Assembly: GCA_002150815.3 (NCBI GenBank)
Contig: NDFF03000015.1
Location: forward strand, 1 to 64,000
Direction of reading: 5' to 3'
Length of the DNA stretch: 64,000 nucleotides
Origin: Grammothele lineata
Lineage: Eukaryota; Basidiomycota; Agaricomycetes; Polyporales; Polyporaceae
The notes under the pieces are model-generated. The model saw only the letters and a list, made by a program, of their open reading frames with translations. It did no database searches and was not told the origin of the DNA. Shown in pieces: positions 1 through 64,000 of this stretch. The position numbers and the translations under genes are program-made. The first letter of the stretch is position 1. Each line of letters starts with the position of its first letter.

Positions 1-534
1 GTCGCGTTCTACTTGAAACCGAGTGGTCCGCGCAGACATACTTATCATTTGACGCTTATCTCGTCCTGCTCACGGCGCATCGACTCAATACTCCGCATCA
101 TACAAATAAACCTTCGCTCTTGTGACGTATGATATTTTAATCTTAGTATTTGAAAAGCTCTGCATCCATAAAATAGGTTTCGCGGCCATGAGCCTCTTCA
201 TGATGTCTATAGACCAGCTCTCGTAGCCAACTTGCCACAAGGGGACTACACATGCTCTATACATCATCCCTGCCATATGCGCTCTTCTTTCCCACCTTGT
301 CAGTACTTACTGAGGAGTGCTGCAGAGCGCCCCAGAGCGATTTTGGGGGTTGGGCGAAGAAAAATCGCGATTTTTGAGGCCTGACCAGAATTCGGACCGG
401 CGGTGGCCTACTGCTTGAAGTCTGCCCAGAATTCGGACCAAAATGCGGTCCGGACCCCTCTATACGATTCGGACCAAAAAGGGGCCCGAAGGGCCCCGAA
501 AAATCAGGCATATAACCGTATTATCCGGGGTCCT
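1..534 (-). mobile_element. DNA transposon copy, truncated by window start
   Basis: This stretch is the reverse complement of 22717-23250: paired positions sum to 23251 with no indel, and the two short open frames in it (63 and 84 codons) recur identically in the other copy. The terminus at 534 reads ATTATCCGGGGTCCT, the same end seen at 23889, and similarity stops exactly there (base 535 differs). Subterminal GGTCCGAAT-type motifs are present. The rest of this copy lies to the left of the window. I see no transposase, so it is probably non-autonomous. The 8 bases after it, 535-542, matter for the inversion described in the findings. Confidence 0.85.
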
Positions 535-542
535 CGAGGGCC
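535..542 (+). repeat. Half of an 8-base target-site duplication
   Basis: CGAGGGCC sits directly against the transposon end at 534. It is the exact reverse complement of the 8 bases next to the other element copy at 23890-23897. A normal insertion has the same 8 bases on both sides of one copy; here they flank opposite ends of two different copies. Confidence 0.75.
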
Positions 543-1024
543 CTACGAAGAGCTTCAGCTCTGCCGACAGCTTCGTAATTGGCAAGTACGACGCGCGCAT
601 GCGCAAACGGCGAGCGGCTCCGTGCCGGGTGCCCTCCGTCCACACACCCTCTGCCCCTGCCCCGAAGCCATCCACTTCACAAATATTTTCATCCCGCCGC
701 ACTCCCTGCCGCCCTCGCTGTTCGTCGCCACTCGCGCCGGTGCAGCGCGACCTCCCCGAGCGCCCTTCGCTGCCCAAAACAAAGAAGCGCGAGCCAGACC
801 TGTACCGCACCGCAATCGAGGCGCGAATGCGTATGTCACCTGTCGGCCGCAACATTTTGCAGATGGGACCGCGCGTGGCGATGTCTATGTCCGTCATAAC
901 GGCGACGGAAGCCCTCGAATGCCTGGTAGCTGCGCACAGCGATGTGGAGTCGTCCGACGCGGGGCTAGGCGCCTCGTGGGTGGACGTGGGCCAGGAGGAT
1001 TGGGAAATGGTGGAATCGACGTGA
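535..1024 (+). pseudogene. 3' half of a gene split by a transposon and inversion
   Basis: From 543 to the TGA at 1022-1024 an open frame codes 160 residues of a basic, Ser/Pro-rich protein. It ends in a segment rich in Met and Arg followed by an acidic tail (SWVDVGQEDWEMVEST). The frame has no start of its own here: upstream it runs into the transposon. Its missing first 42 codons are on the minus strand at 24016-23890. Joining the two through the shared CGAGGGCC gives a continuous 202-codon frame that crosses the join as Gly-Arg-Glu-Gly-Pro-Thr-Lys. I do not recognise the family. A fusion transcript with the transposon is possible but the native promoter is 23 kb away. Confidence 0.7.
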
Positions 1025-2049
1025 CGTCGCACACCAATGGTGCGCAGTCATGCATGGACCTTTCTCCGGGGAACGAGTGTGGGGCTCGTATGACACCGAT
1101 ACTGGGTATTCGGCCAATTGGGTGGCAAAGAGATGGCACCTTGGGCTGGTATGACCTCGAATGATACATCTTCGCGTCTCTTCTTTAGGTTTCATTAAAC
1201 CGATCATTGTTTTCGTTATAATTGGACTCGTGGAGGCATACATGGACTTTGTATAATACGCTCTCCTGAGGTCCTACGTTGTATCAGGCTGTACTCTCTC
1301 ATGTATCCATCATATATCACCGATACATCATCCCATTCATTGTGTCTAATACACTCACTTCGACTGTATGCACTATTTTGGGGGTGCTTACTCTACTACC
1401 ATGGACAGCCTGAGGCCGAGTCCGCTCCTCCAACCTCGTTTGCAGTGATACGGCTCGGCACACGCTTGACAGCAGCTGACGGGCTGCGCGGCGAACGGCG
1501 TTTGGTTGGCATCACGTGAAGAGTTCAACGACGTTTGCAGCGTAAGCGCGTGGAAGAGGCTCTTACTCCTGGCCACTGAGCACGCGAACATCTCGAGGTG
1601 AAAACTTTCGAGTTCTGCTCGCCCCATACGAGATGGTCGAGTCCATGCCGTCTTGAAACCTTGCTGACTGCTCAGGCGCTATGCAGTCCGCGCATAGATT
1701 GGTCGAAGCTTGTGGACCGACAGTTGCTATGTACACTCCGCTGACATGTAGCCTCAGAAATCATATTATGCGGCTTATAGACCAACTCCAGTTTTCCCGA
1801 AGACAGGAAGTGAGGGCTGACCTTTGCTCAGGTGCAGGTTCGACGGATGCTAGACAACGATGGGCGCCGCCTCCTCGATGGCGTCCTGGGCGACGGTACA
1901 GCCGCTCGATCTCCACAGCATTCGATGGAAAACGAAACAAACTCAAGCAAGCCTACAAAATCTCGGTGTCCGAAGCACTCGAACGTCCTTTCAATTACCT
2001 ACAAGCCACCCGCCGTCCCCTATTCCTCGCCGCCTAAAGACGACCTGCC
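1025..2049. other. No gene recognised
   Basis: Downstream of the split gene and upstream of the thaumatin-like gene. Short open frames occur (for example 1681-2037 on the plus strand), but none shows a family motif or fits splicing to a neighbour. The end near 2049 presumably holds the promoter of the next gene. Confidence 0.5.
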
Positions 2050-3370
2050 ATGGTGCCGTTGACTAAAGAAATCGTTATTCTCGCTTCGGCGCTCGCTGTC
2101 GTCGCGAGGACATTCACCATTTATAACCAATGCCCTTATGTCGTGTGGTGAGCGTTTTAGTGGTCCACTTTCATACAGATCTCCATCTAACAGAAATTCA
2201 GGCCAGCCGTAAGGATTTTACCGTATTTCCTCCGCCCCGCTCCGTCACCCCAATTCCTCACGCAGATATTCACCGACCTCACAGTGGGAACAGTAACCCC
2301 TGACCAGCCCACAGGGTATATATTTCTTTGCTTCATGCTATACCTCTGGATACCGTGTCTGGTCCTAACGTAGCTGATATAGATGGGAGCAACATGCTTT
2401 TCAAACCGTCTCTTTCACCGTGCCCAATAACTGGCATTCGGGCCGTTTGTGGGTTGGTGACACAATTTGAATAGTAAGAAGCACGTGCGGAACTGATGAT
2501 CTATCATTATAGTTCCGACGCAACTGCGACTTTAGTAGTGGCACACCGGGGCCAAACTCGTGCCTCACTGGTGGGTGTAACGGTGGGCTTGAATGCTCAT
2601 CAGTGGGCGGGACGGTACGTTGATGGGTTAAGCGCGATTCCCTGAAGCGTAAGTCGCTGATTATCGCGCATTGAGGGAGTCCCACCTGCAACTGTGGCAG
2701 AGTTCAGCCTCAATGGAGCAAACGCGAATGATGCCTACGATGGTCAGCGAGGCTGCCTTGAAGACCCGGGGCATACTGATGATAATACAACTCCTAGTAT
2801 CTCTTGTTGACGGTTTCAACGTACCTATCAGAATTACGCCCAGCGACACAAGGTGTCCGGTCGTAGACTGCCCTGTAGATCTCGCTCCTGATTGTAAGTC
2901 TTCATCGGCGTATGCAGGGCCGCGTTAGAATCTTCCCATTGAATGGTGTTCACAGGTCCTTCCCAGCTGAAAGGCCCATCTGACCCGGGCTCCGGTCTCC
3001 CTATCGGATGCATCAGCGCGTGCAAATCTGAACATTTTGGGGATCCCAGTGAGTTGTACAGTTCTCAACATGTTATTCGATCATGCTTGTTAATATGATA
3101 GTATCGTGCAAGACAACAGTTCTAGTTGCTGCACCGGCTCGTTCAATACACCTACTACTTGTCCGCCTTCCGGAGTACAATTCTACTCCTATTTCAGTAT
3201 GTGCATCATGGGATGTCTCGGCCGGAACTCATTTGATGTCTGTTTATTCTTCCTGCTTCACAGAGACCCAATGTCCGAACGCATACGCGTACGCGTACGA
3301 CGATGGCACTTCGTTGAAAAGTTGCGCTTCCAGCTTTAATGCCGACTATCTGATAACCACTTGTCCTTGA
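2050..3370 (+). CDS. Thaumatin-like secreted protein
   Basis: A cysteine-rich secreted protein of the thaumatin / PR-5 family (glycoside hydrolase 64-like fold); fungal members are extracellular and some bind or cut beta-1,3-glucan. The start at 2050 gives a hydrophobic signal peptide, followed by FTIYNQCPYVVW. Family blocks follow in order: WPA-IFTDL, FTVPNNWHSGRLW, NCDF...PGPNSC...GGCNGGLEC, GVPPATVAEF, DVSLVDGFNVPIRI, CPVVDCPVDLAPDC, PIGCISACKS, CCTGSFNTPTTCPPSG, CPNAYAYAYDD, and the C-terminal NADYLITTCP before TGA at 3368-3370. At least eight short introns are needed. Exon 1 is 2050-2147, exon 2 is only 7 bases (2202-2208), exon 3 is 2266-2315 and exon 4 begins at 2383. All expected cysteine blocks are present, so it should be functional. 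Confidence 0.85.
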
Positions 3371-3873
3371 ACATCGTAAGTCTCGACCGTGGCCTGCCCC
3401 TGCCTTCTCTAGCTCGTTCGTGCACTCATTGAACCTATCAGTACCATCACCTTGAGCCTTGGCCTACGTAGACTCGAAGTTTTTTGTTCTGCTTGCCTCC
3501 TATCGGCTTGTTGCGTTGCGTGCAGATGACCGCGGGGTGCATGCGGCTGGCATACTTCTAGCACTGATCACAAGTATCTCGAGTTGCGCCATCAACTCAT
3601 CAGAGAACCGAGTCCTGCCGCTAGGACGCGCTCTTACTTCCTTTGGATTTTCTTCGTCCACGGGCACAACGAGCTCCTCGATCACTGACTGCGTGCCTGG
3701 CACGAATCGGCGCAAACCACGCGCATCATTCTGGATGGGGCCGCGGGCCGGCTCTGCCACCTCGTGCCACTTCGGCTGGCCACAACGGCTCGTAGTGGCG
3801 GTGATGGCATGGGCCTTTCGTTTCATCCGTCGACCGTCGTCTACGCCCAGCCGGCGACAGTGCTCAATGTTAC

Positions 3874-4170
3874 TTACGAGCAGAACGTGATTGTGTAATC
3901 AGAGTAGAGGTCTAGATCAGCGGGGTGATTAGGTGCATTATCGGTCAAGAGTGAACGTACTGAAGAAATCGTAGTACTGTACGGTGGGCATGTCGCGGGG
4001 ACGTTATGCGAGCCGGTACAGCAGTTCGGGTCGTTTGCTGGTGACTTGGTATCATACTCTGCCAGTCTGGAGAGTAGACGATGTATGTATGTGCTACTAC
4101 TGGTCCCACGGTTGGGCAAAAAGAAATTATTGGCGCCTGATGTCTGATTAGTCGTGCCGCACTGCGCCAC
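3874..4170 (-). pseudogene. Thaumatin-like C-terminal remnant
   Basis: On the minus strand, convergent with the intact thaumatin-like gene, there is a stretch matching only the family's last third: NDPNCCTGSHNVPATCPP (about 4030-3975), then a probable 47-base intron, then LYSDYTITFCS and TAA at 3874-3876. Between the two blocks the usual CPN.Y.YAYDE segment is missing. I could not find the central CPVDL block or the CNGG block upstream to 5640. It is probably a decayed second copy rather than a working gene; a gene with very diverged 5' exons cannot be excluded. Confidence 0.5.
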
Positions 4171-7100
4171 GACGGCCCCGCAAGCGCCTATGCTTCGGCA
4201 GTTGCCTCTCGGCTGTCCGGCTTCACATCACGCCGCGGCCCCCTGCTCGACTTGAACCCGGTTCATGAACATCTGCATAAGCAGCTTTATATCCGCTGCC
4301 AAACAGGATGTATAGCATCTACCCGGTGCACACCGGGAATTTCTGACAACGTCGTTTCTCCGGAGCTACCATCGGCTACTAGAGGATATAAGCATATTGT
4401 GAGTTCTGATGCTGAGTATGCAACGCTCATGACCTTAACGCATCATGGCATTAGCTTCATTGTCGACCTATCCCCTCTAGCCTGATGTTCCTTTCGGAAT
4501 TATCCATTACCACGTGCACCTTTTGGACGATGATGAGGCTCAGCAGCGAGGCCTTCCGAGTCCAGGCTGTCGCGTGCCCGTTTGCCCATTCCCTAACTAC
4601 GTGGCTTGAATGCCAGTTAGTACAGAGGAGCCGAAGAACAAGTCGCGTCTTAAAGGTCGCGTACTACAACGTTGATCGGCTCCTCCAAAACACTTCCTCT
4701 TACAGCCAAGTCCTTCAAGGGCATAATGGGCTGCAGATAATTGCCGAAAGCTTACTACATTCGGTTACGAGACGTACAGGTCTATCCCCAGAAGAGACGC
4801 ACCCGAATGCACAGTCGACCGGTGTCTGTCTCTCAGAGGCTACTTGGACAAGGAACATGTCCTTCACCTTTCAAAAAGGCTAGCGCGAAAGTGCGGTCCG
4901 ATCCGCAGTCCGGAGCCTCCTGATCATCGCGAGCTTAGAGTGTGCCATCAGCCACCTCTTCCCCCCAAGAAATCCGATTTCGGAAGTCGATCGTGTCTCG
5001 TCTTCAATCATCTATCTGGCGTCCCGGGTCTCGCACCATCCGATCGAAGCCCTCCTGCCAGGTCCGAGTGCGTCCGCTGCTTCGGACGTTCGACGCGTTA
5101 TCCGTCTGCTGGATTATTCCTCCGCACCCCAGAAATGCACTGTATTCGAAGAAGTCGCTGTGCCGCTGTGATAGCGTCACCAGATGGCCTCCGGAAGGGC
5201 CGCTTGACGTTTACACCCGCTTCAGCTTCCTGGCCTGATAGATTGGGTGGGAGGACGTCCAGGACGGCCTTCTTGGGTACTTGAACCCTTTGATACCATT
5301 CGATCGGTAAGGAACATGTACCATCGTATTCTGCTGCGAAGGTCAGATCTCCTCACGCTTCCTTGAAGGCCGGACGGAGAGTGAAGGAAATGCTCTAAAC
5401 GACTATTAAGAACCCATGCGAGAGCTTCGAAGAACCCGCCAGTCCATTCGTGGCAGCTGGAAGACAGGCCATGAGGATGACCACACCCAGGACGTGGCGT
5501 CACGAGAGGAGGGTAGCAGGCGGGCCAATACTCCCGACGGGTTCCCCGCATAGGGGAAGTCGTGATAGCCAACACTATGTTGAAGGTACGTCCTAGGCTT
5601 CTGCTCGCTCCGTTGACTATAGCTGTAGGCTCCCACACAGTGGCATGCCACGACCGGGCGTACCTAAGATGGCGAACGAGCGATACGCCGATCGAATACT
5701 CGACGAATGGTAGCCATCGGCGCTCGAAAATTTCTGGGATGGCACGACACGTCGTAGAGAGTACTCACAGCCTTCCTCCCACATGGCTCGTCGTCGTTTT
5801 GTTTTCAGTTCACTAGCGGCGTAGTTCCTTTATGGCGTTGCTTCCAGATCAGCACGTCAATCCTGTCTCTTTGCGTGTAGTTGCGTGCAGTTCTGCAAAC
5901 GGATGCCCCCGCGGTGGTTCGAAATTTCGTGCGGCGCCAGAGTCACGGTAGACGCCTGATGGCTGGGCACTGGTACGTCCTCTTCGGCTACGATTGCATC
6001 TCGACCCACATAAATGATGCCTCATGGACAGTGAGTACCTTCGACATGTACTCTTCGTTGCAAATCGCGGTATATTACGACGTAAGCCATCTCGCACTCT
6101 ATTCGCTCGTAATGCACCCGCACACCTAGCACCTGCCAATCATGAAGCATCGGCGTTCAGTACGAACTTCTAGCTGCGGACAGACCGATCCCTCCTCACA
6201 AGGACGCTGTAGGCTCGTCGCTGTTCTCCAGACAGCCGGACGTCCTGACCACAGATTGTGGTGATTTAAAGCTGGCTACACAGCAGGCGGTAGTTGCGCG
6301 CGTTTCTGCGATATACTGTCCAACAGCGGAGGCCGGCAGACCGCCTCCTCCTAATGCTCAGGCTTGCGTCCCACAGGGTGGCTATAGTTGGGCGACTCGT
6401 TCTCATCTCCGTCCCGCAATTCCGTCTGTCAACCTGCCTGGGTTCGAGCCGCCCCAAGACCCCGAGGGCTGACGCCCCATCTTTCTTCTGCGCGCTCTGC
6501 AAGACCCCACCGGTGGCAGGCGTCGGCACCTGTCAACGCGGACGAACTTGAGCTTGTGTGGTGGGGCAGCTGTACTCTGCGCCTCGCCCCAGCGCCACAC
6601 GGCGCTCATGCGCCACGAAGGCTGCCCTTCAAGTTCGTACGTACCTCTGAACTCTAAGTCCATAGAGATCGAGGCCCAAAAGATACCATCCCGCGATCCC
6701 GACGCCACTCCCGAGGAAAGCGTGGGACCGCGATCTCCGTGCCAATTGGACGCCGCGTGCATGTCCGATTCCACGCGCGCTGAGGCGGCTACCGCCGGTC
6801 GTCCTGGTCCAAAATACCGTCCCCGGTACGTCGTCGATTCGGCGGTTATAGGCGCATTCTGGGGCCCGCAATTACATCAGTGCAGAAGCGGGAGAAGACG
6901 TCATGGCCCTGGCGCGAAGGACCAGGAATCCCAGGGCTGCGAAAAACGCCCAGGCAGCAGGCACGTCCTTGCCGACGTCAAGTTAAACGCAGCGGGCGAT
7001 AACCGACGATGATCTTGGCAGCGGTCCTGCATCATGCTCTGGCCTGCATACGACCGCGCTGCCTTGTCAAAGGAGGCCGAAAGTCCGGACTACGGCTGGC

Positions 7101-7411
7101 CGATAGAGCAAGCGAGATGGCCGCATGTCGAGTACAATCGCTTCCAATCCTTGTAGTATTCAATATAGTACAAAGGACACCTTTTGTGGCGTCCGACGAC
7201 ATACAAATATATGGCCCCGGCTGGATATACGTACAACCACGGACCACTGGGCCGGGCGGGCATAGTGCAAACGAAGTTGGTGCTGTGAGCGGTAGGTATG
7301 CAAGAAGAGGTTGCAAGGACGCCATCAAACCATAGCCTGTAAAGTGAGAAAGTCGACAACCCGTCGCGGGAGTTGTCATTTTATAGCGGTCGCCCTCGCG
7401 ACGCGCCGTTT
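4171..7411. other. 3.2 kb without a recognised gene
   Basis: Many short open frames on both strands, none with family motifs or a convincing exon chain. A minus-strand stretch near 5620-5430 (TFNIV ... YWPA ... TGGFFEA) faintly recalls the N-terminus of thaumatin-like proteins and might be the far end of the relic at 3874-4170, but spacing and cysteines do not fit. It is probably decayed or intergenic sequence. Confidence 0.4.
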
Positions 7412-9091
7412 CTATGCCCTGCGGACGATATCCTCGAGGGGTTGTGCCATTTCCTCGGCATTCCCGATCCACCGGATGATCCCGTCTTTGGGAGTGATGA
7501 TGAAGGCTACAGCGCGAGAAGAACCCGCGAGAAAGGAGGTAACAGGATATCAGTACAGTGTCTCGGCACGGCAGGGTCCGCGCGGCGAGCAAGAAGAGAG
7601 TTTCATTAAGCTCGCGAACGCGGTGCGTGAACGTACTCACCGAGCGGAATGGACAGGTTTTGTGCGGGTAGGAAGATCGCTGTGATAGACAGCGCGAGAT
7701 GCGAGGGTGCGGACGGCACGAAGGAGCGGAAAGGAGCGCGCAAGGGCGTTAGTCATCCGTTGCGTGTGGCCTGACCGCCGTTCGGACTCTGGCAGCTGAC
7801 CCCGGGCCCGCCCGCAAGAGAGACGCGTGCGGAGGACTGCGGGCACGAGGCGCGGGGAAGCTGCCAGGGCCAGGGGGCAATCTAGCGGGACACCACGTAC
7901 CATTGACCGCGACACGGTGGGTATCGATGTATATCGGAAATTCCATATCGTTGCGAGCCGCCACGAAGCCCTTGACGAAGTTGACGTCGATGGCGCCGTT
8001 CGTGAAGATCGTTTCCGAGTTAAACGTGATCACTTTAATCTCCGGTCGCGTCTGGACTATCCTGGTGAGCTCCTCGAAGACAACGATGCATGGCTGAGTG
8101 GCCGATAATCCGGATATGCGACGCGATGGAAAACGGTGGGGAAAGCCGAGGTCGTTAGTCGAAGGTAATTAAGCCGTGTATGTCCCATATCGCACGCACT
8201 CTACACCACCTGCGCGCAGGGAGATCTCGGAGTCAATAATCGTCAGATTGCGCATCGGACCTCCATCGCGCCCGCCCGCACGGAACAGCACGCGAGGCCG
8301 AAAGTGCACACATCGTTCCCCTATGGAACGCCGGTGCACTGTGACCGCGCGAACGCAACGCAATATGATGATAAGGCGCGCGAGTCACCGCGGGTGCCAA
8401 CGGCGCGGCGCTCGATGACGCGAGCTGCGAGGTACCGCTCGTTCCCGGCCGCGGTGCATTTCGGCCATTTCCAGCGCTGTGCGTCATGCCTGCTGGCCCC
8501 GCGTCCTCGAGTGGGGACGTGCGCGGTGGAGCGGTGGAAAGGGGTGATCGACTTACGATGCCCAGAATTCGATGATGAGCACTTTGGCGTCGCGCCAGCC
8601 GTCCATGGAGCCCTGGACGTGCTCGAACGAGCCGCTGTCGAGCCAGCGGAGGTCTACCCTTTTGCCCAACGAGGGGCTCTTCCATCCAGGGCGTAGGAAC
8701 GGCGGCGGGCCTTTCTTGAACTGGGCTTCGAGCGCGTCCCATGACGGCAGATTCGACCGCGCCCAGAAGCGTTGTATAGCGGCCGGATCGTGCGTTGCTT
8801 TGAACCGAGCTGAGTCGCGGACGTCGTTAGAAATCAGTGGCCGCAACAGTGGGCCCGAATGATCGGAGGGCAGAGGGACATATGCCGCTCACCGACAGCG
8901 GCGTTCCAGCGTGCTGACGGAGGAAGATGGCAAGTCAGTGAATATCCATCATGGCTGCACCGGGACGAGCGACTATACTCACGTTGGTCCCACTTGTCTT
9001 CGTACAGTTGTTCGAAGACGGACCATATATTCGTCCGGAAATCTGTCTTCACAGCGAGCTCTCGGGGAGACTCGGGGCGAGCGACAGCCAT
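7412..9091 (-). CDS. Thioredoxin-fold protein (TlpA-like), 239 residues
   Basis: Seven exons restore one frame: 9091-8983, 8913-8893 (21 bases), 8809-8557, 8209-8200 (10 bases), 8093-7901, 7679-7641 and 7506-7412, stop TAG. The protein is a redox-type thioredoxin-like domain: a helical N-terminus (IWSVFEQLYEDKWDQ), then VDLRWL, VLIIEFWAS, the active site W129-C-R-P-C133, VFEEL, VITFNSE, FPIYIDTHRVAVN, NLSIPL with the cis-proline, and IRWIGNAEEM. No signal peptide or membrane segment is seen, so it is probably cytosolic; the substrate is unknown. The W-C-R triplet sits alone in the 10-base exon, between introns of 347 and 106 bases. Without it the frame breaks and the first active-site cysteine is lost. 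All donors are GT and all acceptors AG, and the phases agree at every junction, which is the main support for the model. Confidence 0.85.
8200..8209 (-). other. 10-base microexon coding the thioredoxin active site
   Basis: The minus strand reads CAG, then G TGG TGT AGA, then GTGCGT. The 10 bases complete a Ser codon left open at 8557 and add Trp-Cys-Arg, after which the next exon supplies Pro-Cys in phase. This gives the canonical WCxxC motif of the family exactly where it is expected. Confidence 0.7.
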
Positions 9092-9780
9092 TTCTGTGGG
9101 ATGTTCGGGTAACGGTTTGCCTAGTCAAGCAGTCGAGAGAGACAAACAGGCAGAGAAACCGCCCACTGAGTGCGGAAGACTTGGGTGTTCCTGGGTCCTC
9201 TCGGAGGTAGATATATATCCCAGAGAGGCGCAGCGGAAGCTGTAGCAGTGTCAAGGATGAGAAGCTGTCAGACGGTTCCGAGAGGGAACGCGCGTGCGGG
9301 CTACGCTCATGAAGACTGCGGGAACGCGGAGATGGTGACGGTCGCGTCGAGGAGAGGATAAGTACTGAAAGCGAGGGAAATGGCCGTAAGGGGGGAAATT
9401 GCAAACCGGGCGATGGGGAGCGGCCTGAAGGCCTCGAGGCTGGGCGGGTGCTAGGCGGATGGTGGGGTATCGGACAAGACGAGAAGAGTCGGCAAGCGCA
9501 CGGCGTTGGCAGCGGCGACCGAGAGGCGACGACGCCGACAAGTGGGGACTGGCCAAGGTTTCATTCTTGCCGTACCGAGAGAGCGTGCGGAGTTCGGGTT
9601 CCCCGATCCATCCTCGATCTGCAGACGCACGACAGACGCACGACATGGCCTCTCACGGCGTCTCATGGCCTCCACGGCCCGGCACTTAATCAATCACTCG
9701 CACTATCAGCTTCGCGGTCGAGATCCCTGCCGCGTGGCCGCCCGCGAAACCACCCCTCCCGTGAGACGCAAAAACACCAT
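9092..9780. other. Promoter side of the thioredoxin-fold gene
   Basis: Upstream of the minus-strand gene that starts at 9091, and next to the tRNA. No further gene is recognised; the region is purine-rich on the plus strand near 9360-9500. Confidence 0.4.
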
Positions 9781-9864
9781 TGGACGTTGTGGGGTTCGAA
9801 CCCACGGCCTCATGCAAATTGCATCAAGTGCAAAGCAGGCGCGCTACCACTGTGCCAAACGCCC
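9781..9864 (-). tRNA. tRNA-Ala (UGC) with a short intron
   Basis: Reading the minus strand from 9864, the acceptor GGGCGTT pairs with AACGTCC before discriminator A. The third pair is G-U, the G3-U70 identity signal of alanine tRNA. The D arm contains AGTGGTAGC. The anticodon stem starts CCTGC with loop TT-TGC-A, and the T arm is GTGGG TTCGAAC CCCAC, which also provides the B box. About 12 extra bases after the base 3' of the anticodon fit a normal nuclear tRNA intron. The 3' strand of the anticodon stem (GCATG) leaves one C-T mismatch, so the gene may be slightly degenerate. Confidence 0.8.
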
Positions 9865-10517
9865 TATACGATACATTGCCAGATAGTAAATTGATCGAGT
9901 CAACTACCAGGTGCCGGTAAGTTTGGATGAGTCGTTGGACTCGCATTGCTTCGCGGCCGTCGCTTCACAGGACTTACGTAGCGTTTTGGTACATACCATT
10001 GGTAAGAAGGAAAGACAGCCGATCGTTTTACGAAACCTCAAGACAGATGCCTGTTCGTAGCTCTGTTTCCATTCCGTCTGCTCGCGAACACCGTCGCCAA
10101 CATTGGCATCAACTCATAGACTGGTTGGTTCCCAGACTTCAGTCAAAATACGACGTACTGACCACGTGTACATGTCACGGCTGCAAGGCCTACAGTTGAA
10201 TTTTAGAACATGTATATGGTGCTACTACGGCACGCCCCGACATCGAGTGTTTGATACGTCAATAATCGTGTGCTCATCTCCACCTTCGTACAGGTCAATG
10301 TAAGAAAAATTAGGGATACGCCAGACCCTCGGTGATCAAGACGGAGCTATGATACACTATATTGTCCAAGATGCAACGTCCACAACAGAGAACACTGCCA
10401 ATACACTCACTCATAGCGGCCGTACTGGAATCGGCATATCGAGACTCCGGAAATTCTGGCATGATCCAAACGGATACCAGCCTCATGCCGATGTGATTTT
10501 CGGCAAAGGTCCGGTTT
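9865..10517. other. No gene recognised
   Basis: Between the tRNA and the 3' end of the DUF1295 gene. Only short open frames without motifs; it probably holds the 3' untranslated region of the minus-strand gene. Confidence 0.4.
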
Positions 10518-12171
10518 TCACAGTGAACCCCGCGGAGAAGTGTCGGCCTTCGATCCAATAAACGGCCAGAAGACGGGGACAGTCCTAGATTGAAGCCTTT
10601 GTGAGCAACTCGCAGTTCTGCAAATCTTCTGGTGTCCACAGGGAGCCAACGCGGATGCTGTGGCATCCGTACAGACCGAACTCTCTATGAGGGTCGAGGG
10701 GGCGTGTGAAGGAATAGGGAGCGGGGTAATGAGACTGTGCTTCCAAATGAGGGTTTATGCGCCACCACAGAGAAGGTTCTGCTGTGGGTGCAGCGTGGCC
10801 AATCAAACCCTTGGAGGCCGCCCGGCTTCAGGGTGGCAAACTCCACGGATCCACCCCGGGCAGAGAAGCGAAGCAGCTGTGCTTACCTCTTGTATTCCTG
10901 CCATTTAGGATCGTCGCCGTACTTCTTGTCCCCAGACCGCTTACGGAGTGAGGAAATTCAGCACCGCCGTTAATCAAACTCAAAAGCGTGAGCGCCACGA
11001 TACGTACCTCCAGCGGAGGCACCCCGGAAACACGTGAGAGGAGATACCACGTTAGGAGCGGGCTAGCACCTGCGATCAGCCACGCCACTCTGGGAAACAA
11101 CGGTGTCCGGAGGGCGTTCACGGAAAGCAGCCACAAGCCTGTCCAGAGGCCCACTTCTCCGACGTAACTAACAGGACATCGATCAACTTTAGCCATTCTG
11201 GGGACAATGTTGGATGGCGAAGGCGAAGATACGTACTTTGGGTGCCGACTAATCCCCCACAACCCCTTGGTGATGAACTTCTCGTCATGCTCCTTTTTAT
11301 CCTTCGCGTGGCGCCAGGCGCTCTTCTGACTATCGGCAACTGTCCGAGATGTTGTAAACCGGTTGTGGTAATAGTGAGGAGCCGTGGACGTACCTATCTC
11401 GAACAGCCAAGAACCAGCAAACAAAGCGACCGAAAAATAATCTAAGCGTCCGAGCTTGGGGTGTTTTGCAGGTGGAAGCACATTCGCCTGCATATGGTTC
11501 AAGGAAGAACCAGGGGTTGGGGTGTTGGAAATGCACCTCATTGCGACTCACTCGTGCGACCCTAACTTACCATGTAAACAGGCAACCCTACGACCATTAC
11601 CCATGTGGCTACGCTCACGCCTGTCAATTGGCGCACGCAAAGTAGCGGTCGCGTTGCTGACCTTGCGCCATCCACATCGCAGTGAATTTGCCGGGCTTGT
11701 GCTTGATGTCGTCAAATCGTGAGTCGCCCCCGGCTTTGAGTGCTCTCTATGAACGTCGTTCACACACTGCCGTCATTACCGCGCCATATTGTGTGAATTT
11801 ACCGTGAAGAGGAAGCTGCCAAGCCTGGTAGTCCAGGCAAGGATTGCCGCGTTCAGCAGAATCTGCCTTGGCGCGAAGTGCAATATATTGGGCAATGCTG
11901 CATTGGGAACGCGATCCCAGAATTTGGCCTTGAGGTGGGGATAGTAGAGGGAAACGAGGGTAGTGGAAGCAAAACCCATTGAGCCTCCCAGGTCGTAGCA
12001 AAGTTCGTTTGCCTGGGGAACGAAGATAAGGGCAAGTACTATACGAGACGTATGAAATGGTCAGTATGAGACTCTGAGGGTGCTTATATGCGCAATATGG
12101 ATAAGACCCATACCACCTTGAAGCCCATACGCCGAGACGACAGTGGGCAGGAGTTTGGATAACAAAGCCAT
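10518..12171 (-). CDS. DUF1295 / steroid 5-alpha-reductase-like membrane protein
   Basis: A polytopic membrane protein of the DUF1295 family, related to steroid reductases and isoprenylcysteine methyltransferases; the substrate is unknown. The start at 12171 opens MALLSKLLPTVVSAYGLQ. After one intron, in frame, come VLALIFVPQANELCYDL, GSMGFASTTLVSLYY, FAPRQILLNAAILAW, TRLGSFLF, the hallmark AGGDSRFDDIKHKPGKF, WVMVVGLPVYM, DYFSVALFAGSWLFEI, QKSAWRHAKDKKEHDEKF, GLWGISRHPKYVGEVGLW and SRVSGVPPLE. The cofactor-side motif GLW..SRHP.Y is intact. The tail KKYGDDPKWQEYK joins, across an intron of about 296 bases, to RTVPVFWPFIGSK and TGA at 10518. About nine exons. It is head-to-head with the GFA gene, 329 bases apart. 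Confidence 0.85.
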
Positions 12172-12500
12172 CGACAATATGTTCAGGCTTCACCGCAGAC
12201 GCTCTGAGGGACGTAGGGAAGGGCGTAGCTTGGGGATTCCTGAACGGGTGCAACTCTCGTCGTCCTCGAGAGCTCGCGAGTCGGAGCCTGAGTGTGGCGA
12301 CACGATCACGTGTACTGTTCATGTCATTTGTGACGTCAGAGGGGTCTGCGGTGGCTGGAGCGCTGAAGCACTGATGCTCGCTCTCTTCTTGCTATCGCAA
12401 TCGACAGCTGTGTGGGCACCCTCATCCGCTGCAGGAGTACTGTTACCTTCTAACTACTACAACTCTCTCGCGAACGCTTCACACAGCCCTAGCAGCACTT
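12172..12500. promoter_or_regulatory. Shared divergent promoter region
   Basis: The 329 bases between the start of the minus-strand DUF1295 gene and the start of the plus-strand GFA gene must hold both promoters. I see no unambiguous TATA box. Confidence 0.45.
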
Positions 12501-13395
12501 ATGATGTCCGAAACCCCCATTCACGGCGCCGACCAGGTCCATGTCAACGACCACTGTCCGACCGATGCTACCACTGTACATCCTCGTTCTCACTCCGGGA
12601 ACTCCCATTTTCCATCGCAGATCCATTCTGGTAATGATGCAAAGGAAACCTCTGAAACTGGATGGAAGGGCGCGATTCCGAGCCACGATGGAGGTGATAC
12701 CGAAGAAGATTTCCTCCATAAGCCGCCATACGAATGGAAAAGTCATGGCGACTCATTCAAACCAAAATATCGCTCGTACGTCTTCAGCTTGTGTAGATAA
12801 TATGTACGACCTACCGAGCTAATCCTGTCTAGGCGATGCTGGTGCGGGAACATCGCATTCGAGTTACACGGCGACCCCGTTGATGCGAAGTATTGCCACT
12901 GTCGCCAATGTCAGTCTCTCCATGGGGCCCCCTTCCAATGGGCCGTCATATTTCCAAAAGTATAGGTAATATCTGTTTGATTTGCAGAGTGCTGCTCATG
13001 AAGTTGCCTTTGTATTGTATAGACGTCGGTTCGCATGGTACAGAACGAGGACAACAGTCTCCATTTCTATTCAACTCAGAGACGGGCGAGAGTCCACGAT
13101 GTTCCCTGTAAGGTTGGTTATACGCCTTCTACACGATCTGAGTTTTACCCATGTTCCGCCCATGGTGCTCAACGTATTTCAGGTGACCTGCAATCAATGC
13201 CGTTCAGCTATCTTCGATGAGGGTCGTCATACAATTCTGGCATATCCCTCCTCATTCCACTTTCCCGCGGGAAAAGTCCCCCTTGACTTCCGTCCAACAG
13301 CTCATATTTTCTACAGTCAACGAATTATGGAAGTACCGGATGGAATACCGAAATGGTCGGGGCATAAGGACCAGAGCGAACTGCTACCAGGCTGA
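12501..13395 (+). CDS. CENP-V/GFA domain protein, 234 residues
   Basis: A zinc-binding protein of the glutathione-dependent formaldehyde-activating (GFA) / CENP-V fold. Exons 12501-12775, 12833-12959, 13023-13112 and 13183-13395 join with matching phases. The first exon codes about 90 polar residues rich in His, Asp and Ser with no family match. Zinc ligands follow: R-C-W-C-G, then CHCRQC about 20 residues later, then VTCNQC. They are followed by the family segments DEGRH, FRPTAHIFY and the C-terminal VPDGIPKWSGH. Few members of this family have a proven substrate; an activity on glutathione adducts is only an inference. It starts with two adjacent ATG codons (12501 and 12504). Confidence 0.85.
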
Positions 13396-13876
13396 GCTTC
13401 GGTAAAAAGAGCGAGAACTGCATGGCATGCTTCATCAACTCTTCGTACTGCCTTTTCTCGTTTCCTTGTCGTCAATATTGGGACCCTCCTCAAATACGAG
13501 ACGAGGCTGACAAAAGTCCCATAGACGTACCTCAGCCTCGAATTTGATGTTGGACACTCTCCGAGTCGATAACAGCTCGATTGTATGAACTACTTAGCTC
13601 ATAAACGAGGCACGTTGGTTCAGAATGGTACTGCATGTTGAAGAATATTTGTATTTTTTTGACTTCCGAGCTTGTCAAATCCTGAACCGTCGAGGATGCG
13701 TACATGGTGGAAGCCTATATACCATTGAAATGAAACGCGCTCACGTGAGCAGCGGCTACCCGTGCCTCGCGTAAACAGTCCCCACATGCACCCAGTATGT
13801 ATGTCTACGCACCGATCCAGTGGCGCGTCAGTGACAGCCCTCTTTCTTCCCTCTACAGCACGACGGTCACCTAGCT
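13396..13876. other. Intergenic, no gene recognised
   Basis: Between two plus-strand genes. It should contain the GFA 3' untranslated region and the promoter of the next gene; no motif stands out. Confidence 0.4.
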
Positions 13877-14542
13877 ATGGTAATTCCCCCCGACACAGAG
13901 GTGATCGAGCTTAGCAGCGACAGCGAGCGCGACGACTCTGCCCAGGAAGACGAAGACGTACTGGAGCTTGACGACTTCTCTCGGAATCAGCTGCACGCGG
14001 CAATCGCGTCGGTGCCGGAAGAACGCGTCCGTCAAGCGTTCGCCGCTCTTGTGGACGCCGTGCCAGACATTCCCGAACGCGTTTTCCAAATGCTTGTCGC
14101 GTCGAGACGCGTCGAGCCAAGCCACCCGCAAGGGCCAGACAACCAATCCAGCTCGCCAGGCCCAGTGCAACACGTCGTAATGATCCCCCGCTGGGTGGTC
14201 TGTAGGAACTGCCAGGAAGAGTTTGACGCCGGAGAAGAGAGAGTGGATGGCGAGTGTTTATACCACACGGGTGCGTTCTTGTATGCACATGTAGCTATGC
14301 CTTGGGCAATCCTGGTCTCACAAGCCGTCGCCGTTGTAGGGGAGCTAGAAGTAGACGAAGAGTCCTTCCCAGACTGGGACGAGAATTGCCACGGGCCGAT
14401 GGATACGGAAGAAAACCAACGCCAATGGCCGGACAGTTTCATTTGGACGTGCTGCGACAAACGGGGGACAGCTCCCGGATGCGAAGCGAGTGAGCACGAA
14501 CCCGAGGACAGCCAAGGTCGGAGAAAGAGGGTGAGGTATTGA
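13877..14542 (+). CDS. CHORD-like zinc protein, hypothetical
   Basis: The N-terminal half is acidic and disordered (EVIELSSDSERDDSAQEDEDVLELDD), followed by a short helical stretch. The C-terminal half has an ordered set of Cys and His: VCRNC, C-LYHTG, FPDWDENCHG, FIWTCCDKRG, GC...H. The order C-x2-C, C-x2-H-T-G, W-x-CC, GC-x4-H resembles a CHORD zinc domain, and fungi have many such uncharacterised proteins. A 69-base intron at 14271-14339 removes an inserted hydrophobic stretch and joins YHTG to ELEVDEE. Spliced, the protein has 198 residues; unspliced, the frame also stays open. The function is unknown. Confidence 0.7.
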   Translation: MVIPPDTEVIELSSDSERDDSAQEDEDVLELDDFSRNQLHAAIASVPEERVRQAFAALVDAVPDIPERVFQMLVASRRVEPSHPQGPDNQSSSPGPVQHVVMIPRWVVCRNCQEEFDAGEERVDGECLYHTGAFLYAHVAMPWAILVSQAVAVVGELEVDEESFPDWDENCHGPMDTEENQRQWPDSFIWTCCDKRGTAPGCEASEHEPEDSQGRRKRVRY

Positions 14543-14784
14543 ACGTGATGTACGCTACTGCTGCAGGCCCGTTGGGCCTTCGACGGCCGTTTTGGTACCA
14601 CCCCGATACAACGAGTGGCGCGATTGTTATGTGCATGAAGAATGAATGGATAGCGGGCACATGGGTACAGCTGTACACGCGCAACAGCGGAAGTAAGGAA
14701 CGATGCGCCGTATGATATACACTCTTCCTACACCGTAACACCCACGTACGTCGAGTAGTATAGCAGATACCAAAAGAAAAGACA
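14543..14784. other. Convergent 3' ends
   Basis: The short gap where the plus-strand zinc-protein gene and the minus-strand acetyltransferase gene converge; it probably contains both polyadenylation sites. Confidence 0.4.
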
Positions 14785-17700
14785 TTACATCTCAACGTCA
14801 TCGTCTGGCTCGCCGTCTGCGTCCGCATCCTCGGCATCCGCATCCGCGTTCACAATAGGCCCTCCTCCACCGCCGCCGCCGCCGCCGCCGTCTCCACTCC
14901 ATCCACCGCTGCTGTCAGGGAGTGCAGCGTGCGCGACCTGCCCAGCGACCTGCGCGAGCACGCTTAGCGGAGACAGGTCTGCCTCTGCAACATGCAGGAG
15001 CGGCGACACCTTGCTCCGCACGAGCTCGCTCCCGATCATCGTGTCATCGCTGGGCACGCTGTGCCGGCTGGCTACCGTCGCGCCCGTCGCAGGTGTGTCC
15101 GCGTCCTCGTACTTGCTATCTTCGGCCTCTCCCTCGTGCGCGAACCCGTTCGGCGCAGGCATCCCGCTGTCGTCGTCGTCGTCGTCGTCACTGAGGGCAG
15201 TGTTATGCCCGTTCGGGGCCGGCTCGCCACTACAACCTCCGCGCAACTGCGGCAGCTCCTCGTCCTCTTCCTCTTCCTGGCGGAGCGACTCGAGAGCGGC
15301 CCGGGACATGAACCGGCCGTTCGGCGTCCTTGCGGGTGTCTTCTGAGACAAAGCAGGCGAGGCAACCGTCGAGCTACGATTAGCCGGCCGTGGTCTCTGG
15401 AGCGGGCGCTTGCGCTGAGCCAAGGGCGACCGCGTCGTAACCTCGACCTCGGGCGACGAGTCTACACGTCGCCGCTTACGGGGTGACGCGGAGCGGGGCG
15501 TAGAGGGTTCATGCTTCTGCCCGCGCATAACGGAGACTTGATCGGTACTTGGACGACGAGAACGCAGCTGGCGTGCTGGGCGCTCGAGCTCCATCGCGAG
15601 CTTCGCAGCGAGCGCCGCGTCGGCATCCACAGAATGGGTCGAGGTCGTGTCATCGTCAAGGCGGGAGCGACGCGAATGCATACGCCGCTCCGACCGGGGT
15701 GTGGGCGGAGGGAGCGCGGGTTCCTTCCGTGACGTCTGTGACTGGACGCGCCGTCGCACAGGAGTGGACTCGTTTACGGAGTCGCGCTGGCGGAGCCGCC
15801 GTACCGAAGGAGTGGGAGTAGGGCCATCCTGAACGTGTTGGGTCTTGCTTCGCCTCGAACGTGGCTGCTCAGCGACTTCAATGTTGGGGGACGCCGGGTG
15901 ACTGCCAGCCGTAGATTCTGACGCGGCCGACTCTCGAGGCGCGCTTGCGCTGGCACGAACAATCTCAACGTTGTCATCGTCGAACAACGCAAAGGCGGGT
16001 GATTGCGTCTGCTCGACCAGGGTTCGAGCATGTTCCGGCCCAGGACCGCCGCCCTCAGAGGGCTGAACGTCCGCAGTTGCGCTTCGCGCGGGTTCGCCAT
16101 CCTGCGTGCTAAACGCCGCGACGCCGTCGGACGACTGCGTCTTCATCGCGCGCGACAAGATAAACGGACTCCACTTCAGATTCTCGGGCTTAAGCTTGAG
16201 GTTCCCCTTGGCCTCCCAACGAACGAGGTAGCTCTGGACTTGTTCGGCGTCCCATCGTACTTTGTAGCGTGTGGGAGGGACGAAAGGCCCCTTGACTTTA
16301 TCGTCGTCGTGTGTCTGGGTTCGCTGGAGATGTTTCCTCGCGATACCATTCTTGCGACCTTTAGGAAACTTGATAGTCTGACCGGGAAGAGGTTTCGGCG
16401 CTTGAGCAGCGTCCAAGACGATGATCATGTTAAGTTGCACCAGTGTCGCATGAATATCTTCAATGGTCATAGAGGTGGCTGAGCTAATGTCTGAAGTCAT
16501 ACAGCATGAGTTCCGTTCCATGCGCTAGGGATTCAACAGGCCTACCTTCTAACCGAGGATTAGGAGGAGCAGTGTCTAGGTAACGCATTAAGGACAATGT
16601 CCAGTAGTTCTTGTAACCTAAGGCCCCAAGTGCAGAAAGCGGTTTTTCGGGTGAACCCGCCCGCCTCTCTTTCTTGGATAAAAGATAACCTAAAACAGCC
16701 ATGAGTTCACAGCCTACAAGGACGGTATAACTGGATGAGACTTACTGAAGTCAATAAGTAAACTCCCCCAACCCTGTCTTTGTCGAACGGGCAGCGTCAT
16801 GATACAACTGACGTTGTAGTTCTTCGGACTGAGTTTCTCCTTGCTGAAATACCCGACAAAATGCGCGCCATCTTCGTCCATCTCAGTAATGACGTAGAAT
16901 AGGAAGGGCTCGACGTCGTAGAACAAGGACTTGTGATCGAGGAACATTTTCGATAGTAGGCAGAGATTTTGGCAATATATCTTGTTCTTCCGCCCGTCCA
17001 CCTCGAATATCGACACCCTTCCGTCGCGGTAGATCTCGTCCCCAGGTGGATGACGCACTTTGCATTTGAGCTGTCCAGTGGTGGTCTGAGCATGATGAGC
17101 GACAACCATAACATACATGCAACGCACCTGGTGACGAGAGGCGCTGAAACGGCTCTTCATGTACTTCAAACAGTACTCGCACATCCACAGCCGTCCGTCG
17201 GGGATCGCAGCATATTCTTCCGGAAAAGGTGCGTCGTACCACGTATCGATGTCAAACTCGCCGAAACGGATCTTGCGTATTCGTAGGCCGTTGGGTGGGT
17301 GCATAAGCGTTGGACCAGGAGTTGTTGGAGCGGGGGACGTAGAGGCACTGGGAAAGCGTGGTGTGATGGGAACGGCATGGGAGCGTAGCGGTCGACTGGA
17401 TGGACCAGCGATGGGTGTTTCTGGCGGTTCAGGTGGAGGGCGGGTTGCGAGCCTCTCCTACTCGGCTGATCAGCTGCTGCACCGCGCTGCGTAGAACACG
17501 GAACGCACCTCGGCACTCGTCCGACTCCTCTCAAACCTCTGTACATCATTCTCCTTGATCGTGGTATCGCGAACGTCCCGGTCCTCCACGCTCAGGATGT
17601 CATCAAACAGCCCGCGCTCAGGCTCTTCAGGGGCTTCTTCCCGAGCCTTGCCCTTGCTGCGTGCTGGGACGCGCAGGCGGATAGTGGGTGTTTCGACCTC

Positions 17701-18988
17701 CTGGGGTACCGGCGAGCCGACCCGTATCCGAAGCCGCCTGATAGGACGAACGGGGGAAACAGGGGAGGCCTCCTCTTCTTCTTCTTCTCGTGCAACTTGT
17801 TTCCCTTTCTTGCTTTTGCGATCCCTTGTCCCTCGACGGGGAGTGGGCACGCCAATCACGTCAATTTCGGCTTCAGAGGCGTCGGTGGTGAGGGTGGGGT
17901 CAGTGGGCTCTGGGGCGTCGGAGGAAGGTGGGACATGGCGGGAGGTGGAAGCGACAGACGACTCTCGCAGGGATTCGGGCAGCGGGTAGTCACCGACGCC
18001 TGGGATCTCCTCGGGGAGAACACCATCGTTGGCTGGCTCCGAGCCGATGGGGGGACATGCAGGACACCTCCACTCGCCCTCAGGCGGCTCACGATATGGA
18101 GGCTCGAAGCACGACATGTGCCATCCTACAAACGGTTAGAACGAAGTCGTGTACTACTGCACGCATACATACCTCGATCACAGAAGTCGCACATGAGCAT
18201 CGAGGCCTGGTAGGCGATTCAGTACAGGGTGCAATGAGATTACCGATGAGCCGGATCTTACCTCGTCGCCTTTGCGTCTGCACACGCTGCAGCTCTTGCA
18301 AGTAGCGCATTGCCATTCATAACCTCTGAGCGCGTCGCCCATCTTGTCTAATTGCAAGCAAGAGGGGTGGCCTGGAGGGATCGTGAAGACACGCGAGAAG
18401 GGGCATGGAATAAGTGCGACGCACCACTCCGCCCACAATCCGTACAGCTGACCATGAGCTCCGGCTGCTCCTCTCGGTTTCGCGAGTCATTACCGTGACA
18501 GAAGCCACACTCTTCTTCGCGAACGGGTCGCTTTTTCTTCCTCTTCAATGGCCGAGCGGGCAGGGGCACGGGCTCTTGGACCGGCGGAACGTACACAGGG
18601 GGTGGTTGGGCAAAGGGGTCACCTTGGGGCCCTTGGGGGTACTGCTGGGCGCGTGGAGGAGAGTTGGGACGATAGAGAAGGGGCGGCTGGAGAGACTGGC
18701 GCGAGAAGGAGTGAGATGGTGGGTCCACGCGCAGCGGGTAAAGGATCGCGACGCGACGCGCCGAGCCACTAGAGCGTCGCGCATCGCGCATGACGGTGTG
18801 TGGAGCGAAACAGCACGTACCTCTCTGTTTGAGGGGACGACATCCTCACCCATCAGCGCGGGGTCGAGCGGGAGGTCATTGAGTGCGGGGTCAATCGGAA
18901 TGTCACCATTGCCGCTGAAGGGTGTGCCAGTCTCCCAAGACGGCTCGCGGGTGTCGACACCGCTATTGGGGAACGGCAAGCCGCGCAT
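14785..18988 (-). CDS. MYST histone acetyltransferase with tandem PHD fingers (KAT6/Sas3 type)
   Basis: The catalytic subunit of a NuA3/MOZ-like nuclear complex that acetylates histone H3. The order is: N-terminal disordered stretch, a double PHD finger (ECGFCHG ... [12 protein letters not shown] ... [12 protein letters not shown] ... [14 protein letters not shown] ... WRCPACPP, about 18530-18045), a Ser/Glu-rich linker, then the MYST domain from about 17330. MYST features are the C2HC finger [33 protein letters not shown], the catalytic-region cysteine in NVSCIMTLP, the acetyl-CoA loop RQRQGWG and the catalytic-glutamate segment GSPEKPLS. A long disordered tail holds poly-Asp and poly-Gly runs. 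About ten exons, stop at 14785. The start at 18988 is the first ATG in this frame. The frame stays open to an acceptor at 19218, and an upstream exon starting at 19466 would also join in phase, so the N-terminus may be longer. Confidence 0.88.
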
Positions 18989-19926
18989 GGTGGGCTGCGC
19001 GGTCGGGCGGGAGTTGGAGGGGCAGGTGCGGGCGCGGGGCGGGAGGTGAGTCCGCCGTCGTCGACGGTGCCGGGCTGGAGACGAGTTGTTTGCGCCTTTG
19101 TTTGGCGATGTGGGGTGGAACGGGGACTTTGGCGTAAATTCGCTCTCTGGGTCCTTTGGCGAAATTCGAATGTCCTTCGGGCCGTGCCCGTGCGCGACGA
19201 GCAGACGGAACCGTACACTAATCAGGAGAAAAACGGGCGCATTGAGGCCAGTTGGGGCGGGTTTTCTGGCTGTGCCTCATGAATCGTCCCCCGCCCGGGG
19301 CCGCCCAGTTTCGGGGTCCGGGCGTCCGCCCTTCCACAGGCGCCCAGCAAGCGCCCGTCCCCTCAGCCGCACTCGCAGCTCAACGGGGCCTCTCTCACCA
19401 GCCGGTGCACCTTGACCACCTCTTTCTCCCTGGCAGGCGACGTGCAGCCGCTCCCCGATGTGGCATACACACGCTACGGGTGCATCTGCGCGTCGTACGA
19501 ACGTGTAACTACAGTTATATACGCTCCCTGCATGACTGCACTGGACGACGGCACCTGGGGGTCCGTGCGGCACCACGCTTGCCGATAGGCACTGGCGCCC
19601 GGGGCGGGGTGGAACTGGGAGCGGGTGAGAGGCACAGAACGGCGACACTCGCTCAGACGACGCGGCGGGCGTGGTACGAGGTGTCGGGAAGGCCGTCTGG
19701 GCGAGATGAGGCCGCCAGACCGAGGACGAGGCCGGGCGCGGGGGCGAAAAGGGCGGTTTGCGTAAGAGTGGCTGAAGGGCGTGGCTCTCTCGAAGAACCA
19801 AACAACAAATAAGGATGCCGGGGGCAGCGACACTCTCTCACTCGAAACTGCTCTGCGCTATATCAGTTTGATAGCTCCCTCCTTCCCTCTCTCTCCGACC
19901 ACCATCTCCCCTGCACGTACGCTCCA
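18989..19926. promoter_or_regulatory. Divergent promoter region of acetyltransferase and kinase genes
   Basis: The region between the minus-strand acetyltransferase and the plus-strand kinase. It is GC-rich and may hold a 5' exon of the acetyltransferase (start candidate 19466). A CTATATC element near 19858 lies about 65 bases before the kinase start. Confidence 0.4.
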
Positions 19927-21914
19927 ATGCAGGCCGTCGTGCACTCGATGGCACCCCAAATGCTCCCTCAGTTCTCCCACAACGCCCATCGCCTACCCCC
20001 GGCCAGCAACATCGGCGCCCTCTCCACTCCCTCCGTCACGGCTCGCAAGCGCAAGCGGCAGCAGTATACGGTCACATACAGTGAGGTCCAGGAGGTCGAC
20101 AACCAAGGCCAGCTCCGAGAAGTGATTGTTATCGACGACACTCCCCCGCCCTCGACCGTCTCTCCCGCAACCACCCACACCGCGATGTTTTCCGCCTCCT
20201 ACCAACCCCCGGTCTACTCCGCTCCTATCCGCACACGCGCTAGGGCCGCCGCGGAAGCCCAGGCTCTCTCCGCCAGCACATCCTCGGGAGGGACCATGGC
20301 CGCTCCCCCACCCAAGAAGCGCAAACGGGATCCGGCGGATGACGTTGGCGCCGTCCCCAAGAAGGCGGTGACCAACGGCCAAGTCTCTAATGCTGTCGCC
20401 TCCAAAGCATATGCCGGTGGGAGTGGTGCTGTCGCGGACGACGTATGTTTTCGTCTTCTTCCATTCCCCATATTACTTATCCATTCACGCGGGATCACAG
20501 AAAGGGCAGTCGTCTTGCGACGACAAAGAGGGACACTACATCATTGTCCCAGACGACATGATTTACCGGCGTTGTGAGTCTATATCTCTCTGTTTTGAAT
20601 ATCCCAGTAACATATGCACCTCAAGACCGTACTGTCCGACTACTGGGTCAGGGGACGTTTGGGAAAGTCGTGGAGGCTGTCGACACCGAGACCAACAAGC
20701 GAGTGGCGATCAAGATTATCCGGGCCATCCCTAAATACCGTGACGCAAGCAAGATTGAGGTTCGAGTCCTTCAAAAGTTAAAAGAACGCGACCCTCTCAA
20801 CAGACAGTGCGTGGTGTTTGGGTGGTCTGTGCCTACGATCGTGCTGACGCATCCTCTACCCCCGCTTTTAGTAAATGCATCCACCTGCTCGCATGGTTTG
20901 ACCATCGTAACCATATCTGTCTGGTCTCCGAGCTTCTCGGCATGTGTGTGTACGATTTCCTCAAGGAAAACGATTTCGCTCCCTTCCCTCGTCAGCATAT
21001 CCAGGCCTTTGCAAGACAACTTCTCGGCAGTGTATCATGTATGGGGTCTTATTCTATGGTTAAACGCAAAGCTAACATGTCTGTGGCAGTCCTTCACGAA
21101 CTCCATCTCATCCACACCGACCTGAAGCCGGAAAATATCTTATTGGTTAACAATGATTATCAGATAGTTCAGATTCCTACTTCATCGAAGGTGAGTATCC
21201 ACTATCATGGACGATCTGCAATGGGCTGACATGCTGGATTTTCAGCGCGGTGCGCCAACACGTAGCAAACGGATCCTCCATTCGACAGAGATCCGTCTCA
21301 TCGATTTCGGGTCCGCGACCTTTGAGGAGGAATACCACTCCAGCGTCGTATCGACGCGGCACTACCGAGCACCTGAGATCATCCTTGGTACGTCCTACGT
21401 GCTTATGTCGCCAAATTTTCACTAATCGGATGTGGTGACAGGCCTCGGGTGGTCATACCCGTGCGACGCCTTCTCGCTCGGTTGCATCCTCGTCGAGTTC
21501 TATACCGGTGTCGCGTTATTCCAGACGCACGACAACCTCGAACATCTAGCCATGATGGAGCAAGTCATGGGGAAGATGCCAGAGCGGTTCGCGCGATCAG
21601 GGGCGCGTGCAAAACCCGAGTTCTTCAAAGAGGGTAGCAAACTTGACTGGCCGAAGCCCAAAGCTACTCGGCAGAGCAAGAAGGACGTTCGAGCTTGCCG
21701 AAGTCTCCAGGTACGAGCCGGCCGCTTTGATTGAGTTGAAGTAGTTTGTTAAAATCCAGTACTATAGGAAATAATACCCGCCACGGACCCCATCAACCGG
21801 CATTTCCTCGATCTGGTCAGGAAGTTGCTCACATTCGACCCCGCGCAGCGGATAACGGTCAAGGAGGCTCTCAACCACCCATACTTCTCAATACAAATAC
21901 CTAACGAATACTGA
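19927..21914 (+). CDS. LAMMER (CLK-type) dual-specificity protein kinase
   Basis: A nuclear kinase of the LAMMER/CLK family, whose members phosphorylate SR splicing factors and act in growth and development. The first 200 or so residues are disordered with basic nuclear-localisation-like runs ([17 protein letters not shown]). The kinase domain shows the glycine loop [18 protein letters not shown], the C-helix, [13 protein letters not shown], the catalytic loop [20 protein letters not shown] and the activation segment [13 protein letters not shown]. It carries the family signature [11 protein letters not shown] and ends at [15 protein letters not shown] at 21912-21914. At least seven introns. 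The signature has Gln where most members have Arg. A second in-frame ATG at 19948 is possible. Confidence 0.9.
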
Positions 21915-22716
21915 ACGATATCTCATGCTCGTCTCTCCCAATCTCGGTCCGTCCATGGTGTGGTTTCGGTACGATATGGACAGGCTCATGCTGCCGTTGT
22001 ATACTCTCCCACTCGTCTACATACAGTATTGCTATCGCCGTCGCATGGTCGCTATCCCGTCCGCTACTAGTTGGAGCCTTTCGCCGTTATGTCTCTCGGA
22101 GGTTCCCCCTCATGTATAACACTCAATAGTGCGCAAGCAGTTACTTTCTCTTTCGGCGCTGGTCCTTCTTTTTCCTCTATCGAGCCGCCTCTTTTCATCC
22201 TTCGGCGATGAACCCACACTCCCTCGCCCCTCCCCAAACTCGCCAACTATCCCCTTTGCCGACGTTGACCGCGACACCCATCCGACCGCGCTATTGTCCA
22301 TCTACATCTCCTCTCCTCCGTCCCCGTCTCTCAATGCCCCATCTTGTATCTATCCTAGCTCTCGGGTCTCTTGTTTCGTCTACTAAGCCTATATACATAG
22401 AAGCAACAACGCCGCCCCTCTCGGCGCCCCAAACTGACCGCCGCCGACGCTGCTCCACACGGCTGGCAAGCACACGAACGTCGACGACGGAGGTCTGCAC
22501 GGTGAACACTGCAGCCAGCCTCCAGGGTCGCGCCGATGAACGTGCGCGCGCAAGTCCGCCGCGCAGGCGCTGATCGGCGTATGGACCCATCCGCGTCAGC
22601 TGGCCCGCGCTGGTCCGTGCGCGGAAGACGTGCCCCGCGTGCCCGGCCTGTCTGGATCGATCCGCCGCGACGGTCAGCCGCGCAAGTCCGGATCTGCAGC
22701 GGGCATGCCATATCGC
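21915..22716. other. Kinase 3' region up to transposon junction
   Basis: It holds the kinase 3' untranslated region, then a GC-rich stretch up to the transposon end at 22717. Long open frames occur on the minus strand at 22700-22290, but they are Arg/Ala-rich without motifs. The last 8 bases, CATATCGC at 22709-22716, should be half of a second target-site duplication. Confidence 0.45.
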
Positions 22717-22748
22717 AGGACCCCGGATAATACGGTTATATGCCTGAT
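22717..22748 (+). repeat. Left terminal inverted repeat
   Basis: Begins AGGACCCCGGATAATACGG. It matches the reverse complement of 23858-23889 at 28 of 32 positions; differences are at positions 16, 19, 20 and 21. Confidence 0.85.
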
Positions 22749-22775
22749 TTTTCGGGGCCCTTCGGGCCCCTTTTT

Positions 22776-23852
22776 GGTCCGAATCGTATAGAGGGGTCCG
22801 GACCGCATTTTGGTCCGAATTCTGGGCAGACTTCAAGCAGTAGGCCACCGCCGGTCCGAATTCTGGTCAGGCCTCAAAAATCGCGATTTTTCTTCGCCCA
22901 ACCCCCAAAATCGCTCTGGGGCGCTCTGCAGCACTCCTCAGTAAGTACTGACAAGGTGGGAAAGAAGAGCGCATATGGCAGGGATGATGTATAGAGCATG
23001 TGTAGTCCCCTTGTGGCAAGTTGGCTACGAGAGCTGGTCTATAGACATCATGAAGAGGCTCATGGCCGCGAAACCTATTTTATGGATGCAGAGCTTTTCA
23101 AATACTAAGATTAAAATATCATACGTCACAAGAGCGAAGGTTTATTTGTATGATGCGGAGTATTGAGTCGATGCGCCGTGAGCAGGACGAGATAAGCGTC
23201 AAATGATAAGTATGTCTGCGCGGACCACTCGGTTTCAAGTAGAACGCGACTTGGTTGACCCGAAAGGCCTTCGAGCAGCGCCGTGGCATACGCAGGACAA
23301 CTTGAAGGCGACTTGCTGAGGAACACATTCACAGTATCAGAGAGATTGTGCAGAGCAGCATTGAACATGTAACGCCGATGAAAGGTGAAGATATGCTCAG
23401 GCTTTTGTGCGTAGTAGAACGCGCCGTGCGGACTCGTAGCCTGTTAGTACTGGTCTGGCAAGTATGCTTAGTAGAGCCGCTTACGTCGGAGCGTGAAGTA
23501 ATTATCACGAGAAAAGAACATGGACTAGCCGCGCCCTCATACATGTTCATTGCTCTGGAATATCTGGGTTTGAATATACTGATGAACTTAGATTAGAAAC
23601 AATAGCTGATCTTGTAAAGCCGCTGTACTAGAGCAGTACCCATTTTCGAACTCCGCGCTCACAATAGACGGCCGCTGCAGGCGCCGGCTGCGGGTGGCGC
23701 TGGTCAGTGAAGCTGGTCCGAATCCGGTCAGCCATTGGTGGGCACCTTGTTCTGGTCCGAATTGTTGATCAATCCTGGTCGCGCGAAAGGGCTACCTTTG
23801 GTCCGAAAATCCGTCAGGGCTCCCCTGCGGGGCCCCCCATTCTGGTCCGAAT
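22776..23852 (+). repeat. Subterminal direct repeats GGTCCGAA
   Basis: Copies at 22776, 22812, 22853, 23715, 23754, 23800 and 23844, all in the same orientation and clustered within about 180 bases of each end. Such subterminal motifs are typical transposase-binding sites. Confidence 0.75.
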
Positions 23853-23857
23853 CGCCC

Positions 23858-23889
23858 ATCAGGCATATGGGCGGATTATCCGGGGTCCT
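23858..23889 (-). repeat. Right terminal inverted repeat
   Basis: Ends ATTATCCGGGGTCCT at 23889 and is the inverted partner of 22717-22748. Confidence 0.85.
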
Positions 23890-23897
23890 GGCCCTCG
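23890..23897 (+). repeat. Partner half of the 8-base target-site duplication
   Basis: GGCCCTCG directly follows the transposon end at 23889 and is the exact reverse complement of 535-542. Confidence 0.75.
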
Positions 23898-24016
23898 CGA
23901 CCATAGAGTGGGGTGTAAACGGCGGCCTGCATGTCGGCCAAAGACAGGTAAGAACCTGTACGGCAAAGAGGCGTCCGAGCGGACTTGAGCGGAGGGGTGG
24001 GAGGCGAGAAAGACAT
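23890..24016 (-). pseudogene. 5' half of the transposon-split gene
   Basis: An ATG at 24016 on the minus strand opens 42 codons (Met-Ser-Phe-Ser-Pro-Pro start, ending TPLYGREG) plus one base. It then runs into the transposon end, where the frame stops within a few codons. The remaining 160 codons are at 543-1024 on the plus strand; the join through one copy of the 8-base duplication is in frame with no gap. The 127 and 482 base pieces add to 609, exactly 203 codons with the stop. A TATTATA element on the minus strand at 24189-24195 could be its promoter. No function is recognised. Confidence 0.7.
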
Positions 24017-25342
24017 GGTGCGCTTCCGCTGGGGACAAGCAAGGTGAGGAGAGGAGGACGTGGAGGGGAACATGGGGCGAGCCACTGCGCACGACATCGG
24101 AGAGCGTATGAGGGCGAAGGAGAGAAGTGGAGAGGTTCGGCTTACAGAGACAGAGAGACAATGGGCCCTCGACCAGTACTGGGCGGGGTATAATACCGCC
24201 TCTCCACGCCACGCCACGTGACTGCAGTTGCCATAAACGGATAGCCGGTTAGCACCGGCCTATTAAATTCGAGTCAAGCCGGGCGCTCCGCAGTGTGTTC
24301 CGTCCCGAGCACTTCCAGGCCCGGCGTCATCCCCGCACGCCTGGGGCTGGCGACGGCGTCGGGGGCGGCGGGCAGGCGGTGTATTCGTCGCCGAGCTGTG
24401 GAGAAACACAACCGCGATGAGCAGTGGCAACTGTCAGGGTCGAACGTCGACAGCGGTCGCCTTTGTCAACGGCGCTGGCTTCTGCAGTCTTGATCATCTG
24501 ATGTCCAGTCCTGGGCGAGCTGCAACGCTATATCCGTGCACGGGCGGGACAGGACGCAACGCTGAGGGTACAGACAGCCCTTGAACCTTTAGGGCGGGTT
24601 CGGGGCACCTAGGGGCGGAGATGTGCGGCTGTATATGTTGTGTTCTACGTTTCAGGTGTGGGTCGGGGAAAGAGAGATCGGCAGCTACCGAGGCCCACGC
24701 TACAATAGGGATGGCCTAAACCTTGCACTCGATACGTTTGCGCGTTGGTCCTCCTCTGTTCACCATGTCCAAGCCATGGACCAAATCAGGTTTTCGTGGA
24801 CATCTTCAGCCCTAGAAAGAACTTCTTGTGCTGTCGAGAGGAGTTAGGGCGGCTGTTGAAGATTGTAAAGTAGTGGATATTTGAGTTATATGCACGGGCG
24901 GATCCAGGCATGAGGAGGCCGGATTACGGACATGTAGAGGACAGATGCCGGGGGACAGAAAATGGACAGAGCTACGATGATGATGAGGGAAGCAGAGAGG
25001 GTGGCCGACGAAGAAGGCGAACTCTGCTCGCCCCCACTGCCATTCCCTTCGCTGACGCCGGTACGAGGCATCACCTCGATCTAATCGTCTTATCTGGTCC
25101 ACCCGCAGTCACTCTTATGCCCTTATCGCGTCCACCAAGCGTGTACCAGGAGCCACTAACTGGTCGACCGAATGCACTCTGTCCCCTGAGCACTCCCAGT
25201 CTGCCACAACGCTAGCTTGAACCCTGCTACCTCGTGGGGTACACCTGGCGGCTCGCATAGCTCACCCACCCATTCCCGGCATTCACCTTCACCGCCGCCC
25301 GACACACCGCCGCCTGTGCACTGACTCAGACTCGGACAGACC
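24017..25342. other. Intergenic, no gene recognised
   Basis: The left part holds the promoter side of the split gene, including a TATTATA-like element at 24189-24195 on the minus strand. The rest, up to the urease start, has only motif-free open frames. Confidence 0.4.
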
Positions 25343-28300
25343 ATGCGTATCTCTCCCAGGGAGGAAGCGAAGCTCCTCCTCCATCAGGCGAGTTTCCCCA
25401 CGTCCGCGCCGCGCCTTCTCGTTGACTGACGCGCGGCGGTATGTAGGCGGGATTCCTCGCGCAAAAGCGCCTCGCGCGGGGTTTGCAGCTGAATCAAACC
25501 GAGGCAATCGCTCTCATCGCAACCCAGCTCCAAGAGCGCATCAGAGATGGCAAGCATTCCGTCGCGGAGCTTATGCAGCATGGCAAGACGATGCTGGGAA
25601 GGAGGCATGTCTTGCCTGGTGTGTCGGCACTGCTCCACGAGATCCAGGTGGAGGGGACGTTCCTTGACGGGTGAGCGTCGTGTTATCATGCTGCGACGTG
25701 TTTTGTTGACGCGTACACTGGGTATATGCGCATCTAATCGTCTCCACATTCCGCATCGTGCAATCGCAGCGTGTTCCTTGTAACCGTGCACGACCCAATC
25801 TGCACAGAAGAAGGCGACCTGGAGGCGGCGCTCTATGGGTCGTTCTTGCCTGTACCAAAGCGAGATGTCTTCCCCGCGGGCAACACGGCGGAATACTCCC
25901 GCGAGAACGCACCAGGCGCTATGGTCGTGAAAGGGGACAGAATTCTTATAAACAAGGGAAGAGAGCGCGTCAAACTTCGTGTCACGAACAACGGCGACCG
26001 GCCTGTGCAGGTGCGCAAACCTCTTTTCCGTTGTATCGCATGTGGCAGCGACCCCGGAGAGGAAGTTGCATTCACTACCATTCTATCACTTGGAGGAACT
26101 CCTTCGATTGAAACATGCCTTCCTACACCCCAACGCTGGCTCATCTGTCTTCTTAGATTGGCTCGCATTATCATTTCATCGAGACGAACCCCGCGCTTGC
26201 ATTTGACCGTGGCAAGGCCTACGGCAAGCGCCTCGACATCGCAGCCGGCACTGCTGTGCGGTTCGAGCCTGGCGACACCAAGACTGTCACGCTCGTCGCG
26301 ATTGCGGGCGCAAAGATCATCACCGGCGGCAACCGACTTGCCACAGGCGTTGTCGATCTCGGGCGCACCGACGAGATCGTCCGCAACCTCGTTCAGAAGG
26401 GGTTCGGACACGTGCCCGAGCCCGGTGCGCTCGAGGTCTCCGAGGACACGGACATTGGGCGCGACACATACGTCGCGATGTTCGGACCCACGGTCGGTGA
26501 CAGTGTCAGGCTAGGTGACACTGCGCTGTGGGTCGTCGTGGAGCGCGATATGGTGAGTTAGGGAGCGTTCTGATTGTTGCGCGCGGCTCATGTCTACAGG
26601 CTGTGTACGGAGACGAGGTGAAGTTCGGCGGAGGTAGGCTTTGAGGTTGCTTGCCTGGCCTATTGCTGATATACGAATTAGGAAAGAGCATCCGGGAGGG
26701 TATGGGCCAGGCTACAGACAGGCCTGCGGCCGACACACTTGACTTGGTGATCACCAGTGCGCTGATCGTCGATTGGTCCGGGATTTATAAGGTGAGACAC
26801 CGACATCCTGTCCAAGAAATAAGGACACTGACATTACGCCAGGCAGATGTCGGTGTCAAGGATGGCAAGATTAAGGGCATAGGCAAGGCTGGTAACCCCG
26901 ACGTCATGGCCGGAGTCCACCCGGACCTCGTCATAGGCTCAGCAACCGAGGTCATCGCAGGGGAAAAGCTCATCCTCACTGCTGGGGCCGTCGACGCTCA
27001 CGTGCACTACATCTGTCCGCAACAAGTCACGGAGGCGCTCGCCATGGGGACAACGACCATCATCGGCGGCGGGACTGGTCCCAGCGCGGGCACGAACGCG
27101 ACAACGTGCACCCCTAGCCCGTTCTATATGCGGCACATGTTCGCTGCGACGGACGGCATGCCAATGAACTTCGCGTTTACGGGCAAGGGTAACGACAGTG
27201 GCGTGAAAGCGCTCGAGGATATCGTCGTGGCAGGCGCAGCGGGACTTAAGCTGCACGAGGACTGGGGCTCTACACCCTCGGTCATTGTCAACGCACTAGA
27301 TGTGGGTGACAAGTACGACGTTCAGGTCAATATTCACACGGACACTCTCAACGAGAGTGGATTCGTTGAGAGTGAGTCCTGTCTCGCACGAGTCATCGAG
27401 GGGTGCTAACGCCTCTTCAGGTACCATTGCCGCTTTCGGAGGGCGCACTATCCACACCTATCACACTGAGGGTGCAGGTATGTCCCTGTCAATCTGAAGT
27501 ACGGCGAGCGTCATTTTGATCCGTTGTCATAGGTGGAGGACATGCCCCCGATATAATCGTTGTGTGTGGGCTGGACAACGTCCTACCATCCTCGACGAAC
27601 CCGACGCGTCCATACACGAACAACACGTTGGACGAACACCTGGACGTACGCTACCAGGGGCATTCACCCGCGACGACATTCTCTGACAGTTAGGTCACAG
27701 ATGCTCATGGTCTGCCACCACCTCGACAAGTCCATCCCCGAGGACCTCGCTTTCGCAGAGTCTCGCATCCGTGCGGAGACTGTTGCGGCGGAAGACGTGC
27801 TTCACGACACTGGCGCTATCTCGATGATAAGCTCAGACTCCCAGGCGATGGGCCGCGTTGGCGAAGTTGTCGCCCGAACGTGGCGCACAGCCAGCAAGAT
27901 GCGCGAGTTCCGCGGGCCGCTGTCTTCACTGGGAGACAGTGACGGCTGCGACAATGCGCGCGTGAAGCGCTATATTTCCAAGTACACTATCAACCCGTAC
28001 GTGCTCGCCTTTCCTCTGCCGCGGCAGCTCGACGTGGATAGTCTGGGACTTATGTCGAGTCAATGTTCTCAGGGCCATCACCCACGGCATGAGCCATCTC
28101 GTCGGGCAAGTCGCCGTCGGGACGCTCGCTGACCTCGTACTGTGGAAGCCGGAGAACTTTGGCGCGAAGCCCGAGATGGTCATCAAGTCGGGCGTCATCG
28201 CCTGGGCACAGGTTCGTCGCTATTTTCCTTTCTGGGAGACCTCCCGCCTCCCACTCCACACCGCCCCCTATTGCCCGGACTCTCGCTGACTCTGTCTGAC

Positions 28301-28659
28301 ACGATTGAAATATATTTGTGCGACAGATGGGCGACGCCAACGCTTCAATCCCGACCGTCCAGCCATTCATGGGCCGCCCCATGTGGGGCTCGTACGCCGC
28401 CTCAGCTGCGCTCAACTCGGTATCCTTCGCCTCCGAAATATCCATCACGTCCGGTACCGTTGCGTCATACGGCCTCAAGAAGCGCTTCGAGGCGGTGCGG
28501 AACTGCCGCAAGGTGACGAAGAAGGACATGAAGTGGAACGACGTAACGCCAGCGATGAAGGTCGACCCAGAGAGCTACGAGGTACGCGCGGACGGGGAGC
28601 TGATGGACATTGAGCCCGCGACGAGGCTTCCGCTCGCGCGTTATTACAACATCTTTTGA
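25343..28659 (+). CDS. Urease (urea amidohydrolase), single-chain nickel enzyme
   Basis: Hydrolyses urea to ammonia and carbamate in the cytosol. As in all fungi, the bacterial gamma, beta and alpha subunits are fused. Gamma part: [11 protein letters not shown] / [17 protein letters not shown]. Beta part: [44 protein letters not shown]. Alpha part: YGPTVGD-like [14 protein letters not shown], the nickel ligands of [11 protein letters not shown], the carbamylated lysine in [37 protein letters not shown], the flap histidine in MVCHHL, and [12 protein letters not shown] with the last ligand. It ends at RYYNIF, TGA at 28657-28659. About ten introns. Intron 1 (25388-25446) starts with GC instead of GT. 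All active-site residues I looked for are present. Accessory nickel-loading genes are not in the window. Confidence 0.93.
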
Positions 28660-31534
28660 AACCACAAGAGAAATGTGGAAGAGGAAGTGTCAACTTATTG
28701 TACGAATACTCGTCTGGTGATGACGTTCAATTTGAGCGTACCGTTGAACAAATCGTGCTTGGTTGGGCCCAGATTCGAACTTGCTGCGGGACAGATAACA
28801 CACAATACTTCAGGGCAAGCGGTGGGACGACCATCACAGCTGATGCCTCCCCGCGCCAGGAAGACGAGTGTTGCATGCAAATACACTAAGATATCAAAGT
28901 CGGCCTCCGCTGAAGGAGCGTCTATGATACTGCTCGCTACGCTGAGCGAGCTCCGCACACCCTTGCATATGCCCATTTGTGCTAATGACGAACGCAAGCG
29001 CCGCTGTGCCTGAAGCTTCTATCCACAGCGCTTTCTCCGGTCCCGACCAAGAGCTGCCAAAATTTCCGGGCGGTACGGACGTAATTGAAACAACATCCGA
29101 ATGGCTGCATGGAGGGAGAGATGGGGCCAACGCAAAGCCTTGTCAACCGACCTTTCTCTAGACTCGAGGAAGGGGGAACCACGTCCGAAGTTCGAAGACA
29201 ATGTATAGATGCAATATGGTAAGAGCATGTCCTTTAGCTGAGAGTTACGTTACTACGAGTGATAGTGTTTCCATAACTGGCTCATGACCCACGCTTTTCA
29301 TTCCAAGTGCGTAGCGCTGTGCATCGCGAAGGGTGGAACCAGCATTCACTTCATGACGCGGAATCTGACTGGCCGTTGAAGTTCTGTCACGTCTTTAGAT
29401 TATACAAGACAGCCCTCTTGAGGCGTTCTACGATTATCATGGATTGACAGCACTACGATTCGTGAATATCGCTCACAGCATGAAAACCGTGTAATGAAAA
29501 TGCTCATTCCTGATGTTTCAGATGGCTCTTACACTTCACAAGTCCGCAGGCAGGAGATCCCGTTGCATTGGGTTGTTCGGATCCGGTGCGTTTCACCGAT
29601 ACCCTCATGCATTCTCTATAAGCTAGACGCAAGGCTATAGATCTCGCGCCGCCGTCACATTCTAGCACGCCTACTCTAACAATTCAGTTGACGATGTCCT
29701 ACAAAAGCATGGCGTCCGCCACCGACACGAAGCGGATCAGCAAACACCTGGGGGGTTGGATACGACTGTCCTTCTATCCTGCGTGATCGATGGAATCTGG
29801 CGAGAATGAGCGCTCTTGTTAGCCTCAAGCTTGGCCCCGCAAGTACTTAGCAAGTATCGGCGGAGACTCGAACAACCTCCGCGCGCGTCCGAGGCAACAT
29901 CTGCCGCCCCGACCTCGGGGCCCGTGTACATATGTACAGTACTCATTGTCGTATAGCGCTGAACGCCGACCGTGCCGCCGGCGGGGGCCGCCCAGATGGC
30001 GCACTGGTGGCTGCGATCTCCCCGACCAGCAACGCTCAGATCCCTCCCACCCCTGGGCACGACCATAACGGCAGAGCCATGGCGGTGCACCCTGCAGTCT
30101 ATGCGACACGGCACTGCGGCACGCGCACACACACGCAGAATCCTTCTGATCCTCGGGCCTGTAAGCTTGCTGGGCTTTGTCACAGCAGCACATTACGTCG
30201 AGTGAAGCGACGGCTCGCAGAGGGGGCTGCGACCGCAACGGCGAATGCGTACAGTGCGTTGACAGGCTCGTGTACGTTGTGTACGAAACTACGCGCGTCA
30301 AGGGCAGCTTCGTCGTCGGTAGACTACGGAGCGTACGTTACGCGCATCGGCCTCTCGACTCTCGACGCACATCCGCAGTCATCCCGGGTGCCCTCCCTCG
30401 GCCCGATGGCACGCTTTCGACTGGCCAGCGCCCCGGGCGCGCCCTCGGACGAAGCTATAGATCCCGGATAACAGCAGCTGAGTAACGTTGAAACCAGCCA
30501 AGAGGAGCGGCGTGCGCCCGCGCGATCTCGGACGATCCTGATATGCGCGCGTATTGTGCACCGCTGTGGTCATCCTGGGGGCAACCCTCGCCTGATGCCA
30601 GCCCTGCAGGAGCGAACCGGGACCATGTTCGGAGGAGGGGGTGGCGCGGCGCGTCCACTGGCAGCAGCCATTTGTGATCGGGGTTGCGGTGGAGCACGAC
30701 CCCAGTCGTCGGGGCTGCCGCCGGCTCCATCTCCACACGCCGACTAATAACCTCGAGGCTTGACCTTGTACGTTCTTCCACCTTTGATCTGGGGACGTAA
30801 GCTGACTACTGGGGGAACGAGTAGACGGTAAGTGGGGTTTATCGTGTTTCAGCAGGCGAGAAAATTAGTCCGAATACGGCGGGGCAAAGATGGTAGAGAT
30901 GTGAGATATTGTACGAGCGTCGAAAGAAGGATTGACATGCGATAGATACACTACAACAGCCCAAGGGTGAGGAGAGAGCGATAGCGAAAGAGTACACGAC
31001 TGAATAAAATGTCAGAAGCAGCATTAGCACAGGAAGTTCGAGAGAGAGAAAAGAAGTCCGTCCAGAGTGAGTCCATTACACAATTGTACGGATAGCACGA
31101 CAAGTAGTGGCGGTGTTGCAGGCAGGGGGAGAGGTTACGAGAGTTAGGAGATTATGCGATCTATCTAAATATGGTTCAGGCTTAGTGCTCATATCGTAGG
31201 GGTCCATGGTGCGTAACTACGCGTGTCGGTCATGTGTAGGATATAGTCTCGATAAGTTCGTCGCTCGTGGCTTCAGGCAGACCATCCGGAAAAGACCGGA
31301 AAATACTCTCGTGATGCAAGTCCGTGATAGGAAGGAGGAGAATCAAAGTCCATGTGAAGCGCAACGAGACAAGGTACGTGTGGTCCGTCCGAAATTCCGG
31401 AGCTCTGGGGGGTCATCTGCATATCCGTGCGGGGCCCGAGGCGCGTAGCGGGTGTGTGGGGAGGCTGTGAGCATGAAGGAGGAGGGAGGAGGGCTACTGT
31501 ATCAGCAACCGGTGAAAATCGAAGCGCGCTTGTC
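28660..31534. other. 2.9 kb without a recognised gene
   Basis: The urease 3' region followed by mixed sequence: AT-richer at 29200-29700 and very GC-rich at 29850-30750. Overlapping open frames on both strands near 29930-30470 are Arg/Ala-rich shadows typical of GC-rich non-coding DNA. No motif is recognised. Confidence 0.4.
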
Positions 31535-33133
31535 TCATGGCCAGCCCCCGGCGGTCTGCTGCTTCTTGATGAGGAGCGATGCCTGGAGCGCGCGGACGTG
31601 CTGCTTGTTCTCAGCGTACTGCCACTGCGAGTCTTCGTGCCTCAGCTCCGCAAACTTGCGGCCGATGCAGGAGTGGGTCATGCGGGCCTGGAGCAGAGCG
31701 CCGAAGCGACGTCTCCGGGCGCAATACCCGCACTTGCACTCCACGGTCCAGAAGGACGCGCACGGCAGAGGTCGCGAGTTGCTGTAGCGTCGAACGAAGT
31801 GTCGTGGGTCGTGTGTGGCGATGGCGCGGGCAGGCGAGGAACGATGCGTGAGAAAGGAAGGGAAATCGGTCAGTAAGTGTATTCCGCAGACAAGAGAAGG
31901 TGAGATCAGGCATGTCAAAGGTGGGATAGCAACGCATCTCATGAATCAACACGGGACACGATTATCGCTGATGATAACATGCACGCATGCGGAGTTGATG
32001 GATGGCAATGGGGAAAATCCCTTGGGACCGGGAGAAGACACTCACCCAAACTGCGAACCAGGGCCGGAGCCTTCAATGGCTTTGAGCGGACGGAAATACG
32101 GGCCTCGCCGTTTCTTGGGAGCGCGACGAGGAGGCAGTGCGACGAACTTGCTCTCAAAGTCCGCGTCAAACTCGGCTAGAGGGGATGGCGACCGTGCCTG
32201 AGGGGAAAGCTCGCGCGCATGCGGAGACACATGGCGCTCGGCATTTGACGGGCAGGGCGTGTGGTCTAGTCTGTGGCTCGAGGTCGACGGCCAGGCTCCG
32301 TCGGGTGCCGGGAGAGAGGCGTCGGGGCCGCAGCGCGAGTGTCGTTGTCTGTGCGCCCCGAGGCCTGGCGGAGGGAAGGGAGCAGCGCGGTCGACCCGGA
32401 GGCGCGCGGTGGATGGGTCACGCGCGAGCTGATGCCGGAAGGCGGCCGAGGGGCCGGCGCGCGGGCGGCCTTGAGGGAGGAGGGTTGAGATCGAGCCCGA
32501 CGCGTTATTAATCGTCTCGGGCGGCGCGTACCCCGCGCTCCTTCGAGCCGGGCCGGACGACCGGAGCTCGCCGCGCCCTGGCAACTGCACCGGGACGAGA
32601 GACGAGGGGCCGAGCAGGGCGGCGGTCGTGCCTGTCCCCGCCGCATGCGGGCCATCAACAATGCTAGTCCCGCTCGATTGCCTCTCCTGTGCCCTCCGCG
32701 AGCCGGTCGGAAAGCTCTCCTTTGCCCGCTTGCCGAACGCGTCCGACTCGGCCTCGTCCAAACCAGACGGCTCGAGCGACACCGACTTACCCTTCCCGCC
32801 CTTCCCCGCCACATCGTCCATCCGAGCGAAGAACTGTCCATGCGGCACTGCGACCGCGAGCTGGCCCCAGGTGTGTTGCGCGCGCGGATCGAGCGGGATC
32901 GCGCGCGGAATGGTGTCGTAGAAGGTGATGTCCCAGGTCGTCGCCAGGGGGTACCGCGGCTCCGGTTCTTTGGGGGCGGCCGGCGGGGCGGGGGTCGCGC
33001 GAGACGCTTTTTTCAGCGAGCGGGACCTTGTGGGCATGTTCAGCGGGATGGTCATCGTGGCGATGCGCGCCGAAGACGGTTCGGAGAAGAGCGTGGCGGT
33101 CGCGGTAGAGGATAGGAGGTTCGCGCATGCCAT
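31535..33133 (-). CDS. Hypothetical protein with C-terminal Cys cluster
   Basis: I do not recognise the family. From ATG at 33133 (MACANLL) a single open frame runs to about 32042. It has a conserved-looking block TTWDITFYDTIPRAI ... HTWGQLAVAVPHGQFFARMDD, then a long Ser/Pro/Arg-rich disordered stretch, then a basic block (PPRRAPKKRRGPYF). A GTGAGT donor follows QFG, and a CAG acceptor near 31790 joins in phase to NSRPLPCASFWTVECKCGYC, which continues to the Lys/Gln-rich end and TGA at 31535. The Cys pattern C-x8-C-x-C-x2-C may bind zinc. Other in-frame ATG codons nearby (MTIPLN) make the exact start uncertain. Confidence 0.55.
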
Positions 33134-36100
33134 TTTATGTCGCTGCAGGCGCGGTGGGCGGGCGTCGTCGGTTGGTTCTAGGACGCGCAGAAGAGAGGTG
33201 GGCAGGGGGGAAGGCCAGGCGAGGGAGAGCGGTGAAGAGAGAAAGGGGGAACAAAGGGGACGGAGGAAGAGGAACAAGCGCGGACGAAGGACTGACCAGG
33301 AGGAAGAAGCAGCGCGGCATGACCAGCGGTATTATAGTGGGGCGAGATAGGCAAGGATAGGCTCGACCCCAACTGCCGCTCGCGAGCACGCAGACGCGCC
33401 CGCGCGCGTGGCTTGATGCGAGCGCCATCCCATCGTCGTTACGTCGGGACTGGGGAAGTTCACTGCGTGCAGGGCTGATGTTTCGTGCGCTAGTCTCGCA
33501 GCGCTACTTGCCTTCGGACCATCGCTCCTGTGCGTTCGTGAGCCGCGCTCAGGCGACTCCGACCCATATTCGTACCCGCCGCGTCTGCCCCCGCGCGAGG
33601 CGCTGTGGGTCCGGGGCAAGGAGAGGGCGTGGATGACGGAGGAGGCGCGGAGGGAGCACGAGGACAAGTCAATATCGCCAGCCCCAGCCGAGCCCAGTGG
33701 CCGAGAGAAGGCTCGTCCGCTTCTGACCTCGCCAAACCCAACTTCACACTCCGCTTTCCCACCCGCGCGTCTTCATAATGCCCATCACATTTTCGCTCAC
33801 ACGTGCCGCCGGCCTCTTCCTCCTCAGCCTCTTTCATCCTCGCTATGTCCTCCAGGAGCGCCCGACCGAACGCCGATCCTCGAGATCCTGTGCAATTAAC
33901 CCTCTCCTCCTTTTCGGCCCCCAATCCCAGCCTCTCCGATTTTCCGCAATGCCACATTTCCGCCGCGCTCCCAGCGCTGCGCCCTCCATCTTTACAGCTC
34001 GGGAATGTTATAGCACACGTCCATGACTCGTCTGACTCCACTCTGTCAAAAATCTAAGCTTCGGCCGGGTTCGTCAATGTTGCGGCAAGCTTCGACTTGA
34101 TTCCACGACTCCCACACCACGAGCTCTCAAGCTCTCGTCGCGAAGCCCGGAATTTCTCTCATCCGGAGAAGCAGTATGTGACTCTCCCGAGATTTAAGTC
34201 ACGGATGCAGATCGCCTGGTCTACAGAACGCGATGAGGTCCCTGCCACGTTTTGAATTACCTCCACGCACCTTCCCTGTTTTCCGCACGCGCGCATCGCT
34301 TTGCTGATCTCTTTCGCCCTCTACAGCACCGCCGCGTCTCTCAGAGTTTCGTCTCTCATTCCCGACCGTTCGCGCCACGACCTCACGGCGCGCTCGCGAG
34401 AACCTAAACGGTTGTATGCTCACAGGCGGATATGATATCCACTCGTCACGCACCGCAGGAGGACGCGCCGGTGCTGCATCCTCCTTATCCAAACTCGTCA
34501 TGTGCGTACGACGTCTCCCGAACCTTCGCTTCCGCCATACGGAACGCGCCTCCAGGACCCTTAGACTTCTCTCCCGCGTTAGCGTAACACCCGCGCCGGG
34601 GGCGCACACCTCCGAACGGGACGTGCGTCGGGGCACCGCTCTCGCGCGTGCGCATAAATGACATATTCGCCACGATTCGCCTCAACATACGCAGACGTCA
34701 CTCCTCATCTTCGCACAGACACGGAGGCGGCGCACCATGCGCCGCCCCCGACACCCGTACAGCCGCTCCCTACGTCGTCCCTCGGCGGGGCCCAACTGTG
34801 GCCCTGCAACGCGATGCGGCGGTGGCTAGCGGTGCAGGGACGCGTCAATGCGTGATCGCGCGATCGCAGTTGTGCGCACGCGCGGGGCGGGCCCGATCTC
34901 GCGACTCCGAGTCCGAGTGTGTGTCCCGATCCCGGGGGATTCGGAGTACGCGACACATCCGTTGCCGTTCTGCCGTCACGGTCCGCGAGGCGCGCTTCGC
35001 TGCATCGCGGCTTGCAGGCTTCTATCCACGCTAAGACGCACGCGAGGGTCCTGAGCGCTGGGCGCCCCCCTCCGTGCGGCGGGAGGAGGGGCCGGGTCGC
35101 GTCGTGCGTCGTGTCAGACGCGGGTCGGCTTCTCCCACTAGCTCTGCGTCGCGTCCTCGGAGTTGTGCAAGCGAACTTGTGTTCATTTAGCCTCCGACTC
35201 GAGACCCGTGGAGTGCGTGCCAAGTGGCGGTACGCGCCCCTCGGGTCACTAGTGGAGGTCGAGTCCCGGCGGAGGCGGACGTTCGTCGGAGAGCGGCGGT
35301 GGCTGATGTTGGGAGCTGGTGTGGACGTTACAGGAAGCCACCGCCAAGCGTGCTGGCATGATGAGGTTCGTTGATCTGATTCTCTGTGTGCGCCGACCAC
35401 AGCAATTGCCTGGCTGCTTCGTGGGTCCATTGCCGGCAGCGTCGCGGTGCACCCGCCGACAAATTGTCTGCGGAGTGAATAATCCAGGGAGGGGGGGCAC
35501 TGAGTGGGATCATTATAGTGTTACTAAGTGCGACACTCGGCCCTTACAAAGGAAGATCAACAGGTGGTTGATTCGTGTTCGGGCCACAGCCGTACGCCCT
35601 GACGGAAGCCTCAGGCGGATTGGACGAGAATTATTAGACGGGCGAACGGCAGTTCGGGAGGACGGAGACTAGTACGTAGCTTAGGGTGTATCGGCATGGC
35701 CATTTCATGCATATCACGGACTGGGGCATCTGGACGCCTCGCTCTGGTTGAGATTTCGGGGAAGGTCGACGTACTCAACGGACTTGAATTGGTCCTCACG
35801 CTCACAGCATGATCTCGTTAAGCCCGCAGAGATAGTCAGAATACCGATTTACGGCGGAACATCATCCATGGCTCACCATTTGCGGTCAAATTACAGCTAG
35901 GATTTTTCGAAGTAGGGCGTCGATGTTCCGGTCCAGGCCCTCCATCTCCTCTGCCTTGATCCAGCGACGTTGGTATCTGCCCACTAGGGTCGGCCCAGGG
36001 CCATCCACCAGCACCGGGCCCCGGCTTCGCCTCAGAGTCATCTCGAGTCTCTAAGATGGCAGAGTGCGTTTCGCGATGTACCGCTTCAGAGAGGTAAGCG

Positions 36101-38347
36101 CGGACGGACTAAGGGCAGGAGAATTCTCCCAGCGACAACAGTGTTTGGTACTGACGCACCGCTTTCCCCCTCCTCGTTACAACTCACAGCACCCATCCGT
36201 CCCCTCCCCGACTTCCCACATACATGTGCTTGTCGGCCTCAACTCTCCGGCTCTTGCAGTGTCTCGGTACTCTCCGGCCGATACACTGGACTTTTCCCTC
36301 GAAGATCCGTGGATTTCTGGCACATGCGGTGCTCGGAGAAGAGAGATCCCTCCGCGCCATCGACAAGCCGTCCCGCTGACACCTCAACGTTCAACCCCCC
36401 TCCGAGCAACGGTACACAGCGGCTGCAAGCATGTGCAGAGGTAGACATTCGGTAGGCGAGTCGAACGACCCAGACGACTCGATTCCCAGAGACTCCGGGC
36501 CATACCCCCTCCATGCGTCTCGTTAGAACCCTTCGTCAGACTGTGCCGCTAGTGGCCTTCACCACGAGCCCTCCTCGTGCAATATTTTCCGTCGAGTACC
36601 CGCCCATAGCCAGCCCCCGACCTCCTCGAAAATGCGCTCACCTCGCGACCGGTCAGGCGAAGGGCCCAGATCGTCACATGCAGACTTTGCTCGGTGCGTG
36701 TTACGTTTATGTCGTTAAGATCGAACCGTCCATATCCACTCGCGACCGGCGGCTTGCCTTTGTTTTGAGGCTTGTCATCAGAACCCTTGTACACAGGTCA
36801 TATGCACGGCACTTTTACCACTACTTACCCAACCCCATCCAACCGAGTTTTGGTGCCCTTGGGCCCTGCTTACCTGCCATGCTCTCCCATTCTTTCGCAC
36901 ATGTCAAGTGATAGTCAGGTACGAGTTTACTTGGATTCAAGATCCTACGCACGTATAAACGCCCGTTATCCGTCCTCGACGGGGACGGGGTTGGAGCCTT
37001 CGGGGACGGGCTGCCTTCGCTCGGAGCGCCAGGACCCGCACGGCGTGCCTGTCCTCTTCAAAATGACAGCGGGGACTCGCGGGGTGTGGGGTGTCCTGCG
37101 AAAGCGGCCATAATCCCCCGCCCGTGTGCGCGTCGAGCCTATAGTTTAATCCAGGCTATTCGTATCTGGCCCCGCGGCCGATATCGGGCATTTTTCAGGT
37201 CCCCGAGGGCCGATATACAAGGACGATTTCCTGTGGGTGTGTTCGACGGACCCGCGAAGGTAGATTCCGAAGACGCGCCTTGCCAAGGGGCTAAAGCTTA
37301 TGCTTGTCGAATCGGGTTGGATAAGCGCCCGAGGTCCATGGTTGGCCGCGCGGCATTCGCCGGATGTTGATCGTGGTTTGTCACACTTAGACATTCCACA
37401 AGCTTTGGAGAAGCTAACGGTCTCGAGAAATGCTCCTAGAGTGACAGAGAGGAATGTCCATTCGTGTCGCAGCCTTAGACGTATCAGCGCTACCTTGATA
37501 GGACTGCTCTTGAGGACGGGCCAGTCAGATGACCGGGTACCTGCCTGGTTTAGCGTCCACAGGGATAGCTAGGATACCTGAGGTGTCTCGAGTCGGAAAT
37601 AGTGTAGGTGCTGGAGGTGCTGCGAGCTGGTAGTAGCGTGATCGATCCTAGAGGTTGTTTTGGGACGAGCGTTTACACATTTCACGGAATGCGGTCCGAC
37701 GGACCGGTGCTGAATTGGAACATTTGGCTGTACGTGTAAGACGTGTATCGGGCCCTGTCATGCAGACGAAATAACGTACCGAGCGCACCCTTCTACAGCA
37801 TTGGGGACGTGTGCACGTATCACGTCAAACTTCATCGCAAAGAAGGAGAAGAAGATGAACGCGAGCGACGGGCATCCCGAGATGGAAAGACGGCGGCCCG
37901 ACGGAGCGGCTGATAGCCACGTGGGGACAAATTGGTGAGAGTCCGCGGGCCACTAATGATGTTTTCCACCCAATTTCTACCATGCTTCGGACCTCGCATT
38001 GCAGAGCGCACTGAGATGCCTGACTGAACATGGCTGCCATACTGTGCATCTACTATCATGACCACGACTCCAGCTTTGAAGACATCAGGATCATTTGAGC
38101 TGTTATTCCCACTCGGCCGACGCCAATGAGGGCAAAGCGCCATGCGCCGGGGACGACGTTCTGCCAGAGAAAGACGCGTTCGTTTAGGTAATCTGCACCT
38201 TCCCTTGAGTCATGCCGCCAGTTCGGCTGCTTCACCGACCAATCTCTTCTCCATATAATCATTCAACCGTCCTCGCACCCATGTTTGTCCCTCTCTTCCT
38301 CCCTCTCCTCCCCTCCTACCCTCTTCTCCCCCTCCGTTTTTCTCTCT
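33134..38347. other. 5.2 kb gene-poor region
   Basis: No gene recognised. 33.5-35.4 kb is very GC-rich, with long overlapping open frames on both strands (for example 34705-35430 minus) whose composition is Arg/Ser/Pro-rich and motif-free. 35.4-38.3 kb has only short frames. One frame near 33540-33780 (plus) has a somewhat protein-like acidic and basic stretch, but no partner exons were found. The right end holds the transporter promoter with a CT-rich leader at 38283-38345. Confidence 0.45.
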
Positions 38348-40288
38348 ATGGCTGACAATTCACGAACTGTTGACGAGGAGACTCCTCTGCTCCACAATGA
38401 GCAGGAGCACGCCCACCACAAGCGCAAGCACTCGCGCATTCCTTGGGGCCAGTTCTCAATTATCCTCGTCCTCCAGCTCGCGGAGCCGCTCACCAGCCAG
38501 GTCATTTACCCCTTCGCTCCTGAGGTACGCCGTGTTATAGTACCGTGCCCATACGCGTTTCACCGAGGCGCGAAACGCAGCTTATGCGGAACATCGGCAT
38601 TACTCATGGAGACGAAACTCGAGTGGGATACTACGTCGGTGTTATGGTATGTCTGCTTCCCTAATATGCTCTTCTGTGCGCAAGCGCTGCACGAACCCCA
38701 CCGAGCAGCGTATTCGCGAAGACGAACGGTGATCGTGCCGAGTGCAGCCGGGGTCTATGACCCTGAGCAGCGCGAACCTTCTCTCAGCGTCAGCTGTCTC
38801 TATCTTACGCATATACTGACATTTTATTGTAGCAATCCATCTTCTTTGCGACACAAGCGATGACTGTCCTTCACTGGAGCAGGATATCGGACCACATTGG
38901 TCGTAGGCCGATTATCATGACCGGCTTACTAGGTCTCTCTTTGTCGATGTATTGCTTTGGTCTCTCTCGTACTTTCTGGGGTCTCGTGATTAGGTCAGTT
39001 TGCACCCCTCTTCATTGAATGCCTGTACTGACTGCTATCATAACAGCCGCAGTCTCAATGGTGCCTTGAACGGCAATATCGGTGTCATGAAGAGTATGCT
39101 CGCCGAGATCACGGACCCCAGCAATATAGCCCAGGCATACGCTTTCATGCCTATCGCGTGGTCTACCGGTGCTACTATTGGGTTTGTAGCCGCAGCGTCG
39201 TCTTCCACCAATCGCGCTAATATGTCTTCTTAGTCCTATCATTGGCGGCTCGCTTTCCCGGCCCGCAGAGCGCTACCCTTCAGTGTTCGGTGATTCTGAG
39301 TTCTTCAAGATGTATCCTTATTTCCTTGCTTGTGCTATCCCCGCAACTTTCTCTGCCCTCGCGTGCCTTGTCACGTACTTCTTTTTGAAAGAGGTATGTC
39401 GATCTTTTCTACGTCCGATGAAATTTGAACCTGATCTGCGTTCGCTACTCCCTCAGACCGTGCAGAATCCCGCTACGCTTCGCCAGCTCCTTCGTGGCAC
39501 GCCGAAGAGCGCAGACGAGCCGGACGCATCCACTGTAGCGACGAAGGCCGTAGATGACAGCGAACGTCCCTTTCCTGTTCGTCAGCTACTTACCCCCAAG
39601 GTTATCATTGCCGCAGGCAACTATGCTTTCCTTGCCATCGTCGATATCACCCTTCGCGCAATCCAGCCTGTCTTCTACTCGACGCCCATCGAACTCGGTG
39701 GCCTGGGCATGGATCCGAAGGATATCGGCTTCGTCCTTTCGATATACGGGATCATCAACGGCTTGACGCAGATCTTCCTGTTTGGCAAGGTTCATGACCG
39801 GTTTGGAACGAAGGCAGTCCACATGGTCAGCATCGGAAGCGTCCTCCCTGTCTTTGCGCTGTTCCCGTTCATCAACGCTCTTGCGAGGGCCGAGGGCGGT
39901 GTCACAACCCCAGTGCTGGCCCTGACTATTGGACACGCGCTACTGTCGATTCTAGTCAACTTCGGTTATGGTGAGCGACACGTGCCGTCTGCTTTCTACA
40001 TCCGGTTGACCGTACCTTTCAGGTTGCGTCTTTATCTTCATCACCGCGGCCTCGCCGAACAGGGCGTCCCTCGGGACCGTGAACGGCATGGCGCAGATGA
40101 CTGTCTCCATTATGCGCACTATCGGCCCCGCGACGGCCAACTCGCTCTTCTCCCTCTCGATCGACCCCGAGCGCCACCTCATGGGCGGCAACTTTGTTTA
40201 CATTGCGCTTTCAGTCGTCGTCTGCGTCGCGCTCTACGTCGGCACGCTCCTCCCGGGCAAGACGCCTTCGGACGAGGACTCCTCGTGA
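38348..40288 (+). CDS. Major facilitator superfamily transporter
   Basis: A twelve-helix membrane transporter of the MFS DHA1 branch, resembling fungal ZIFL/YCR023C-like proteins; the substrate is unknown. The start at 38348 (MADNSRTVDEETPLLHN) fits the family, and an in-frame ATG at 38285 would only add a Ser-rich leader. Landmarks are PWGQFSIILVLQLAEPLTSQ (helix 1), VGYYVG, SRISDHIGRRPIIMTG (loop 2-3 signature), FGLSRTFWGLVISRSLNG, a charged central loop after helix 6 (TPKSADEP), then FYSTPIELGGLG, GLTQIFLFGKVHDRFG and IFITAASPNRASLGTVNG. It ends in a short hydrophilic tail at TGA 40286-40288. About six introns. Nothing essential appears missing. Confidence 0.88.
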
Positions 40289-40781
40289 TCGCAGGTTAGC
40301 GGGTGTGATATGTGGGCGATCTGGCGTTCGCTTTGATTATTTGTATATGGTATGCGCCCTCACGAACTCTTTACGACACTTTACGAGCAGCCGGCGTAGT
40401 TCGCTGTCGTGTCTCCATAGATCTTGTTTTTCCCCCATCAAAAGCAGACTCCCTCGACGTATACGCGTCCTGGTTGTCTTTCTCTCCTCTTGCAGTTTCC
40501 CATTTCTTCCCGGACCCCCTTTCCCTCTCATCTCCCAAAGTTAGACTGCATTGCATCTTTCTCGAGCATACATCGCAGCATCCTCATCGCCACATTGTAT
40601 CACCAGGAAATTCGAGTGTTGGTACCCTCCCCCAAGCATGAGGTTCGGACTCTGCTTGCGAATAGTGACGAGTCATAGCAATTCGTATGCGACATGGGGA
40701 ACCTGAACAAGTATCATAGCCTGCAGTCGTGTGTCGAATGATCTCGCAAAAGCCCAGCCTGAACGTCTATGACATCGGGAA
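40289..40781. other. Convergent 3' ends
   Basis: The gap between the 3' ends of the transporter (plus) and the first flavin oxidase (minus). No gene is seen; the first 300 bases are CT-rich. Confidence 0.4.
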
Positions 40782-42870
40782 TTACACTCGGCAGTCGAGT
40801 GCCTTATCCCACTTGTCGGAACCAACACCCTCAGCTACGATAAACAAATCGTCCGGATCGTACTTCTCCTTGATGGTCTTTAAAGCGGGATAGTGGGAGC
40901 CAAAGAATGTAAACTCGGGGTCGGGTTCGTACAGCGACGCCTGTCGCAGCGCCCCATCAGCCTTTCAGACACCCAACTACTTCTGAGCGACGTACCTCGT
41001 TGAAGTAGCACCCCGAGTCGGGCGCCAGCGCGCGTAGCTCGGCCGTCCGGTTCTGCAGGATGGCCCGGCGCGCGTCGATGTCGGTTTCGCTCGTGCCCTC
41101 GGGCCAGGTTACGCCGATGACGATGTGCGCGACGGCGGATCGCCAGGCGGGGTTGAGCCCCGTGGTTGACGCAGGCACGCGCGAAACGGCGCCGCCTGTG
41201 ACAGGGCTGCATATAAGTTGCAGTTCGTTAGTTGGTGCTGAAAGACTGGGGTCCAAGGCGAGGAACGTACTAGTAGCTCGCGCCGCCCGATAGGCCGAGG
41301 AGCGTCTGGGCGACTTTTAGTTAAGAGTAAAGGAGGCGACATTGCGCGGAAGGAGGCGCGAGCCGACCTCGATGTTGAAGCCGACGATAGAGGATGCGCT
41401 CGTCGATATCGTGGTGTACCAATCCGCCCAACTGTCGAATGGGATGAGCTGTGCAAGCTCCACCTTCAGCGTTCCACCTTCAGACTCGGATGTGGAGCTC
41501 GTAGCGAGAGCAGTGACGTAGTCGAGGTAGGAACCCATTGCGCTCGCGTTGGCCTCGGCCAGCGTGACGTTCGGCGTAACGTAAAAGAGGGAAAAAGTCA
41601 AGTTGCCACCACTCGCGTCTGTCTCGGAGGAAGGCGAAATGTCCGAGTACCCACCCCAGCCAGCGTCGGTGAGCGCGGGTGTAACGCGGACGAGCTCGGT
41701 GAACGCAGCAGTCATGGCAGCGTCTGGGACGGTACCGTTTTGAGACACGATGAGGAAGGAACCGACGACGGGCACGAGTGGGCGTGTACGGTAGGTAGCG
41801 GAGACGATAACGCCGAATGTGCCCCCGCCTCCGCCGCGCAGGGCCCAGAAGAGGTCTGAATGTTGGTACGCGTTCGTAACGAGTAGGGTGCCATTGGCAG
41901 TGACAACTGTGAGCTCGATAACGTTGTCGACACCTAGAAAAGCGACGTTAAGAAGGCTATAATCGGAACCAATCACTACAACGTACCGAGTCCGTAAGAT
42001 GGGGAAAGCGCGCTGTGCCCGCCACCAAGGAGCCAGCCACCTGCGGCACCGACGCTACCTCCGGGCGACAGACCACCAACCAGGAGACGATTTGCAGCAG
42101 TGGCTGCGGTGTAAGCGGCTTCCCATTGCACTCCTGCGCCGAGCGTCATGGCTGTACCTCGATTATTAGTGGTTGCAACGAAAATAGGACTCAATATAGC
42201 TCTCACCAAATTCGAAGCTTTCGTTAGAGGGCGAACCGGTGGGGCTGAAAGATGGGTGGAGGGTAATGTTCTGCATGTTGTGCATCCAGAGCAAGAAAGA
42301 GCCGCGGCCATCGCTTCTTCCACAGTAGTCGTGCCTGCAACACATATTGAATCAGCATATTTTGCGCTGGACATGAAGTCAGCAGCATCACCCTGTATTC
42401 TTCACCGCAAGCCTCAGATTGTACGCCGATGCGAACCTCACGGCAGCCTGTATGTCGGCTGGCGTGCGCGCATCCACGCCGACCACAGACACGCTCCCCT
42501 GCTCGCATGGCACATCCAAGGATGTGTTGAAGTAGCATGCGGAGATGGTACCGTTATCGAATACGAACGTCTCGAAGTTGATGTTCTGCATTGCTCCGGG
42601 CTGGCTCGCGCGCCACTGGCCGTCGTTCCACTCAGCAACCACGGCCATACACTCAGATGAGTTTAAGCCGGTGGTGTAGCAGGGAGAGGCGGGAGGTAAA
42701 GGGCGCAGAAGTGGCTGAGAAACTTGGGAAGCCAGTGTGTCAAACACACCTTGGGATGGCCAGCAATAATCGCCGTAGAGACAACGACAGCGTTGGGATG
42801 TAGCCGTCACTGAAGATGCAGAGATGAAGTGACCGAAACCAAGCAGGAGAAGGAGGGCGAGTGGCTGCAT
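40782..42870 (-). CDS. Secreted FAD-linked oxidoreductase (BBE/VAO type), copy 1
   Basis: A flavoprotein oxidase of the berberine-bridge-enzyme-like group, probably secreted; fungal relatives oxidise sugars or secondary metabolites, and the substrate here is unknown. A signal peptide (MQPLALLLLLGFGHFISA) is followed by CRCLYGDYCWP, the FAD-binding half with DARTPADIQAAVRFA, and NTG-HDYCGRSDGRGSF, whose His is the expected covalent flavin site. [14 protein letters not shown] has no cysteine where bicovalent enzymes have one. The substrate half is followed by the BBE tail, ASLYEPDPEFTFFGSHY ... YDPDDLFIVAEGVGSDKWD, stop TAA at 40782-40784. Several NxT/S glycosylation sites. A TATATATA lies 50 bases upstream. 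Tandem with the paralogue at 43472-45578, same strand. Confidence 0.87.
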
Positions 42871-43471
42871 ATTGACGTCGAACGGTGCAAGTCGACAGTC
42901 TGCACGAAAACAGCATATCTATATATACATACCTCAGACTAAAGCTACTACGCCGCAGAAGCAATAATCAAGGTAATAGGATCACAGCATAAAGAGAGGG
43001 CGTGCCTGCATGTGCAGCGATGAGGATGAAAGCACCCGGGTACGCCCGATCCTGAACATTCGATGTAGATCAGCTGCAACACCAGACGCATAAAAGCCGT
43101 GACAGTGGGCGTACCGGATCCTATTTGACAGGGCGCAGCATCTACATTGAAAGGACGTAGCTGCGGCTGAGCCGAGCAGTTCGGGACCACGCTGCAGATG
43201 CGATTGCCGATGTCCAACTTTCGGAAACGAAGCAGCTAGTTATATAACGTCAGTCGGACGGAGATATACCTCTCTGCGCACGGTGACATATCCGTTGACA
43301 GAGCGCAGCGCGACCCGGCACCATTACCTTTGACCGACTCGATTGGGTGCAGGCCATATACAGTACAAAGCCGTGCGTATTGACGTCACCGACCCATGGA
43401 TCCACCTGAAGCGTCCCACGGCGTCATAGGAGCACCATTCCAAGAAGCAACCGCGACCCGCCAGTCTTGCC
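42871..43471. other. Spacer between the two flavin oxidase genes
   Basis: Holds the promoter of copy 1 (TATA at 42920-42927) and the 3' region of copy 2. No other gene is seen. Confidence 0.5.
42920..42927 (-). promoter_or_regulatory. TATA box of flavin oxidase copy 1
   Basis: TATATATA, 50 bases before the ATG at 42870 in otherwise mixed sequence. Confidence 0.55.
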
Positions 43472-45578
43472 CTACTTTCGACATGTGAGGTCTTCGTTCC
43501 AATCCTCTGAACCCACTCCCTCTATCACAAGGAATAGGTCATAGGGATCATACGTTTTCTTGATTTCTTTGAGACGCGAATAGTGTTCTCCAAAAAACGC
43601 ATGCTGAGGGTCGGGTTCAAACATCGACGCCTACGTAACCAGGATAGACATTAGCTCCCACATCGTCTGTTAAACTCGATTTGGATGGCATACTTCATTG
43701 AAATAGGCTCCAGACTCTGGAGCGAGGGCCCGGAGTTTGGTCATGCATCCCTCAATGTGCTGGCGAGCTCGAGTAATGGTTTCGGCGGACGCGCCGTCCC
43801 GCCATGTCGCGCCGAATACAGCATGGGCACCGGCATTGCGCCACGCAGGAAGCAACCCTGTCGTTGACGGATCAATCTTGGAGACAGCCCCGCCTGCTAC
43901 GAGCCTGTCAATTGCAGCCGGGTATGTCAACCAACGAATCCAATGACATGGATGTCTGAATGTCATAGGCTCACTCGTATGTCACGCCAGGAAACTCCAG
44001 CAGCGTGTTCGCTACGCCGTTCGGGTCCTCGTTCAAGACGCTCCGAGGGAGGAGCCACGAGCCAAGCTCGAGATTCCGCCCCACTTGCCCTGTATGCGGC
44101 ATGAGGCGCTGGTACATCGACCAGAATGACGGGAACTCCGCCGTGAAAGCTGCATCAACATGCAGCGTGCTTCTGGATTTGCTGCCGTCGGCTTCCGCAG
44201 TGTTCTGTGTGGAAAGAGCGCGAACGTATTGGAGGTAGGGGTCTATCGTTGCATTTGCCGTCGCCCAGGAGACATTCGGGACGAGAGCGATCAGCCCGAA
44301 AGGCGCCAGTTTATTCCGGGATGGCACGAACTCTGCATAACCACCCCATCCCGCGTCGGTGAGAATCGAAGAGATGTGAATGAGCTGTGTAAATGCTTGG
44401 CCGATGGGAGAGGAAGGGAGGGATGGCCCGCGGATCCAACCGGAGAGCAGGGCGACGACGACAGGGACAATCGGATAGGTGCGATAAGTGGCAGACGTAA
44501 CGACGCCGTATGTGCCTCCTCCTCCACCCCGGAGAGCCCAGAAGAGATCTTGACGAGTATATGCGTTTGCGATAAGATGCTCCCCAGATGCGGTGACGAG
44601 CGTGATCTCGAGAACGTTGTCGACACCTAGATAAATCATCATCTTTGTAACGCCAAGTCTTCAGAACAAAACGCGACATACCTAATCCATACGTTGGGGA
44701 AAGGGCAGAATGACCTCCTCCGAGAAGCCATCCCCCTGCAGCACCGACAGAACCTCCGGGTGAGATTCCACCGATGATCATGCGCCCAGACGCATCCGCA
44801 GCCTCGTATGCTTCTTGCCACTGGACGCCAGCTCCAACCGTCAGGGCTTAATGGAAAAATATACATTATGTTTCTCCTGGAAGGAAATATGTTGATTCAG
44901 CTTACCACTCTCGTAAACTTCCTTCACGGGGGCACCTTGAGGGTGGAAGGTTTTGTGCACAGTGATTCTCTTCATGTGGTGCGTCCACAGCACAAAAGAC
45001 CCGCGGCCGCTACTCCGACCTAAGAAGTCGTGTCTAGATATTTGATGTCAGACAAAGCAGATACGATCGATTCAGAGAACATACCCAGTATTCTCAATTA
45101 CTAGCTTCAGATTATGTTTGGCGGCAAACCTGACCGCATGTTGGACGTCCTCGACGGTGCGTGCGTCCACACCAGTAACAGGTACACTGCCTTGCTCACA
45201 AGGGAGACGGAGAGTCGTGTTTAGGTAGCAACCATGCACTTCATGCGCCTCCCTGGATACGAAGATTTCAAAGTTTGAATGTTGTGAGGTTCCAGGCTGA
45301 TCAGCTTTCCAGGTTCCGTTCTCCCAGTTCTCGAGCACGGCAAAGCATTCGGGCGAGTCGAGAGCCGCATAACACGGGTATGCCGTTGGGGTTGGGTAAA
45401 TCAGAGGTTTTGTCAAATGGGAAGAGAGTTCATCAAAGTTGTCTTCGCCGGGCCAGCAAACGTCGCCATAGGTGCACCGGCAGGCATTATGCAGTATGTC
45501 AGTCGGATTGAACGGGACGAACTCGCCCAGCCAGGCGATGACGAGGGAAACAACTGGGATCGAGGGGAGGCCGAACAT
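43472..45578 (-). CDS. Secreted FAD-linked oxidoreductase (BBE/VAO type), copy 2
   Basis: A paralogue of the gene next to it with the same exon plan. A hydrophobic start ([18 protein letters not shown]) leads to [43 protein letters not shown] with the flavin-linking His, [55 protein letters not shown], and the BBE tail [17 protein letters not shown] ... [19 protein letters not shown], stop TAG at 43472-43474. The Cys beside the active His in copy 1 (HDYC) is Leu here (HDFL), and the substrate half is much more diverged than the FAD half, which suggests a different substrate. Otherwise complete. Confidence 0.87.
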
Positions 45579-46846
45579 TGTGGGTTAGCCGGGTCGCGTG
45601 CACTCCGTGCGGTCTGTATGACTGTACGAAATGACTCGGAAGGTGTCGGAGGCGAGCTGTCCAACTGCGGTCGCGCATACAGCGATGGACTACCGCCGCA
45701 GTACGATTGACATCCCAAGGGCAGCTTGCGCAGTCAATTGAGTTGCGCCGGGGATTTCCTTAGGTTGCGCAGGTCACAGGACCGCCCACTGGTGTGGCTC
45801 CCCTGCGCTCAAGAGTCAATGGAAGTTACTGCGAATGCCTGCAACTGTGGTATTAACCTTCTGTCATATATGTCGGATAGAAACTCGCCCGAGGTCCCAG
45901 TTCTCGAGGCTGGACACCAAGCGATTCATTTCGCTTCTGGATGACGTGTGAGGCCCCTTTGGCTCAGCCCCTTTGAACTCAGGCTATTGAGCACCACGTA
46001 TCGATGACGGTGAGTTCCCAAGTTCCGTTCTTTCGGAGATGCCTCGAGGAGAATTATGCACGACAAGCTCCAAGCTGTTGAAGAGTGAAGTTCAAGTTAG
46101 ACGATCAAGGCGGAGTCTAGACTGGTCCGGATCCGGACATGCTTCACAGCTGAGGGGCGCTCGCCCTTCACGAGGAACGAGTGACGGGACAGCAGACCGT
46201 CTATGGCAGGACCGAAAGCGGAGGGAACGGGCGCCTGTCATCTTCGTTCCTCTCCCGCTTTCGCCCTCGCCAGCATCGGCGCATATACCCACCGCGCAGC
46301 GTCATCCACCGCGCCGATTCGCTTAGATACCCACCCACCACTCCCTTGATTTTGGTCAGTTTCCTTTGTCTCAGTGCTGCTCTTTCTGACATCCTGCTTT
46401 GGGGAACACGCTCACACTCACACTCGATTCCCACAGCAGTTTGTCTAGGAGCGCATTGGAGGAGCCCGCGCGCGTCCGTACCCGCAGCGCGCCCGCACCC
46501 AGGCATCACGGGTTGCGACGCGCGAGGGCTCTTCTCCCGTTGCACAGACTATTGCATAGATCATGTATAGATACTAGACATGCGCATAGAATGCATTTTC
46601 CAACACCTGCGTGAACAAGCGAGGGATGCCATAGCCAGACGACCAATCTCAATGCACTATATAATCACTTTCTTTCCCACGGTTTACGTCAGGTTTTGAT
46701 TGAATTGATAGCGAGGTAAAGCCACACACAACGAAAGCCGGGGCTTTCAAGTTCATGAAACGAAGTCCCTGAGAACTCGCATTTGGCATTTTGTCAGGTA
46801 CGACATTATATCCTGAAGGACCTAGTGAACGACCCATCGCCTCAGC
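45579..46846. other. Intergenic, no gene recognised
   Basis: The promoter side of flavin oxidase copy 2 and the 3' side of the phytase gene. Open frames near 46000-46600 are motif-free. Confidence 0.4.
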
Positions 46847-48952
46847 TCACGCCCTCGGCGCGCGGCCGTCAATGATCGGATCCGGCCAGGGGACGGTGTA
46901 GTTGGCGAAGCAGTCGTACTGGAAGTCAATCTCCGCGATACGCTCAGTGAGACCCTGCACGAAGTTATCCATAGCGCACAAGCCGTCTGCGTCTTCCGTG
47001 CAATGCGCGACACCCGTGAGCGGCACCACGCCGTCGTTGAGGAGGAAGCGGATGAACGAGGTGGAGTTCGAGCCCTCTGAGGCGCGTGCGGGGCAGGACA
47101 TGACTTGTCCGACGAGGTTGGATGCGAAGGGTACGACTTGCGAGCCAATGTACGTCTATATGCCAGGAAATGGGTTAGCATTTCACCATAAGTTAGACGA
47201 AGGATGCATCGCCCTTACCTGGTTTTCTTGGATGCGATCCACGGGCGGCGGGCCTGCAGCAGTCATGGAAGTAAAGTTCAGTGCAACGAGAACTGGAGAA
47301 TTGTCAGTCAGCAAGAGACTATTGCAAGTGTTCGAAGTCGGACTCACTTGTCGTGATCACGGTGTCATGTGTCGCGTCGACGTAGATAGGCTGGTTGAGC
47401 GGGAACGTGACGTTACTGTCGTCCAGAGTCTGGTTGACAGGCGTGGAGTTGAAGTTCGTCAGCGGCGTCTGCGTCAGCCGCGCAAGCAGTTCTTGAGCAT
47501 ATCCAAGACCCTGTGCGGCGGTTGCCGGATTTCCGGGCCCGTAGGAGTACCACAGTTCGAGATCTGCCAGCCATCTCAGTCACTGACATCTTCCGCCGAC
47601 TAACGTAAAGGCTCACCGATCGCGTACTCATAGCCCCTCCACTCGTCTTCGGTGAAGAGATCACAGAATACCGAGTACCCGAGGGCCACGGTTTCGTACG
47701 CGCAGAGTTGCTGCATGCCAAAGACGCTGGACGCGTCAAGCTCCACGCCCTGAATGTACTGTTGGAGACGGGGAACAGTTTCATTGAGGTAGATCTGTGT
47801 CCAGTTGCTGGCGGCGTCAATGCCGACATTTGCGATATCGTTGTTCGCATTGGGGCATGCCTCCCAGGGGTCAAGGGAGCTATAGAACCCAGTATCCTCG
47901 ATGGCAATCGACTGGTGGTACGACGACTGATACTGCTGAACACCGAAGAAGCCTGCCGCGAAGTTGAGCCTATAGGGTCGCGAAGTGGAGGACGTGAGGA
48001 TTCATGGGATGGAAAGAGAGCTTGAAGACTTACGCGGAATCGACCATACGTGCTAAGTAAAGACTTATCAGTGTCAGCATCCTCGTAAAGTTTGGGAGTG
48101 AATACCTTCGGAGGTAGTTCGGAAAACCGGGAGATCCGTGAAGCCGTTCAAGAGGTGGCCATATTTCACTCTGAAGGCAATACCGAGGTCGAAACTGTGC
48201 AGCAAAGGCGCATCAGTCGCTGTCTCATCTCATCCAGACCCCCGAAAGATACCCACAGCTGTTCCCGCCCGAACGGCGTCAACAGCTCCGCGCCTAGCTT
48301 GTACGTCCAAGTGTTCAAGAACTCAAGCGGCCCCGAGGCGTTAAACCCGGTCGAGGACGCGACCTCGTGGATCTTGGCCGCGAAAGCAGCAGGGCTCGAG
48401 CCCGAGGTCGGGTACCGCGCGCCGTGGCGGTGCAGGAGGTGCACCTGCGTGAGCTCGCACCCGTCCGGGACGACTGCGAACGCGTTGGGGAGGCCGAACG
48501 CGCCGCCGACGGACCACCACGGGCTGAGGTTGCCCCAGTTCCGTGCGGGGATGAACGGAGAGGCTGCGGCCGCGGCCGTCGAGTTGTCCAGGACGACTTG
48601 TCCTGTAGCTGGGGGAGGGACCAGAGGAAAGACGTCCTCCTTCAGAGGAGCGACAGGGGCGGTCTGAAGTACCCAAGCCTCGTCGCCAGCTACACAATTG
48701 ACGTCAGCACACATTCTGGGCGGCGGGCCATTGGGACGTACTGGGGGTTGGGCCAGCATGGCCCACCTGCGACGCGTCGGGGAAGAACGTGTCGATCGAC
48801 GTGTCCGTCGCGTTCGGGGGCGGGAACACGGCGCTGACGGTCGAACCTGCAAAGGTCGACGCGCTCCCAGCCGCGGTGGTCGTCGGGAGCGCGACAGCCG
48901 CGTAGGTCAGGTGCAGCGCGAGGAGGACACGTTGAACAGTCATGACGGCCAT
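46847..48952 (-). CDS. Secreted histidine acid phosphatase / phytase
   Basis: A histidine acid phosphatase that releases phosphate from phytate or other monoesters outside the cell. The signal peptide is MAVMTVQRVLLALHLTYAAVALP. The catalytic motif is RHGARYP after LTQVHLL, and the proton-donor motif is DATHDT. Family segments are SPWW, LTPFGREQL, FRTTSE-like, AASNWTQIYLNETVPRLQQY, LCAYETV, FCDLFTEDEW, DLELWYSYGPGNP, LALNFT-like VLVALNFT, PFASNL, and C-terminal Cys pairs around HCTEDADGLCAMDNF and YDCF. Many N-glycosylation sites. Stop at 46847, about nine introns. A second ATG at 48997 would lengthen the N-terminus, but a TATA element at 49013-49019 puts the transcript start between the two, so 48952 is preferred. 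Confidence 0.88.
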
Positions 48953-49012
48953 CTTGGAGGGTCGCGAACACTGACTGGTGTCGGTGCTACTGTTCATCGT
49001 TACACGAGGCGG

Positions 49013-49019
49013 TATTTAT
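49013..49019 (-). promoter_or_regulatory. TATA-like element of the phytase gene
   Basis: ATAAATA on the minus strand, 61 bases before the preferred start codon and only 16 before the upstream ATG at 48997. Confidence 0.45.
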
Positions 49020-50299
49020 GTTTGTCGGACAGCGCGCGCTCTTCGACATCGGGCTTCCGCGTCGAAGCCCCCGACGGCCGCATGGTTTGGGCTCATGGGT
49101 TGCGGGTTTTGACGGGGCGGAGGGCGTTGCGTAAGCGGGCGAAGGGTTGATTTGGGGTGGACGCGTATGAATGATGACATGGCTGATGCGGTTGAGGGCC
49201 CAGTATGTATTTACCGCCTGATCAAATACAGCGGTCTTTCTGGACATCCTTACCGCATCCACTGCCTCTTCTACCGTATCTACTCGTACTATCTGCACTG
49301 GCCTGCTGAGCACGGTTGGTTCACATGAACAACGCCTCTCCACATGTCATAGCCTTCTAACGACTCACGACGGATATCCGCACCGATGAGGCACTCTTGA
49401 GGTGGAACACATGACCCGCCGGGTACCCGGGACGTCGAAAATACCTCGGCATAACGGCACTGCGTCGAAAATGCGCAGAATCAGAACAAAATTCAGTTGT
49501 AGAACTGTCACTTCAAGAGCCAGAATCCGAAGAGACCGGCCAACACAGACAGGATGCTTGGACTGGAATGGAAAGACAGCCATTTACTATGGTTTCCTGA
49601 TGACAGTGCTCACGACTCTGTGAAGGGGAACTCGATATACTCAACGTGATTAAGGTAAAGAGATACAGTCAGGGCCCAAGGGGTCCATGTGGAGCGATTG
49701 ACGAAGACTTCGCAGAACTTGCTCTGCCAAGTTTTCATGGATTGGCAGTGTCTCCTTTTCCTCCGGAGAGGAACTCGGCGAGCGAGGAAAGGCCACAAGA
49801 CCAGCTGACGGTACCATTGTTCAAGGGCGCGCTGCTCGCTCTTGATTATCCTATCCATGGCAACCAGCCAAAATACACCAGGGGTGGTTGTATGAAGCCA
49901 GTTGACTCAATATCGCGAGGATGCACAATGCACGCATCAAGCAGACCGCGAGGGGACGTAAAGGGAGCGGTGGGAACCGCAGAAGGCACTAGAACGACGC
50001 TGGATGAAGATGGAGTGAAGACAAGCATAGCCCGCAGAGTCCGTCCGCGGTGAGGTGGCGGGTGCCAAACAGCACCAAACACGGCCGGTGCACACACGAC
50101 CGACCACAGAGCCGCCGAGTACACCGGCCAGTGCTGACTACGTCCATCTCTCCCTTGTACTCCCACCTAGCTCTCCATTCCCCTCTGGCGCCACTCTCTC
50201 GACCTCCAGGACGACACACCACACGATTTTTTCTCGTTTCTCGGTCGCCTTTAGACACCTAATTACGCCCAGGCCCGACCCACTACCAGGCCGCACGTT
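49020..50299. other. Intergenic between divergent genes
   Basis: About 1.3 kb between the phytase promoter and the SPT2 gene. Only short motif-free open frames; the last 200 bases are CT-rich, as in a fungal leader. Confidence 0.4.
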
Positions 50300-51739
50300 A
50301 TGACCAGTTTCCAGGCCCTCATGCGGCTCGCCGCGTCGCAGACGCAGCAAGCCTCGGAGGCCGTACAATCGCAGCTCGCCGAAAGACAGCGGCGAGAGGC
50401 GCAGAAACGCAAGGAGATGGAGGAGAGGGAGCGCAAAGAACGCGAACTGCAGGCGAAGCTCCGCCTCAAGCGCCTCGAGGAGCAGAAGCGCGAGCAAGAG
50501 CGCCTCGAGCGGCAGCGGCGCGAGCGGGAGGCCCGCGAGCGCGAGCTGGCGAAGAAGGAGGAAGCCGAGCGCGATGCGCTGCGATACGGGCCCAGGAAGG
50601 GCGGGCAGGGATACTCGGGCGGTGCGGGGGGGAAACGGAGACACGATGACTCGTCGGACGACGATTCGAGTGGGCACGCTCTCACGCGTGAGGAGAAGCG
50701 GCAGCGGAGGCTAGAGGCGGAGCTGAGAGGCGGGAGGAGCACAGCGCGGCGGGCGGTGGGCGGCGGGGGGTACAACAAGGTCGGGCGGAAGCTGCCGGGT
50801 GGCGCGGTCAACATCACGACGACGACGCCCTCGCAAGCGTCCCCGGGCAAGGGCCAGTCGATCCGGGAACGGCTCGCTGCGGAGCCCCCGGTGCTCATTA
50901 AACTCAACACGAACAAGCGCGACACACGAACTATCGACGAGATCGTGACGGAGCGGGCTAAGCTACGCCAGGGCAAGATTCTCAACGGCGAGTCGGCGAA
51001 GGAGTTCCACGACTGGTTCGGAAAAGCGAAGAAGGAGGCACCTCCGCCTACTAAGAAGCCCGCCACGACGTCCGCCTCGACGTCGAGGGCGAATACCCCC
51101 GGCGTGGCGGGCCCATCTACCGCCGTCCAGCCCAAGGCCGCCAGCGGCTCCGCGTCTCCCAGCCCGTTCCCAGCTCCGTCGAAAGCTCATCAGCCCAAGG
51201 CTTCCGCCAAGTCCAGTGTCCTCCCACCTCCAAAGGCCGCCAACCCGCCCAAAGCCCTATCCTCAAAGGCGGCTTCGTCGAACGGAAAGTCCACTCCCGG
51301 CTCTTCACGTCCTCCGGTCGCTTCGAAATCATCCTCTTCGTCTGGCCTGGGTAGGCCTGTCCCCAAGAAGCGCCGTTCGCCCTCCTCGAGCGTTTCGCCG
51401 CCTCCCGCACGGAGACGACCTGCTACCGGCGGTGGCGGAGGGACGGACATCAGCAGCGAGATCTGGAAGCTGTTCGGGAAAGACCGCTCGACGTACATCC
51501 ATCGCGACGTGTACAGCGACGACGAGGACATGGAGGCGGACGCGTTCGATGTCGAGAAGGAGGAACTCAGAAGGTCAGTTTTGTCCATGACGTATCGCAT
51601 ATATGCTCATCTGTCAACCGTGTTCGACAGTATGCGGCTCGCGAAGAAGGAAGACGAACTCGCGCTAGAGGAGGAGCGTCGGCACGAGGAGGAGAAACGG
51701 CGGCGCAAGAAGGAGAAGGAGAAGCGTGGCCACTACTGA
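50300..51739 (+). CDS. SPT2-family chromatin protein
   Basis: A nuclear histone H3-H4 chaperone-like protein that acts in transcription elongation and chromatin reassembly. The N-terminal third is a long charged coiled coil of Arg/Glu/Lys heptads (about residues 20-100). A Ser/Pro/Lys-rich disordered middle follows. The C-terminus has the SPT2 signature: DISSEIWKLFGKD, RSTYIHRDVYSDDEDMEADAFDV-like acidic block, then MRLAKKEDELALEEE and a Lys/Arg tail, stop at 51739. One 57-base intron (51574-51630) interrupts the signature between EELR and SMRLAKK. It is a multiple of three with no stop, so the unspliced frame also reads through. No other intron is needed. Confidence 0.85.
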   Translation: MTSFQALMRLAASQTQQASEAVQSQLAERQRREAQKRKEMEERERKERELQAKLRLKRLEEQKREQERLERQRREREARERELAKKEEAERDALRYGPRKGGQGYSGGAGGKRRHDDSSDDDSSGHALTREEKRQRRLEAELRGGRSTARRAVGGGGYNKVGRKLPGGAVNITTTTPSQASPGKGQSIRERLAAEPPVLIKLNTNKRDTRTIDEIVTERAKLRQGKILNGESAKEFHDWFGKAKKEAPPPTKKPATTSASTSRANTPGVAGPSTAVQPKAASGSASPSPFPAPSKAHQPKASAKSSVLPPPKAANPPKALSSKAASSNGKSTPGSSRPPVASKSSSSSGLGRPVPKKRRSPSSSVSPPPARRRPATGGGGGTDISSEIWKLFGKDRSTYIHRDVYSDDEDMEADAFDVEKEELRRSVLSMTYRIYAHLSTVFDSMRLAKKEDELALEEERRHEEEKRRRKKEKEKRGHY

Positions 51740-52677
51740 AGACGTACGCTTCCTCCCCGGAACTTTGGTGGCTCGACTTTTCATCAATGTGATGCTGACC
51801 GAAGATGTCCCGGACTACATGCCGACAGAGAAACTTCACGGCCCTTGTTACATTATTCACGTCGTTTGCTCACGCCACGTCCACGCGCCTTCCTACTGCA
51901 ATACCTTCGCGTAACCTATCCATCGTCCCCGTTTGGTGTTCCTAGTCGCGCTACTCAATCTCTACACGCTGACACTCCGTCCGTGCTTGCTGTCTTTCCA
52001 TACCATCCCGCACACCCATACCTCCCACTTGCACTGTTTTGCTCCTGTAGAACGCTAGGTATTCCCTTACATATGCACTTCCAAGCACCTCACGCACTCA
52101 TACACTCGTATACACACCGATCCACATACACATCACCCTTGGGGCTCCACGCGCATGTACACAACACGTCCACTGTAATATGAAGTCTGATTTCCGTGGT
52201 AGCCTGACGAACGACAAGGTCCGGACCGATCTTGAAGCTGGGCAGGACACGCCCTTTTCGCGTCGCTCACGGAGGTGAACAGCGGGATAGCGATACGTTG
52301 GGGCGACCCGACAGAGGGATGTACGGTATACTACATGAAGAACGGCGGATAACTCGCGATAGCAAGACGTTGTGTCGAAGAGCGGACTCAGCAGACGTGG
52401 ACACGTAGACGGACGGAACGGACGGGAGAGATGATGGGGAGCTTGGACCAGTGCATTACATGCAGGAGGAGGGGATTCATGGGGGGGCCGAGACAGACAA
52501 CTGCGACGAGTAGTGGGGGGTAGGAAGGAACAAGACGGAGGGACAACAGAGGTTGTATGTACAGTATGTATGCGCATCAAGAAAGCGTACCGCGTAGTCC
52601 AGAGCAGCTCGTAGTCGAGCGGGGCGGGCCGACACGAGGTCTTCCGCTCCGCCGCCGCCGGTGTTGCCGGTGAGCGA
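51740..52677. other. Convergent 3' ends
   Basis: 3' untranslated regions of the SPT2 gene (plus) and the RRM gene (minus). No gene is recognised. Confidence 0.4.
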
Positions 52678-54405
52678 TCAGCCACTCTCCTCCATCTTGA
52701 ACCGCTTGCGGGGGCCGTCCTGGCCAAACTGGCCTGCGGCGCCGCCTGCGCCCTGCATGAAGGCCGGGTTGAAGTGGCCCTGCATGGCGCCGAAGCCGCC
52801 GCGGCCGCCCATCGGCATCATGCCCATCCCTGTCCACCGAAAAGAAGGTGCCGAGCGCGGTCGGAGACGCACGACAGGCAGCCAAGCCCGGGCGAAGGCG
52901 AGGGCGAAGAAGCGTGGAGAGTGGAGAGGCGGGTGACGGAGCGACAAAGGGAAAAAGAAGGCGAGTCAACATGCACGTCCAGAGGCGCGAGAGGCGAGAA
53001 ACGTCAAACGGCCGTACCCATTCCGCCCATCATGTTCCCCCCGCGTCCGCCCCCCATCATCCCGTTGTTCCCTGCCCGCGGGCCCTGCGGGATCATGCCT
53101 CCCCGCCCGCCCCCAAAGTTCCCCCCGCCCATGTTCCCCATGCCGAAGCCCCCGCCGCCCATCCCGAACCCCATGTTGAACCCCCCGAGCATGTTCGGCA
53201 TCCCGCCCCGCATGCCCCCGCCCATCATCCCTCCCCGCATCGGCCCGTTGTTCATCGCGTTCATACCGCCCATGTTACCGCCCCCGCCCATGCCTCCCCG
53301 GAAGTTGCCCCCTCCCCGGCCCATATTGCCTCCCTGCATGCCGGGTTGATGCCGCTGGTCGCGCGGAGGAGGTTCTAGATACATTTGAGCGATTAGTCCT
53401 CTTTGATGTCAACGCACAACAACGAAGGAAACACATACCTTTAGGGAGCGTACGGAAGGGATTGCCAGAGGCCGAGTTCGTGTAGTTCGCGCTCGCACGG
53501 CGATTTTGGAAGTCGCTAAAAGAGAGAGCAAAGGGCTTAACAACTCCTTATGAGACAGCACGAGCACACACACGCACTTGTTGTCAAACCAGTTCTTCAG
53601 AACCGTAGCATTCTCGTGGCCATGGCACTCAATGTACGCAATTCTGCACGTCCAGAACGGTCAGCGCCCACACCGCACGTATGCAGCAACTCAAAGGCAC
53701 ATTGGCAAAGCACGACACTCACCCTTTGCTCTTGCCATTCACTTTGTGCTCCGAGAACGTAATGTCCTTGTGGTCAATGATGACCCCAAGGTTGTGCGCG
53801 ACTTGACGCAAGTCCTCATCAGTCGTCCACTGTAAAAAGAAAGAAGCGCGCGGGCGGCACGCATGCATCGAATCGTCTCAGAGATACTGCATACATGGCC
53901 GCAGAGCGCGGCGAGAGCGGAAGAGGAGGGTAGGGGAGAACAAAAGTACAGACCCATTGCAGATCCCCGATGTACAACGCGTCATTCTGACCCGCGCTCG
54001 CCGCGCCACCCCCGCCGCCGCCACCCGCCGCTGCCGTCGTCGCGGTCCCGTTCGCGAACGCGCCGCCGTTGCCGCCGTTCTGCGACTGGGGCGCGGGCGA
54101 GTCTTCGGACTTGAAGCCCGGCAGATTCTGAGGACCGTCTTGCTGCGGCCGTTCACCGTCATCTTCGTCCCGGAGCCGCTTCTCGCCCACTACGGGCGAG
54201 TGGGCAGCCGCCTCAGTGGCGCCCTTTTCATCTGAGGAAACCTGGTAGTCGTCGTGGCCCTGGATGAAGGGGGTCGGGAACTCAGTTCACCGAAAGTGGT
54301 AGCTATACGGCATTGTTCCCAAAGGTAACTCACCTCCTCGACCTTGACCGAGCCGAAGCCGTCGTCCTCGCCGTAGATGTCGAAATCGTCGTCGGCAGGG
54401 GGCAT
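52678..54405 (-). CDS. RRM RNA-binding protein of the CFIm68/CPSF6 type
   Basis: Probably a nuclear pre-mRNA 3'-end processing factor. The acidic start [18 protein letters not shown] is followed by a disordered stretch with poly-Gly. One RRM follows: the RNP2 strand [39 protein letters not shown] (RNP1 region) and a final strand with NRRASANY. The QWWTTD element is typical of CFIm68-like RRMs. The C-terminal half is Gly/Met/Asn-rich low complexity (about 53370-53020), and a last exon ends in [10 protein letters not shown], stop at 52678. About seven introns. An hnRNP-type role cannot be excluded, because the Gly-rich tail is unlike the Pro-rich and RS tail of animal CPSF6. Confidence 0.8.
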
Positions 54406-55326
54406 CGTGACTCAATATATGCGCGCTCTACTGCGTGTCCTGCGTTCCTGAGGGAGCTTGCTGCGATGGGCCGCTCTTGCCGGGAGTGTGGCGGCGGGGA
54501 CAGCCGACGTGTAATGAGTGAGGACAAAAAAGTGCTTGTTCTGTGATGTGTAAATGACAGACGGCGCGGTGTGTACCGAAGCAGCGCGAAGCGCGACAGG
54601 AGAGAGGAAGCGACAACGGGGTGGTCAGATACAGAGTGACAACAACATGGAGTAATGCCTCCGCTGCGGCAGGATCTTACATGTGTAGTGTTATACAGGC
54701 GGTGCGCGTGCAGCTGCTGAACTGTCTCTACAGAGACCGTATTACAATGGTGCTATATGAGCGAGGCGGAGACAGCAAGACGGAGACGAGACAGGGATGG
54801 CTGGCGTGTACAGAGAGGAGAGGGGGAGAGGGAAAGAGGGTTGGCAAGTGAGGAGTCGAGGAAGCACGGCACAAAACGACGCGACATGGCTCTCGTGCCC
54901 GTCTTGTTTGCGCTTCTTTGGCGTCTTTGCTGACTCAGCACCCATCTCGTCCCAGTCGGTCGGTATTAGACCCTCTCTCGACTGCAACCCAGGGCGACTA
55001 CTGGGCACATCCCGCTACCAGATGGGCGACTCTCTCGCTTCCCGTGGGCGTCCCGGAAGGGAATGCTAAGGAATACCGCCGTAGGAACCCCAGAACACTG
55101 CACAACTCTAAATCAGCCGCGCGTCTGGCGAATCCGGATGCCTCGGAGCGACCGAGCAGACGCGCGGGCGGGCCATACAGTACTGATGACTTTCACTCAG
55201 AGGATCGGACGGGTTACGGAACAACACAAAATGCCGAATTGGTACAAGGAAACCTAGTAATGTGGGGTAGAGTACATCCAAGTCTAATAAACAGTATAAC
55301 GACCGTTCCGCGAGCGTCACGAAGCC
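54406..55326. other. Intergenic, no gene recognised
   Basis: The promoter side of the RRM gene and the 3' side of the acyl-CoA dehydrogenase gene. No motif-bearing frame. Confidence 0.4.
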
Positions 55327-57606
55327 TTATAGCTTCGCGTTCTTCGGCATGGCCTTAATCGCCTGCCGCACGCCGAGGTCGCCTAAGACGTCTTCCGCTG
55401 TCGGGTTCCAAAACATCTCAGCGTCAGTGATTGTCCGAGAAGCCGAAAGAAGAACCAGAAACGCTCACCTCCTCCCAGGATGGAGTCGAAGGTAACCGTC
55501 CTGTGATACTATTGAACGTCGAATCCGCAGTCAGCGTCCAGTCAGCGTCTGAAAGCAATACAGATAGAGGGCGAGAACGTACGTGTTCAATGTGCTTGCC
55601 CATGCCCGTCTTCGTAATGCCGCGGCCGCCAAAGATCTGCACGGCATCCCGGGCGATGTCTTGGGCGGAGCGCGTGATGAACATCTTCAGAAGACCGATA
55701 GGCCTGCACGGTGGTCAGCCTCCGTCCACACTGCCGACCGTCGAAGAGGAAGACCTACCCGGCGAGAAGCTGCGCCTGTTGTTTGTAGTTCATGTGCTCC
55801 ATCTGGTACGTGATGTTCTCTAGCCAGTGCTGCGCGGCCTCGGTCTTAGCGATCATGTCGGCGAGCTTGTGCCGGATGACCGCCTGCGAGTGGAGGGGCT
55901 TGCCAAATGCCTTGCGCTGGTTGACCCACTTCAGGCACTCCTCGACGATAAGGCGCATGTTGCGCGCGGCCGCACAGCACATGACCCATCGTTCGTGGTT
56001 GAAGTTGCTGAGAATGACAAATACTCCTCCTCCTTCGGGTCCAAGGGTGTTCTCCACAGGTACCTTGACATCCTCGAAGGTGATGTAGGCGGTGCCGGCG
56101 GCGGTCGAGTATGAGGTCTTGATCGACTTGGTCTCAACGCCATCCTGGCGCTCGACAAGAATGACTGTGAGACCACTGTCCGTCTTACAGCCGACGGTGA
56201 AGCTGCAAAGAAGATGCATAAGCATACACAGACGGATGCTAGGGAAAGGTGTACAGGAGACGTACTAATCAGAGAATGTGCCATTCGTGATCCATTTCTT
56301 GGTACCATTGATGATCCAGTATTTCCCGTCGTCGGTCTTCTTGGCTGTTGTCCTAAGACCAGCAACGTCCGAACCAGCGAATGCCTCGGAGATTGCGAGA
56401 GACAAGAACTTCTTGCCGGAAAGAACCTCTTCAACAATACGGTCACGAATCTCTGGTCGTCCAAAGTGAAGGATGGGAGGTAGACCGATGATGGCACCAG
56501 AGTTCTGGCCGTCGCGGTAGCCACGGCAGCTCGGGCGGGAAAGTTCTTGCGCGAGGATGAGCTCGTGGAAGCGGTCGAACTTCAGGATGTGAATGTGAGC
56601 ATGTGTGACGAGTACGATGGACGGCTATATGCGCACCTCCTCAGGCTTAATGACACCACCAAGTAATGTGCGACCCTTCAAATGCTTCCCGGGACCCATA
56701 GACATGGCGAGAACGCCATCCTCACTGAACATAAACAGTTAGCCTGACTCGTTCTGGCCGTTGGCATTTAGCAGACGTACGCCATCTTCTGGATTACGCT
56801 GATACTGGGTCTCTTGCCATCGTCCTCCCTTGCCTGCAGCCACGTGTAAGGCGACATATTCGTCACCACGGACCCAATCTATTACTCACCAAAGCGTCGG
56901 GCTTGATGACCTCGTCCGTAAACTTGCGAGCGGCAAGCTGGAATTTCCTATGGCTCTGCAGTAGCGTCATGAGGATTCGTCGAATACCGATGTACAAATT
57001 GTGAAGACCTACGTCGGTATAGTACGGGCTGTGGTAGCCAGGAGTGAGCCCAAGGACCTCCGCATAAGGAACCTTGCTGAGCTCTCCAGGAACGCCGCCA
57101 GAAATGATACTCTTCTCGTCCTTGATACTACCAATGATGAGCCGCTGATACTGTGGCTTCTCGAGGACTTCATGGCGATGAAGGCCATAGAAGGCCTCCG
57201 TCGCATCCTGTCCGGCTAAGGGGGACGGCAAGGAAATGGATAAGTCAGGCATGCCCAGGAAAACGTCAAAGAAGAGCTTGTTTGACGGCGGGTAGAATAG
57301 ACAGATTAGAGTGATACGCACCAATGTCCTGTTCGTGGAAAACGGACATGCCACCGGGATGCATGCCCTTGAACTTCGTGACATCATACACTTTCGTGTC
57401 GACGATTATCCACTAGAAGCGTAGCGTATAAGCAACCCAATTATGTTCTCAGGGTGGCGCCGCAGAAGCGAGACGTACGAGATCATCCTGCTTGTTGTGC
57501 TGCCGACGCAGGGTTTGATGTGAGCAGCCGAAGGGACACACAACAGGAGTAGGTAACGTACCAAAGCCACTTCTTCGCGTGTAAAGACCTTGAGTTCCTT
57601 GGACAT
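55327..57606 (-). CDS. Cytochrome b5 - acyl-CoA dehydrogenase fusion
   Basis: A flavoenzyme of fatty acid oxidation with a haem domain at its N-terminus, an arrangement common in fungi. Start ATG at 57606 (MSKELKVFTREEVA). The cytochrome b5 part has the haem ligands in GMHPGGMSVF and YGLHRHEV. The acyl-CoA dehydrogenase part includes DGVLAMSMGPG, AQELSRPS, LSLAISEAFAGSDVAGL (FAD and substrate contacts), KKWITNGTFSD, SYSTAAGTAYITFEDVKVP, NHERWVMC, QRKAFGKPL and QIFGGRGITKTGMGKHIEH. Stop TAA at 55327-55329 after QAIKAMPKNAKL. About ten introns. No peroxisomal signal is seen at the C-terminus (AKL is close to the SKL type and could act as one, which is an inference). Confidence 0.9.
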
Positions 57607-58130
57607 AGCGGGCGGTCACAGTAAGCGCGGTTTGGGGTCGGAGTGAGGTGGCAAGAGATCAAAGAAAGGAGGGGCGAACAGGCGAGTGTAAGGACCGTCC
57701 GGGGGCTGCGTTGGCCTAAAAGCCGTGCGGGGATGCGGGGGAAGGCATGTGTTTCTGCATGACGCGCCTGATCCCCGGATTCAGCGAGACTCTGCCCCTC
57801 GAGCTCAGTCACTTCGTGCAGTGACCGCGCCGTGACCCGACGCGTCTAGCGTGTGTCATTCAGCCAATCAGAAGCAGTGGATTTCCGGCAGTCGGCTGCG
57901 CCCGAGTTTCAAGTTCCGCGAAAACACAAGCAACGGAGCCTCCGTGAAGCGTGCATTGCACGGGTTCTATTCCTCGTCCGACACCGGTGCGTCGTCGTTC
58001 GCAAACAGACAGGGACCATCAAGTAATACTACACTTTTGTTCAACGTTGGTGACTCCAATCCCTCTCCTATTACTTTCTCGCACTCATCGCAAGATAGAG
58101 GTCTATCCTTTGTGGCCTGACAGTCAAATA
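57607..58130. other. Promoter of the acyl-CoA dehydrogenase gene
   Basis: 524 bases between the acyl-CoA dehydrogenase start and the 3' end of the next minus-strand gene. No other gene is seen. Confidence 0.4.
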
Positions 58131-60231
58131 TCATGTTAGCGACAACGCATATAATGTAGGTGCAAAATGACGCCTGCTTACAGAGCCTCCTTCGTCATGC
58201 AATAGATCTACCCCACTGTTCAACATAGGAGAAACTTGCTCCATGAGCGGTTCCGGCATCAGCCCCGATCCTTCTTCACTCGGACTACTAGATAGCTTCG
58301 CATCAGCACGACGTTGCGGACGAGGCGACTGGGTCCGAGAATTTAGTGCTGGCGTGGACACCCTAGAGGCAGGAATCGAAGGGACGGCTAACACAGTCAC
58401 TCCAGCTTCAATAGGCGATTCTACTAGTAAGTCTTCTGTATCGAGCCTTCTTGTATCGTCTTCTGGAACTGGAGGACTCGATCGGAAGGGCGTGATCGCG
58501 AGGGGTGACGGTGATTCATTCTCATGACCGGAAGGACAGCTGGCAGCCGGTGATGAATAGCCTACGCCGTGTCGATCTTGGGCGAGCAGATACAGCGTAC
58601 ATGACGAGGAGGAGGAAGTAAGCGGGGGCAGATCAAGTATCGCGTCAAGACTCGTCCAAGGGTCGGCATCTTGGAACAAATCGCCTATGAGCTCAGAGAT
58701 GGGATGCGGGTACAGGATCTCGGAGCCGGAAGAGTCGTTGGGTACATCGACAGCCTCTTGCATTATGGAGTGATGTGAATCGCCTGAAAAGTAACCGGTG
58801 TCGGCAACATGTTCCGAGGACTCGACGTCGTCGCGCGGGCAGCAAGATGCAGCTTTATGGGACAACCCTGGCGAGGAGTCGAGTGACGCTAAGTCCGACG
58901 GGGGTAATGGACTCCGCAGTGGGCGATAGTCAGGACTAGGTATGTCAGAAATAAACTGCACGCCAGCCAAGGGCGAAGACAATACGAGGTCAAAACGTGA
59001 AGAACTTCGGGAAGATGAACGGTTGCCTGAGAAGTTGGAGTCTTCCATCGAGTTCCTGAGGCCGGCCGTACATACTGATCGTGGCGAACGGCTTAATGAG
59101 GAAGCTGTAATCAGGGAGGGTGTTGGCTGTCTTGAAGGCGTTCTAGGACCCTGCATTGAGGGCGAGTAGAAGCGAACCCGCGGGGGATCGTACACAGGAA
59201 ATGAGCTCTCCCTTTGGAATGACGATGATGCAACTTCGGCGTATCCAGAATCTTCAATCGCTACGGGAGAAAGACTGGTGTCAAGATGAACAGGAATGAA
59301 GTCAGTTTGTTCGTCTTCCCGCTCGTCCTGTCGCGATGTCACAAACACTAGTACAGTGGAATGAGCACCCATGCTTGCTAGGTATTCAAGACCATATAGA
59401 TGACTACGCACCGTCATCGTCTTGTGGAGGTGAGGAAATAGACGGGGACTGTTCTTCGCGACAGCCAGGAGGGCGAGGGGCTTTCGAATGCAAGCAGGTA
59501 ACTTCAGGATACTATCACCATGTATGCATCATGGAAATAACATTGAAGACATCGGAATGGTATACCTGAGTAACGCTTTGCCGTTGCCTTCCGCCGTACG
59601 GAGGTATTGCTGGGCCACGGCGAACTGTATGTTGAGAACTTCCCGGTAAGCCTTTGGACAAACCTAATAGGTCCGGGATGCGAAGTATTAGGTCTACTTC
59701 CGCCCGCTGCGCCGCAGCTATGACAGGATTTCAGGATTCAGGTGATTCCCTCCACCGCATATAATCCGACTGAACTCACGGTTCTCTGCATCCAATGCTC
59801 GTAGTATCTTGGAGTTACTCGACGCCAAACTTCTTACTGGGGGCGACCTAGGAACACGCTCGGGCTGTACCGGCCCCGATCCCGAGTCTTGCCACCTCTT
59901 CTCGTCTCTGGCCCCGTGTACGAGAGCGTTCAGTCCCCTCTTAGCGTGTGCAAGGGAGAATTCTGGTGGGCCTTTGGGTATGTTCTTCACCCCGTTTCCT
60001 GCTGGTCCGGCGCCCTTCCGTAAACCTGTCTTCAAGATCTCTAGGCGTTTCTTCCCGAAGTGGGCTCGCTGCGCCTTGCCGGCTGTGTCCTTGACTCGAG
60101 CGCGCGCTGCATTTCTATGCACGACAGGGATGTGCGCATATGCGGGGATCAATGGAGGTCACCTAGACGAAGGAGCAGTAAGTTACCGACGGTACGCACC
60201 TCTTCCCTCCCATATAGTTCGCCCCCGCCAT
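58131..60231 (-). CDS. Hypothetical disordered protein
   Basis: I do not recognise the function. The start at 60231 gives MAGANYMGGKR, and a splice in phase continues NAARARVKDTAGKAQRAHFG / KKRLEIL, a basic block. Exons then carry FSLAHAKRGLNALV, LRALDAEN, joined in phase across an intron with a GTGAGT donor to PAAQRAEVDLILRIPDLLGL, then PPQDDD, and finally a long Ser/Pro-rich disordered tail with SP and TP sites, stop at 58131. The clean phase at each of five junctions supports a single gene of roughly 640 residues. The many SP/TP sites suggest a target of proline-directed kinases. It is head-to-head with the DENND6 gene. Confidence 0.65.
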
Positions 60232-60483
60232 GACGAGGATGACGTGCCTGCGATTAAATAAGACTCCGTTGGTGACTTGTAGAGGAGGGAGTTATGGCTT
60301 GGCAAAACTCAAACGGAGCTACGGGCGGCGAGAAGCATTGATGGTGGTAGTGGTCAGGATTGGGCCAGGAGATGGTGAGTCGCGAGTGCGGCACGTGTGG
60401 TGCGCATCCAAGCTTCACCGTCACGCAGAGGACCTTGTCTGCTCTGCCCACATTTACTCCACGTTTCTCACCGCTCTCTCGCT
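60232..60483. promoter_or_regulatory. Shared divergent promoter region
   Basis: 252 bases separate the start codons of the unrecognised gene (minus) and the DENND6-type gene (plus), so the two promoters must overlap. No clear TATA box is seen. Confidence 0.45.
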
Positions 60484-62715
60484 ATGACTGTCGCCGTCGC
60501 TGCTGGGGAGAACGACGTCGAAGTCGACATTGGCCTCAGCCGTCTCTCCCTCCCCCTGGACTCGCCGAATATCCGCCCACGAGCTCTGGTACGCGTTGCT
60601 TCAGGTTCTACCTCTCAGCTTCCACTCGGACTAGAGGCCAGTCCTTCACAAAGTAGTCAACTCAAGTCCCCTTCGAGCCCGGAGCTCACCACAGGAGCTC
60701 TCCCGCCGGAATCATCCCATGGTCCTCGGAGGAAAGTGTCCCGATCGAGGACGCTGCCCCGCTTGCCGCCCGGGGCAATGCACAGGACGAGGTTGAGCCT
60801 AGATGGCCTTGCTATGGGTCCGGAGAAGGTCCTGAAACTCAGGAGGTGGATTTTGAGTTTGGTAACAGGTGAGTGAAGAGATCGTGTATCTCTAGGACAC
60901 TTGTTGACAAGCTGGGTTATTGCTTCCAGTCAACTTCGACCTCGAGGTCGGACCTAAAATCACAAGCGTATACCCCCCACTTAGCCTATCGCATGCCGAG
61001 GCTCAAAATATGTCAGTAATGCATATAGGGCTAATACTTTCCTTGAGGTTAACATGTTCGTTAGTGCCTTTTCATCTTTCCCGGACTCTTCCCAGTTTGA
61101 GGAGGGCTCTCAAACGCATTCCTTCCGAATCCGCCTTCGAAATGAGGTTGAAGGGAAGAGTTGGGATACACAAGGCCCTCGGCCGACGACCCTTGACGGA
61201 TTTCTCTACGGTTTCTCGTGCTTCACACGTACCAAGGATGCTTCGTCGAAACGTGGATACCAGCAGGTCCGTTGGAATATAGTCTATACGGACATTCGCG
61301 TGACGCTGCATATAGACCTCAATTGTCATAATAACACATCTTGCATACCCAAACCTCTTTTATACCCTGATCAGCAAACTTGCTCCAGCCTTCATGAATT
61401 ATGGTGGACCTATGCTCGAAGCGGCGTGTCATAACATTTCCAGCTGGTACGTATGGTGGTTTTTGGTCGGAAGAATATAGTTGTTCTGATACATGTGGAA
61501 AAGAAGGCCAGATCCTATCCCTGGGACTAACGTTGAGCTTGGCTTCCTCGGTACTGTCATACACGTCGAGATGCCAGAGGCCATTGAGACCCAGCAGTCC
61601 ATGTCTGCAGTTTCCCCAGCCCGGTTGAATGAAACAGATATCCAGGTAGAATCTCAGCTGACCTCTCCGCTGCGATCCCTTACGCGAGTGCTAGATTTTG
61701 GCTTCGATATGCCCATCCGAGCCCCCAATATTGGAGCATTTTGAGGCCGTTGTCTCGCACTTATGGTCAATATGGGAATGCGTGGTATTGAGCGAGCCCA
61801 TACTTGTGTTTGGTCCTTCGCCGGTATTGACCAGTGCAGCAGTATGGTGGCTACGAGATCTCTTACGACCGGTAATCCCCATCTTACGTCGAAATTACCT
61901 TGCTTAGCCTAATGCCACTTCTTCAGATACCGCTTTCGGGGGATTTTAGACCATTCTTCACCATCCACGACGCGGACCATACGGCGTTGATCAATCCCCG
62001 AACACCTGCGTCTGGCCTGTTGGTTGGCGTGACAAACCCCTTCTTTGAGCGAGCATGCAAGCACTGGCCGAATGTACTTAGCTTAGGTCAGGCGCAGCCG
62101 TGAGTCTCCTAGGCTTTGGAATGACTCGTATATCGCCGTTTACACCTTCGGGTTCTTCAACAGGGCACCCCGTACACCCGCCAGTGCATTGAAGACTCCT
62201 CTCAGGAGCGGAGCACCATCACCGGGCTTTATAGTTGGACCGGCGCCAGGGTGGAAGTCCACTCACAAGCGATACACATCGCGGGACCACGCACTCTTGA
62301 AGCAGCTCGAACAAGCCTGTCGGGGTTCGGAATTTGCCAGTACGTCCAAAGTAAACTCGCTTGATCCATGTACCTAATCCCGTCGCACTATTCAGAGCGG
62401 GAAGCATCCGAAGCGTTGCGGAGGCACTTTACCTCGCGCACAACCGCTCTACTCGTTCCCCTCCAGCGATACCTCCAGACACTCATTCCTACCCCGAGCG
62501 AGTCTCGCTCAAATCTGTCGATACCGGCGAGGCTCAAGCCGTTCCACGACGCGGCTTTCTTTACTTCGCTCAAGGCCCACGGGTCGCCTCTGCCGTTCAA
62601 GAGCAACGCAAAGCAGCGAGAGTTCTATGAGCGCTGGCTTCGGACTCCTGCTTTCGGCGTGTGGCTGGGAAGGCAGGAGGAGGTTGTGCAGGGGGTATTG
62701 CGGAATCTCGCGTAG
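60484..62715 (+). CDS. DENN domain protein (DENND6 / AVL9-like)
   Basis: Probably a Rab guanine-nucleotide exchange factor in endosome traffic. A disordered N-terminus with an Arg-rich block (RRKVSRSRTLPRLPPG) leads into the upstream DENN start VNFDLEVGPKITSVYPPL, AFSSFPDSSQFEEGS, FRIRLR, FTRTKDASSKRGYQQ, then LAPAFMNYGGPMLEAACHNISSW, PDPIPGTNVELGFLG. The core DENN follows: FEAVVSHLWSIWECVVLSEPILVFGPSPVLTSAAVWWL, PLSGDFRPFFTIHD and GVTNPFFERACKHWPNV. The last exon is helical and ends RQEEVVQGVLRNLA, stop at 62715. About nine introns. The order and the phrase FRPFFTIHD fit DENND6 better than other DENN types. Confidence 0.82.
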
Positions 62716-62910
62716 ACGGAATCTTGGACGAGTTTCTTGCTCTTGTTGTATACCCTCTGGACACTGGTGTATTACCACTTCCTGTACACGAGAAGCTCCG
62801 CCATAGCTCTATGCAATTACTTGGATTAGGATGGACAATACGAGCACCGGCCATACATAGTGCGCAGGCATGGATCTAAAGCTCCATGCTCGCTATAACC
62901 CCGCACCTCC
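62716..62910. other. Convergent 3' ends
   Basis: A short gap between the DENND6-type gene and the minus-strand Mim1-like gene. Confidence 0.4.
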
Positions 62911-64000
62911 TCAGTTCTTCTTTCCCAACCCAACACGTCCGGCAGCGCTGCCAGACCCGCGCGAGGTGGCGGCGCTTGCGGTCCCCGGTACCTTCCAGCC
63001 GAGCCAGCCTACGACCACGTTCTTCGCAAAGATTTCCCCAAACCCGAGCATGACCCCGTTCACGAACGGGAGCAGCACGTTGATGGCGACACTGGAGAGC
63101 AGCGCGAGCGCACGCGTTTTCGGGCTCAGTGACGAGTCGAAGACGGACACCGTCGCGGTACGCGGTGCGGGGACGGGCAGGTGCGCATGGTCGTCGTGCC
63201 CGTGATGATGGTGGTGGTGGTGCCCGTGACCATGTTGTGCACTGTGCGCATGCGCGCCCGAAGGCAGGTCCCGTCGAGTGGGGGCAACGGGCGAATGTGG
63301 GTCGGATGGGAACGACATGGACGGGAAGGAGGAGGTGAAGGAAGAGGTCATCGAATCCCATTTGTCCTGCTTGTTTGAATCGGGCTCCGAGTCGGGATTT
63401 GACGGAGGTGCACCGTGCTCGAGGGATGTCGACTGAGCCGCAGGTGCTCCAGGAAGGACAGCCTGGCCGGAGAGTAACGTGAGTCTCGGCCGCGTGCGGC
63501 GCGCGTTGCACGGCACGACGAGCGGTATGACCGCGAGAAACGACGTACCTCAGCAAACTCCTTCGAATGCCCACCCTGCGCCTCCCCGGAAACGAGGTCC
63601 CGCGCGTCCACCGGGCTCGGTGAGACGGGCACAGCAGACGACGTCGCGACGCTCCCGCCGAGGCTCTCCCAACCGCTGTGGGACTCGCTCAGCAGGCTCT
63701 GGCGCGTCTTGCCATCCTTGCGCTCCTGCTCGCGAATCGCCTCCCACTCCGCACGCTTCTTCTCCGCCTTCTCGCGTTGTTCCGCGGACTGCCGTCTCCA
63801 CTCTGCAAGGTGGGACTCATATTCTTCCTTCCACACTGCCTCTGCAGACTCCGGCACGCCAGCACTGGACGACGCTTCTGGCCCGGGGGCTGGCGGCTGG
63901 GTTGTGGGTTCCGGGGCAGGTGGAGGCGAAGAGGGTGTATCGGACGGCGATTCGGGCGCTGCCGACTGGCGAGGCAAGGGGGTCGGGCTGAAGGCCGTGG
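62911..64000 (-). CDS. Mim1/Tom13-like mitochondrial outer-membrane insertase, 5' partial
   Basis: Mim1 helps insert alpha-helical proteins into the mitochondrial outer membrane. The C-terminal part has the family's single membrane helix: ALALLSSVAINVLLPFVNGV followed by MLGFGEIFAKNVVVGWLGW, then a short basic tail ending GLGKKN and a stop at 62911. Upstream is a long disordered region with a His-rich run, a coiled-coil stretch (WKEEYESHLAEWRRQSAEQREKAEKK, about 63840-63760) and Pro/Ala-rich sequence, much longer than yeast Mim1. An intron with a GTACGT donor after KEFAE joins in phase to AVLPGAPAA. The frame is open to the window edge with no ATG, so the start lies to the right. Confidence 0.7.

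Follow-up and report, generated by a model that had tools for sequence, protein, structure and literature searches.

A transposon insertion in a conserved gene and a possible 22-kb inversion between element copies in Grammothele lineata

The locus and its setting

The window, the whole stretch of DNA that we analysed, is 64,000 bp long and corresponds to bases 1-64000 of the 65,125-bp contig C15, so that window base 1 is also base 1 of the contig. It comes from an assembly of 252 contigs and 41.8 Mb. A MYST acetyltransferase, part of a kinase and part of a urease are encoded in it. Opposite the fungal urease gene, at 26689-27035 on the minus strand, the bacterial Rfam family 5_ureB_sRNA gives a match of 72.7 bits, which probably reflects protein-coding similarity rather than an RNA. 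Rfam also places a tRNA at 9781-9864 on the minus strand (51 bits) that ARAGORN does not call, possibly because of an intron.

Two copies of a transposon, in opposite orientations, and the two parts of one reading frame make up the region considered here (window coordinates):

1..534, minus strand: left element copy, element positions 534-1, truncated by the start of C15
535..542, plus strand: octamer CGAGGGCC, inner flank of the left copy, within coding sequence; partner at 23890-23897
535..22716, no strand: DNA between the copies, in the opposite direction to that implied by the target duplications and the intact gene
536..1024, plus strand: C-terminal part of the split gene, 162 residues and a stop; finds 27 relatives by itself
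22709..22716, plus strand: octamer CATATCGC, left flank of the right copy; partner GCGATATG at C210:66666-66673
22717..23889, plus strand: right element copy, complete, 1173 bp, with terminal inverted repeats of about 32 bp; its flanking octamers agree at 0 of 8 positions
23890..23897, plus strand: octamer GGCCCTCG, right flank of the right copy; partner at 535-542
23890..24097, minus strand: N-terminal part of the split gene, with ATG at 24016 or, more probably, 24097; matched by 26 of the 27 relatives

Two identical copies and their flanking octamers

The complete right copy carries AGGACCCCGGATAAT at each end. Its bases 22717-23250 and window bases 1-534 are reverse complements with 100% identity. 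A whole-genome search located the outer half of the left copy at the end of another contig, C210, whose bases 66674-67167 equal element positions 1173-680 (100%) and whose last base is 67167. The contigs thus break inside the left copy at depths of 534 bp (C15) and 494 bp (C210), and the 145 bp of its middle (element positions 535-679) were absent from the contigs seen in that search. Because this piece is missing, the link between C210 and C15 rests on the element halves and an octamer rather than on continuous sequence; the two contigs are probably adjacent in the genome. We also considered whether C210 could be an allelic copy of C15 and rejected this, as the element is the only match between them at E 1e-5.

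Over the 534 bp in the window and the 494 bp in C210, the left and right copies show zero differences at 1,028 shared sites, which extends the original claim of inverted copies identical over at least 427 bases. Other genome matches to the element reach 79-94% identity, with one short match at 68%. This contrast suggests that the two copies were inserted recently or that conversion took place between them.

The octamers next to the element ends are paired across the copies. CGAGGGCC, on the inner side of the left copy, and GGCCCTCG, to the right of the right copy, are exact reverse complements, and direct comparison bore out what had been stated about them. An octamer had also been predicted just outside the left copy, as the partner of the one at 22709-22716. 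The predicted bases, GCGATATG, do lie at C210:66666-66673, adjoining the outer half of the left copy; the chance of matching one predicted octamer is 1/65,536. Both octamer pairs support an exchange of target duplications between the two copies.

Transposition that uses the ends of two different elements is expected to create a new target octamer. We rejected it as an explanation, since the four ends bear just two octamers, each of them twice, a pattern that a simple exchange would fit better.

The split gene

Read from the minus strand, the N-terminal frame runs into a stop codon 14 bases inside the element. When the two parts are joined through one octamer, the result is, as originally proposed, 609 bases of open frame, or 203 codons including the stop.

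Used as a query on its own, the C-terminal part (536-1021) had 67 candidates, of which 27 proteins matched at E <= 1. The 41-residue N-terminal query (24016-23892, minus strand) matched 26 of these 27 relatives, and in all 26 the match sits immediately before the C-terminal part with zero residues gained or lost. In the relatives the two parts overlap by one residue, which the common octamer encodes in both. As a control, the reversed N-terminal query gave 2 matches at E <= 1. The only relative without an N-terminal match, P0010, is shorter and begins five residues ahead of the junction. P0001, the closest relative, lies on a contig of 1118 bp; it is uninterrupted and shares 95% and 96% identity with the two parts. 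The best named relative of the split protein has 71% identity, and named relatives come from Dichomitus, Epithele, Trametes, Ganoderma, Fomes and similar genera. Dichomitus, Epithele, Trametes, Ganoderma and Fomes are polypores.

Judged by this comparison of protein sequences, the two halves are one ancestral gene. That unrelated open frames and unrelated octamers should have come together by chance is hardly conceivable, given that relatives found with the C-terminal part only have the N-terminal part in the right place in 26 of 27 cases and that the second octamer was predicted before it was found.

The idea of a joined protein in relatives therefore stands, with a change at its N-terminus. 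In 12 of the 27 relatives the protein starts with MSC..., 21 or 22 residues farther towards the N-terminus, and in the window MSCAV... is encoded in frame at 24097, 27 residues upstream of 24016. These starts suggest that the true start is probably the ATG at 24097 rather than 24016, and that the undivided gene probably encoded 229 residues (690 bases) instead of the 202 first proposed.

Pfam gave nothing above the cut-off for 443-1024 or for three relatives, and NCBIfam gave nothing above it for 536-1021. One relative, P0012 from Ganoderma boninense, is labelled 'Urease' by its source; the N-terminal half in the window lies near the urease gene, and the label has perhaps been shifted between neighbouring genes. 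At the DNA level, the N-terminal part matched only itself in the whole genome.

Within the element, an ATG at 443 opens a 193-residue frame (443-1024, plus strand) that begins 31 codons before 536; the element could in this way supply a new start to the C-terminal half. At the other junction, from C210 to 22708, the longest open frame has 191 codons.

Whichever order the segment has, 1173 bp and a duplicated octamer interrupt the gene. The insertion breaks it regardless of whether the flip described below is real, and the gene is presumably inactive.

The element family

We searched the whole genome for family ends, allowing up to 2 mismatches to those of the element, with the reversed pattern as a control. 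This gave 25 ends, compared with 3 for the control. Eight pairs among the 25 mark complete elements, and 7 of these 8 are flanked by exact 8-bp target duplications; the copy in the window is the lone exception. The seven are:

C114: GTTGAGAG, exact 8 bp
C36: GCATTGGT, exact 8 bp
C4: GGTCCTCC, exact 8 bp
C38: CCGCTCCC, exact 8 bp
C42: CGTCAGAC, exact 8 bp
C232: ATGTTTGG, exact 8 bp
C50: GGAACTTG, exact 8 bp, using the outer end at 257823

For C50, we rejected a reading of 255306-256131 as a second mismatched element: the octamers at that inner pair of ends do not match, but the outer end at 257823 bears the matching octamer.

Since seven of the eight complete members have exact duplications, the family makes 8-bp duplications, and the copies at the window locus bear each other's. 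From these flanks, the locus is best read as two ordinary insertions, one of them inside the gene, with the flanks subsequently exchanged.

The remaining 9 of the 25 ends are unpaired (the left end of C15, C210, C172, C219, C4:84061, C13, C76, C102 and C143). Two of them, C76:257367 and C102:55744, carry the octamers CCTTACAT and ATGTAAGG, which are mutual reverse complements, and the two pieces are complementary halves of the C232 element with a 4-bp overlap where they meet. They seem to be one insertion split across two contigs, by a translocation or by a misjoin at nested repeats. A further member with 88% identity, C219:2514-3195, ends at position 677, where an LTR element starts. This odd repeat junction lies near the contig start and enters the interior of the LTR element rather than its end.

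The combination of 8-bp target duplications and terminal inverted repeats that characterizes KDZ elements (Zisupton, Dileera) and hAT elements is present in 7 of the 8 complete members. The genome has at least 71 KDZ and at least 10 hAT-dimer matches, and among the matches listed, inspection by eye placed no KDZ or hAT transposase within 10 kb of the 25 family ends. We therefore assign the element to no superfamily.

Inversion or assembly flip

The arrangement can be accounted for by two insertions of the 1.17-kb transposon, in opposite orientation and about 22 kb apart, one of which would have split the conserved gene. The prior order would then have been C210, element, 22716 down to 535, element, 23890. 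In such an order both copies have matching duplications, and one copy alone separates the two halves of the gene. It would take one crossover between the copies, which are inverted, to produce the assembled order, and the flip of the DNA between them would leave the gene halves 23 kb apart.

Several results favour such an inversion: the outer octamer GCGATATG was predicted and then found, both octamer pairs are exchanged in a family in which seven of eight complete members have matching duplications, and the gene parts are contiguous in 26 of 27 relatives. Relatives without a joined protein, or a different octamer outside the left copy, had been named as observations that would speak against the original prediction; the relatives have the joined protein and the octamer is the expected one.

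Both contigs break within the left copy, C15 after 534 bp and C210 after 494 bp, which counts against a real inversion. The breaks also fit a quite plausible alternative, to which we give somewhat less than even odds: the flanks of the identical copies were mispaired during assembly, the 22-kb segment is reversed on paper only, and the gene halves really lie about 1.2 kb apart. The copies are identical, and C15 stops inside another exact repeat at its right end as well. There, C15:64466-65125 is a 660-bp piece of a second transposon, whose inverted repeats measure about 309 bp; the piece is identical to part of a complete 1.73-kb element at C9:10991-12721. The breaks at both ends of C15 indicate that some identical repeats of about this size were left unspanned in the assembly. 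The C9 copy itself argues in the other direction, since it is closed and has the same bases, GATTAGCAC, on either side; a closed copy such as the one at the window locus can therefore be right, with the caveat that random pairing would be right half the time.

LTR elements give a similarly mixed picture. Copies that are 97-98% alike are closed within contigs, and of five checked for 5-bp duplications, three have exact or near-exact ones, which speaks against an assembly flip:

C98: exact
C209: exact
C2: 4 of 5 bases
C164: mismatched
C152: mismatched

The two discordant pairs of flanks, together with the C76/C102 split, suggest that repeat junctions may be misjoined in this assembly and are in line with an assembly flip. 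Inspected by eye, 10 of the 66 reverse-transcriptase matches are no more than 5 kb from the start of a contig, so retroelements break contigs too.

It is also conceivable, though highly improbable, that the culture used for sequencing contained both orders, in two nuclei or in a mixed mycelium, and that the assembler took one path while the contigs broke at the other. One closed and one broken copy, as seen here, would be expected from a mixed graph, but an unspanned repeat gives an identical picture. We likewise regard as unlikely a reversible 22-kb switch that is still flipping, with nuclei or sectors carrying both orders of a segment that contains the acetyltransferase and kinase genes.

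Because the copies are identical, no chimeric tract could reveal a crossover. We lean slightly towards a real inversion by crossover between the copies, with a probability of roughly one half, and present it as a leaning rather than a finding. On this reading, the flip would have arisen by homologous recombination in the DNA rather than in the assembler. What was originally put forward as a transposon-mediated inversion is supported for the single gene, the inverted copies and the exchanged duplications; the presumed recombination step may instead be an assembly flip, which had been named from the outset as the main alternative.

If the flip is real, the locus would be a base-exact and apparently recent polypore case in which two insertions were followed by an inversion that parted a conserved coding sequence. 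If it arose in the assembly, it illustrates how a misjoin in a draft genome can be recognised without reads, from target duplications that have changed places. In both cases, the assembly has a broken copy of a gene that is kept intact in relatives.

Comparison with known systems

The mechanism of such an inversion is already known from Galileo in Drosophila. In the description of inversion 2z3 of Drosophila buzzatii, opposite copies of one transposon lie at the breakpoints with exchanged target duplications, and the non-inverted chromosome has one copy of each target (PMC2775673). The locus studied here likewise has copies in opposite orientation at both breakpoints and exchanged target duplications. 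An uninterrupted target is seen here as well, for the gene site and at the protein level, in 26 of 27 relatives. As 2z3 is described, its duplications are 7 bp long and its copies chimeric, whereas ours are 8 bp long and the copies are without difference over 1,028 bases. The Galileo inversion was proven by cytology and cloning (PMC2775673), while the order here is read from the assembly. Unlike 2z3, our case concerns a 22-kb segment with one breakpoint within a coding sequence.

A basidiomycete host is shared with the mushroom Marasmius oreades, for which one report attributes deletions to recombination between transposon copies and describes one inversion at hAT copies (PMC9674265). As given in that report, the hAT copies lie head to tail, with one inverted and the middle deleted; the element described here is not assigned to hAT.

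Target duplications of 8 bp are reported for Zisupton and Dileera (KDZ) and for most hAT elements (PMC12730594). The element in the window differs from KDZ and hAT elements in that, among the matches listed, no transposase was found in or near the family ends, and resembles Zisupton, Dileera and hAT in its 8-bp target duplications and terminal inverted repeats.
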